Positions 1 through 64,000 of a DNA stretch of 64,000 nt are shown here, in pieces. Source of the DNA: Owenia fusiformis (lineage: Eukaryota > Annelida > Polychaeta > Sabellida > Oweniidae); the NCBI GenBank assembly GCA_903813345.2, contig CAIIXF020000005.1, forward strand, positions 27,343,375 through 27,407,374, read 5' to 3'. The notes below the pieces were generated by a model, which worked only from the letters and a program-made list of their open reading frames with translations, was not told the DNA's origin and searched no databases. Each line of letters opens with the position of its first letter. The stretch's first letter is position 1. The translations under genes and the position numbers were made by a program.

Positions 1-28
1 TTCATGGCACATATAATACATTTTGCAG

Positions 29-261
29 ATACTAAAAGAGCGCATGATGTATTCGAATCATTTCCTGGTACGAAAGCAGGGATAGCGGACGCGGACTACG
101 GTGATGTCTATGATGTAGCATACGAGATACTCAAGGCAGGGACACTGGGGAAGAAAAGGCTGATTTACCCAAATGAATGGACCTTAAAGATGTTGTTAAT
201 TGTTGATCTATTTTTTCCTGACCTCATTGATGCGAGTGATAGAGAACTTTTTGGTAATTAA
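29..261 (+). CDS. 11-beta-HSD-like SDR, last coding exon (5' part outside window)
   Basis: Terminal exon of an NADP-dependent short-chain dehydrogenase/reductase resembling hydroxysteroid 11-beta-dehydrogenase 1 (HSD11B1 / HSD11B1-like), ER-membrane enzymes that reduce or oxidise steroid and related carbonyls. The exon follows a TTTTGCAG acceptor (AG at 27-28), enters in phase 1 and encodes about 77 residues before TAA at 259-261. What shows the family is the C-terminal layout: DT..A near the start, then YEILKAGTLGKKRLIYPNEW, which matches the 'ALEIIKGGALR.EEVYYDSSLW' pattern of HSD11B1 in order and spacing, followed by a hydrophobic tail. The Rossmann fold and the catalytic Ser-Tyr-Lys would be in upstream exons that are not here, so activity cannot be judged. 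The closest alternative is another classical SDR such as the DHRS7 group. Confidence 0.72.
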
Positions 262-922
262 CCAACTCTATAGGTCTCATCATACGAGTTAAAGAATTGA
301 GATACATCATCGTAAAATTATAACTTGGAGTGAAATTAACATCGCCAATCGCCATGCTTTCTCTGATTTAAAAAAGAGTTAATCTGCATTCTTAATTTTA
401 CAACAGAGTGTACATGGCGGTTAGTAAATCATATGGCTCAATGCGTTGTGGCTAATTTAATGCACTCATCCTGGTCCTGTGCTTATATCATTCATATATA
501 TATTTATATCATATAAAGAGACAATTTAGGATTAAATATTCATGCAAGTTCATGATGCAAGTGATTAAAATGTTGGATTACTACTTACTAGTCAAGAATT
601 ATAGTGACTGTTGTACACATTGTGGGTGCTGGCATCTATCTAGGTTGCCCCTTTAATATATGAGAATAAGAGAATTTGTGTTAAATTGTTGTCCTTTGCG
701 GTTTGACAGTAGCGTGCCGTTTTGACTTTTAATGCAGTCTTAATCAGGCAATCGTCTCAAGGTAATAATTTTGACATTAGGCCTAATTACGAAATTAACA
801 AGTGTTATTTCAAAAACACGCACCAATGCTCAGAAAAACATCGATGAAATACTATTTTTAATCCAGCTAAACTTTGAGTTTTACATTTGAAATAGCATAC
901 AAGATCGGACAAAATCAGAAAA
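262..922. other. Intergenic, SDR 3' flank to Kv channel
   Basis: AT-rich spacer holding the SDR 3' UTR and the Kv channel 5' flank. I see no open frame, no clear AATAAA signal, no TATA box and no repeat unit. Transcript ends cannot be placed from sequence alone. Confidence 0.5.
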
Positions 923-1381
923 ATGCCTAAGTTGAAGATTTGCATAAGCGGGAGAGATTTTCTAGTATCATTGGCATCCATAGAAAATAGCAATCCATTC
1001 AACAAAGGTCTTTTGAGCAAGGACAGTGACTACTATGACGAAGAAATGAAATGCCTGTTCTTCGAGAGGAATCCAGATCTATTCCCAATGGTTCTGGAGT
1101 ATATACGCACAGGGGAGGTTCATTTGTTTGGCAACTTCTGTGGCCAAGTCGTCCAACAAGAGCTAAAATTTTGGGGCATCAGCGAACGTGAGATAAGAAT
1201 ATGTTGTTGGGATAGGTTCAGGGAAAATGATGATAAGTTGACCTGTTTCAATGTCGTGAAGAACGCACTGAGTTGGTCCCAAAAGCTCCACGAGGGATCA
1301 CTCCTGGATGGGCCACGTGAAGAAACCAGAAGAAAAATTCGGATATTCTTGCAGGACCCCTTCTCATCTGTCACAGCCAAG
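923..1381 (+). CDS. Kv channel exon 1 (T1 domain)
   Basis: Encodes residues 1-153. It ends AAG|GTAACC in phase 0. It contains the zinc-binding H67/C73/C94/C95 and ends with DPFSSVTAK, the usual pre-S1 linker. Confidence 0.88.
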
Positions 1382-3209
1382 GTAACCTTCACCATTCATT
1401 GTAATTTCATTTTGTAGTTTTGATTTCTCAATGACACTGGATTCCTCTTCTTAAATAATATGTCTAAAGAGTAGAAATTGAGATTTTGAGATTGCCGAGG
1501 TGGTTGAATAAGTCCAACAGATGCTTGCTCTTCTGAGTTTCACCCGGGGATTTTCATTATATCTCACTTGTTATTTTGCAGCTTTGGGCATCGTTTATGT
1601 TCATGGCAATTTGCGCATCAGTGGCGATCGTATGCATGGAAACAGATGAGTTCTTCAGATCTCCAGCCTTGCTAACTGTACCAAAGATCAACAGCAATGA
1701 AACCAACCCAAAGTACAAGATGTATGATACAACAGATGCTCGCCTGGAGATAATGATAATTGATATCGCGCTGAACGCTGTGTTTACTGTGGAATTACTG
1801 CTATGGTATATGACGTTTGTGAATTTGAGGGATTGCCTCATGTCATTTATGACCTACGTGGATTTTATCAGCATCTCTGGCACCTGGATGCAGTACATTA
1901 TCATCTTCTCGTATCCTCGCTTCAGATTCGTCGACGACTCCATCTACTTCTTGTTCCACCTTATCGATATTATGCGGCTCATCAGAGTCTTCAGACTTTT
2001 GAAACTCGCTGCCTTTTTCAAAGAGTTCCATGTCCTGTTGCTGACACTGAAAGCCAGCGTCAAAGAGCTTCTTCTTCTGTGCACTTTGATCTTCACGTGG
2101 ATGACCATATTTGCCGTGTTGATCTACATAGCAGAGCTGACCGAACCCAATAATTTTCACTCCATATTGAAAGGATTTTGGTGGTCAGTGGTCACCATGA
2201 CAACGGTTGGATATGGAGATACCCATCCGGAGTCTGCGCCTGGTTACATTGTTGGATGCTTCTGCGCCTTGTGTGGACTGTTATGTACAGGTCAGTGAGT
2301 AGACTTTACAAAATCACTTCACTCTTTGGATTAATTTATTATAACCGAGTAATAATTGAAAGTTTCACAATGCAATTTTTAGCCAAAAATCACTTCACTA
2401 CCTTTTCTACATGAATATGTTTTTACGACTATAAATGTCAATGACAGCTAGACTCAACATCATATAAATGTGCAACTAGTTAAAGGGTAGTGTGGCTTGC
2501 CAATTGCGATTCGGTGTAGTTATTTAAATTCTTTAAATCCCTGACACATATACAATTTCATATTTTTCAAAACAAGGGAAGTGAATTCAATCATGAAGAT
2601 GCCATTCATGTGTCGGTATGTCTATGTCTAATTCTATTAATTCTTCTTTGTGATTTATCATTGACATGTCGCTAATTCCTCTCCTAATACCAATAAATAC
2701 TGGCCTCTCAATCGAACTCCAAAATATTATTTCTGCTGATCATTTCAGGTCTTCCAATACCTATTATAGGAAATAGGTTCAACCAATACTACAACTCAGC
2801 GCAACTAGTGGAATCACTTGCTCAACGGTCACCCAACAACGTAGAAAACAGTTTAAATAATGCAGACGACAATGTAGAAGCAGACGACAATACTCTAGTT
2901 GTCAACGATAATGTACATACAGCAGACAATGTAGATACAAATGATGAAAGAGACAAAACGGACATTGAAGGAAAAGAACACGATTCAAATAATAACATTA
3001 TAGATATACCAAAGGGGCCCGTGTTTGGAGATACAAGTCGCATTCAAGTTGAACACATGTGTGGGGTTACCTCAATAGAGAACAGAAATCTGTATGCTGA
3101 ATCGCCCATATGCGGAAACGAGGATCCGGGTAGTTTGGCTGTAGCTGACAATGAAGAATTTAATATTGCATATACATCGATTACCTACACAAATCTTGGC
3201 TATACGTAA
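923..3209 (+). CDS. Voltage-gated potassium channel, Shaw/Kv3-like, divergent
   Basis: Six-transmembrane Kv channel subunit of the plasma membrane; four subunits form a K+ pore. Exons 923-1381, 1582-2290 and 2749-3209 join in one frame of 542 aa. Residues 1-110 form the T1 tetramerisation domain with the HX5CX20CC zinc site of non-Shaker Kv channels (H67, C73, C94, C95) and FWGI before it. S1 starts near residue 156, S4 is about 282-300, the selectivity filter TVGYGD is 351-356 and the S6 PxP hinge is P392-I-P394. The C-terminal tail (about 410-542) is rich in Asn and Asp with loosely repeated NADDN/VDTND-type segments. The start at 923 leaves almost no residues before T1; an upstream exon is possible. 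The S4 charge ladder is unusual (see findings). Overall closest to Shaw/Kv3, but the usual NVGG of T1 reads CISG. Confidence 0.9.
1382..1581 (+). other. Kv channel intron 1
   Basis: 200-bp intron, GTAACC to TTTTGCAG. A 50-bp stretch at 1491-1540 looks vaguely like the 5' half of a tRNA (GCCGAGGTGGTTGAATAAG) but lacks a convincing TΨC arm. Confidence 0.8.
1582..2290 (+). CDS. Kv channel exon 2 (S1 to start of S6)
   Basis: Encodes residues 154-390 (last codon split, phase 1). It begins LWASFMFM after TTTTGCAG and ends ACA G|GTCAGT. It holds S1-S5, the S4 segment MRLIRVFRLLKL and the pore TMTTVGYGD. Confidence 0.92.
2749..3209 (+). CDS. Kv channel exon 3 (S6 gate and cytoplasmic tail)
   Basis: Acceptor CATTTCAG at 2741-2748; the split glycine codon restores LPIPIIGNRF, the S6 gate. 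The tail runs to TAA at 3207-3209. The 458-bp intron between exons 2 and 3 (2291-2748) shows nothing else recognisable. Confidence 0.88.
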
Positions 3210-3865
3210 ACAATAAGCTAGTGGCAATGCAAAGGAAAACTAAACATAAATAACTTTTTTCTTTCTTCCAAAATATCATTCAATTTCTGTAGATGATTTT
3301 GTTACTTATATATGAAGGTACTTTTCTGATGACTATGGTCAGTTTGAATAGTCATTGTCACGCCGTATATTTATTTTCAACCAATTTATCTCCTTAACAC
3401 CAAAACTATTTGCGATGATTTACACTCGAGATATATTCAAATCACCAAAAAGAAGGTGCTCGATTATTCCAATTATGTCTCTGAAAATATCCTAAAAACA
3501 GAATTCAATTTTCAATAGAGGTTTAGCACTTTTCTAAAGATGTCGCCTGTGAGGCTACTTTAAGTAATGTAATTATTCTAAACAGCCATAACATCAGGTA
3601 TAGAACGTAGATACTGAATCAATCAATCATATTCAATTTGGTAAAATATAAGACCAACAAGTTTGATAATCTGTCAGCATATATTCAATTAGTCTTTTTC
3701 CGTCTTAACACAATTGGAAAATTCCTGAAAACTCTGAAATAATTCAGTTTCAGTAAATGCTTCAGACATGGTGATTTATGCATATAACTAGGTAAAAGTA
3801 TCTAATTATTTCAAGGTAAATAAATATTATGCTTATTTGTAGTTAATATACTAAGTGTGTTATGA
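3210..3865. other. Kv channel 3' flank
   Basis: AT-rich. The only AATAAA near the expected place is at 3819-3824, about 610 bp after the Kv stop, a candidate polyadenylation signal. No other structure seen. Confidence 0.35.
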
Positions 3866-4125
3866 TTGACCAATCCATCTGTCATAACTAAGCAAATGGA
3901 GATCAGATACATTTAAATTATTTTGGGAAAATATTTGAGCGATCTTTTGATCCAATATGGCTGTCCAATCAAAATGGACCAAACGAATTTGATACTTCCT
4001 TATTTGGGTAGGATATGCAAATGAGTTAGGATAGCGAGTATACCCCACTTTTACACGGCTAAAACTAAGTGGACAAAATGTTGGATATTGGTGCAGATAG
4101 CGTATCTCATGGACTTCTCTAAGAA
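3866..4125 (+). promoter_or_regulatory. wnt2: Wnt2 upstream region with CCAAT and octamer motifs
   Basis: The 260 bp before the Wnt2 start codon contain three CCAAT motifs (3870-3874, 3952-3956, 3965-3969) and a perfect POU octamer ATGCAAAT at 4015-4022. There is no TATA box. These are motif matches only; a promoter role is inferred from position. Confidence 0.35.
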
Positions 4126-4205
4126 ATGGCAAATTTTCATTGGAAAAACCTGGTAATCATTTTACTAGTTCTAGTCTGCCCTAACGAAATAACAGCAACT
4201 TGGTG
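4126..4205 (+). CDS. wnt2: Wnt2 exon 1 (signal peptide)
   Basis: ATG at 4126-4128; encodes MANFHWKN, the hydrophobic core and ITATW, ending TG|GTAAGT in phase 2. The first base of exon 2 completes the second Trp. It lies 2.7 kb before exon 2 and is found by the signal peptide plus the phase match. Confidence 0.85.
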
Positions 4206-7200
4206 GTAAGTGTTGGAACCCTTTTATTTATTTAAAACAATTTGGTAGTTTATACCAATACGTATCACTCAGCGTGTGGTCATCATCTCCTGATCGGTTT
4301 GTTCTATCTGACAGTTGGATTCCATATGTACAAATATATCGATAACAAATCACTATCTTCTCGGTTAAAAATGATTTCCTTCTGTCTAAACCTTTACATT
4401 GCATTATTGGAAACGTCTTTCACAGTAATGAAGTTCTGTTGAATTAAAAATGTGACGATGGTCTTCGTACCACCGCTATTTATTTGGATTTTATGGTGAG
4501 TATTTGATGAAAATTTGTTTTTATAATTACAAATGTGTTTTAAGTTGTAAGTAACGTTCGGAGTCAATGAGAGACACCATTCTTGATTTTTGATAATTTT
4601 TCAAGATGGTAGAATATCTACAAAAAATAATATTTTATTATAGTACATGATATGATTTAATGCCACTCACTTATTCATCATTTTGGAATTCTGCAAGATT
4701 ACACAATTCACACTCACAAGTGCAATAAATTCATTTCTGAAAATAGATGGATTACGTTAGTTTGTAAATATCTTAAAAAATCTTAAAACAATGGTTCGAG
4801 TGTACAGGGATAGTTGATTTGTTCTGAAGGAACGTTAAGTATTTATTTTAGCGTTGAGATGAGCTTAGAAACGGTATTTTGGACAGACTCGACTATCTCG
4901 AGTCCTTATACCAATCTATGTTTAGATATTTTGTGCTATTTACGTCTCATGAAGATGTACGGGTATACCCTCAAAATGGTTTATATTGTGTTTTTATTTA
5001 AATACGAGATTTATGTCTCACTTTTGATCTACTTTTACGTTGTAGTGACATATTTTGGGGGTTGATTGATGGGGGTTAAAAACAAAGTAAATGGGTTGTT
5101 TATGGGAAATCGAATCGTAAACGTGTTTTCTTGATGAATTGAAATAAGAAAGGAAATTGAATGATTTTACCGATGATATGATAACGACAATCAACTCGGT
5201 TGATGATATAACTGCAACAATCAACTTAACTGATGAAAACTAATGGCTTGATTAATGAAAGGGGAATTAAGTTGATGAATATTAATGAAATTAAATGATT
5301 TAATGCGTCAAAATCCCCCAATGCAAGATCTGTTAGTTGAAAAGAGATAGAAGTTTGCAACTGCAGTGAGTAAACTAATCAACAGTGTCAGAGTTGCCAA
5401 ATGTTGTTAATTAGAATTCTTCAGGTACTCCGACGTATTATATCAGCCCTCGATATGAAGATTCAAACTGTTGCGATTTACGTGTTTCCCATGAGATAAA
5501 CAAATGATGAAATCAGATTACAGAGAATAATGTAAAATAAATACTATGATGCGGGGCAATGTTATTCTTTTGAGAAAATTGGCAAAGTCAATATTTGACC
5601 GGGGTGAAACATACTTGAATGTGGTTTATTGCAGTTGGCGGGGTAACCAGAAGATAGTGATACTCTCAATTAGAATCATTTAACGATTAATTGGAATGTT
5701 TATTTTAATGTCTAGCTAAACGTTTTGTTTAGTTCCCTGTTTGGTACGTTTATATCAACCTGATCTGCTGGTGAACTGGTACGAAATGAACCCTTTATAT
5801 AGTACTCATAATATAACTGTTATGTAATGAAATGTTTGGATATGGTGTTTATCACGAGCGATGTCCCAGCAAATTGATTTTTTGAGCCGTCAAGCCCCAG
5901 TCACATTTGCTCTACGGCGGCCGACAACAATCACGATATAGAAAATCTACATCCTAATGCTTATCCCTATTTTGATATCCCCAATATTCAACTCTTTCTA
6001 AAGTTCCTGGTTTATCTCATACCCAAACAACGTATGATAGAAATAAAGAACAGCCTCTGAGGAAGTCAGAGCACATTAGAAAACACAATGACAATCGGGA
6101 GAAAATATGATGATGAAACAATAAGATGTATTTCTAGGTTACGGTAATTTCCACAGATCCATACAGGGATGCTTCATAATTTCCCTTAGTAAAGATTATC
6201 ATTTTTACATCATTTATATGCAGATCTCCAAAAGAGAATTAGATATTGATTTCTTGGATATCTAGACGACTCATAAGTTGAACCTCCCAAAGAAAACTCA
6301 ACTCGGAGACACCTCATCCTGAATACAACTCATCCCTAAGACACTCATCCCAAGACAACTCATGCCTAAGACAACTCATCCCAAGACAACTCATGCCTAA
6401 GACAACTCATCCCAAGCCAACTCATGCCTAAGACAATTCATCCCAAGCCAACTCATACCTAAGACAATTCATCCCAAGCCAACTCATACCTAAGACAACT
6501 CATCTCTAAGGCAACGTACCCCTCAGACAACTCATCATAAGACAACTTGTCACTAAGAAACTCATCCCAAGGTAACACATCCCAAGACAACTCATCCATA
6601 AGACAACTCAAGCCTAGAGACAACTCATCCCAAGATCACGCAGTCCGTATACTGAGACCCGTGTACTTTCTCCTGTGAAACACAAATGAAAGGCAATAAA
6701 AACACACCTATAAAGAACAAACCCATACTTCATAACGATTGACGTCATCGGGACCAATGTCATCCGATTTCTCCGGATTGACGCAAGACACGGGGCATGG
6801 TCTTGAGATCATGAACTGACGTTGAAAAACAGAAAATGTGATGAGTAAAATTTTTAAATTGCGTGTATTTTCAGGTTTATAAGTCAGCTCCCGCTGCACG
6901 CGGTAGGCACACAGATGATCTGTGATAACGTCCCAGGTCTGGTGGGCCGTCAAAAGAGACTTTGTCGGGCCCATCTTGACGTCATGGTCAGCCTCGCAGA
7001 TGGCGCTAAAGTCGGTGTGAACGAATGTCAATTCCAGTTCAAAGCGCAACGTTGGAACTGCAGTACTATAGACAGAGACGCATCTGTCTTTGGAAAAGTT
7101 ATGCTAAAAGGTATTACATTAGAATCCTTAAGAATTTAAAATCAACATTCCCAAATTAATCACTTTGTCGTTTAAAAAATAATCAAAATCTTCCCATGTC

Positions 7201-10200
7201 TCTTGTTGTTAGGTGCCTTTGGACTAGGCTGGCTTACAACAATATCATTTTGATTTGAGTGATATTTGTAGAAAATGGTATCACTAAGTCAAATTCAAAT
7301 ATATTACTTCATTTAATGCGATAACTTAACAAAACAAGCAACTCCAAATAATGAAATAATAAAGAATTCTATGATTAATGCATGTTCATAAATGTAATTG
7401 CGAAACTTCAAAAGACTATAGGAGTTGGGGAAAAAACCATTAACACAAATCGTCATCAAAATAGTCGACGATAATTTGTGAGGAACGCTCGGTATCAGAT
7501 CGTGTCAGCGATTCACACTTTGAAGCTTATTGTAGAGTGACTTTTAACTCGAAGGCTCTTGAGAATATCCAAGGAGCTCAACATCCCGTCAAGGGCCTAT
7601 TAATCCATTCAAAATACTACTTGATAGATTTCTTGATTTGAGATTAAAGGCTATGATATCCAGTTATAGGCTTATATCCAATGTCCCCGGTTGACTCTGT
7701 CCTCCCTTATCGAAGCTCAGTGTATATTTGAGGCAGTTGACCGGGGAAAATGGCTTGATCTTATGTGGTAAGAACAAAATGGAATTTATTTTTCAAATTA
7801 TGATAACATATGTGAAGGATATTAGAGGGGGTTCAATGCTAATGAAACGTGAAATGAAAGTGAAGAACTGGCTGACATGTACAGGCCTAGTAATACTTAT
7901 GTTTAAACTCAATTTTAGTATTAAGTCCGTGCTGAATCTGAAAAGGGAGCCAAATTAAATCTCCCTCGTGCTAAAATTCCTACCATTTAATTCATCGTTC
8001 TGAGGCTTTGGTTTAACAGTTCCGATCTGCTGTAAAAGCAAACATCGCGCATTCAGTATAATCACGCTGGAGGACAAAGGAATGAAATTGAAACCTTTCT
8101 TGTGGAAATTACACTATAAGTTTTGCTATGTTTGATGTTGATCCGTAGGTGGTTTTATTTCAATCCCACCACACACGGCTCCAATAGAGATCGGGACTAA
8201 CTTGTCACTACCTATCAATACGAACATAACAGTCACCCGTTTCATTATCCGATTACGCTTCGCGACAAAAATGTTTTCAAACCCCAAAAACACTATTTAG
8301 GTGTCTGCATTCTCGTCAGTCAAAAATAATGAGATCATATTTTGAACCAATTTTGATTTCGGATTCACAATTCCTCTTCCTAGTTTTACGTTGGTCCTCG
8401 TGTATTTTTGCTTGCTAATTGCTGCCTTTCATTTCTTTGCCATGTTAAAGTCGTTTTCACATGACTTGGCTTTTCGAATCTTAGGCATTTGTTCAAAGTC
8501 TATCTTAGCTTTGACTCCTATTTCATTTTCTCTTGACCAGTCCCTCTCCCCTAGCTTATACTCTGAAAATTCTCAAAATGCGATATTGTTCTCTTCATTT
8601 TTTACTTAATTTTTAGTATTTACCAATATCCCTAAATATTTGCCAGTTTATAATATTACATACAAGTATTACTTTCTTATAACTTATGAACTTTGAGAGT
8701 AGCTCCAAGTTTCTAAAAAGTTATTTTTAAATCTCTGAGAACTCTGTAGTTTCCACCTCATCAGTTTTGATTGCCGACAGGAATCGTTGACAGATCGTAT
8801 TAGTTGCATAGTACATTTATTTTTAGTTTATCTTAAGAGTGCAAGATTATGTGTATGATATGTTTGCATAATCAATACAATCAGATAAAATAATATTCTA
8901 TGAGTAAATCTAAAGAAAATTCGAAATAACGTTTAGTTTTTTTGTTATTTAGTGGTAAGTTAAAATACAACAGTTGATACAATACTAATGCTTCAAACTA
9001 TTTTCTTTAAATGAATACTTGACAATATATATTTTTTTAAAAGTAATTTTGTATACAAAATGCCTTAGAAATTTGCCCTACCCCATTTTGGTATATTTTC
9101 AATATCTTGTATTAAAACGTTCTCATTATAGCCATCATACCAAAATTAGGACATCCTAAATATAAAAGTGTACTATTTAACAATTGGCTTGGACGTCAAG
9201 AAAGATTGGTGAACCTCACTCAGAATTCAGTGCATATAATGTGAAATACTTGTACAATAACGTCATTTCGAAGGACAATATAGTGAAATATTGGACCGAG
9301 GGCTGTAAACTAGCACTAAAACCCCTAGAACTGGCCCGGCAAGGTGGTAATAATATAATATCATAAATGTACAATAGATGAAAAACTTGTATGAGATCAT
9401 CTAATTTTTGTTTTCAAATTTTAATATTTCAGTCGGCAGTCGGGAGGCGGCCTTTGTATACTCAATCTCTTCAGCTGGGGTTGTTCATGCCATTACGAGG
9501 GCCTGCAGTAAAGGAGATCTTCAAAATTGTGCTTGTGACCCAACAAAAACGGGACAATCGAAAGACAGAAAGGGAGAATTTAAGTGGGGTGGGTGTAGTG
9601 ACAATGTAAGATATGGTGCAGATTTTTCTAGAATGTTTGTGGATGCTCGGGAAAAACGTATAAGAGACGCCCGGGCGCTTATGAACCTACACAATAATAG
9701 AGCAGGCAGAAGGGTAAGTGAGAGATGCCCCGAGTTCACAATATATTCGAATTATTCAGACTTGCATATTGCTGTCAATCTATAAAAATACCCTTGGATT
9801 GAGGGTGTATTTGTTGAACCGTCCTCGTACGGACACGTTTTTGAAAAACAAACCTTTTGAGAATCCTGTAATGGCATCAACTTTCCTGATTTCATATGAG
9901 AAACTCCCAGGAAAAGCCATGCATAATGAAAAAAACAAGAACTTATTTCCAGACAAACTTAAATTCTTCTGTAACATCAAAGTCCAAGATCAATATCAAA
10001 TCTTTTTATTTTTCAGGCAGTAAAGAAATTTATGAAATTAGAATGCAAGTGCCACGGGGTGAGCGGTAGTTGCACTATACGAACGTGTTGGCTTGCAATG
10101 CAAACCTTCAGAAAGGTGGGCGATTATTTGAAAGTGAAATATAACGGAGCCACCCAGGTTGGGATTAACCAAGATGGAAATGGACTCATTGTTGCAAATA

Positions 10201-10896
10201 GAAATCATAAGAAACCGACTAGGTCGGACCTTGTATATTTTGAGCAGTCTCCGGATTACTGCGTTGAAGACCCCGATACAGGTAAATATTATTACGGCGG
10301 TCTTGTTTTAAAGACGCATATGCATATAGTATATTGTTTAAAATATGCCCATTTTTAGTATTTGTATTATCGTTTGATTCTCGTTTGATTCATTTTGAAA
10401 GTGTTTCAATCCTAGGAGATCGTATATTATATACAGACAATGTTGCGATCATAAAATGAAAAACCTTGTGTACCTAATGTATAAATAATAAATTATTATA
10501 AATTGTCTCGAATTAAAACGTATTTCACACCTAAATCAAACTACGTGTCATATTAACAAGGATTCACGTGACGTGAAAATAGACCCCCGTTTAATTCATC
10601 ATAACAAACAAACCTATTTTTCAGGCTCATTGGGGACTGCTGGTAGGGAGTGTAACCGTACCTCTATGGGGACAGACGGTTGTGACATTATGTGCTGTGG
10701 GCGTGGTTATGACACTACAACCGTCAAAAAAGTACGGAAATGTGAATGTAAATTTCACTGGTGTTGCTATGTTAAATGTAAGGAGTGTATTGAAATGATG
10801 GATGTACATACATGTAAAGGACCCAATCCCACTGCTCCTCCTAAAATAAAGAGATTACGAAGAAAACCGGTGTATAAATTGGACTCCAAACTGTAA
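4126..10896 (+). CDS. wnt2: Wnt2 secreted signalling ligand
   Basis: Secreted, lipid-modified glycoprotein that binds Frizzled/LRP receptors. Five exons (4126-4205, 6875-7110, 9433-9713, 10017-10281, 10625-10896) join to 377 aa. Residues 1-24 are a signal peptide ([13 protein letters not shown] core). The mature part carries all 24 conserved Wnt cysteines. CHGVSGSC at 211-218 places the Porcupine-acylated serine at S215; the C-terminal finger [11 protein letters not shown] is 329-339; an N-glycosylation site is N298-R-T. Assignment to the Wnt2 subfamily rests on [37 protein letters not shown] and [16 protein letters not shown], all close to vertebrate WNT2/WNT2B. Five coding exons and the Trp-Trp at the first junction also match human WNT2. 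The tail after the last cysteine is longer and more basic (KIKRLRRK) than in vertebrates. ST7 lies downstream in convergent orientation. Confidence 0.96.
5890..6000. repeat. Dispersed short repeat, copy 1
   Basis: The stretch around 'GAAAATCTACATCCTAATGC' and the following ATTTCTCTC-like segment recurs near 30720-30860 and 45732-45899. The last copy has short inverted ends (GCCTCAGTC/GACTGAGGC), so this is probably a small MITE family. Confidence 0.4.
6321..6632 (+). repeat. Minisatellite, ~15/30-bp unit
   Basis: Tandem units of the form GACAACTCATCCCAA alternating with GACAACTCATGCCTAA give a 15-bp unit and a 30-bp higher period, roughly 20 units, 240 bp upstream of Wnt2 exon 2. Confidence 0.85.
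6875..7110 (+). CDS. wnt2: Wnt2 exon 2
   Basis: Acceptor GTATTTTCAG at 6865-6874; enters with one base that completes Trp27. It encodes [10 protein letters not shown] and [10 protein letters not shown] and ends AAA G|GTATTA in phase 1. Contains four of the Wnt cysteines. Confidence 0.93.
7111..9432 (+). other. wnt2: Wnt2 intron 2
   Basis: 2.3 kb of AT-rich DNA from GTATTA to AATATTTCAG. I see no repeat array and no credible open frame. Confidence 0.75.
9433..9713 (+). CDS. wnt2: Wnt2 exon 3
   Basis: Begins with two bases of a split Val codon, then [17 protein letters not shown]. Ends AGA AGG|GTAAGT in phase 0 after [12 protein letters not shown]. Four Wnt cysteines. Confidence 0.95.
10017..10281 (+). 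CDS. wnt2: Wnt2 exon 4 (acylation site)
   Basis: Acceptor TTTTTCAG; encodes [19 protein letters not shown] with the palmitoleoylated Ser215, and ends ACA G|GTAAAT in phase 1. Five Wnt cysteines. The introns on either side (303 and 343 bp) hold nothing else visible. Confidence 0.95.
10625..10896 (+). CDS. wnt2: Wnt2 exon 5 (C-terminal cysteine-rich domain)
   Basis: Acceptor ATTTTTCAG; the split Gly codon restores [12 protein letters not shown]. It contains [14 protein letters not shown] and HTCKGP, eleven cysteines, and stops at TAA 10894-10896. Confidence 0.95.
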
Positions 10897-11127
10897 ATAT
10901 GATGTAACATGATTTAATGACTAACATACAGTTCCTGTTCACGATGGTGCATTTCGTGTCTCTAGTGTCATATACAGATCCGTTTTGGGCCTGTCATATC
11001 AGTCTAATGACATTGTGTGTCAACTGCGATGTAAAGTTGTAAACGTTTATGTGTCAGAAATATGGACTCAACAGAAGGATGATAATTGCTACATTTAAAT
11101 ATCAAACCACGTGACCACTAGCCGACA
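10897..11127 (+). other. wnt2: Wnt2 3' flank
   Basis: No AATAAA close to the stop. The first plain AATAAA I see is at 11905-11910, beyond the tandem repeat, so the 3' UTR may be long. Confidence 0.3.
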
Positions 11128-11645
11128 GTGACGCAATTTCCACGTGATCACTGGCCATAATTAGCCGACAGAGGGAACAGTAACACACAATTTTCATGTG
11201 ATCACTGGCCATAATTAGCCAACAGTGGGAACAGAAACATGAAATTTTAACGTGATCACTGGCCATAATTAGCCGACAGTGGGAACAGTAACATGAAATT
11301 TTAACGTGATCACTGGTCATAATAAGCCGACAGTGGGAACAGTCACAAGTAATTCAGTATCATGTGATCACTAGGCATTATTAGCTGACAGTGGGAACAG
11401 TAACTGCAAGCAATTTCCAATTGATCACTGGTCATAATTAGCTGACAATAAGCCGACAGTGGGAACAGTAACAAGTAATTATCACGTGATCACTAGCCAT
11501 TATAACATTATAAGCTGACAGTGGGAACAGTAACAAGCAATTTCAACTTGATCACTGGCCATAATAGGCCGGCAGTGGGAACAGTAACAAGCAATTATCA
11601 CGTGATCACTGGCCATTATAAGCCGGCAGTGGGAACAGTAACAAG
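11128..11645. repeat. Minisatellite, ~60-bp unit with CACGTGATCACTGG
   Basis: About eight to nine imperfect copies of a ~60-bp unit: CACGTGATCACTGGCCATAA, then TTAGCCGACAGTGGGAACAG, then TAACAAG. Many copies keep an E-box (CACGTG) joined to a TGATCA palindrome. Confidence 0.88.
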
Positions 11646-12189
11646 GCACTACTGCATTATCACCAATCATGGTTAACCAACAGTGGTAAATGTTAAAAGC
11701 ACTATACGTGATATTTCCAGTAGTTGAGACATCAGTCACATCACCAATGTAGCACGGTTCGCCGACGTTAGCGGCATAGGGATTATTAACTAACATGAAC
11801 CAGGAAATACGTCCATCCTCAATGTCCATTAATTATCAGAGGCTACATAATTTGCAGCCATCATTGAGCAAACTGAGATTACATTTAAATTATTGTAATG
11901 ATTCAATAAATTACTAAGCGTACGCACGTGGGGTTTGTAAAAAATATTTGAAATCAATTTATAGTAGATGGTGGGAACTTGGAAAGATCTAAGTAGAAGA
12001 GAACGAATAATCAACTGTTTTATCCTCTTTCAAACTAATGTTAATGCTACACACTAGTACTGTTGATTTGTTCAAGATTCTTGTATCCTGGAACTGTGCC
12101 AGAATTCTTGTAGTTGCATTTGTTTGTACTCAGAATATGAGAGTCATCGCATCATGATTTGTCTGTATTTGAATTAAATTGTACAGTTG

Positions 12190-12590
12190 CATGAATAATG
12201 TTTTGTGTATACCTGTAATTTATATTGTACAGCTACCTATAGACAATGTTTTGTCTATAATTGTATTGTACAGCTATGTAAACAATGTTTTGTCTACACT
12301 TTAATTGTAGCTCTCTAGACAATGTTTTGTCTAACTTGTATTGTACAGCTATGTAAACAATGTTTTGTCTACACTTTGTGAAGCTACATAGACATTGTTT
12401 TGTCTCTGCTTGTATTGTACAGCTACATGTACAATGTCTTGTCTATACAATGTCTTGTCTATACAATGTCTTGTCTATACTGGAATCGTACAGCTACATA
12501 GACACTGTTTATTTATACACTGGTGTCATAATGACCATTGTATAGCTACCTAGACAATGTTTTCTATACTTGTATTGTACAGCTACCGAG
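12190..12590. repeat. Minisatellite with AGACAATGTTTTGTCT core
   Basis: About nine degenerate units of 35-50 bp joining TTGTACAGCTACATAG with the short palindromic core AGACA-N6-TGTCT; one 17-bp subunit is locally triplicated near 12428-12480. Confidence 0.82.
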
Positions 12591-13064
12591 ACACTGTTGG
12601 ACATCTATGATAAGTATTCCCCCTATCTGTATCAAGTTTATTGTTATATTATGTTAACAAGCTACAGTTTTTGCCAAATACAATGTAACAAAACTTTCGA
12701 GGAGTCTCATGGGTCATCCAAAAAAGGAATTATCATGATATTTTGATTTACCCAAAACAGAAAAAAACTTCTTTCTGAATGGTCACATGACGATAAATTT
12801 ACATCTTATTACACGTTATATTTCGGTTCGCGCTAACTATGAGTTTCAATGTTATGAGTTGGTGTAAACTTGCTTTCAACTTGCATATTATGCTGTGGTG
12901 TTAATCTGGTTTATGCCGTGTTACAATTCTATTAAACCCGAACGATTCAAGCATTAATAGTTGTTTTAACATCTCTGTAATGGTGACAAAGTGATTTTAG
13001 TTTCTATCTTGATTAAAGCTACGCGATTTACCATTTGAAACATTTTCTGCATACAGTGTATGTA

Positions 13065-13938
13065 CACTCCCCTCCATAAGTTTGGCAACCTTTTTTCCCC
13101 ATTGAACTACGTGTTAAAGCCTCTTTACCTTTGAATTTTTATTTACTTAACCTGCGATGAAAATACTTATATTATTGATGGAAACGTAATTTGACTTTAA
13201 TTCCAATACCTCCAAATTTTCTCAATTTTTTTCCTCAATTACAATAGGTCGAAAATTGATGATAAATTTGATGAATTTTTGAAAATCGACATTCCCATGT
13301 TAACCAATGGGAAATGGTAGGTTTGCCGCAAGTCATATGACAGAATATCCATCCATCCGAGTCTTTGCAAAAAATACGAGTTAGGCAGGCAATTGAATTT
13401 GCTAACTTTATTTAACAAAAAATTGATATGTTTCTTCAGGTTCAACAAAGTTATAAGGCTTTAAAGTCAAAATTGTTTTTCAAAAAACCTCTCCCATTGA
13501 AATAACACAGGAGGCGAAAATTATTTTCTAAAATGACTTTGAAGCGCTGTAACTTTAATATTCATCAAATAAACTAAACACTTAGTGTTCATAAAAGTTA
13601 GACAATTCAATTTTCTATATAAAAATATTTTTTGCTGAATCTTTTACTGAAAAGATATCCTGATTTCTGTTTTGCCCCGAACCCTCCATTTCCCATTGGA
13701 TTACATGGGAATGACGATTTTCAAAAAATCATCAAATTTATCATCAATTTTCGACCTATTGTAATTGAGGAAAAAATTGAGAAAAATTTGGAGGTATTGG
13801 AAATAAAGTCAAGTTACGTTTCCATCAATATTATAAGTTATTTTATCGCCGGTTAAGTAAATAAAAATTCAAACGTAAAGAGGCTTTAACACGTAGTTCA
13901 ATGGGGAAAAAAGGTTGCCAAACTTATGGAGGGGAGTG
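13065..13938. mobile_element. Tc1/mariner-type MITE with ~250-bp inverted arms
   Basis: Both ends read CACTCCCCTCCATAAGTTTG inward, flanked by TA at 13063-13064 and 13939-13940. Each arm is about 250 bp and strongly matching; the centre is about 360 bp. TA target duplication and no transposase gene indicate a non-autonomous Tc1/mariner derivative. Open frames inside are shadows of the arms. Confidence 0.85.
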
Positions 13939-14116
13939 TATATAAATTGTAAATCTACCTTGAGGCTCAGTGCCTGGTAGATTAGGTGGTGCAGATGAAG
14001 CTCTCTTTTTTAAGAAGCTACTCAAACCATTGGCAAGAGTATATGAAGCATAAATCATTGTGGAAAAGAAAATATATCGGTCGATTGTTTTTACGTATTA
14101 TTCTCCAAAGCACGTA

Positions 14117-14335
14117 GGGCAGGGAGAGCGGGGTAAGATGGAACGTGGGGTGAGACGGAACGATGGCTTTTTATTAAAGTATTAGTTGCAGCCGACAGGA
14201 AAATTGTGGTTGAACAGAAAGATCACTCGACATATTTTCAAAAAAAGTTTACTTCAATAACCTCTTTTAAACAATTATTCAATCAAAATCCATTGTTCCG
14301 TCTCACCCTGTGTTCCGTCTTACCCCGCCCTCCCC
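14117..14335. mobile_element. Short MITE, GGGGTAAGA..GGAAC ends
   Basis: Inverted GC-rich ends (GCGGGGTAAGATGGAAC left; GTTCCGTCTTACCCCGCC right), with a second inverted pair GGTGAGACGGAAC/GTTCCGTCTCACC inside, flanked by TA on both sides. About 219 bp, non-coding. Confidence 0.75.
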
Positions 14336-16920
14336 TACTTTGATGTGTTTTTTCTTTGAGGTTAAAAAACTCTCTGCCAAAGTAAAGTGTCAAATCTGGA
14401 ATTGTGATGTTCTATTTAATACGTTAAATTAAAAAAGAATAAATATATAGATAAATTATGAATTAAAAATTATTCGTCTCTTTGTGTTAAAGGTACTTCG
14501 TTAACCTTTCGGCTATATTAGAAATGACCAGTGTCCTAATAGCTATAATTCATATGTATTCAGGACTGTTTTGGTTTACTCTGTTGACTTTAGATTATCT
14601 AGTAAATTAAGTTAAGGGTCATTATCTTATATATTTTTTCTATTTCGGGAAACGTTTTGGGTTGGTTCTCGTTTGATACTTCTTGTTGATATGTATTTTC
14701 CTTGATTATCTTCAGTAAACAATATCATCCAGCTGGTAGATTAATTACAGTTGCGACCCTATCTAGGGTCGACAAATTTTAAGTGTAATATATCCCAGAC
14801 TCTGTGGTCGAGGGTGTGGTTTTTAAAGTATCACTTTTCTCACCAGTGGATTTTTTTAAAATTCATTAAAAAAGATCCACCACTTTTAATGATTCATTTC
14901 CAATATAAAATTAAGATGTGGATTTAGAGGTTAGCCCTGTGTTTATTTTGGATAGCTCTAGAGTCATAATGACCGACCATCATCTTGACTTCTCATAGGA
15001 GGTCGGAAAAACCAACGTTTTTAAATGCAAGAATTGCCAAAAATGACTCTAAATTTTAGAAAAAGCACAAGAAATTCAGACTGGGTTTTGAGGGTACAAG
15101 TTGTAAAAGGCTCGGACATATCTAAAGGTTTCCTAGTTTGCAAAAATACTCACATACCCTGCGCGCAGAGTCTAGTTATGAGCTACGAAGACGATGCTCT
15201 CTTTTAAGAAGCGACGTCGAGCGAATGCAAAGGGCAACACTTAAATTTGGAAGTTGGCGATCAATTAGACATATTTGAACGGGGCTAAGAAAATACAAAA
15301 GCAGAGATAAGATGAGTTGTGTTTACAAGGTATATCTCATTCGAACCAGACCCAAGATAAATACGTTAAATCACTAATCATGTTATGTTTCGCTGCCAAT
15401 ATTTTGACCAAAAGGTGTTAAGATCTCAAATGAGATCTATCCAGGGCTAATTCATTGATAAAATTGAGTTAAACTTTTGAAATAACATTTCAGATGCTGA
15501 AATCAGTAAATGACCACCCAATTTATAAAAACATTGAAAACGATAACAACTTGTCGAAGTATAAAAAGATTCTTTTGATATTTTCCATGCGGCAAAACGG
15601 AATCCGGAAACCATATCAAAGCCAAACAATGCATCTGAGCGATAATGATGTCTTAAAATAAAAATAAAGCGAGAGATTTGTCGTTTTGCAAATTACAGAC
15701 CTATCACTCGATAATCCCAGCCCACCTAACTATAAGAAGTCGAGACAACTTCAATTCCAAAATACGAACAGTTTCCACCAGAAATGGAAAATTTCTGATA
15801 TTTTCGACAGCTCGATGGCGCGCTTGCTATTTGATTAATCAACGTATATTTAGCTCTCATCTCCAATGCCAATGCAATTAAAGGCAGGTATCTGTTTCAA
15901 CATCGGGATTCCAAAGAATGATCGGCAGAAACTGCGCCAGACACAATAAAGATTTCAGACTTGATACGATGAAATCAAAACACTTCCTTGAAAAATGGCA
16001 CCCCATTGAATCAATATCTTACCAAGCTTAAAAATACCGTTCATTGTGAATCGATATTTTGTAATGACTAATTGCATCTTGACTGGGCTATAGTTTCATC
16101 CGACAAAATACGAGGGTCATCTCATAAGAGAGTTGAAATTGCAACTCTATACTAAGTCCTGCTCCGGGATGTTGTTTTTGGAGTTTCTTCTTCCGAAGTT
16201 CTCACTGAAATCAATCACACATATTCCAACAAACAAGCAAACAAACACTACAACACTCACATTGTGGAATAAAACAACTCATATGAAATAGTCATTGTGT
16301 AATTCTGAGGAAATACTAAGCATAGAATACAATAACCAAATGAACAGTCATTTGATCCATTGTGCCATTTTGCATAATTAAAAAGATGTGAAAATTAACG
16401 GCATAAATGGTCAACGATCTCTTTTATTATATCGACACCTCCCACCTTCTTTTCGCTCTCTGCAACTTAATATTTAACAAAAGAGTATTTAAGCCGATCC
16501 GACGAAATAAATCCCACCAAAGGGCAATATTAGTTTTGTATTATAATAATTATTTGGATACCTTAAAGGCTAGTCTTCAACTCCTCCCATTTAACATAAA
16601 CTAAAATATACATTTGGTAAAGTATCAATCAATGCAAAATATTCTATTCGCGTGATGTTAAGAATGAGCCTATATTATCAGGGTCAACGCACTTGCTAGT
16701 AGCCGAAGGAAACCCTACGATCCTGGCTTGTTCATCAAATCACTGGTTTTTGTTTACCTTCTTCTAAGGCCACTATATCGCGGAATTGGCTAGAGACTCG
16801 AGTAAGTTTTTGTCTCTGGTCTATCATTTGATGACAAAAAAACAAAAAGGTATAATGTTTTCAACACCAAAATAATGAAAACAAGTTAAGTGAAAAAAGA
16901 TTAATAATGGAAATGACAAA
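14336..16920. other. Intergenic, no gene seen
   Basis: AT-rich DNA. Short open frames (for example 15025-15207, 16407-16604) have no family resemblance, splice sites or composition to support them. Confidence 0.6.
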
Positions 16921-16944
16921 ACAAGCATTATTATATGTAGAATA

Positions 16945-17235
16945 TAAAGTGGTTATTCACCAGGAGGGATTTGATATGGAGAATATCACAAGGATGATAT
17001 CTATATTTCCGGAGGGAACGCAGTGACCGAGTGAAATATCGATATCATCCGAGGGATATTACCCACGACCTAAATACGATGGTCAAGAGCAAAAATGATT
17101 TTTTGAAAAGCTGAAAAATTTGGGAAAAATGAAAAATGAATGAATTTTTGGGAAAAAAAGATTTTTCTGGAAATTTTTTTTTTTTAATTTACCCGGGATG
17201 ATATCAATAATCCTGATATCATCCCTGTCCCAAAT
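16945..17235. repeat. Inverted-repeat fragment with GATATCATCC motifs
   Basis: GGATGATATC and its complement occur repeatedly in both orientations, making hairpins at about 16985-17065 and 17192-17225 around an A-rich centre. Probably a degenerate MITE. Confidence 0.5.
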
Positions 17236-17624
17236 GTGTGTTTTATCACTTGTTATTATATAGTATACTAGTGCCTGATATTGCTCTTACCATGGTATAA
17301 ACTCGTATATGTCGCATGCTTGTGATGGGATAACGCGGGACAATACTTCTACCCCCACACCCTCAGTGTATAACCTGATACCTCATTGAATCCAATCCAT
17401 GCTAATGTACTATATTTCCATTCGCTTCAGAAACAAAACAAGTGTTTGATGTGTTTTTTAAAACAATATAGATGAAAGTATGTATATCTATTTCAAATTA
17501 TATTGTTACCATTCAAAAGATGGCCATTAAATTGACAATTTGTAAGATTTTCAGAAATTTTTGATGACTGGTGGAAACGTGTGTTCAAAAATTTCGCCAT
17601 ATCGATACCCATTCTTTAATCAAG

Positions 17625-17995
17625 ACACTCATCATTCACTCGTTTGAGACATATTTTCTTCTTCGAGACACACGTTCTCTTTACTGATACTTTAATTTCA
17701 TAACCAACTCCTCATTCAAGACACACATTCTCTTTACTGACACTCTGAACTATGGCCAACTCCTCTTTCAAGACACTCATTCTCTTTACTGATACTCTAA
17801 TTCATGATCAACTCCTCATTCAAGACACACATTCTCTTTACTGACACTCTAAACTATGGCCAACTCCTCTTTCAAGACACGTATTCTCTTTACTGATACT
17901 TTAAACTATGACCAACTCCTCTTTCAAGACACTCATTCTCTTTAAAGATACTCTGATTCATGACCAACTCCTCATTCATCCCACTCATTCAACTC
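17625..17995. repeat. Minisatellite, ~62-bp unit
   Basis: About six units of TTCAAGACACTCATTCTCTT, TACTGATACTCTAA and TATGACCAACTCCTC, with small substitutions between units. Confidence 0.85.
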
Positions 17996-20221
17996 ATTTG
18001 ACACAGGCATCCATGACTTTCACACATTAATAAGAGACATTTTACGGGATATAGCTGTGCTAGCCAGTAGAACCAGAGCTAAACCAAAATCTAGAAATAT
18101 CTGATACTTCTGCGTACGCTTTCATATTATTTTAAACATGTTTGTTTTGTTTGTGTTTGTTTGGCTAAATAATGTGTATATTATGATATTTGTTAAGTAA
18201 GCGCATCAAAATAAGATTCATTTATATATTTGTGGCATTTGATCTAATTTGAAAATAAGGTGAAAATGTAAACTGAACTATCACAGTAGCATCGATAAAA
18301 CAAGAGATACAATTGAAAAATTGATTTAATTTCTGGCTAACTATTTTACGATGTGATGTGGGTGGGAGGCCTTATAATGAATAGAAAAGCATCTTTAACA
18401 TGTCCTCCAGCATTCTCTTGAATTAATTAAAAGAATGCAACGATGGAAATGAAGACTCTAGAATCATATCATATCAAGCATAAATTAATAAGTTGGTGAA
18501 AAGCAAAGTGTCATTAAAACAGGATGAGGGTCGTATGGTTGATTTGATTCACTCCTCCCGTTTTGGGTTTAATGAATTCATGTGATATGAGACTCTGTTC
18601 ATGTTTTATCACACCTAGGGCATCCCACAACAAAAATGACACACAGTCATGTTTTAAATGTTAAATAGAGTGGAAAAGCGAGAAATCAACAAGGAATAAA
18701 GTATCTGTGGATCAAGTTTATACTATAAATTGTAGAGAAATTCAAAAAAAATTGGAACTTTATTCATATTTTTGAGAGAAATTGCGTTGAATTGGCGAAA
18801 GCAGACGACATTTTAGACATACCAACACCATAAGAGCAATGAGTGACTGAGTGTATTGGATTGGAATCAATTTCACAATTTTACAAAAAATACAAATAAA
18901 ATCATAATTTGAATTTTTTGATTAAAATATAACATTAACATGATATGGCACTGTAAGTCTGAATAATCTAACAGAAGAGGAAATGAATGAAATTCTATCA
19001 GGATTTGTTTGGTAGAGGACATAGGGGTGATGAATTTTGGGAAATTAGTTACATGAACTTAAAGGGACAGCTGAGGTCTCAGGGGAGAGTATCTGAGTGT
19101 CAGTAACTTGCCCCATCATACTAAAAAACTTAAAGATTCTTTTGTAGTAATTGAATAAAATTGAAAATCATGAGAGCAAAACTACATAGTGCAACTTTCA
19201 TGCTTTGATATGCAAAAAACAAAAAATCTAAATTGTATAGAAATCATGGAAATGGAACCAAACCAAGCATTTCATTAAAATATAAAATATTAGAGAGATT
19301 CCAGATGGTGAAATATATGGCTATTCTAGCCCAGACCATTCAAATGGATGCACATATATATATATTGATCCCAACTAATGTAACACAGTTCCAAACAGAT
19401 CCAAAGCATTAAATGCCTCAAGATTAGAGTAATAGAGTTCTGGGATACATGAACCTAAGGAACTGAAGGTAGTTAGGTAATGGAGAGGGAGAGGTTTGGG
19501 AAAATACTAATGCTTGAACATTAACCTTCTTTTCTGTTATTATCGAAGCTTGAATAAAAATTGTTCATGTAGCAAATGAGATCAGTTTGGAACTTACCTG
19601 TCAAGGAAATATTTTCAGAAAAGAATGTTATCATTATGAAGAATTAAAAAAAAATTTGAGTTATAAGCATAATAGAGCATTGAGCAAGAACACTTATTAG
19701 ATGAACAATTTCTCATTTACATAACACCTCATTTGGCCACCAAGGCATTAAAATGCAAAATGTAACCACCTGCCATTTGTAACAGATGCAAAACACCAAA
19801 CATTGTTTTCATTTTATTGTGCCTGTTGTAAGAAATTCTAATGCCACTCCTGTTATGGTCATTGAATCTCAACTACCATAGCAAACTATCAAAAAATTAA
19901 CTCAACATGATGTGGATCAATTTAAACATCACAATAACTTTATTTTACACCAGTCAATATGTAACACAGAACAGTGTCATGTTTACCCAAGCTAACAAAA
20001 TCATTTTCTCAAGTGAAAATATTCTGTAAGAAATAAATAGGATTTGAATCTAAACCCTTTAAAGGATACATAAATATCACAACTTACCCTCACATTTTAT
20101 TAATATCATACTAATAAGGATACGAACAAGCATTCATTTGAGACTGAGAAACTAATTCTGAACAACTCGTACATAGTACTATTTAGTTAAGAGGCATACT
20201 TTGGCAATCAAGTACTATCAG
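17996..20221. other. Intergenic, no gene seen
   Basis: Very AT-rich, free of long open frames. A fragment near 19740-19800 (AAGGCATTAAAATGCAAAATG) is shared with the repeats near 35220, 39145 and 46160. Confidence 0.55.
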
Positions 20222-20408
20222 GCCCGTAGCCAGCTTTTGCCAGGAGGGGGTTCACTTTCTAATTATTTTCAGGGGGGTTCACTTTTGACAATTTTGATCC
20301 AACAATGGCTAAAATCACTTAAAAAGTGCTCAGAATGATGAAAAACTGCATGATTTTGAAAGAATTTTTGGTCGGGGTGGGGGGGGGGTAAACCCCCTGG
20401 CTACGGGC
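20222..20408. mobile_element. Short MITE, GCCCGTAGCCAG ends
   Basis: Ends GCCCGTAGCCAG and CTGGCTACGGGC are inverted copies; G-tracts sit inside each end. A half copy starts at about 22800 (GGGGCGTAGCCAGCTTTCAG), beside an 18-bp G run, and another G/C-rich remnant is near 30550-30578. Confidence 0.65.
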
Positions 20409-20554
20409 TTATTTCTTTTAAACATTTCATACAAAGATATTTTTACCAATTTGAGGAGACATGTAAGTTTGAAGCACCATTATATAACTACAACATTTCT
20501 GGTGTTCAATCCATTGCTTTTTTTAATGTCTCTGATTTCTCGAACCAAATTTCT

Positions 20555-20690
20555 GGATTTTTCACCAAGTGTCTCACACTTTTTCCACCAAGTGTCACTG
20601 CATTTCAACTAAGTGTCTCAAACTTCTTCTGCTAAGTGTCTGCATTTTCTACCAAGAGTCTCAGACTTTTTCAACCAAGTGAGTCAGGTT
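20555..20690. repeat. Minisatellite, ~32-bp unit (CCAAGTGTCTC)
   Basis: Four to five loose copies of ACCAAGTGTCTCACACTTTTT-like units. Confidence 0.6.
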
Positions 20691-20934
20691 CTTATATTGC
20701 ATCTGTGTATATTTTGTCACTTGTCTTGAGTATACTCATGTTATCATCACACATATCCCTGAATCCTAATAAAAAGAATTTCTGCACATGATGCAATGTG
20801 TCTCTTTCATCTGTATGTGATGCATGTTTCTAATAATGACTAATGGAATAATGTCTAATTTCCTGAAATCATCCAGACTTTCTATAGTGTATCTACTTTC
20901 TTGCTGGTGTTGTGGTATGTCAGCTATTACCATG

Positions 20935-21265
20935 ATGTATGCTTGGAAGTGTCAAATGTTTGAAAGTGCCATGAATGCCATATATCTCTCTGCCAAATGT
21001 CTGGAAGTGTCAATGTATGCCATATGTCTCTATGCTAAATGCTTGGAAGTGTCCATGAATGCCACATGTCTCTATGCCAAATGTCTGGAAGTGTCAATGT
21101 ATGCCACATGTCTCTATGCTAAATGTTTGGAAGTGTCCATGAATGCCACATGTCTCTATGCTAAATGTTTGGAAGTGTCCATGAATGCCACTTGTCCCTA
21201 TTCTAAATGTTTGGAAGTGTCCATAAATGTCAATATCTCTATTCTATATGCTTGGAAGTGTCTCC
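20935..21265 (+). repeat. Minisatellite, 42-bp unit, open in one frame
   Basis: Seven to eight copies of a 42-bp unit. Because 42 is a multiple of three, one frame stays open and reads as repeated YAKCLEVSMNATCL. No splice sites, start context or family suggest a gene. Confidence 0.85.
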
Positions 21266-23101
21266 ATGTATTTCTGTATGTCTATATCCTGGCAAGTTGC
21301 TGTATGAGGTTAGATGGGAGGATTGCTTCCAGTTTCTCAATGATGTAGCTCACTGGAAGGTACAGCCAGCCCAGTGCCTGCAAATACATACAATCAACTG
21401 TATATAAGACAACCAAACTAAACATTCAATCAACCAATCAATTGATATACTGTGTATATACGATGATTTTACAGCTTATAAGATCAACAATCAATACATC
21501 AAATGAATAAAGAAATTAGATCAATCAATATATAAATGGAAAATCAATCAATACATACATGTACAAGTACATACAATCAACACATACAATCAATGAATCA
21601 TAAAAATCATCAACCAATGATTAAATAAACAGGAAGAAATCAATCTAAAAAGATTAAAAAACAGAATCAAACAACTATTTTGCACTGTACAAAGTGAATA
21701 ATGTAGATATTAGAAAGAAAACAGAAAAACATCACAATGATGAAATCTTTGTTATAATTGGTTTTCAATGTGCCTTTTATCTGAATCATATTTTACATCA
21801 TATAAAAGATCAAAGAAACATTTCAAAAGGCAATGAGAAAAGATATCAGACATGAAGTTAATGAAGAAGCCTTTAGAAGACTAAGAATACTTCATACTTC
21901 CAGACAATTTATTGTTCTTTAATAAACAATGTACCAAAGGCATCTTCAAACAGTTGAAATACTCACTCATTAAATATATTCAACATTTTTAATTAATCTG
22001 AAATACTCAAATACTCATTCAAAATACTCAATTACTCATTTGATATACTCAATCACTTATCAAAGATACTAGATCATTCATTCAAAATACTCAACCACCA
22101 CAGGGTCAGAACACATTTCACCAATACACACAGGTGTACCAAATGAATTTGAAAAAATGAAATAAAAAATTAGTTAATAAATTGAAAGTTGTTTGTGTGC
22201 TTATTTAAAAAGTTACATATAACTTAAAATATAAGACATATCATCAATAAAAAAAACATAAATGATAAATAAATTGATAATTTGACTGATTTAACATAAA
22301 TTAATTCCTCAATGCAAAAAATGAGTGACCACCATGTTTTGAGAGATAAAAAACAAATAGAACATCACACCTTTGGCAGAGGAAATATAAAAAACTAATG
22401 CCTCAAGTGAAACTATTTGGGTCTATTTGTTGAATCAAAAATTGATAATAGACAATGTTTTGATTGCCAAGAAGTGTCAAAACATAAACAAATACCTTGT
22501 TCAACTAAGAGACAAAACATACAAAAATATGTAAAGAAATAACAGAACCTCAATGGGAGTCTATGATCAAAGTGTTTAAGTTTCATGGAGAATTCATTTA
22601 ATTTTTTCTAACTTTTATTTGATTTTATCTGACATCCATACAAGAAAAGATAGACACTTTATTAAGTATACAAAAACAGCCGACTGAATTCCAAATGTCA
22701 GGGCGGTCGTGTTTTCAAATGCAAAATAGAATTGAAAAGGTGCGTTTTACAAGTAAAAAATATAATGTTATGAAGTTGACTCTCTTAAGTAAACAGATCA
22801 GGGGCGTAGCCAGCTTTCAGTCAGGGGGGGGTGCGATCACCAAGAACATTTTCAGTCTTCAGTCAGGGGGGGGGGGGGGGGGCGATAGTATAGTGGCAAC
22901 TTCCTTCAAAATTGAGCGAGAAGCTTCAAATAAAAAGCATTTAAAAGCTATTTTCCTCCTGTTTCTCATGGTTTAATATTGGTTATATTGATTATTGCGG
23001 GGGGAGGGGGGTGAGACACTTAATTCGAATAGTAAAGGAATAATGTGGAATAACAGAACTAGACAGACACATTTTAGCACTAGGGGACCAAATATTTACC
23101 A
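21266..23101. other. Intergenic, AATCAATCA-rich and AATACTCA-rich tracts
   Basis: Simple-sequence-like AT-rich DNA; degenerate AATACTCA repeats at about 21955-22100 and a G run at about 22866-22883. Nothing coding. Confidence 0.6.
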
Positions 23102-23357
23102 TTAACCTCTTGCCTACCTGGATCGAGTGATGAGATTCTTATCACCTCAGAAATGACTTTGAAACCCAGAGTAACAAGATAATCTGTCACAACATTGTTC
23201 ACTAAAATTGCTCTTCTTTGAACAATTTACATCCAATTTACAAAAAAATATTTTAAAATGTGTAGAAATGATGTATGTAGTAAATGTCAAAAGCTGGCAA
23301 AACTGAAAAATTCTCTAGCCTGAAATTGATTTTAGAGCCTGGGATTCAAGAGGTTAA
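23102..23357 (+). mobile_element. TTAA MITE family A, copy 1
   Basis: Begins TTAACCTCTTG and ends CAAGAGGTTAA, so it carries the TTAA target duplication typical of piggyBac-like elements. Two more copies are at 32294-32584 (same orientation) and 49113-49386 (reverse). Confidence 0.82.
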
Positions 23358-26300
23358 AACACCATTGTACAAAATCAAAAGTGCTAAACTCTTCCCAGAC
23401 AGGCTGAAAACCATGCATGGTTAAAAAAATAAATATTTATAATATTTGTTAATATCCAAAATTAATTGTTTCTCTTCCAATTAGTTTCCAAAACCAACTC
23501 ATCTGGGAACTGATTTGGGATTTAAATATTTTCTTGACAAGACCAAGTGAAATTTTGTGTCACCTACAGGGCGTGAAAAGGCCCTAACGTCAATAGTTTC
23601 CAGTAAATTCAACATTTTCTTAACAATTATACAGTCGCTAGAATATAATGTAATTACGGCATTTGAGACGTTTGATTTTGAATTATATCAAAACTTTGTC
23701 ATGTTAGCTTCAAAGACATTGCTTTAGTTAACACTAATCCCAAAACTCCTTACGTGACAATGGTAGCAAGCAATAAATGTTCTAATCTCAAATAAAAGCA
23801 ACATCTCTGCTTACACAATGAATTGTACAACCTATACTTAAAAAGACGTCTGCGCAATCATATTCCTTGCCATTTCTCTGTAAAATTTGAATAAAATGCT
23901 TAATTTTCCTGCACTTCTATACATTTTAGTGTGTCTGCTTCGAGTTGACATAATCCAATTTTTGATAATTTCACTCTTTTCCACTCTAATCCATGCTTGA
24001 AAACATGTACATCACAGACTTTTACACGATGGATTCCTATATACATATATGCTCAATGAAATTAAATGAAAACAATCTGGATTTAGATGAAAACCAAGAT
24101 TTAAGGCTATTTCAAGACTTAACATGTCTAGTGGAGCACATCCTACAGGATTCCAAAATCTTCAAATCCTATCCACTTTGTAAATGACACGACGTTCAAG
24201 TTTAAAACGCAAATTATAGTAAAAAGGAGCTGTATTAGAAACATAAGCTACAATCACACTTACAGTTAACAACCTAAATTGGACGTATCTGTCAGAAAGT
24301 CAGACATATTTAAATTTGAGAAAGAAATGGCGAAGAATTAGAATTACCCGATGGACAATTTAGGTTTGGGTATCAAAACTATGTTCCCTTTTGAACTCAT
24401 ATTAGACACCACAAATCCTGAGTCAAGCCTGGGGCTTTTGTCATATAAGCATATACCTATGAGTCAAGTCCTAGGGGGTATACATCCTCTTAAATTAAAA
24501 TAATAAATATAAATGAACTGCTTTTAATTTCTATGTTATTTTAGGTGAATAATTGAAAAAGAATTGATGTCGCTTTTGTAATATCCGGGTAAAATCTTTC
24601 ATAAATCCGGGTTATTGATTCATATTAAAAGATGAGCCAACTCATATTATTTTCTTAAGATCCTTAATCTTTGATAATGTGAATTATATATACACATATA
24701 CAAATATAATCTAGCTGGGTCTTAAATGGCTAAAATAATATATCACTTTATCTGTCTCGTATCTACTATACATAAGACTATGTGTCTGTAAAAAAGTAAC
24801 AGTGGCTGTGTTTTAGAACAAATACAGGGAAACATGACAAATAGCAAGGAGTAAAGTAAACGGACATGAATCATTTCGTATAAATTATGTAGAAAAGCAA
24901 GAAAATTATTTACTCTGGATCATGGGCCTTAAATGATACTCATAGCAGTGCTGAAGCAAGAGAAAACAACTCACAACTGGTTGACTAATAATGCACAGTA
25001 AAGCTTTAAAATACCGTAGATCATCATTGGTTTGCCATTCTACCCTCTGACTATTTATACAGTTTTTTATATGAATTTGTCAGATGCTTTATCAGAGTTT
25101 GGGAATTGTGAATGTTAAATATAAGTTAATTTAAGGTACAAAAATGTAGTGTCTTTTATATCATGAGATATAGGCTAAATCAAAGAATCATTTATAATTT
25201 AAAGAGTTGAGACAGAATGAAGCTTTTGTGAAGGATAGGTTTTAAAGATCATTTCCATTATACTTGATAACTCCCAGTGGGAGAGTAATGCTAGCTGAAA
25301 TAAACACCAGTTTCCCTTAAAATGTTGAAACACCTTTTTTCATTCCTGATGAATTTATTGACAGATAGACAAAATAAATATTCAACTCGGTGCTTGAAAA
25401 GTACGTCTGCTAATGCTTATTTCACTAAATTTCTCCGTAAAATTTGACTGAAGTGCTTAAATTTTTTACACATCTATACAATTTAGAGTGTCCTCTACGT
25501 GCCTGTTTACTTTATTTCTCCCTAATTCCTCAATTTTCTAGTCTATTTTACATTTTAAAACATGCCAGTCATAACATTAACCTCATGGGAACTCTCAATA
25601 GGACAAGAGATCGTATGTAAGATGGTATCATAGACAAGTAAGAGTAGACATTAATTATGGTTTTTATTCAGCAGGACAGCTCAAGTGATGTTTCATTGAA
25701 CATCAGTTAAAGACATCATTCAACTCTCCAACGTGTCAATCAAACTCAGATACGATCAAAGCACGGTGTGAAAGTTTGCATATTCAATCAACTCATTTTA
25801 ATTACGACTTTATTTGTGGTTTACCCTAACTGTATAATTTATTTAGCTTTACAAACTTTTAAAAATCAAGTGGTTTCAATTTAGCAATCTTAAGAAGGAA
25901 AGTTAACCTTAATTCCTTTGCTCTTCCACATGGCAGAAAGGTAATTGGAATTCTAATCAAATAAAATCATCAGATGAAATCTATCCTGTGTCTACATGTT
26001 TCCGTTTGCATATAACATTTTCCATCTAAGGTAGCTGAGAATATCATTAACATGACAGAAATGATCAGTCTAGTTTAATATTGTCCCAAAATGACCTTTT
26101 AAATTGAATCGAATTACTTGTATTTTTTCTCTCAAAATAAGAACATTGATGAATGAGAGAATAATTTTATACATTTCTAGCTTCTATCCTTATAGTAAGT
26201 GCCCATTCTGGTATGCCAGAGCCCCTCTTATCTGCAGTTTGCGAGAGATTGGAAGGGTAAAGACAAAGGGGGCGCAGCTATCGCAATGGTTAGTGCCCAA

Positions 26301-26385
26301 GGAGATTGTTTCCCATTCCATTGCCTGAACACAAAATATAGGTACATATATTCCAGCTATGGCAGACAATATGGCTCTCTAAATA
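23358..26385. other. Intergenic between Wnt2 and ST7, no gene seen
   Basis: AT-rich, without arrays or long frames. The last part is the presumed ST7 3' downstream region. Confidence 0.55.
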
Positions 26386-26391
26386 TTTATT
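26386..26391 (-). promoter_or_regulatory. st7: Candidate ST7 polyadenylation signal
   Basis: The only AATAAA on the minus strand within the first 360 nt after the ST7 stop codon. Inferred from motif and distance. Confidence 0.4.
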
Positions 26392-26747
26392 TTCAATCTC
26401 ATCAATTGATGATGAATATATTTGATTAGAAACAATAGCCATTTTTGAACCAAATTATTATTTTAAAATTTCTAAATTCATTCTTTGGCTTATTCTCCCC
26501 TATGATGTCTAAATGATCAAGAGGAAAATTTCCAGAAAATATTAAAGAATACAAGGTATAAATATTTCTGGGCCACCATTGTTTGAAATGAATCATTCTC
26601 AATATACCATTATGCCATCTATATTTCTCACTTAAAGACGTTACTGTATAAGGCTGAATGGAAAATGCAGAAAATGATTAGTTTTGGTTACCCATTGCTT
26701 TTGTTTGACATCACCTCTTAAAAGAGAGCTTCATCTTCACTCTCAGT

Positions 26748-26924
26748 TTACAATAAATCTCTGATCTCACCAGACGACTCATACGGATGACTTTCTATAT
26801 GGTCATTTCCTCTGACATCACCACGGTTATTGATCACATATTTAGCATGTGTTCCTTCCACTTTGATGACTGGTTGAAGAGGGTCAGCATGGTAGATTTG
26901 AATCTTTGGGGCTGGGCTGCTAAA
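26748..26924 (-). CDS. st7: ST7 exon 14 (terminal exon)
   Basis: Acceptor TTATATTGCAG, phase 0; encodes [15 protein letters not shown].. to GEIRDLL and TAA at 26750-26748. The frame and splice site are good, but this hydrophilic tail does not resemble vertebrate ST7 C-termini, which themselves differ by isoform. An intermediate exon in the 4-kb intron cannot be excluded. Confidence 0.75.
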   Translation of the reverse strand, partial: FSSPAPKIQIYHADPLQPVIKVEGTHAKYVINNRGDVRGNDHIESHPYESSGEIRDLL

Positions 26925-29900
26925 CTGCAATATAATCTAACTAGGCAGAGGTGAGTTTATAACTAGACTCTGCGCGCAGGTTAAGTTTTGATGGAAGGAG
27001 ACCCATCTTTCAAACCAAAGTGTAACTTCTACTGTCAATAAAGCTGTTCACTTGGGCTGAAATGTGCCCAAGTTACATAAATTGCAGCACTCAAAATGCT
27101 GCACTATTTCTCTTTTTCTTTTTGTTCAGTGTCACTTATATGAGGAAACACAGCTCAATTATCTGAAGAAATGCTTGTAAATAATGTCCTTGATCAATCA
27201 TAATAAAATTATAGTTTTTAGCATCATATTGAAACATAAATCAAGCTGAACTATAAAACCTTCTTAACTCTAATGTATCATTGTGGCTATTTTGATGTAT
27301 ATTTTACAGCAATAATAAATAAATAGGTAGGGAAATAATACAAGCAAACCAATGTGGTTAATTTAGAATATTTCCAAAATATATATTTATATACCATAGA
27401 CAATTCTAGCCAGCGCCGGCCTTTTATCGAGTTAGCAGCACTCTAGTAATCGCCGGAATAGGTCAGCAGTCATAGGTCAAAGACAAATCACAAGAAGTGC
27501 TGTGACCTGGGTTTGAACCCAAGACCTCTACTTTTCAGCCTGATTGAATGTCAAAACTATAGTCAGATTTGATCTTTTGAGAACTTGTAGATGATTTTGA
27601 AAAAAATTGGTGAATTTGAAGCAAGTTGAAAAAAACTTTTGGACCTTTTTTGACCTTGAAAAGGCTAAGACTAGACTTTATAGAGATTTTTGGATGGAAA
27701 ATCATGAATGGCTGCCTAAACATTCACCCAGAAAGCCAAAAAGCTAATCAGGTAGAGATTGTCATACAAAGTATCATCCCTGAAATCGCTCTGTCAAATG
27801 ACTCACCTGATACAAGATTAAAATTGAGTTAAGTTTTTTGAGACAATTTTTTAGTCCTTTTTTGAATCATATTTGGAACATCAGAGCATCTACCTACATC
27901 TCAACAAGATAATTGTGCTCCTATCAGAATCTTTTTTATTACATGGATTTTTCTGAGAAAAATATTACAAAAAGTTATCCTATTAAATACATGATAATTT
28001 AATGTTTATTCAACCACTTTTATTACATAACCTCAGTGGTAGTATTTCCTGCTAAATTGTTTTGCCACCAAATAAGTAAAATAAAAATTCACATAAAGCT
28101 AGGCAAGGTGTGTCCGATTCCAGCCAATCCAAACACCCAATCTCAAATAACTGCATGCTATTATATAACCAACAATTCACCCAAGGTCACTCATTCTAGA
28201 TTCTATTAAAACTGATAAGCCGATAAGTTCACATTTGAGTAAAATTCTATAAACAGTATCATAGTGGATAACAATATTCTTTCTGACGTTGTTTCCTAAA
28301 ATTAACCATTGCTGCTGGTACATCTTGTGCAAATTTTTAAGCAACGCCTTCAGGGAATGGTCAGGGCTTAAATCATAGGCCAAGGGAAAAGTAATAGTAA
28401 GCTGTATATAGAAGAGACAGGTCCACAAGTAAGATTGAACATTTTTCAAATTTTTTTAGTCTTGGCACTAGTTCTCCTTACTGGTATCAAATTGTATTCC
28501 CAAATCTCTCCAAAATCTTCTTCAAAGTGTTTTTCAAACTTATATCATTGTTTTTTTCAAATCTTTATCTAAAAACTGCATATAATACTGCATATAAAAC
28601 AACAACTATGGATATCTGCAATTGCCTGGCAAGCTGAAACTGATTGCCACTGTTGGAGGTCAGGGAGGTCAGCAGTGACCAATCAGATCACTTGTTTACT
28701 AATGAACTTGCCAGGCAATTGCAGGTTTTCAGAAATTCTCTCTTTTAGACATCATTATTCACTCTATATCGTCTGACTGAGTTTCAATCTTAGGTAAGAG
28801 CTACAAACTATCAATTTTCTATCAACTCCTCGTGGCTTTTTGAAAATAATACACTAAATATTGTTGAAATCTCCATCTTAACAAGTGGTCTTAGTCAGAG
28901 TTGTTCACCTGTCTCTTCTATATACGGCTTACTCTATTACTTTACCCTTGGCCTATGGCTTAAATCATTAAACAATCAGAGAGGAAATAAACATTTGAGA
29001 AGGTACAAGCTACTCACCTAGGCTAAAAATTGCCTAAGTTATAGAAATGAAGGTTAATATAATTAACACTAAATTTCAAACTACCATTCTTGACATATGC
29101 AGCTATATGATACGAGGAAATGCTTGAAAATGATGCATTTGATCTATCAAACTAAAAATATATTTTTGTAGCATTATATTGCGACATAATTCATACTTAG
29201 TCATAAAATCTTGTTTACTGTAACAAATGTATTATTTTGCCTATTTTGATGTATAATTTACAGCAATAATTATAAATACTAAATTAAACAAGGACACACG
29301 AGTGCATAACATGACCCCACCAATGGGTGATCATGTAGATTTTTCATCTTCAGTGCCCAACACAAATCAGTCGATGGGACACGACTTTAAGACAAAAAAA
29401 ATCAATATGGCCACATTTACATTTACCCAAAATGCCCCAAAAATAACATGTTTTAGATTTTCATTCAAAAATCATACCTGGAATATAAAATGGATCCTTC
29501 AAAAGGATTGTCTGAAAAGGCTTAGACAAGACTTTACAGAGATTTTTGGATGGAAAATCAAAAATTACTGCCTTAACATTCACCCAGAATGCCACAAAAC
29601 TAATCAGGTAGAGATTGTCATACAAAGTATCATCCCTGAAAATTTGAAATTGCTCTATCAAATGGCTCACCTGGAAATGTGTTGACAAAACTTTGAATAC
29701 GATACGATTAGAAAACACCAAAATGGCCAACAATAAAAAAGCAGAGTAAAATCTTTGTCCATTTTTAACAAAATTATTGCTTACAACTACACTGTAAAGG
29801 GTGATATGGGATTTTACAAAACAAGACACTTGAAATAACCTAGGGAGATCACTGATAGGGTAATATGAAAATGGATCTTCTAAAACTGATGAATATTTTA

Positions 29901-32900
29901 AATAAGGATTTGTTTATGTGTTGTTTCCTAAAATTAACCCTCGATGCTGCTCATCTCGTGCAAATTTTGGAAAACAACACTTTAAGGAATGGTCATTCCA
30001 CATTGCACTGAGTCAGGGCTTCAAATCTCTTCAAATCTCGCACATCGCAAAATATTCTCTACTATGTCACCTAAAAGATACAAAATCACTAAAAGAACAT
30101 ATTTTCAGTGAAATATTTTGTAAGGGTGAAGTTGGCAAAGCATCAATTTCAATATGTAGAGTCAAGTTGTCAACTTGACAACCACATAAGGAGTAACCTT
30201 GGATGCAGTGATTGGTGATATAATGCACTGCAGCTATGTGAAATACTGTGTTTGGACTGGCTGGAATCTGACACACCTTGCCTAGGTATGTGTGAATCGA
30301 TTTTAAGGGAACTTTTTATCTGCCATGTTATCTGACCTGAATTAGCAACCTGGTGGTGAAATGGGTAACTACTTACTGGCTAACTACAGACTTACTTAGT
30401 TCACATTTTTTATTAAAATGAACAGTCTAAATTAACTCAAACTGATCTGAATATATTCTGTTATGTATCTTATATATCTTTAGAGAATCACAAATACCAA
30501 TTTAAAATAGTGGTGTTGACAAAATAAAAATGGCAGACCACAAGAACCAATCCAGGGGGGTTTCTTAACCCCCTGGCCAAAAATCTTTCAAAATCATGCA
30601 GTTTTTTACCATTTAGAGCACTTTTCAAGTGATTTTTGGCAAAAATTGTCAAAATTTACGACGTACATGTATACTCATGATTTACTAATTTTAAGCCTTA
30701 GTAACATTTGGTCTATGGCAGTCGTAGCTTCACAAAATTTATATAGAAAATGGACATCGTAATGCTTATCCCTATATTTTATGCTGCATATTTCTCTCAA
30801 TTTTGGGAAGCTACATCCACAGTATGGTTGCTGTAGATCAAATGTGTCTGAGACATTAGCCTCATTTTTGGCCTCATACTATTATTGCCTCATTAATATC
30901 ACTTACTGTTTTAGCAATGTGTCCCATAGGTTCTGGATACTGGTGTGTGAGAAGCGCAAGGAGCGCAGTGAATGAACACAAGCCCGCAGTGAATAGAATA
31001 AAAAATGGCAACTCCTTTTTTGGGTAGACAGAAACCTCGTGAAAGGCTGAAAATATAAAAGAAAAATCACGCAATACAGTAAAGGCCAGTCGCAATCATT
31101 GTAACTCTAGTTAAGATTATAAATGCTTACTCTTTCATTTAGTATAAATAGTTGATAAACTGACTAATATTTCCAGCAAAATGAAAGAAGTTAATGAAAA
31201 GGATTACACATCAAATTTATTTAAAGATGTCATCTTGGAGTTGCAGAGGAACTTGATGAAATGCCAACAAGTGTCTTTTCATTGATTTGTCTTGCATCAG
31301 GATCAGAGGCACCATACCCAGGCATTATATGAATCTCCTAATTTAAAATACCAAAGTCGTCAGTCTTGAAAGGGTTAAAAACAAATTGAAACATGATACC
31401 TGACAACCTGTAATCCTTTCTATACATCTCAAGCCACAATACATAAATTTCAAGACAGAACAAACATCGTTTCAACTCAAAAATGAGTGAATAATTGTAT
31501 CACCTTACCTGGTAAAAGCTCTTTGTCTGCAGTTTCTGTGCTTGTGGGATAGGGGTAAAATAGATGTCCTTTCTCTAGAGGATATGGTATCATTCTAAAT
31601 GCTGGAAGTATAAAATACATCATCATATAATACATCATTTGAGATTTTTCTCACATGTCACGTTTTGAAATGATCAAATGGAGGAGTGGAATATTGAAGG
31701 ATTCGAACATGACTGTAATCACGCCTTCTATAAACTGTGAACAAAGTCAATGCTTCAGCTGGGTTATATTCGAGATCAATGGCCCAGCTCTGTACTAGTG
31801 TTTCGTTCAGTGCACTCAATGGTCAGTTCAGGCTGTTTCGTTCTTTTCGCAAAATTTAATTTTTATATGGATGATTTTTTTGTTTCTGGGCAATATAGAA
31901 TTAATTTCAATAATGATCAATGTAGTAGATATGCGGGAAACCAATAAAATAGGCCGAAATGTCAATAAAAAAGTCGGGGTCAGGTGGTAAGTAAACAAAT
32001 TGGAACAGCCAAACGCTCAACCGGAAGTAGAAATGACAAAGGTGGAAATGACATCAAAATTGACAATTTTGCAATGTTCTGGTGAGTTTTCATGGTCGAA
32101 TCGTAATATAGACCTCAGAGCAGGGCTACTAGTTTCGAATACACCCCTTAGGTCTAGGCACAAAAGCTTCCGAACCCCTCACAGAAAACGTTTGTGCCAA
32201 GAACTGTGGGGTGTATTCGAAACTAGTAGCCCTGCTCTTCGGTCTATATTTCTTAAATAAAGTTAACAGACATGACATTGACACTCCATATTGTTAACCT
32301 CTTGACTACCTGGAGTGACTAGATTTCTCGTTACCTCCGAAATGACCTGGAAACCCAGAGCGACAAGAAAATCTGTCACTAAAATTACTCTCATTTGAAC
32401 AATTTTTTATCCAATTTACAAAAAAAAAAGGTTTTAGAATATGTAGAAATAATCTCTGCCATTTAATTTTACCAAGTTGAGCATCTAAAGTTGTAAAGGT
32501 ATGTAACAAAATGTCAAAAGGTGGCAAAAAATAAAAAATTCCTTGGTTTGAATCGACTTTAGAGCCTGGGATTCAAGAGGTTAAGATATATCACAAAACA
32601 AGGACCTTTATTCATACCTTGGAGAGAACATGACACGAAATAAAATGAAATGGCATGAAATTATGTAAAATGGCATGAAATAATATGAAATAGCATGAAA
32701 TAATATAAAATGACATGAAATGATGTAAAATGGCCTGGGATTATATTAAATGGCCTTAAATAATATGAAATAGCATTAAATAGTATAAAATAGCATGAGC
32801 ACATGACTCTAAAAATACATACTTCCTTCCCAAGTACAATGTAATAAGTTGAGAGCCCCTTCAACTCTCTTCCAATGCTGTAGATGGAAGAATGAGTATG

Positions 32901-35900
32901 CTATGGCTTCACTGTCACCCCGTTTGAGGATATGTTCAGGTGGAAGGATCAGACTTTTCATCTCTAATAGATACTGCAATTAACCAATGTGTAACAGTTA
33001 ATGGAAGATATATAAAGTTTAAAATTCTAGCCACATGAGAGTTAAAATCTATTTACTTTGGACAAATGAGGATAAAACTCTAATTTTGGCATATAAGAGT
33101 GAAACATTATGAACTCATCATATGGGTAATATAAGGGTTAAACTGTACTACTTAATATTACCTGTGGCAATGGCCTTAAGGAATGTCAAAAGATGTCCAA
33201 AACATCAATTTAATTGTATATTAGTACTTTAACATGTAAAAATTCCTTCAAATATCTCTACATTGAGCTCATGAGAGTTAAATGTTACTTACTTTGGGAA
33301 CATGAGGGTTAAACTCTACAGCTCTGTGTATTGCCTCATGAGAGTTAAATGTTACTTACTTTGGGAACATGAGGGTTAAACTCTACAGCTCTGTGTATTG
33401 CCTCAACTGCATTCATTTCTGCTGTACTAAGGCCTCTTTTTGAAGCTATATCAGGGGAGAATTTGTCAGCAACCTGTCTTGCTTTAAGCAGTGCTGCCGT
33501 GTAGCATATTGTGGCTGATTTTGGGAGACTGATATCTGCAAAAAGTTGATGTTCAAAACTTTATCTTATTTATAAAGCACGCATTGAATGATCACTAGGG
33601 CAGGGCATTTGTACTGAAAGGAGCATTTTCAGTACAAATTGTACTAGTTTTGTTTCAGTACAAATCTTATTATATTTATGTACTGAAAAATGCACTGAAT
33701 TTTTTAAATACATCTTTTTATACTAATTCAGGACTTTCAGGTAGATATTTTTGAATTTTTTTTCTCAAATATTCAAATTCTCCGCCATTTTTCAAAAAGT
33801 TGAAATTTTCTAATCATCAAATATTCAACCATACATTTCAAAAAAGATTATCTTTTTAACACCAATGCAAATATTGAACAAAGGACACACTATTTCAATA
33901 ACAAAATGCCATATCTAATGTGCCACTTCAATGTTTTAGCATATCAAAAACATCTTGCAACCTAAGTGACGTCATCATGTGGCAAAAACTTTTTGAAAAT
34001 GTTTTCAACTTCAACTTCAAAAATAAGTCTATAAATAAGACTACAATATAACCCAAAGTGGTTTAAACTTTATATGGGGCCTTTAAATTAATGTAATGTT
34101 ACCATCATATTTTCCCAGCACTGCTTGTACATCAGCATATGCCTGTAGTTCTAGTAAAGCCTCTATCAGGTTTTCGTGGATATTAAATAAGTTAAGACAT
34201 GGGAAGTCCTTCATCAGCTGTAACAAAAAGAAAAATTGAATTATTTTTATTAATGTTTAATCATATGTGCTACATGATATGTGCTCCAACACCTCAACAA
34301 GATCGTATAATGTATAATGAAGTCTTGCTCAACTTTCACAAGCATCTCCCTCGGATATACATTTAGTATATGATATATAATGTAGTTCATAAAAACTTTG
34401 AACATTGTTCTCTAAAAATGTTACTTGAATTTTGAATTTGGTATATGCTTCTGACCAACATCACCATAACAACCATAATGTCGATATTCTGAGGCTTTAT
34501 ACCATGAAAAGTGAAGGATATACTTGAATAACGTTAATCTAGAATTTGTAGCAATTTCATTCTTGGACAATCCAACCACAATATCTGTAGCATTTATATC
34601 TTTTCCGGAACAAAGATGGACTAGTAATAAGTGAAATTAATGATGTGACCTGTATTGTGAAAGATTCATACTGACTTCTGTTGTATTTGATCCACTTGCT
34701 TTAAAAATACATCACTAAGTATTGGCACTAAGAGAATTAATAAGAAATTTGAAAATCCATGAAAGATTCGAGAAATATCTCCCTCGTGGTGAACTTACAT
34801 CTCTAAACATCTTCACAGCTTCTCTAGTTTTGCCCAGTTTCCGGGCACACATGGCAAGTCTTCTCTTTACATACACCAGGATGTTACTGTCTCTCCCTAC
34901 AAAACAAGTCATTTTGAGCCATGAACCAATGAGCAATGTCAATGAAATGCTACAGTGCAGAGTTTTTCTCAATTGCCTGGTACGCAAGCCTTCTCTTTAC
35001 ACATCAGAATGTTACTATCTCTTCTAACAAAAGACAAGGCATTTATACCAAGCAAAGGACTAAATTTAAGTATCTGTTCTTCAATTACAATTCTTCTTTT
35101 AAATAATTCATTGCCTTGTTTCCTGCAAGCCACGTCTCTAAAAGGCTATGCAATTGGATATGATTTCACTTTACATCATTTCTTATGTACTTTAAAGAAT
35201 AATTGATTGTCTTAGTTATTGCAAAATGTCACCACCTGTAATTTTTTAAACACATTAACCACCATCCACAAAAAGTTTGAAGATTCCACCACTTCTGGTG
35301 GTGATATTATAACATATTAGAATGTTAATTCATATCTTAAGCCACATGTTTTTCTCAAAAGATGTCAGGCTAGATGTACAGTATGTATTATGAAAACTTA
35401 ATATATTCATCATTTGAATCGAGTGATTAATGATTCTAAATTGAATTCCATATAATTACAAGCGTGTGTTTCCAGCCTATCTATTCTAATGCTTGCTTAT
35501 TTTGCTCTTTTCAACTTTATTTTGCATTTCAAATCACAGTCAACTTACGGTGTATGATTTCCTGTGTTGAGTTATTGTGCTGGGTCTGTTGACTTTTTCT
35601 GTAGTTGGTTTCTGCACTTTTGTAAGCCTGTTTTAGAAGCTTCTCAGCCTTCAAGTGAAAATGTATTTACAGTATGTAATAAAGTAAAACATGTGAAGAG
35701 TGGACACCTATGGAGCCACAAAAATGGGTTCACTGTGATTTTATAAACAGAAGTCACCAGAGGAGTAATATGTGCTGAGAAGGGGTGTTCACTAGATTCA
35801 GGTGTTCACTAGAGAGAGATGTGTTCACTAAAACAGGTTTCACAATATTATTATCACAGAGTGTTGAGTTATTGTTGCTTCTATAAAATTTACAAAACTT

Positions 35901-38900
35901 TCCAAAGTCACCCTATGCTTAGTGAGCGGACCTAATTTCAAGGGTGATGGTAAAGACGAGGCAGGGCGCCCAAACCTAACTATGGCGGACCAGCAGTAAG
36001 TTTATTTCTCTAAGTTCTACTCTTTATTGGCCTTGTGCTGGTCTGTAACTAGGTGCACTGATGCTTCAGATGCCCATAATTAGATTTGTAATGTAAGAAA
36101 GATTCATACTTATATGTGAAACGGATACGAAGTGATGTGAAAAGAAAAATTAATTTTCTGCATATTTTTTTTTCGATTATTTTCAAAATAATGATACTTC
36201 TCCTGCACAGAATTCCTTGATATTGCATGTTATTATTGTTGATGAACGTATTTATATCGTAAACCCATCCATTTCCCAATTTGAGCCGTAATTGCAGTCA
36301 AATCAGGAGATTTTGATTCCTCGAAAGGAAGAGCAATGGTTATGGTAATAAAAGAATGTTTGGACGAGCCGTGGAATAGGGATTACATTTATCCTGTTTA
36401 TTTTCAGATATGTGGGATTCCAGTGTTACTACTGTCACGGAAAATCAAAAGACTTTGATGAAATAATACACCACCTGATCAATAAACAATTTACACAATG
36501 TGTTAACAGTGATTATGTTGTCTCAGAAAAAATTAATCTGACAAAAGTTAATCCCACAGTGCAGAAACTTGTAACTACATCTGCCATGTTAACAACCTCT
36601 GACTACATCTGCCATGGTAACAACCTCTGACTACATCTGCAGTGTTAACAACCTCTGGCTACATCTGCCATGTTAACAACCTCTCACCACATCTGTCATG
36701 GTAACAACCTCTGACTACATCTGTCATGGTAACAACCTCTGACTACATCTGTTATGTTAACAACCTCTAACTACATCTGCCATGGTAACAACCTCTGAAT
36801 ACATCTGCAGTGTTAACAACCTCTGATTACATCTGCTATGTTAACAACCTCTCACTTCATCTGTCATATTAACAACCTCTGACTACATCTGCTATGTTAA
36901 CAACCTCTCACTTCATCTGTCATATTAACAACCTCTGACTACATCTGTCATGTTAACAATCTCTGACTACATCTGTCATATTAACAACCTCTGACTACAT
37001 CTGCAGTGTTAACAACCTCTGATTACATCTGCCATGTTAACAATCTCTGACTACATCTGTCATGTTAACAATCTCTGACTCTATCTGCCATGTTAACAGC
37101 CTCTGACTACACTTGTCATGTAAATAAAATCTGACTTCATTTATTATGTTAACAATTTCTGAATACACCTGCCATGTTAACAACCTTTGACATCAACAAT
37201 CTCTGACTACATCTGTCATGCGTCTGATTTTTTATGACTTTGTCAACATTTGTTAAAAAGTGTGGGCCAGTTACCATTTATACAATTTTAAAATTCTTTT
37301 AAGTTATTCTATTTATTCATTCAACAACCAACACTTTTTGATAAATCATAAAATCAAGTGACTACATGTTTTGCAAGTTTTTACCATTGATTGAAGCCTA
37401 TGACAACCTTGCCCAAATTCATTAATATATTAATTGACAGTGTACATTTTAGCTGAATTTAGCAGTACACGTAGCAGCTAAGTGCTTGCCCATAGCCACT
37501 CCTCTTCGCAAATTACATCGCCATTGCTCGTCATCGAAATTCTGATCGCCGAATAGTAATCATTCATTTTGTATTGGATGTACATAACTAGAGACCGCCT
37601 TATTTCGCATATATGAAAAAATAAAACATATCTAGGTACATATATCTTTATATGTGGCATCGATCAGGAATTATTGACATATTGACAATATTAGGTTGTA
37701 ATTTCTTGCGGTAAATTCAAATTGTATCTTTAAACGACTGTTTCATCTTAACTATTCGTTTTATTGGATGTAAAACAAACGGTATGCATAGTTTAACATC
37801 TCTCACTTCTAAAACAGCATAAATTATCACAATATCATCACCTAATGCTGCAATAATACGACTTAAAAGATTATGGTACTAATATTCTTTGGTTTTTGGG
37901 CGCCATGCCTCGTCTTTACCATCACCCTTGAAATTAGGTCCGCTCACTAAGCATAGGGTGAAAGTGAAGGAGACAAAACGACCTTGACCTTTATCCACTT
38001 TATCCTTGGAAAACTTTATTTGTACAACAGAAACCTTAGTTCTTCTTAATTAACCCAGAAGATCATTAGTTTCATAACAACAGAAAATAATACTCAAACC
38101 ATCAAACATTTTCAAATAAAATATTTACATTATCTGCATGACTAAATATGTTTATGTCTTAGTGTGCATACAGTGAGTGATATGATAGCGGTGATATACA
38201 TGAACTGTTTCTAATATTTGCCAGCTAGAAAATAGATATTGAAATAGGCTTTAATAATAACATCAATAAAAATGAATCCTTTAACTTGGCGCCACAATAT
38301 TAATTTGACCATATACTCAGTTACATTATCTTATGAAAAGCTTTCTGCTGTTAAAATACAGTACACTAAAACGCATCAAATGGAACACCTATGTAAGTGA
38401 AACACCTATGTAAGTGGAACACATATGTAAGTGGAACACCTATGTAAGTGGAACACCTATTAAGTGGAACACCTATGTAAGTGGAACACCTATGTAAGTG
38501 GAACACATTTGTAAGTGGAACACCTTTATAAGTGTAACACCTTTGTAAGTGGAACACTTTTGTAACTGAAACACTTTTCCCAGTCCCTATGTCAATTCAC
38601 TTAATGTTGATTAAACATCTTATCGGAACACCAAAGTGGAACACTCCTTAGTGGAAACACGAGTGTTCCACTTACACAAGTTTCACTGTACATGCTTTAC
38701 TGTACATGTTTTACTGTTCACGTTTTACTGTACATGTTTTACTGTACACATTTTACTGTACACATTTTACTGTACACATTTTACTGTACACGTTTTACTG
38801 TACATGTTTAACTGTACATGTTTTACTGTACATGTTTATGAACTTTCATCTGACTGCAACTTTTCAAATCTCAAGTATGTGTGGCTTAGATTTTCAATAC

Positions 38901-41900
38901 AGCGGAGATCATTAGCTGAAGAAATATTTGACACATTTTTTTAGTTGACCAAGTTGAAGAGGTATTTAATCAAATTAAATGCTCCAAAGATGCAGATTCT
39001 ATTTACCTCAACTATGGACGGGCTTTCTTCTTCTGCTAATAGCACAAGGGCAGGAGCACATCTGAAATAATAAACATGAAATATAATATTACACAGTTCT
39101 TCTATACATTGTTATGAAGGTTTTATTTCAACAACATGTAGACAAGGCATTAACATGCAAAATGTCACCACTTCTGGTGGTGATTTATAAAAGTTGGGAG
39201 ACAATATGTGACCATTTATGGTAGTGACATTAAAATGTTAAAAGCACATTATACTAAAGTGTACACCAAAATAATTTTACACCAAAATATATCCTAATAA
39301 TTCAAATGTACATACAGTAAAACCTGTTTAAGTGAGCACCTCTCTCTAGTGAACACCTGTCTCTAGTGGACATCCTTCCTCTGCATAAACTCTATTGATT
39401 TCTGAATTAATTGTCATTACTGTTGTGAACACCTATCTTCAGTGAACACACTTTTGTGGCTCAATAGGTGTTCACTATACACAGGTTTTACTGTATATGT
39501 ACTTTACTGAGGAATAACCATATCAAGTTCCCATGTGGTAAAATGTGACTTTTGGTAAAAGGCTTCTCTGAATAATGAGAGATACACTAAATCTAAATGG
39601 TATTGGAATGCTGAGAAAAAACGCAGAACTCAAGAAATTTTCACTCTCTCAATCTATCTACTTGGCATACAGGTGAAAGCAAAAAAGTAAGGTTTGAAGA
39701 TGAGGATTCTACTCCACATGTATGAAGAGGATAACAATTTCTGAAACCCAATATGTGAAACTTAATCTGTGAGACTCGATTTTCCAAAGTTTTCTGTGAG
39801 AATTATTTCCTCAGTTACATAATGAATTATCAGTGCAAAATATGAATTTTGATTTATGATGTTCTAGAAACATGTCCCAGATCCATTATGAAACCTCTGA
39901 TGAGAAGAGAAACTGAATTTTAGAAATGAGCAATAGCTTTATTAGTATGTGTACCATGGTACTCTGGAACAGTTGTTGAGTCTCCTAGGAAATTAAGCAA
40001 TTTCCTTCACTCAAATATGTCATTTTCAGTTCTACATTAGATTAATAGGATCAAGTCACAATGGCTCCGGGTGTCTGATATGTTTACGAAAGATTGGACT
40101 GAAGGAATAAGGAATAAAGCAAGCAAGGAATAAAGAATATCTAGCCATGAAATGCAGACAGCCTTCATAATTTATGTTATTTGATTAATTTGATCAATTA
40201 TGAAGTAAATCTGTTGAGAAATTCATAACTTTTGTTGGTTGTAAGAAAAGCAGTCCTTGTGATAAATGAATACAATATGTAATGAGCCTTATTACGTCTA
40301 CAAATTAATATTCCATATAAAGCATTATGGATAATGCTTTGGCGATCATGTTTTAAAAGCATAACTGATTCCAAAAACAGTTGAATTAGCTAAGAGAGAA
40401 GCAAATGGGCACGTGGTTAACGACATTATTAGTTCAGAGATGTTATAAAATGAAACATTTCACTCAAATTTAAGAGAGAAATCATGAGAAATGGGCATGA
40501 TCATATGAGCAGACGGACATTCACACAGACAATATGTGAAATTAATCAATGTTTCAGAGTGTTTGCTTTGATCAAATTGACTTCAGCTTTAAAATGAGAT
40601 GAACAAAAAATCAATATAGATGCCTTCAAGTATCATGCGGAAAACATAATTGGGAATTTGCTTAACTTTATTTTAATCTCGCTGGCTTAAAAAATCAATG
40701 AATCCAAACTCGGTGATCGGGCGGTCTTCGTACTTTGATGAGCTGGTTCTATATTTATTCAGTGTTATTACATCAGTCGGGTCAAGCTTCACCAGACAAT
40801 TCTGAGTTATTTGCAATTTAAATGTAATTCGCTTAGGTGACCAGACTTTCAAGGTTTCTTTAATAAACACAGTATTAAAAACAATGTACAAATGAAATAC
40901 CATTTGTTGAATAATCTCATTCATATTCTAGCAACACAAATAAGATAGACGATCAGAACACTGGGGATTTAATTAGATCTGTTTTGATGAATGCTTATTG
41001 AGAAAAACTGTAAATTGATAACACGAAAGAAGTTTCATTAATTGTCACATTATCTCTCGTTTCCATACATTTTACGACGTTCATTAGAGATTTAATCCAA
41101 AAATTTTCCGCTGCATCAGTAACAAAGTCACTGTAACCTCAGACAAAGTAATAAAGATCCAGGATTCTTGATTGAATTCAAAAAAGCTTCAGCCATAAGC
41201 CTTAGGGACTAAGGGAGCATCTCAAATATTAAAAGTAATTACATATGGGGTGAAAATGAAATTAAAATGTAGAATTTATAATCTGTAAAGAATGATTTAA
41301 TGTAACAGTTGGGCCAAAATAATGAATGCAGAACAGCAGGGGGAAAAATTGCAAAACTTAAGGATTAATTGAAAATAGGCACGGCAAGAGAAACAAGACC
41401 AAAGGATACTGAAAAAGTCAATTTTGGGTTGCTCCAAACCTCTGACTCTACCTATAAGCAAACAGATTCATGTGTAACTTACTCTGGGTTCTTCTCCAAG
41501 GCATCATGGGCAGCACGTATCCTTGCCTGAGGATTCCGCTCTCTCCACGCTACCTGCATTACTGAAATATTCAAACATAAAACTACAAGATGGTAGATAT
41601 GAGAGATTTATGTTATGCTTGTACTTAACTTGGCTATAAACACACGTTAAGTCTAATATTTTGTGTATTGAAGTTGAAATGTGACCAATCAGGCAACCTG
41701 AAATATTATTGTTTTTTGGAATGATTATTTGATTCATCACTACTTTTTAGGTCTTAAGGTTGACCCTATGAATGGAAAATAAAATGACCTACTTTCATAA
41801 TCAGGTTTGCCGTTGTCAGCTTCACATGTGAAGAATGTTTGGTGGTCTTGCGCTGACAGGTTCATATCATAATACGTCAGTGGCTCTTTATTGGTTGCCC

Positions 41901-43783
41901 AGGTAAAACGTAGATATTCTGACCCCCGAAATAAATTCAGGGGATTTCTCCATACTTTACATTCTGAAAAATAAAATTCAAAATATGTAATGACATTATT
42001 TCTCAGGAAAATATCTAAAATGGAGCTACAAAATAGAGTCAAACTGGTAATATAAGGATGCAACTGCTTATATGAGAGTGGAATAATTGGGAGACAAAAT
42101 AAGAGATTAACGTGGAAGGGTCACCTTATTTCAATGTTAGCCCAAACTGTAATTACATTTAAGATTTCATAATATAGCTAAAAAAAAGTCAGATAAAAAG
42201 TTGCTCCATTTAAATATTTGATGCATGCTAACAACCATATCAGTTTTTGCCCTCCCCTAAATATAATTAATAATGCTGCTGGTGGATGTGCACTGATATG
42301 ATGAGCTTTATTTAGTTGATATCAAATAATTATCCGTAATCATAAAAAGCACATGATTATGACTCTTATATCAATCAAATAGAGAAAAAAGTGGTTGGAT
42401 GTTTCCTATTTAATGAGCACTTACCAAAATAATAAATCCATCAGTATAAAATACAGTGTATATGGTAATTTATAAAACTGGGAGCATACTGACTTTGACT
42501 ATGACTCTTGTTATAACATAGCAGTGATTCATACATCTTCATCAAATATTCAACTCTAATTTTAAAGCTCTTTAGAGCTCTGCTCCTACAAATTAGGTTC
42601 AGTGTGACAGTGATCTCCAAAGCATTATAGAAAGTGGATCACCCACTTGACATAAAAATCCATTTGCATCAACTTAACATGTGGAAATCATGAATAATTT
42701 GCAATTATGATAAGAAGTTGATGAAATTTTGAACATTTTTGGGGCAACTTAGATAGTCTTGTGTCACTGGCCCCTGTACCTTTTACTCAGTTTCTTTGTT
42801 GTATAAGACTATTTGGCAAGTATGCGAATATTCTGAAATAATTTTTGCAATCATATCGCTCTTTCCCGTGCTGCCACTTAAGGCACATGTGGAAACAAAA
42901 GACATGATGTCTCATCAATATTATCTTACACAATGAACAAATTCTTTTGGGTAAAACTTATATCAGGACAATTTTTTTAATGTCAAATCTTACTCTATGC
43001 CTTGATAATTTTACCATAAAACACCTTTCTCTGGAATTTTTTGTATGACCACAATCTAGCTAATTTTTAGGATTAAAATCTTGCCCGCTTTTAAAAAGCA
43101 TGTACATGTACAAAAATGCAGCCCTAATAGACCCTGCCACCTTTTGGCAGGTCAAAGAAGTTATGATACATTGGCTAGATTGATGATGTCATTGGTTGTA
43201 TGTAGAAATTTGTCTTATCAAAAATAGGATAAAGTTAGGCCCATTGTATTAACTAATTGATAATTCTGAAAAGTACAACCTATGATATCACAAAGCTAAT
43301 ATATCATCATCCTCCTAAGCAGGTGTCCAGAATCCGTACCTCCTTCTTCCCCCTGCTATAACCAATTTGGAAGCGCCCGATTAAACTGAATCACGTGATC
43401 TAACTATGAGCAATGACTCATACATGATTTCTGTCGCAGTGTTGCGACAGCCAATCAGACTGTGAGTTCTTAATCGGGGAAATGCTAACTGCTTATCGCA
43501 GGGGGTAAAAAGAAAGAATATATTCTGGATTTTGAAGCCCTGTGATCGGAGGATGATATATCATAGCTTCTTTGATTTACCAAAATGTGGCAGGGTGTAT
43601 TGGAAACATATAATGGTAAAATAATCAAGGCACAGAGCAAAAAAGGTTTGGCTTGAATAATGCAGAATTGCCCAAAAAATTGATGTCCCAAAATAAGTTT
43701 TACCCAAAAGAATATGTTCATTGTGAAAGATAATATTGATGAGTTATATCTTTTGTTTCCCCATGTGTCCCAAGTGGCAACAA

Positions 43784-43816
<33 letters not shown>

Positions 43817-46800
43817 TAAATATTAAAGCAATCTTCTTTTTCTCACAATTTACAAAAAAATATCCAACCCAACTCATCTTTGCTATTAGTCTGTTATGTG
43901 CTAATACAACAACACTTGTTATATTAAGAGTTATTCAATGAACAATATACTGTTCTCATCTGAAATTACCACTTTCTAATTTGTGTCCATGACAACCGTA
44001 TATGCTCTTTCATAACATCATCTTATCACGTGCATTTTTAATCTCCACTGTCGAGAGCGTTAACATATATGCTGCATAATAAAACTTGAAGTAATATAAT
44101 ATAAAGCTCATACAAAATAACATATTTATATGGTACATACCATATTCTCTCGAATGAACGCACGTCGCACATTACACCCAAATTGAAATTTAAAAGAGTA
44201 AGATATTGATAGATTCCAATATTGCAGATAATCTTTTATTTGTTATCACAAATGTTTACATACTCCTGTATTTCCTTCTCTGCTTTAAATATAATCATAA
44301 ATCAATATCTTGTGTAAATCTAAACGAATGCATCAAACAGTTTGATGCATTAGTTTAGATTTTCCAATTTTCACGTTTATCAAAGAATCAAGTTAAGAAT
44401 CAAGAAATGACATACATGCCTTAACCTTCTGCACTCCGACTTATTTCAGCAAATATATCCCACGCATCTGACTTATTTTTCAAAAATGATATGCCTGGAC
44501 TAAATAATTAATATCTCAATAACTACTGAATGAATCTGGATAAAATTTTCACAAAGGGAAGATACACTAGCGTGGCTCATGAGAAAAATGTTCTCATGAA
44601 TTTTTTTCGTACATAAACACGACTGGGCTTGAATATACCATGAATTCTCCTCCAGAATCCGCCGTTTCGCCCCTCGGGAGATTCAACGTCTGGTCAGAAT
44701 CCAAAACTGAATTTGCAGAGATCGAATGTTCTTCTTTTCAGTTCAGAAAATATTCTAGTTTCTATTTTCGATGACCATTATCGGCTTCCAAGAGCCTAAA
44801 GAGCTCGAAATCGCAATCCATTTCCTCCACATTTTCGTTGTGATCGTATTTGGCCGTCATTTTGTACGATTTGTTCACTAAAAACGACTTAAACACTGTT
44901 GAATTGTTGAATTGAGAAATATTTTTCGAAACATCGCCATTTCTAGGTCAACAGGAAGTCACCTACTAAGGACTGAATAAATCGGGCAATCTAATTGGAT
45001 CATAAGAACGGCGGGAAAAAGTAAAGTTTTCAAAAGTTAGATTTGTGTCGTCCGGATCCGCCGGTGGATTCTGGTGGTAGTTTTGAATGGGCGGACGCGG
45101 TCGCCGGTGGTCTGCTAAAGGTTAATACTGGACAAGAGTGTATTCTTGATACTGTAAAAGATGCCATCAAATCAATATAAGGATGATGGTACCAAGAGCA
45201 GTTAAACTTGAATCCCTCATAAATATGGAATTAAGAGAATTTGTTTCAGTATTTATTGAACAACCCTCATAAATACAGTAGCCCACCATGTATGCCTTGT
45301 CTAGCTACAAGCCCCTCTGCTCCCCCCAGTCCCAATACTTAAATAGTGGGAGGATCGGGGGGGGGGGGTCACAAGGACTTGTAGATAGACTATGATTGAC
45401 TTTAAATATATTTCCCAGTATATGATTTTCATAAAGAAATTCAAAAAATAAATAAATAAAAAAACATTGTTTTAACCTACCTGGTATAGAGTTCTGTTGT
45501 GTACTGTTAGATGAATTTGTTTCTATGGTAGCCTCCCCTGAGCTGCCAGTAAGAAGTGGGGATATATGGTTCAGAGACACCTGCTCTATGAAGGAGGTGC
45601 CATACTTTTTAAAATACCACCATTCAAATATCTGAAGAAACAAGAACAACACAGTTAAACATGTAAATGTGAAAACTATTCTAAAGTGAACACCTTGACA
45701 TGGACACTTATTTCAGCTGCATTCATTTTAAGCCTCAGTCTCATTTCCTCTACAATGGCTGTACAGTGGCCACAGCTTCACAAATTCCATTAGAAAATCT
45801 ACATCATTCTGCTTAACTCTGTTTTTTTGCAGAATATTTCTCTCAATTTTGAGAAGTACAGCCATCATACAGTTGCCGTAAGTCAAATGTGACTGAGGCA
45901 TTACACATGTTTTACAACATTTCAAAGGTTCAAATTTCATAAGCTGATGTTTAAGAAAAATGAATATCTGACAAAGAAAGAATTTTTAATATGGCAGCTA
46001 AATTCAAAATGGCCAAGGAGAGGGATGGTGATTTTATATGTAAACTTACGAGAATTAATCCCGAGATCAGTGAAGAGGTTCCTGTCAGTGCAACATAGAA
46101 CTTTGGAGTCAAATTGTTCAGGAACATAGTTGCTGAAATCACAAATAAAACAAATATTAACAAGGCATTAACATGAGAAAATGTCACAACCTGAAAATCG
46201 TTATCATGTGACAATTGTAATAAATGCTGTCATAGTAACTTTAAAGATATGATGGCATTGTGGGATCCACAGCCTTTACTATCCTTTTGGAATAGTTCTC
46301 TCAAAAGCGTTAGGTAAAGAGGGGCTCTGATAAATCAGAATGATATGATGGTGATATAATCGAAAGATATTTTGCATGTGTGAATATTGAAGGCAAGTAT
46401 TGGTTCCTCACTTTCCCTGAGCCTATTCCCTCATTGTAGTTTTCATTTGAGTCTCGGGTTCACCAAATAACTATCTAATTAATAATATGTTTCTGAAACA
46501 TGAGGCACTGCAGTGCTCTCTTCAGGATTTTTCTATGTGGAGTATTTTTATTAGTGCAATATTTTAGGATTTTCGAGATTTTCTTGCAGGATATTCACTT
46601 TATCTAATGCAGTAGGTTCAATGTGTTTCATGCCTCAATGCTTTATGAAGTAAAAGCATTTTCCAGATAATTTAATAATAAGAGAGTGTTGGGGCAACCT
46701 GCAGAAGGAATAATCAATCAATTAGCACCTACATTTAGTCCCTTATTACGAATATCATAAAAGCTAAAAATAATATGATGAGATTGAAAGATATCTGTTT

Positions 46801-49800
46801 CCATGATAACAGACTCATTTTGCACGAGCTCATAATTAGTATCAATGACATCACTTTCATCTACACTTAGCTCATAGTTAGTATCAATGACATCACTTTC
46901 ATCTACACTAGCTCATAATTAATGACATCAGCTCTAATGACATGATATTAGCTGATGTTAGATCAAATTTGGCTTCAATTATATTAAAGAGGGACATGGG
47001 GTATAAATAGGAGGCAGATTAATGGAACAGCCAAGTAACACATTTTTTGATATTTTCACAGAGCTAGTCGATTTTCAATGACATTAGGTTCACTGGAACA
47101 TGATCTTTGAAACTGAAGAAGTAGATAGAGAAATGTATATAGCATTTCAGAAATATTGACTCACAACCTTAAAAAACAAGGCATTTTCATAAAATAAATG
47201 CTTGCACTTGTCAGAAAACATACATGATAAGAAATAACAAAAGTTACCAGCTTTAGAAAAAAGTCTTATGGGTTAAACATTCAAAACCGATCCTGGCTTA
47301 ACAGAAGAGCACAGACAGAATAAATGCTTTTTTGACTAATGTTTGATTTGACAACTTTTACTCCTCAAAAATGGTTTCATATCATTTCAAATCATCTTTG
47401 ATAACGAGAACAGAAATCACATCAATAGTTTTCCATAAGACATATTACAGCATGCCATGTTTAAAATGACACGAAGGACACATTTTAACTGCAAAATAAG
47501 AGAGAAAAATTGTGAATTAAGTGTATAATAAATTAAGAAATATGAGCTGAATAATCCTGACTCTGTACAAATGACAAAAGATTATATACACAGTAAATAG
47601 ACTGGAGAGAAATAGAATGAAATTAAAATGACCCGAAGGTTACTTTCTTCATATGAAAAGTCTAATTAGTATGAAAGATGACGGTGTCTATAATTAATTT
47701 ACACTATACTTAAAAGTAATGCTGTAATTAGGAACTGAAATATGAGATAATATTTCTTATTAATGAGACCATGGGACCATTAATAGAAAATTCATAAAGT
47801 TGAGACTTCCCTTGTTCCCTCAGTATGACATCATTACATCCATGGTTACAACAATTGATTTGGGAATTCTTAATTTCATGAAGTTCCTGTTAATGACCCC
47901 CTGGTTGTGTGATTAATTTACTCAACGTTTACCATGCAGACTGACAAACTGCTGTTCAGGCCACAGATATATCTTGTCTCAAGACTGTACACAGGAAAGG
48001 GGGGGGGGGGTGAAAAGAATAGTCTTGATGCAAGACTAGCCACAGACAACGGTCATGATAAACCATGTAATAATGAGTATCAGAATGAACCTTTATATGT
48101 CTAGTACGAAAACTATATTTGTCTACCTTGGCAAGAAATGCTTTATAAGCCAGCTGATCATGTGTTTGTGTAAACTTAATGTGAATGATAACAAATCAAT
48201 AAAATAAAATGTGCAATCGGGTCTTAAAGTCAATATACAAGACCTACATGTACCTTGAGGCCAGCCACCTTAAAGTGGTGGAAATTATATTTATGTAAGA
48301 ACTGTATAATTATATCAGAGTTAAACAAAATCTGAGAAAAATGATGCATAGACTTTTCTTCAAATATTCAACATGTTAAATTAATGATAAATCATTACGA
48401 TCATTATTATCTGCAAGGATAATATTGATCAATACACCAAAATAACACAAGTACGTAATTACAATATTGATTATTTATAACTTACAGAAATCATACCCAG
48501 GTCATAGATATATTATACATAAATCTTATCCCCTTTAAATCAATTACAATTCTAGCTTATCATGCAGGTCTACAGGAAGTACTATACAATTTAAACAATA
48601 TCTTTTGTCTATAAGGACTGATCAATATCACCATTCATGATTGTAATCTTAGCTTTGGGTGCTCCTATATCTTGGGGGACCTCATATTTCAAAGCTTGGT
48701 CAAATTGGTTCTTCAATGTATGATATTTTTTATGTGAAGATATATTTGATCTATGTTGAAATCCCTCCACAAAAATCGGAGGTTAAAATATCATACTCAT
48801 GCGGCCTAGTATTGAAAATCATATGCACCTTGTTCTATCCTTATATTTTTGGTTCAATTTTACCATTATTAATCTTTGCCGAAATTTTGCTATCATTATT
48901 ATGTTTTCCAAAACATTCATTTTATTGTTTTAAATCTTTTTTTCAAATGTTTAGTTTGAAGTCACACTCAGCTCTTTCGACACCTCAGGATATACCATAT
49001 CTGGACTGTATAAAACCCATAATCAATCCCTCCAAGTAAATAATCTCTATTTATCAGAATATATTAAAGGAATTCAAGAGCAGTGGTATCAATGTTCCAA
49101 AGAAGCAAGTACTTAACCTCTTGAATCCCAGGCTCTAAAATTGGTTGAAACCGGAAAAATTTCATATTTGCCACCTTTTGACATTTTACTACATACCTAT
49201 ACAACTTTAAATACTCAATGTAGTACAATTAGACGGCAGAGATTATTTCTACACATTTTAAACAACTTTTGTGTAAATTGGATGAAAATTTTTTAAATAA
49301 GAGCAATTTAAGTGAAAACTTATGATGGATTTTCTCGTCACTCTGGCTTTCAAGGTCATTTCTGAGGTGACGAGCCAAGAGGTTAAGCTGTTTCAGTCAA
49401 AGATTGGTCGATACCAGAAATTCAGAAATGAGATGGAATACTTGTAATAAAGAGAGGAAGTGAGAACATCAATATCCATGACATTCTGCACTCTCTATTG
49501 ATCTATTGGTAAACCTGAAATCTGTGAATAAACAATGTCAACTGCCTATGAGTAAAATACCTTTACGATCACCATAACAGTCATGTTTCCAAATGTAAAA
49601 TACACAAAAAATAATCAAATTAAGAAGAAATAAATAAATCAGGCATGTAGTTAACACTCTAAATTGTAAGGGAATGCCATAAAATGATATGCTTTATTTG
49701 AATTATCAAGAGCAATCAAGTAGAACAAGCACGAGGAGATGGATATTTTAAGCCTAGAATGTCAACTGGATATCAATAAAACTCAATAGAATATGTTTGT

Positions 49801-52800
49801 ATGTGATTGCATTATGAATTGCTACTGAAGTAATATTACACAGATTAATGAACAATGTAATCATCATAGTCTGACAGATATCACCCAATAAAATCACACT
49901 CGCTTTTATATCATCCCCAGATAGAGAGCGAACTTTGATGTTGCAGTGCATAAGAGCAAGCCTTACCCTTTGCATTCGTTTGACTTCAGTATCTGTATAT
50001 AGACTTGTAAGCACATTTTTTAGTCACAAAGAAGTTTTCATCAGTATAGGCAAGTGTTCACTATACAGGGTCTTATGCAGAAAAAATGGATAAATGGTGT
50101 TTAGTTTCGGTTTAACTGTCCTAAACAAAGTAATTGCCAGTAATTATGAAGATTTTCAAAAAGGGAAAGCATGGCATTCAGTATAAATCCGAAACAGGTA
50201 AAACATTTCTACTTTCATGATATACACAACATGTAAATATAATTCAAAACATTTTTTACAAATTAAGGGTATCCAGGGTTAACATCATTATTTTAACAGG
50301 AAATGCCTGTCATAATTGATTCTATATACTGGCATATACTCCAGCAAAGTGTACTTTTTAAATACTTAGCTACAAATTCCATTGATAAAATTTGTAAAAA
50401 CCCTAAATAGTACTATATATGAGCAATGTAGATTTCTATGTGGATTGATTAATGATGACTTTTGATTCAGTCAAAAGGCCTCTTTATTTGTAAGATTTTG
50501 AATTTTGTTAAATATCATACATGTAGATAAGACCCTACTTCCTTAAATAAGGTTAGCTAACATAAGACTGAAATTGATTCCTTAACATATAATATAATAT
50601 CACCTAATATAAGACCTTAAAATAAGACCTAATAAAACGGATCTATGATCAGTTAACATCAGACCTAAGACCAGCAAACATTAGATCTTAGATCAAACTA
50701 TTTCAGATCAATAAATGGGCAAACATAAGACTACTGACTACAACATAGCCTATAACCATAAGCCCAGGGAAAAGTATTGGTAAGCTTAATCTAGAAAGAA
50801 ACAGGCTGACAACCCCGGCTGAGACAACTGTTTATAAACAGTCCCATTGTCTCCTTAAGGAGATACTGTACCTCTAAGCCAGGTGAATCACCTATGACCT
50901 TACACTCAAATCTCTACACAGATTTTCCTATCAACACTACTGAAGGGAAGCCTGTACACACAATTGTCATATTGCTCACATCACATTGAGATATAATTCA
51001 AATTTCTAATCAATTTTTAGATCGATTGTAAACTATTTGCATTTCATTATTTTATCATTCACCATTTAATTGTTTCTGCTTGGTAAATAATGCATGTAAA
51101 CGTATGCATTTTATTTAGATATTTGCTCATTCAAAGGGCATGATTATAACTCCTACTTGTACATTATTTCAACAATTTCAATATGATGAATGGCGTTGCA
51201 GTATGGGATACCTTTAAGTTCAACATTAATCACAGTTGAAGTTAACCACTGTTTTACTTTTACTTGAAATCAATGGTATAGTAACAAGCTACGAAACTAC
51301 TGACTAAAAATAAACAGAACCAACCAGTATGTAGAAGTACTTCAAACTACTACCAGTCCGTATACATATTTCACGCAATATTTCTTTAAGATTTGAATGA
51401 AGTATCAAATTTTCTTGCATTTCTATTGGATGCAGAGTATTATCTTCATGCCTGTTGATTGTTTTCCTTATAGATTTCATAAAATTTCACTGTATTTCAT
51501 ATTTGAAAGTATGACAATTTGATATATTACTCGTGGGAAAACACTTACAATCCAACATGGTGAATTTTTCGAGAAAGTATAATCCCAGTAACATCAGGGT
51601 TCCGTATGCAGCCGGTAGAAATCTTCGTCAGTGCTCGTACTAATTTAATATCTCCTTCCTTTGTCCGTCAGAGTCTGGTATGATGTCATTAAGATGCTGC
51701 CGGTGTCTGCTGTTACTGATGCTCAATACATACGTGAATGTAATATTAAAGTCTCTTAATCAATCGTATTGCTTCAGATCCCCTTTTCACTTTATATGCT
51801 GATTGTTTCAGTGTGGCTTACAGTGATCTTTAAAAGCACTAATCATCATTATATATTCAATGTTCTTTAATGTATAATCCTTTCTTTAGGCTTCAATTGC
51901 TTTCTGTATGGCAGACATGTTCCGTTTGTTCGTTATTAAGATCCAATCCAATTAAGACGCAGAAACAATTAGGTTTTATGTTACAGCTACTGTGTAATGT
52001 CTCTACAAATTCACTGATTATTACGGAGGTATTATTGCACTATCTTCTGTCTACTTTAATTTCGCTCTGACCTCACAATTGAAAGCAATATGATAGCCTA
52101 CTGTATAGCAGCTCACTAGGTTGAACGGTGTAGTGTAATAACTAATATTACTACAACTGGACACTCACCATCTATTCTATTTTCCACAGTGATTATTCAC
52201 ATTGATTTAGTAGAGGCATACGACTGTACTAAGTCAAGAGCACCATATGGTAGACTGTTCAATTTATATACAGACAATAAAGTCCCCCACTTTCTATATA
52301 GACCTGGTTAACCTTGTTCTGTCCTATAGGAAACCACAACCCACAATATGCTCAGAACTGACGCAGCTAGCTCCTTATATCCAATATGGCTTTTTGTAAT
52401 TTCTCATTATGCCTGTTTTATCATCTCAACATACACAGCTTTCAGGTCAGGCTAAACTCATCAGCTATAAACCATCAATATGATGTTATCCAGTTAGTTT
52501 AAAGGCACATTTAGCACAGAAAATCTTTCATATATCTATTTGCTGTACATACTTTCACTTCAGACAAGTTTTAAAGTCATTGCTTTGTTGCTATCAGGAT
52601 ATAACAGAGAACAAAACTGATATTCGTTCCTTATGTTATACATATTATGTATCCATCTTTCCCTCTACTGTGTTGATTGACCTACTGCTAAGTAAGTGGA
52701 AAACTCTAGCAATTTTTTACTATTGAATAATAATGTTGAAATACTGAATAAGCCAATTTGCTTGCCAAAAAAGTGTAGATGTTTATAGTTAAACTGTATA

Positions 52801-55800
52801 TTTTATAACTCAGTTCACTCTCGATTTTTGATTGAATATTGACTGAAAAATTGAAAACATGAAAATTTTTAGTTAGGGTTTCTATCACAACCAGCTGTTT
52901 CCCATACATGACCCTTGCATAAAATATTGTTTGGTCAACATCTTTTTATCAGCTTGGGTGAATGGAGTTCATGAAGATGAGATTTTCAACAAGGTAATAT
53001 AAAATAAAATTATGAATAAACAATGTTTTACAGTACACATAATGAGTATTATGCTTACTGATGGAGATTTCTTGTAAGGTCAAGAGTCTATAAGTTGCCC
53101 TCACAAACTGTTAAAAAATTATCAGACATAAATACTGTTATAATGAAATGTATTTGATCACAATTTTTTCTGTTAAAATCTGCTTTATATAACCAAGATA
53201 TACAAATGTCATTCATGAATAATACAAATATATTTTTTCTATATATTACAGCACTGTGGTATTTTGAATCTTTATTTTTGAAGTTTTATTTTAAAATGTT
53301 TCTACAGTCTGTTCAAAGCAACCAGTTGAACCTAAATAATAAATAAGAAATCTAAAGACTATTGTGCAATAATATATAGAAAAATATATTCATATTACAC
53401 ACAAATGATACATGTATTTGTATCTCTTGGATAGTTTGTGAATTAGACAATAAAGTCTGTAACCTCCTTTATCCTATGCCAAGTAGAGTTTTAGGGAGAT
53501 AAGTTGGTAAGATATATCCCGTATTCTGATTTTGTGGTTTCCATATCCAGAACCTCCATATCTCCCGCTTCGGTGCATATCTTCCCGCTTCCGGTAAGTA
53601 GTGGAAATGCAATAAAATGACTTTGCATATGAATGATTTGTTTATTTTTACACCTTGTACTATTGAAATGGCCATATGCCCCTGAAAACTCTACTTGGTA
53701 TAGGATAAAGCAGTTATGTACGGTCGGTTTGGATATTGGGTTCATCCCTCGTGAGATATGCACATCTACCTACGGTCCCTCAGGTAGATATGCATATCTC
53801 CCTCTGGATAAACCCCATATCCAAAACCTCCTAGTACATAACCCTTATATATTTTAATTCTGAAAAAATAACATGGTGGATAGACCTCAAATTACTAGAG
53901 GGTATAAACTTATTGCACTAAACACAGAAAATCTGAGATACTCAATGCCATTTGTGTCTAATATGAATATATTTTTCAATATATTATTACACAATAATCT
54001 TAAGCTTTCTGATTTTTTAGGTTCAACTGGTCGCTTTGAAGCAGTGTAACAGACTGTAGGTGAACACATAGTACTATAGATTGACATCGGGCCCCTTAGT
54101 TACTTTCTCCTATCTATCATGAAATGATTATTATCTTGTGATATGATATGAAATAATATATACAGTTCAGGTATTTTCTATTAAGCTCAATTAAGTATGA
54201 CGTAGATGCAATCATAATTTTTGTCTTTCGTATATTCATAATTCCCTATTTATCAGAATAACAGAGTTAATAGACAAAATAGTGATCAAAATAATATCAC
54301 GAAATTAAGAATGATGTATAAAATTCATGCAAATCAGAAAACAGTATCCTAGATGATATAAGATGTTTGTTCTTAAAACGATCCACCATGTTGTTATCTG
54401 TCCAATACAAGAAAATTTACTTCACTTTTTGTGATTTTGTAACAATGGGTCTATGAGGAATCAACCCGAACTAGAAGTCACATTTTGAAATTTTTGAAAC
54501 CTTATTTCTAGATGTACTTTTACATATAGATTTCAAATATGACATCACTTTGACAATTTTGAATATTTAATGATGTTAATCAAGATTATTTATGCTTGCA
54601 TCAAGTCTATTCATTGATCCCGCAGGGCTTTAATCTTTTAAAGATTCTACAATTCAATGTTAACAATTTCTGTAAACAACACTTTCTTTTGTTCTAAAAA
54701 AGCACAATATGATAGTGACGTATTATATGACAGAATAAACCATGGACAAGGTAAACTTTTAATAAACAGACATAAGACTGGTGACATTGTGACCCATGTG
54801 TCGGAGAGACTGACATATATAAGAGTCAATAAAAGAATATATATGTTGATACTACTGCCCTCTATGTTGTTTATATTCAAATTATTTCCATGAATCGAAA
54901 TCTTCATTTCTAAATTCCAAAAACAACAATCACATTTTCATCCTAAAAGAAGATGCCTGCTCTATTTAATCGAGCTACAAGCCCCTGTGACATGTGACCC
55001 CCTCCCACTACTTGACTACACCCCTTCTCGGGGGGGGGGGGGGGAGGGTTAATGGAGGGGGGGGTTAAAGGAGGGGTGGGGGGCTCACAAGGACTTATAG
55101 CTAGACTAGATCTATTTATCTCTATTCAAATTTCTTCACTTTTTTCAGTTGCATAATAATTACATCATTCACACCATGCTACTTTTGAATTGATGTGATA
55201 ATTCCATTTCTCAGTTATACACAGCAAGTTGTTTAAAGATCTGCTAATTAATAATTGTTACGTGATAATTAGACAACATCGTCATGATAAACCATGACAT
55301 CTCATTTCTTCTCAGCCCTCAGGTGTAACAAAAAGATGCTATGAGTATCAGAATGAGATAACATTGTCATTATCACATTTTGATTCCCAAAGTAGTAATA
55401 AAACCTGGACCCGTAGAGTAAAATTAAACACCACTATAAATACAAGTGGAGAAAATCATGAAGAGACAATCTGTAGCAAATTATATTTATAGGATATCCT
55501 ATGATTTTGAAGAATATCATTTTTATCTACGAGGTGATATTGATATCTGCACGAGAGAGCAAAGTGAACGAGTGCACGTGTTTCATCTAAAAATCTTTAC
55601 TTTTTAGTTGAATTACTATCACTTAAACAAGGGGTATCGGAAGAATTTTTGCATTTTCAAAACACCCCGATCAAAATTGTAATGTAAAGCAAATCAAACA
55701 AGGTAAACATAGGTTCTGAAGATGGATGAGTTCTCAATCCCATGATGGCACTAATATGTGGTATGTTCTCCCTGTGCTGCAATCAGAGCACCAAACCTGC

Positions 55801-58800
55801 GGAACCCGCAATCATTGAAATATCTGATCTTTCTATGTGAAATAAGGTCCCTTTCCTCAATCCGGGTAGTGCAAAACTTAGTGCAGTGGAAATTTTGAGG
55901 TGGGGATCCAAGTCACGGATCATCCAATCAAGGTCCTTCCACAATGTGCTCTATAAGAGCCTGATCAGGTGACTTCAGGTGACTGCACCAGGTGACTGCA
56001 CCAGGTGCAGATGGTAGCTAGTCCACATTGTCTGCCCTGAGGTAATCTAACACAATGCCACTAGCGTGTGCAAGAGCATGAGCATACTGCAGTTGAAAGT
56101 TTCCCCAAAACACTCTGTTTGCATGTTATACTAGATGTTGGTCTGAAAGGTTACATTGCTCTGACATTATACATGTAGTTGGGAATCACCAAAATACAAA
56201 TTTAATCAACCATAAATGTTTTAACTTTGAATACCAACCAGTTTTATGTGCAAAACTGAGGAGGAATCAAGAGACATTAAACATTTTCAACAAAATGTCA
56301 TTATTAAACAATAATCAAGATGCCATTGAGTAGTTACCAGTTTCACCACCAGGCGGCTAATTTGGGTCTGATAGCATTGCATTTTAGTAGAAAAAAACTT
56401 GAATATTCATCAGTTTTAGTGAATCAATTTTCATATTACATTTATGAACCTGATAATTGTACAAATGAAAATATGTCCAGTAAAACAAAATGTTATCTGC
56501 CCAATATATGGAAATATATCCGTCCAATACGAGGAACAATATTTCTTTTTTTGTGGTTTTATAACATGGGGTCTATGGAAAATCTACATGACCAAGAAGT
56601 CACATTATCAAAGAAAATTTAATTGCCAAAGCTTATAATAGATATGAAATACAACATTGTCCTTGCTGGGTTTATAGATGTCACCCATGTATATGATGAG
56701 ATTAACAGCAAAAGTACATATTAAGCAATTATGTCCCTATCATTGAATATATACCTGATGTCTGACGTCAATATAGCCCCAGCTTGTAGAATAAATACAA
56801 AACAAATACTAATACTATGCCCCTTCCCGGCTCATTTTTGTCAAAACTCTCAGGCGATTTGAACAGATATTTTATGAGAGGATATTATCATATCATGTTG
56901 AAAACATCATTAGAACCAGGTGTATTCTCGTTGGCTTTTAATTACGCTGGTAATTACATCATTTAAAAATGCTGTTTCTCTATACTACAAGCAAGTAAAT
57001 GTTTAAAAAAAGTAAATTCCGGGGGGCTGGGAGCTTGGGAATATTTGATCAGATTTATTGCCCCCAGGGTTGGAAAATTGACACATTTATTCGGCTCAGG
57101 GGTAAAGAATAAGACAGGCAAAATTTTTTTTTGTCAAATTCCCCATCCATACCGACGTAGGGGGAGGGAGTTGGGGTATCATGCAAACTTTTGAACGATG
57201 CATGCTCCACCTTAAATTACCTTTTATGGCCAGTTGTCAAGGCGTCATTTGATGAGATTGTGAATCAAAGTTATAACATTACCACATTATCTTTGATGCA
57301 GTGCACATACTACTCAATCCACAATAAAACAAACAAATACCCTTCAGCCCATTTCATTGTTTTATTTTGTCAGTAAAACCTAAAAAATAAGAAATCAAAA
57401 GATCATTGTGCAATAATATATGGAAAATATTCCTATTCTGTTCTATTTTAGTTGTCTTTATCTTACAATTTTATATACAATTTTACAAGAAGTATGCTGC
57501 CAAGTACCAATGGCATTACTGGCTGGCTATCGTACATAAATGACATTTGTATATCTTGGATTGCTTCTAGTTTGGCTTATAAAGTTTGTGGCCTCTTATA
57601 TTTTGATGCTTCTCTGCCATAATATTTTCAAAAAGATTAGCATGGCTGAAATTCTTTAACCTTTACCATGCTGCCTTATTTCAGCAAATATATCCCACGC
57701 AACTGGCTTATTTTTCAAAGAGTGCAAAAAATGATATACCTGGACTAAATAATTAATATCTCAATAACTACTGAATGAATCTGGATAAAATTTTCACAAA
57801 GGGAAGATACAGTGGCCTGGCTCATGAAAAAAATGTTCTCATGAATTTTTTCGTACATTAACACGACTGGGCATAAATATACCATGAATACTCCTCCGGA
57901 ATCCGCCGCTCCGCCTCTTCGTCTGGTCAGAATCCAAATCTGAATTTGCAGCGATAGAATGTTCAATTTTTCAATTCAGAAAATATTCTAGTTTCTATTT
58001 TCGATGACCGTTATCGGCTTCCAAGAGCCTAAAGAGCTCGAAATCGTAATCCATTTCCTCCACATTTTCGTTGTGATCGTATTTGTCCACCATTTTGTAC
58101 GATCCGTTCACTAAAAACGACTAAAACACTGTTTAATTGTTGAATTGAGAATTATTTTTCGAAATATCGCCATTTCTAGGTCAACAGGAAGTCATGTTAG
58201 GCACTGAATAAATCGGGCAATCTAATTGGACAATACGAATGGCGCGAAAAAGTAAAGTTTTTAAAAGTTTGAAATCGGGCGTACGGGTCCGCCGGCAGTT
58301 GTGAGAGACATTTTAGTCTCGGCGGACGAGTCCGCCGGCAGCACGCTAAAGGTTAAATTACAAGAGGGTATAGAATCTACTGGCTTATTGCACAAAAAAA
58401 CTAAATAATCTGAAATATACAAATGTCATTCATCTACAATATGAATATACTTTTCCATATATTATTGCACAATGGTCTCCTGATTTTTTATTTTTGGAGA
58501 AATGGGCTGTAAATGTCATTGTTGATTCTCAATTCCTGCACAAAGCATTTTGCGATATTCCTGAGTGTTCTGAAATCTGCTAAAATCTTGTCTATTATTT
58601 ACTTGTTGCATTCAGAATTTAATTTATCTTATTATGGCGGAAAATTTGGTAAGACTTTTCCTAGTATACATCGCGATTAGTCAAGTGAACTCGACTTAAT
58701 GTTGTTGTTTCACGTTTCTTTTTGACGATTTGGATATTTGTTTTTTATTTTTAAATGTAATCATTTTCGTATATGTTTGAACCAATTTCCAATATGGTTC

Positions 58801-59919
58801 TCAAGGTCACTCAAGGTCACTGAATACAGTCTAAATGTGAAACCATGCAACCAAAACGAAATCGTAATTATTTATTACCAACATATCTGTTTTCGGTTTC
58901 TTCACCCTCCTTGGTGTCTGAGAAGGCGATTCAATTGTCATAAGACGATGATAAACTTTCGAGTTGAAATCTCGATCTCAATATGGCTGCTGTTATTTAT
59001 GGTAATTTCGTTTTTTTCGCTTCACCTAGAGTTTTACTTTTACACAATCATTACCCAGAATGCATCTACACATGGGGAAAAAAATTGTTTCCAGAAAAAT
59101 TCTTATACTTCTTCAATTATCAAGCGTTTGACGTGTGTAAGGTAGGATTAAATACATTATCGATGAAGAGCATATTCTAATACACAATTTGTGTGATTTT
59201 GGTTGCCTAAACAGGCCAGGAAAGCATTTCCCTCGATTTACAACCGGGAAGTGTGTACGACCCTAGTATGCAAGAAAATAACAAAAAATAAATATCCAAA
59301 TTATCAAAAAATAATGACAAATAAAGCATACGATGGTCGGATTTATATGACTACATCGCGATGTGCATCGATGTTTACAATTGAAATTTGCCGATGCATC
59401 GATGTACTATTATGGCACATCGTGACAACACTAGTTCTGACCCGACTCGATGTAAGTAGTTGTTTGTGACCTGGCCCTAGCAAACATACTCATTATTATT
59501 TACCTGTGGGCCAAGGAGGATTGGCTCCCAGAATGCAACACCGATATTCTGCAAAACAATCACCTAGCGATAGCTTTGTTGGAGAGTATCGGGTGATTCT
59601 CCATGCAGTCGTACAAATTATACAGACACGAAAAGCAAATGACGCATGCGTGGAGATTAAAGAATATCGAGTTGGAACCCTGGCTTCCAATCCTCCTTGC
59701 CTGTGGGCCTTGTTTTAGTTTCAGTTTCTCCAGTTTTCTGTTTTGGTAAGCAAGAAGGAAAACTAACTTACCCGAGGTAACGTTGTCGTTCAATTTCAAT
59801 GGTCCACGCAAGATGTACACAACAAAAACAACCAGCATAAACCACACAGCCCACAGATATGTCCAAGACCACGCAATCCAAGATTTTATCTTTTCAAACA
59901 TTCGGCCAACGAAAGCCAT
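26748..59919 (-). CDS. st7: ST7, suppressor of tumorigenicity 7
   Basis: Multi-pass membrane protein conserved across animals; human ST7 and ST7L are linked to extracellular-matrix and growth control, but no enzymatic role is established. Fourteen coding exons join in one frame of 578 aa (human about 585): 59919-59772, 46132-46050, 45631-45481, 41963-41793, 41561-41483, 39061-39007, 35648-35549, 34896-34799, 34217-34103, 33535-33360, 32973-32823, 31601-31509, 31046-30907, 26924-26748. Hydrophobic segments lie at about 13-38, 57-80 and 487-508. Signature stretches include [84 protein letters not shown]-like helices around 186-345, and [20 protein letters not shown]. Only the final exon departs from vertebrate ST7. 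Introns total over 31 kb and are loaded with MITEs and minisatellites. A second first exon may exist at 51558-51549. Confidence 0.95.
26925..30906 (-). other. st7: ST7 intron 13 (duplications and hairpins)
   Basis: 4 kb intron. Segments of about 27190-28330 recur at about 29140-29970 in the same order. A 38-bp inverted pair bounds 28099-30285, a 60-bp inverted pair lies at about 28370-28430 / 28912-28970, and a hairpin lies at 28616-28724. Open frames here (for example 29302-29685) are fragments of the repeat. A dispersed repeat copy is near 30720-30860. Confidence 0.65.
28616..28724. repeat. ~110-bp hairpin (CTGCAATTGCCTGGCAAG arms)
   Basis: Eighteen perfectly paired bases at the ends and continued pairing (CTGATTG..CCACTG with CAGTG..CAATCAG) give about 36 paired bases. 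Probably a tiny MITE. Confidence 0.7.
30907..31046 (-). CDS. st7: ST7 exon 13 (third membrane segment)
   Basis: Acceptor ATATTTTCAG; encodes [38 protein letters not shown] and GHIAKT; ends ACA|GTAAGT in phase 0. Confidence 0.95.
31509..31601 (-). CDS. st7: ST7 exon 12
   Basis: Acceptor TATACTTCCAG; the split Thr codon then [18 protein letters not shown]; ends TTACCA G|GTAAGG in phase 1. Confidence 0.93.
32107..32248. mobile_element. Short hairpin MITE, 41-bp arms
   Basis: Inverted arms of 41 bp with two mismatches (core GCAGGGCTACTAGTTTCGAA), separated by about 60 bp, with TATA at both ends. Lies in ST7 intron 11. Confidence 0.75.
32294..32584 (+). mobile_element. TTAA MITE family A, copy 2
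   Basis: Same ends and interior as 23102-23357; sits in ST7 intron 11. Confidence 0.82.
32632..32800. repeat. Minisatellite (ATGAAATAATATGAAATGGC type)
   Basis: Degenerate ~20-bp units, all variations on AAATGGCATGAAATAATATG. It starts about 20 bp past the exon 11 donor inside intron 11. Confidence 0.75.
32823..32973 (-). CDS. st7: ST7 exon 11
   Basis: Acceptor TTAATTGCAG; encodes [20 protein letters not shown] and [18 protein letters not shown]; ends GGA A|GTATGT in phase 1. Confidence 0.95.
33268..33401. repeat. Exact 67-bp tandem duplication across ST7 exon 10 donor
   Basis: 33268-33334 and 33335-33401 are identical over 67 bp. The unit contains the exon 10 end ([15 protein letters not shown] codons), its GTAAGT donor and about 25 bp of intron, so a second, intact copy of the donor lies 67 bp into intron 10. 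Confidence 0.93.
33360..33535 (-). CDS. st7: ST7 exon 10
   Basis: Acceptor TTTTTGCAG; encodes [40 protein letters not shown] and NPHVPK; ends CCCAAA|GTAAGT in phase 0. Its last ~42 bp plus donor are duplicated exactly just downstream (see the 67-bp repeat). Confidence 0.95.
34103..34217 (-). CDS. st7: ST7 exon 9
   Basis: Acceptor TTGTTACAG; encodes [20 protein letters not shown] and [15 protein letters not shown]; ends GAT G|GTAACA in phase 1. Confidence 0.95.
34799..34896 (-). CDS. st7: ST7 exon 8
   Basis: Acceptor TTTTGTAG; encodes [20 protein letters not shown] and [10 protein letters not shown]; ends GAT|GTAAGT in phase 0. Confidence 0.95.
35549..35648 (-). CDS. st7: ST7 exon 7
   Basis: Begins [11 protein letters not shown] after a weak acceptor (TTTTCACTTGAAG) and ends ATACAC C|GTAAGT in phase 1. 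Part of the helical TPR-like region. Confidence 0.88.
35669..35856 (-). mobile_element. GTGTTCACTAGAG-type MITE, diverged copy at ST7 exon 7
   Basis: Related to 39310-39500 in reverse orientation: shared GGAGCCACAAAAATG, GGTGTTCACTAGA and AAAACAGGTTTCAC blocks. One end stops about 20 bp from the exon 7 acceptor. Confidence 0.65.
35982..36629 (+). pseudogene. Zinc-finger-like gene fragment inside the element
   Basis: Exon 35982-35995 (MADQ + 2 bases, then GTAAGT) joins exon 36408-36630 in frame: Q, then [22 protein letters not shown], and so on. The C-x2-C..HH spacing looks like the start of a Cys2His2-type finger. After about residue 62 the frame runs into the 31-bp repeat and stops at 36628-36630. 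It reads like the beginning of a captured or degenerate gene on the strand opposite ST7. The product is unknown. Confidence 0.45.
36570..37220. repeat. Minisatellite, ~31-bp unit, ~20 copies
   Basis: Units of CTACATCTGCCATGTTAACA + ACCTCTGA. The first units overlap the end of the zinc-finger-like frame, so the array appears to have grown out of that exon. Confidence 0.9.
38371..38560. repeat. Minisatellite, 17-bp unit (GTGGAACACCTATGTAA)
   Basis: About eleven near-identical 17-bp units inside ST7 intron 6. Confidence 0.88.
38690..38838. repeat. Minisatellite, 15-bp unit (CTGTACATGTTTTAC)
   Basis: About ten units. The sequence resembles the ...GTTTTACTGTA end of the neighbouring MITE family, so the array may derive from a MITE terminus. 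Confidence 0.85.
39007..39061 (-). CDS. st7: ST7 exon 6
   Basis: 55-bp exon after TTATTTCAG; encodes [18 protein letters not shown]; ends GAG|GTAAAT in phase 0. Confidence 0.9.
39310..39500. mobile_element. MITE with ACAGTAAAACCTG ends
   Basis: Ends ACAGTAAAACCTG and CAGGTTTTACTGT are inverted copies with TA flanks; the interior is rich in AGTGAACACC. In ST7 intron 5. Confidence 0.8.
41483..41561 (-). CDS. st7: ST7 exon 5
   Basis: Acceptor ATATTTCAG; completes Ile then [20 protein letters not shown]; ends CCA GA|GTAAGT in phase 2. Confidence 0.93.
41793..41963 (-). CDS. st7: ST7 exon 4
   Basis: Acceptor TATTTTTCAG; encodes [14 protein letters not shown] and [19 protein letters not shown], the most conserved stretch of ST7; ends GAA A|GTAGGT in phase 1. 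Confidence 0.96.
42862..43793. repeat. ~930-bp imperfect palindrome
   Basis: Left arm pieces (GTGGAAACAAAAGA, CATCAATATTATCTT, CAATGAACA, TTTTGGGTAAAACTT, CCTTGATAATTTTACCAT, ACCCTGCCACCTTTTGG, CAGAATCC..CCCCCTGC) recur inverted and in mirror order to 43793. Arms are 300-500 bp with indels. The left boundary CTCTTTCCC matches GGGAAAGAG at the right. Confidence 0.82.
43784..43817 (+). repeat. (GA)n microsatellite
   Basis: An uninterrupted run of about 15 GA units at the right end of the palindrome. Confidence 0.95.
44421..45125 (+). mobile_element. TTAA family B element, copy 1 (~705 bp)
   Basis: Bounded by TTAACCTT and AAGGTTAA; interior closely matches 57656-58356, including CTCCTCCAGAATCCGCCG and CGATGACC.TTATCGGCTTCC. 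Near its right end are GC-rich CCGCCGG segments. No transposase frame is seen. Confidence 0.85.
45299..45390. mobile_element. G-run MITE, copy 1
   Basis: Inverted ends GTCTAGCTACAAG / CTTGTAGATAGAC, with a G13-14 tract inside. Copy 2 is at 54969-55107. Confidence 0.75.
45481..45631 (-). CDS. st7: ST7 exon 3
   Basis: Acceptor TTTCTTCAG; begins [17 protein letters not shown], then a Ser/Asn/Thr-rich linker; ends CCA G|GTAGGT in phase 1. The linker (NSSNSTQQN) is the variable, Asn/Ser-rich region of ST7 proteins. Confidence 0.95.
45732..45899. mobile_element. Small MITE, GCCTCAGTC ends
   Basis: 168 bp with inverted ends GCCTCAGTC / GACTGAGGC and an internal inverted ATGGCTGTAC / GTACAGCCAT pair. 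Relatives are near 5890-6000 and 30720-30860. Confidence 0.65.
46050..46132 (-). CDS. st7: ST7 exon 2
   Basis: Acceptor GATTTCAG; completes Ala then [20 protein letters not shown]; ends ATTCTC|GTAAGT in phase 0. Second hydrophobic segment. Confidence 0.95.
46827..46930. repeat. Tandem repeat, ~42-bp unit
   Basis: Two full and one partial copy of AGCTCATAATTAGTATCAAT + GACATCACTTTCATCTACAC. Confidence 0.8.
49113..49386 (-). mobile_element. TTAA MITE family A, copy 3
   Basis: Reverse orientation relative to 23102-23357: begins TTAACCTCTTGAATCCCAGG and ends CAAGAGGTTAA. Lies in ST7 intron 1. Confidence 0.82.
51549..51558 (-). CDS. st7: ST7 candidate alternative first exon
   Basis: On the minus strand TTCACCATGTTGGATT|GTAAGT gives a start codon and a strong donor ten bases later, ending in phase 1, the phase exon 2 requires. 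Spliced to exon 2 it reads [14 protein letters not shown]. The ~170 bp upstream are more GC-rich than the rest of the intron, as expected for a 5' UTR or promoter. As I recall, vertebrate ST7 also has an isoform whose short alternative N-terminus joins just before MFLNTLTPK. Confidence 0.5.
53320..54062. repeat. Foldback element, with a second inverted pair inside
   Basis: Outer arms: ACAGTCTGTTCAAAGCAACC..TTGTGCAATAATATAT at the left recurs inverted as ATATTATTACACAATAAT..GGTTCAACTGGTCGCTTTGA at the right. Inside, TTTATCCTATGCCAAGTAGAG / CTCTACTTGGTATAGGATAAA form another inverted pair (about 53467-53711). Confidence 0.75.
54969..55107. mobile_element. G-run MITE, copy 2
   Basis: GAGCTACAAGCCCCTGTGAC ... 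CACAAGGACTTATAGCTAGAC, with four separate G tracts between. Confidence 0.72.
57365..58500. repeat. Second copy of the foldback, split by a TTAA element
   Basis: Left arm (GATCATTGTGCAATAATATATGG) and right arm (CCATATATTATTGCACAATGG) are inverted and match the outer arms at 53320-54062. The family B element 57656-58356 sits between them. Confidence 0.7.
57656..58356 (+). mobile_element. TTAA family B element, copy 2 (~701 bp)
   Basis: TTAACCTTTA..TAAAGGTTAA; aligned along its whole length with 44421-45125, same orientation. Close to the right end GGCGGACGAGTCCGCCGGCA contains a short GC palindrome. Confidence 0.85.
59772..59919 (-). CDS. st7: ST7 exon 1
   Basis: Start ATG 59919-59917. Encodes [14 protein letters not shown] and the first membrane segment ([19 protein letters not shown]), then LKLNDNVTS; ends TCG G|GTAAGT in phase 1. 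Confidence 0.93.
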
Positions 59920-60606
59920 GTTGATTTTACCAAGCAGTAACGCAGTGAATAAACCATATTTTTGATTTCTAATAAGCCATTGAAGTAATTTATATATATA
60001 GATAAAAATAAAATATTACCATAAACAATATTTGAGGTCATTGAAAGAGAATTTTAGTTCTGCTATCTGGAAAAAATGAGTTTTTAGGCTAGAAAAATTT
60101 GCTCCGAAACTGTCATGGCGCCGAATGAAATTTTCAAAAATCTTTGAGAAAGTAAGTTTTTCTAGTTTTTAACCATATAGAGCTCAAAAATATGATCCTA
60201 TTTTCAAACATATGTATAGTCTTTTAATGATTGATATATCTATATATGATTTACTGATGATCAATTTACTAAACGGACTATAACTTGGTGTCAAATAAAG
60301 CAACATTTTGGAGATTTTTCATTCTCATAATTCAAGGATGATTGGCTCCCAGAATGCTAGTTCAACGTCGTTAAACTCAATAACGGCGTTCTTTATTATT
60401 AGGAATTTTCTTGGGGCCATTATTGAGTTTAACCTCCTTACTATTCTTTCCTTTGATGCAAGTTCTGAATCCATCGAAACCATTTTTCCGCGATAACGTG
60501 CAACTGATACTTGACAATAATATAAAAACACATAACATCAAGCGATTTAACACAATATTATTGTGTTAAATGTTCATTTATACGAGTAAAATGAGGCTAC
60601 ACTTAC
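59920..60606 (-). promoter_or_regulatory. st7: ST7 upstream flank
   Basis: Region before the ST7 start. No TATA box or CpG-rich island is evident and no acceptor AG lies just before the ATG, so exon 1 probably continues into its 5' UTR here. A short hairpin lies at 60370-60433. Confidence 0.3.
60370..60433. repeat. 64-bp hairpin, 18-bp arms
   Basis: GTTAAACTCAATAACGGC pairs with GCCATTATTGAGTTTAAC (one wobble position), loop 28 nt. Confidence 0.6.
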
Positions 60607-61135
60607 CAATCTCTGAAGTGACATTTCCGCATGTCCGTCATTGTGTCTGTTCGTCTGAGTGTCCCTGATCGTAAAATTAAACTACCAGCGAAACGAAATT
60701 GTTGTCAAATAGAATGATAATTATTATCGCGATTACTTGGGATAAAAAGATCAATTTTGAGGATAACAGGTATCTTTGATTAATTTATAAAGCGCGTATA
60801 TACACGCAAAATAGTTATTAATTGCAAACCAACTGTTCGTTAATGCAGTGCCGTGATGACGGTTAATTCCTGAAACGATTTGCAATTTCGATGTTACTGA
60901 AACTGACCGACATTTTCGTCATATTCCAAACCTGTCTCCAATATTTTCGTAATTATGCATCAATAGGGTCTAAGGGGGATACGGGACGGGGTGTATGTGT
61001 TTATAAGGTTTGTATGCATGCTTGAATCACATTCTTTGTGTAATATTGCTATGTTTTCAGGGTTCAATTAGTTCCGCTTGTCTAAACCTGCTGAACGATT
61101 AAATTAACGCATCAAAGGCAAAATGGTCATGGAGG

Positions 61136-61195
61136 TTAGACCTAGCCGGGCCAGAACACATGTCAGATAAGAAACGAGGCCCGGGCTAGGTCTAA
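61136..61195. repeat. GC-rich hairpin, 17-bp arms
   Basis: TTAGACCTAGCCGGGCC and GGCCCGGGCTAGGTCTAA are inverted, differing by one base insertion; the loop is 25 nt. Confidence 0.75.
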
Positions 61196-61258
61196 TGTTG
61201 TTGGACTACCAGAATGCAATCTTGATATTGTCCCAGACACTCCAAATCACGGACCTCT

Positions 61259-61440
61259 GCCAGATCCAGTTCCCATTGGTAGTAGGCTCAATGCATATAC
61301 CCCAGGACAAGACACAATTCTTCAGAAAATTTTTATTTCCTCTATTTTGGAGTCATACCTCAAACAGTACGTACTGTTGTTAGCTTCATCTCTAATCCAC
61401 ACATATATTGAGCCTACTACCAATGGGAACTGGATCTGGC
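61259..61440. repeat. Perfect 34-bp inverted pair, 114-bp spacer
   Basis: 61259-61292 and 61407-61440 are exact reverse complements (core CCAGTTCCCATTGGTAGTAG). Direct repeats of AATCACGGAC flank them outside. Possibly a foldback element beside the hairpin 61136-61195. Confidence 0.75.
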
Positions 61441-62780
61441 TCGGGGTCTGTGCTCCTAATCACGGACATCTAATACGTTCTTCGAACTGCCCTGGAACTA
61501 TATCTATACCAGGACTGGCATCCAGATCCAAGTATTTTTTAAGACCGCCGACTCTCGTTGGGCTATTTATCCCTATTGACTCAGTTGTTCATATAAATTT
61601 ACGTACCTTAGATGCTTTGTAATCGACGTAGATAGAAAATATTGTTTCCTAAATTGTTCTGAAAAGCGATAATTATTACTAAATGTACTTTGAACAGGTC
61701 GACTGACCAAAAAGTCGGACTTCTGGCACAAGGTCACGTGACCAAATAGAATTTGTATAGATAAAATTGATGACGTCACCGCCATCGGTGTAGGTCAGGT
61801 CAAAAGTCATCCATCTTGCCATTTGCCCAGCGTATTCTTACCAGTCGACAAAAAACGATGAAATCACGTTGAAAATAAAATATACACTTTAAAATTGAGG
61901 CTGATTGAATATGACAAGACTCCATTGAATACAGCTGTGCAATTTACAGTCACCAAGATGAGCTAATTTCGGAGAGATTCGGTGAGATTCGGGAATTAAA
62001 AAAGGTAAGCCCTTCCGGTTTCCTTACTTCAAGTATTTGAAATCCCAGAATTTCGCCAGAAACATTCTCTCTGACTGTGCTCCTAATGAACAATAGTACA
62101 AATCTAGACTCTGATTATTTTGAAATTCAATAAAATCTTGATACTGTGTGCAGGCCGTCCAACTGTCCCGCAATTTGCGTATTTGTCACACATTTGCTGG
62201 AAAATTCGGAAAGTCATTTGAAACCATGACACGCAACAGTTTTTCCTATTCAGAAACAAATATTAGGTTATTCATGAAATAAAATGTATTCATTGTCGAA
62301 TGAACGAAAATGCATTTATTCAGTCCGTACTTAACGTTTACTTCCATTTTGAATTCACGGCAAGAAATCAAAAACTGAAAGTAACATTGGAAAGATGTTT
62401 TACTGACCTATTGTTGTGTTGAAGCAAAGACAATTATGTGACAAAATTAACTTCAAGGTGATTTGGTAAAAAATGCTTTTAAAAAAGTTATACCTCAAAA
62501 CAGGCTAGAAATAGGGGACACACTTTTTTTTCAAAGGACACACTTTTTTAAAAAAATTGCGTCCTTGGGACTCACAAATTTTCTAACCTAATGCAAGCGC
62601 TGTCATGTAAGAAGTTTATGAATGGGCATTACCGTCAACCTGAAATTGCGGGTCCGCATGAACATTTTTCATTGCTAAGATAGAAAAAAGTCAGTTCGTC
62701 CGTCTGTCCCTGTGTCTGGGCAATAACTCAAATACCGGTTGATGAATTTCATTCAAATTTTACAGGCTTATGCCTTATTA
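61441..62780. other. Intergenic right of ST7
   Basis: No supported gene. A CRE palindrome TGACGTCA lies at about 61771-61778 in a GC-richer patch, and a GTAAGC donor-like site follows at about 62005; these could mark a promoter and non-coding first exon on the plus strand, but nothing downstream confirms it. Confidence 0.4.
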
Positions 62781-63540
62781 TCCCAACGAACGAAGTTCGG
62801 TAGGGATATAGTGAAGCCCTCCGTCCGTCAGTCCGTCAGTCTGTCAGTCCGTCAGTCAGTCCGTCCGTCCGTCCGTCCGTCCGGAAGATAACTCAAATAT
62901 TAGTAGACGGATTTTCTTCATATTTGGTGGAGAGATGTATATTGATGAAAAGTTTTACGCAAAAAAAGTTTTTTCAAGATGGCTGCCGCTTTAAAAATGA
63001 CGGGATTTTTTCGCAAAAATCATAAATTTTCCATTCTAAACCAAAGTAATTAATATTATTGTTTGAAATTTTGGTAGTATATTCGCAACATCTATCTATT
63101 CCACATATATTCCGTGTTTTTCATCCTGACCCCCAGGGGCCGTGTATGGGGGGTCAGGAAAACAGAAATTTTCGCTAATTTGTAGATCTTTCTGAAGTAT
63201 AGCTTTATTATACTCAAATGAAAGGCAATTAAGAGTAGATTGCAAATATTGTATCTTTTTTCTGATTCGAGCCTAGTAAAATTCAAAATGGCCGTCTAAT
63301 GTACGATTTCGCAATAATTTTTCGATCCCTTCAACGTATGGCTATATAATACTCAAATTGAAGGAATTTTGGAGTAGATCACAATTATGGTAATATTTTT
63401 CAGATTTGTACCTCAGAAAATTCAAAATGGCTGCTTTGCAGGAATTCGCAATTCTAAAATCCAAATTTTTCAATTTTAACCAAAGTAATGAGTATAATTG
63501 ATTGGAATTCGGTAATTGATATTTTGTTCGTTGGGATTTG
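62781..63540. repeat. Dispersed repeat with CCGT microsatellite, ATCCCAACGAAC ends
   Basis: ATCCCAACGAACGAA at the left and TTTGTTCGTTGGGAT at the right are inverted. A (CCGT/CAGT)n tract fills about 62818-62882, and the rest holds repeated blocks of 'ATAACTCAAAT' and 'TTCAAAATGGC' type that also continue outside to about 63800. Confidence 0.65.
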
Positions 63541-63854
63541 CTACTTTGCGGAGTTGCCATTATCTAGTTGGTGTAGGACCTCTGCTCGAGAAGGAATTTT
63601 CAATATGGCCTATAATTCAAAATGACTGGCCATTTTTCGGAAAAATATAATCTTTGATAACTCAAATACTAGTGAATTGATTTGGTTCAAATTTTATATG
63701 CTGTTGCCTGGGTACAAAGGAGCCTTGCTCAAGAAGACATTTTCAAGATGGCCAACATATTTCAAAATGGTGGCCATTTTTCGTAAAAAAACGTTATCTT
63801 TGATAACAGATTTCTTTTTGAGAAGAAGTAGCAATGCAGTGATTTAATAGTTAC

Positions 63855-64000
63855 CTGAGCCGTAGAGGGACCTGGCCAGGATTAACCCCACAGAGCCTTT
63901 GAACCTCACACTATGGACCTCCTGCATGCAGAACAGAACAGTATTCAATGCTGAGAAAGAAACATCTACCAACTGACAAAGCACCAAACGAGGAGTTTTT
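63855..64000 (-). CDS. Possible internal exon of an unidentified gene (partial)
   Basis: On the minus strand one frame is open for 48 codons from the window edge to CTCAG|GTAACT; the other two frames have stops. The piece reads ..LVDVSFSALNTVLFC.. and ..VRFKGSVGLILARSLYGS. The stretch is GC-richer than its surroundings. I do not recognise the family, and it could be non-coding. Confidence 0.3.

What the first reader, a model, noticed from the sequence alone, without database searches (positions are those of the whole stretch)
4126..59919. Ancient convergent Wnt2-ST7 microsynteny
Seen: a complete Wnt2 on the plus strand and a complete ST7 on the minus strand, adjacent and tail to tail, with no gene recognised in the 15.8 kb between them. 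Known: human 7q31 has ST7 and WNT2 adjacent and convergent, and the 1p13 paralogues ST7L and WNT2B are also neighbours. Inference: the pair predates the vertebrate genome duplications and has been held together, possibly by shared regulatory DNA in the intergenic region or in ST7 introns.
Basis: partly seen in the sequence, partly recalled or inferred. Interest (0 to 1): 0.75.

Follow-up and report, generated by a model that had tools for sequence, protein, structure and literature searches.

The report
Ancient Wnt2–ST7 gene neighbours
In this invertebrate genome the signalling gene Wnt2 and the gene ST7 sit side by side with their tails facing, as their counterparts do in humans, so the pair is probably older than the split between vertebrates and most invertebrates and may be held together by shared control DNA.

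Summary
Wnt2 (+, 5 exons, 377 aa, 4126-10896) and ST7 (-, 13 exons from 59919, Pfam ST7 969.5 bits) are intact, adjacent and convergent. ST7's last coding exon is unproven, so the gap is 15.9 or about 20 kb. No gene was recognised in the gap (33 of 33 open stretches below Pfam cut-off).

The Wnt branches beside human WNT2+WNT2B (97/99; nine of twelve human references recalled). ST7 is single-copy. Six of six markers from the mammalian WNT2/WNT2B neighbourhoods have their best match on the same chromosome, C5, but 1.3-20 Mb away. Of two published Wnt-neighbour pairs, Fbxl14-Wnt5 is kept and Atxn10-Wnt7 is not. Descent from before the protostome-deuterostome split is strongly supported.

Why the pair was kept is inferred. 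I favour a regulatory block (Wnt2 target, ST7 bystander): another gene ends 0.9 kb before Wnt2, and in humans WNT2's TAD border lies on the side away from ST7 (PMC8643507 passages). Chance retention is not excluded. A known kind of finding; my paper searches listed nothing on this pair in an invertebrate.

The parts
4126..4205 (+). Wnt2 exon 1 (signal peptide, ATG)
6875..7110 (+). Wnt2 exon 2
9433..9713 (+). Wnt2 exon 3
10017..10281 (+). Wnt2 exon 4 (CHGVSGSC region)
10625..10896 (+). Wnt2 exon 5 with stop codon
10897..26747 (.). spacer between the two 3' ends (15,851 b if exon 14 of ST7 is right; to 30873 if not); about 2.6 kb are tandem arrays and one dispersed repeat
26748..26924 (-). candidate ST7 exon 14 (58 codons and stop), unproven
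30907..31046 (-). ST7 exon 13 (read-through would stop at 30874)
31509..31601 (-). ST7 exon 12
32823..32973 (-). ST7 exon 11
33360..33535 (-). ST7 exon 10
34103..34217 (-). ST7 exon 9
34799..34896 (-). ST7 exon 8
35549..35648 (-). ST7 exon 7
39007..39061 (-). ST7 exon 6
41483..41561 (-). ST7 exon 5
41793..41963 (-). ST7 exon 4
45481..45631 (-). ST7 exon 3
46050..46132 (-). ST7 exon 2
59772..59919 (-). ST7 exon 1 with ATG; intron 1 is 13.6 kb
896..3209 (+). gene ending 0.9 kb before the Wnt2 ATG: BTB plus six-TM potassium channel, closer to Kv1/Kv3 than to Kv4 (exon joins not modelled); context, not part of the pair

Best explanation
The two genes are the single-copy co-orthologues of the vertebrate pairs WNT2-ST7 and WNT2B-ST7L and were already convergent neighbours in the protostome-deuterostome ancestor (strongly supported: about 0.93). 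They stayed together while the rest of the block was scattered over the chromosome, most likely because the pair is a small genomic regulatory block: Wnt2 is the developmentally regulated target, ST7 a bystander, and some elements that drive Wnt2 lie beyond its 3' end, in the spacer or in introns of ST7, so a break between them would cut Wnt2 off from its control DNA (inferred: about 0.55).
For: Orthology: tree support 97/99 for the window Wnt with WNT2+WNT2B, 64-66% identity against at most 57.5% to any other row; ST7 single and nearly full-length. Common origin: CAPZA, CTTNBP2-type, Kv4 and FOXP matches, Wnt16 and the best caveolin matches are on C5, which is 8.5% of the assembly. Selective retention: these lie 1.3 Mb (CAPZA), 8.8 (best caveolin), 9.2, 11.4, 14.2 and 20 Mb off (positions; arithmetic except FOXP), yet ST7 stayed next door. 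Same kind of partner: Fbxl14, the published neighbour of Wnt5, is 12 kb from Wnt5 here. Layout: a channel gene ends 0.9 kb before the Wnt2 ATG, so the free non-coding DNA next to Wnt2 lies on the ST7 side and in Wnt2's introns. Human: a TAD border inside ASZ1 separates WNT2 from CFTR, on the side away from ST7 (PMC8643507 passages; gene positions, PMC5649647).
Against: No regulatory element has been shown in the spacer or in ST7 introns; no second invertebrate could be compared. The spacer holds a dispersed repeat of about 880 b and several tandem arrays, so parts of it tolerate insertion. One retained pair in one genome does not by itself exceed what slow shuffling could leave; Atxn10, also published as a Wnt regulatory-block partner, lies 24.7 Mb from Wnt7 here. 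PMC8643507 does not mention ST7, and that ST7 shares WNT2's TAD in humans is my inference.
Confidence: 0.55

Rival explanations
1. Ancestral pair kept by chance: the two genes were neighbours in the ancestor and no break happened to fall in the gap in this lineage; nothing holds them.
For: One genome only. Six of six markers are still on one chromosome, so large exchanges between chromosomes have been few here. Other old Wnt neighbours are also still close: Wnt1-Wnt9 and Wnt6-Wnt10 on C7.
Against: Order within C5 is heavily shuffled: CAPZA is far from ST7, CTTNBP2 from Wnt2, Atxn10 from Wnt7 and Wnt5 from Wnt7. The families are also listed together on both vertebrate copies (PMC3603989, PMC7041234, PMC12649552 passages).
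Confidence: 0.33
2. The pair is kept for co-expression or for transcription reasons (shared chromatin state, convergent 3' ends, antisense control), not for enhancers inside the bystander.
For: The genes are convergent here, and in human the WNT2 3'UTR faces ST7 (SNP positions in PMC5649647).
Against: The coding ends are 16-20 kb apart, so overlap would need long 3' ends; this is not excluded, and the polyA-like hexamers found on both strands are expected often in AT-rich DNA. PMC8851819 links co-expression to gene-dense blocks (section 8); this 64-kb window has three recognised genes, and the genome's average density was not measured. No expression data.
Confidence: 0.09
3. The pair was assembled independently in this lineage.
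For: None found; outgroups could not be examined.
Against: Random placement on the same chromosome gives 0.0016 for lying within 35 kb, before asking for the same orientation; the wider neighbourhood is shared at chromosome level.
Confidence: 0.03

Closest known systems
Mammalian 7q31 WNT2-ST7 and 1p13 WNT2B-ST7L neighbourhoods
   Same: Same two gene families, listed as neighbours; WNT2 3'UTR faces ST7 in human (PMC5649647); cattle list CFTR-ASZ1-WNT2-ST7-CAPZA2-MET-CAV1-CAV2-TES, with unnamed loci between some (PMC3603989).
   Different: Here CAPZA, the CTTNBP2-type gene, caveolins and Kv4 are far off on the same chromosome; the recognised genes on either side are a Kv1/Kv3-like channel and a SAC3/GANP-family gene.
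Wnt5-Fbxl14 and Wnt7-Atxn10 ancient microsyntenies (Irimia 2012, as cited in PMC8851819, section 8 read)
   Same: A Wnt gene with an unrelated neighbour kept across bilaterians; for Wnt7-Atxn10 the explanation given there is enhancers in bystander introns.
   Different: Another Wnt subfamily and bystander. Wnt2 occurs in the main text of PMC8851819 only in a reference title and ST7 not at all (listing); neither occurs in PMC9750109. Whether Irimia's list holds the pair is unknown: that paper is not held.
Amphioxus Wnt2-Wnt16 cluster (PMC6060547 passages)
   Same: Wnt2 and Wnt16 share chromosome C5 here; they form a named cluster in amphioxus.
   Different: They are about 20 Mb apart here. ST7 and CAPZA do not occur in that paper's main text.

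Membership tests
Wnt2 subfamily | complete Wnt domain | tested here: met
   PF00110 425.7 bits, 2-305/305
Wnt2 subfamily | groups with WNT2/WNT2B against the other subfamilies | tested here: met
   support 97/99. WNT2 and WNT2B letters recalled; WNT5A, WNT7A, WNT3 typed from PDB alignments; no WNT8 or WntA reference in the tree; exon matches of own Wnts run into introns in places, stops removed in 4 of 11
ST7 family | full-length ST7 domain | tested here: met
   969.5 bits, 1-506/533; the last 27 profile positions are not matched
ST7 family | single copy, as expected before the ST7/ST7L duplication | tested here: met
   11 of 11 matches lie in this one gene; no ST7 tree was made
Ancient bilaterian microsyntenic pair | same neighbours in a deuterostome and a protostome lineage | tested here: met
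   this genome against mammal and chicken gene lists; the protostome placing rests on the Wnt complement
Ancient bilaterian microsyntenic pair | kept in several phyla | not testable with these tools
   by their descriptions the sequence collections hold viral, prokaryote, plasmid and metagenome records; no scan of them was made
Genomic regulatory block | developmental target beside an unrelated bystander | tested here: met
   Wnt ligand beside ST7; that ST7 is a bystander is assumed
Genomic regulatory block | target's enhancers in the bystander or spacer | not testable with these tools
   needs chromatin or reporter data
Genomic regulatory block | conserved non-coding elements in the block | not testable with these tools
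   no related genome to align

The most novel reading that the evidence does not exclude
Wnt2-ST7 is a regulatory block common to bilaterians in which Wnt2's control DNA lies in ST7. In humans, deletions or breaks in ST7 at 7q31, long read as loss of a tumour suppressor (recalled), could then act through mis-regulated WNT2.
Probability: 0.2. Interest if true: 0.68.

Novelty: new member of a known kind. Interest (0 to 1): 0.42.

Why it matters
It would add a third Wnt subfamily to the small set of Wnt genes known to keep an unrelated neighbour across bilaterians, and it comes with internal comparisons: genes from the same ancestral neighbourhood that were scattered, one published Wnt pair that is kept and one that is not. 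That makes 'why was this pair kept?' directly testable in one animal, and it points to where WNT2 control elements might be sought in the human locus.

Tried and rejected
Kv4 as the gene upstream of Wnt2: KCND3 is listed in the WNT2B block (PMC9902602), so the BTB-channel at 896-3209 could have been Kv4 and extended the synteny. Rejected: its channel exon is nearest to Kv1.3 (99.7 bits) and Kv3.1 (90.6) among solved chains, Kv4 only 60-62 bits, and the Kv4-specific domain is matched at C5:18.17 Mb.

CAPZA or CTTNBP2 as further neighbours: rejected, 1.3 and 14 Mb away.

RNA genes in the spacer: none at Rfam gathering scores in the window.

Naming the species: no COX1 match in the assembly. Size (498.3 Mb; matches beyond 20 Mb on each of C1-C12) is close to Owenia fusiformis (505.8 Mb, 12 chromosome-scale scaffolds; PMC9977687 passages), but this is no identification.

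Literature: WNT2 with ST7 and microsynteny or synteny, 0 papers; 'conserved microsynteny' with metazoan and Wnt2, 0. Other wordings: searches (5 of 5 rows seen; 15 of 15; 2 of 2), and 28, 40, 55, 63, in which only 20 of 61, 65, 62 and 38 rows were shown. No row seen was about the pair in an invertebrate. I saw listings, and passages of the papers cited (one whole section of PMC8851819); supplements could not be opened.

Full report
What is there. The window (G000:C5:27343375-27407374) carries a complete Wnt gene on the plus strand: five exons, 4126-4205, 6875-7110, 9433-9713, 10017-10281 and 10625-10896, GT-AG introns, 377 aa, Pfam wnt 425.7 bits. On the minus strand lies ST7: 13 exons from 59919 down to 30907, all donors GT and acceptors AG, 520 codons without a stop, Pfam ST7 969.5 bits over positions 1-506 of 533. 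The coding gap is 15,851 b or about 20.0 kb.

The gap. All 33 stop-free stretches of 60 aa or more listed in 10897-26747 were scanned against Pfam: none reached a cut-off (one, ten each, two; one stretch in a tandem array had two sub-threshold matches). The longest (175 aa) is a 42-bp tandem array; only 1 of 100 dinucleotide shuffles reached that length, and after masking repeats the longest is 117 aa. Listed repeats take 2,638 of 15,851 b, among them one dispersed element of about 880 b at 13062-13940: 41 copies elsewhere are listed at 96-99%, in a capped list, and it matches the opposite strand of its copies at 78-80%, so it folds back.

Which Wnt. The genome shows 42 Wnt exon matches that group into 12 genes. 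In a tree of 24 rows the window gene is sister to human WNT2+WNT2B with 97/99 support; identity to these is 65.7 and 64.1%, to every other row 57.5% or less. No own gene groups with WNT3; absence of Wnt3 is common to protostomes (PMC4244043 passage).

Which neighbourhood. Lists from the literature place WNT2 with ST7, CAPZA2, MET, CAV1/2, TES, CFTR and CORTBP2/CTTNBP2 (PMC1434773, PMC3603989 passages), and WNT2B with ST7L, CAPZA1, MOV10, CTTNBP2NL and KCND3 (goat, PMC9902602; chicken list without CTTNBP2NL and KCND3, PMC12649552; human positions, PMC7041234). SNP positions in PMC5649647 show the WNT2 3'UTR on the ST7 side. That ST7 and ST7L point towards WNT2 and WNT2B, and that WNT16, KCND2 and FOXP2 lie on human 7q31, is recalled. 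Six markers were sought: CAPZA, 3 of 3 matches on C5; CortBP2 domain (CTTNBP2 type), 3 of 3; Kv4 domain, 1 of 1, a short match of 33 bits; FOXP coiled coil, 2 of 2; Wnt16; caveolin, 6 of 14 matches including the two best (the other eight are on C3, C4, C9, C12 and C170). Except for Wnt16 these are family matches; orthology was not tested by trees. C5 is 8.5% of the assembly; five markers would all fall there by chance with 4.5e-6 (chosen as known neighbours, one of them multi-copy, so a rough figure). FOXP is the weakest: it lies about 0.15 Mb from Wnt5 here, and human FOXP1 shares chromosome 3 with WNT5A (recalled), so it may mark the Wnt5 neighbourhood instead. Eight of the twelve Wnt genes lie on other chromosomes, so C5 is no general magnet.

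Order within the chromosome is not kept. CAPZA is 1.3 Mb from ST7; CTTNBP2-type 14.2 Mb, Wnt16 19.9 Mb, Kv4 9.2 Mb and the best caveolin 8.8 Mb from Wnt2 (the nearest caveolin match is about 3.8 Mb off). I fetched 60 kb on each side, listed 34 stop-free stretches of 110 aa or more outside the window and scanned 13 of them in whole or part (nine, four). Before Wnt2 come a Kv1/Kv3-like channel ending 0.9 kb from the Wnt2 ATG, a sulfotransferase, and a receptor with GPS and 7tm_2 domains; beyond ST7 lies a gene with a SAC3/GANP domain. None of those recognised belongs to the vertebrate block; short-exon genes could have been missed. The conserved unit, as far as seen, is the pair alone.

Comparison with published Wnt pairs. 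PMC8851819 (section 8) describes fbxl14-wnt5 and atxn10-wnt7 as conserved pairs and accounts for wnt7-atxn10 by enhancers in the bystander's introns. Here Fbxl14 (67% identity to a recalled human sequence) lies 12 kb from the first matched Wnt5 exon, while the only Atxn10 match (39 bits) lies 24.7 Mb from Wnt7, in line with the looser linkage of ATXN10 reported in PMC9750109 (passage). Wnt2-ST7 thus behaves like the firmer of the two published pairs.

How it most likely works. Shown: adjacency and, strongly, ancestry. Inferred: retention by a regulatory block. Two facts lean that way. Here the upstream side of Wnt2 is closed by another gene at 0.9 kb, so room for control DNA lies in Wnt2's introns, the spacer and ST7. 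In humans a TAD border inside ASZ1 separates WNT2 from CFTR, and a deletion that removes it in one family goes with aberrant WNT2 expression (PMC8643507 abstract and passages); the border is on the side away from ST7 (positions), which leaves WNT2 in a domain that opens towards ST7 (the last clause is my inference; the paper does not mention ST7). Against: no element is shown, the spacer has taken up repeats, and a single genome cannot separate constraint from luck.

Novelty. The searches that I could make (four of the lists seen only in their first 20 rows) showed no paper about this pair in an invertebrate. The most likely earlier record, Irimia et al. 2012, is not held, and supplements were closed, so the pair may already stand in a genome-wide table. 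I rate it a new member of a known kind, of moderate interest.

Noticed in passing
window 896-3209 (+): A compact BTB plus six-TM potassium channel, nearest to Kv1/Kv3 among solved structures but diverged, ends 0.9 kb before Wnt2.
   Followed up: partly
window 13062-13940: Dispersed element of about 880 b; 41 copies elsewhere listed at 96-99% identity, matching the opposite strand at 78-80% (fold-back).
   Followed up: partly
window 60358-61208: Another dispersed element of about 850 b; 39 copies elsewhere listed at 97-99%, some 440 b upstream of the ST7 ATG.
   Followed up: no
window 27500-30100 (-): By eye, similar stretches recur in diverged form inside the ST7 3' region; polyA-like hexamers cluster near 28,010.
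   Followed up: no
G000 C7:6.55-6.58 Mb and C7:11.66-11.70 Mb: Wnt1-Wnt9 and Wnt6-Wnt10 remain as two close pairs 5 Mb apart: the old Wnt cluster seems to have been split in two.
   Followed up: partly
G000 C5:38.58-38.76 Mb: Fbxl14, Wnt5 and a FOXP coiled-coil match lie within about 0.18 Mb of each other.
   Followed up: no
G000 C5, C3, C4, C9, C12, C170: Fourteen caveolin matches, six on C5, suggest an expanded caveolin family.
   Followed up: no
L039 470-2338 (-): Open reverse transcriptase stretch of 623 codons (RVT_1) in the region beyond ST7.
   Followed up: no
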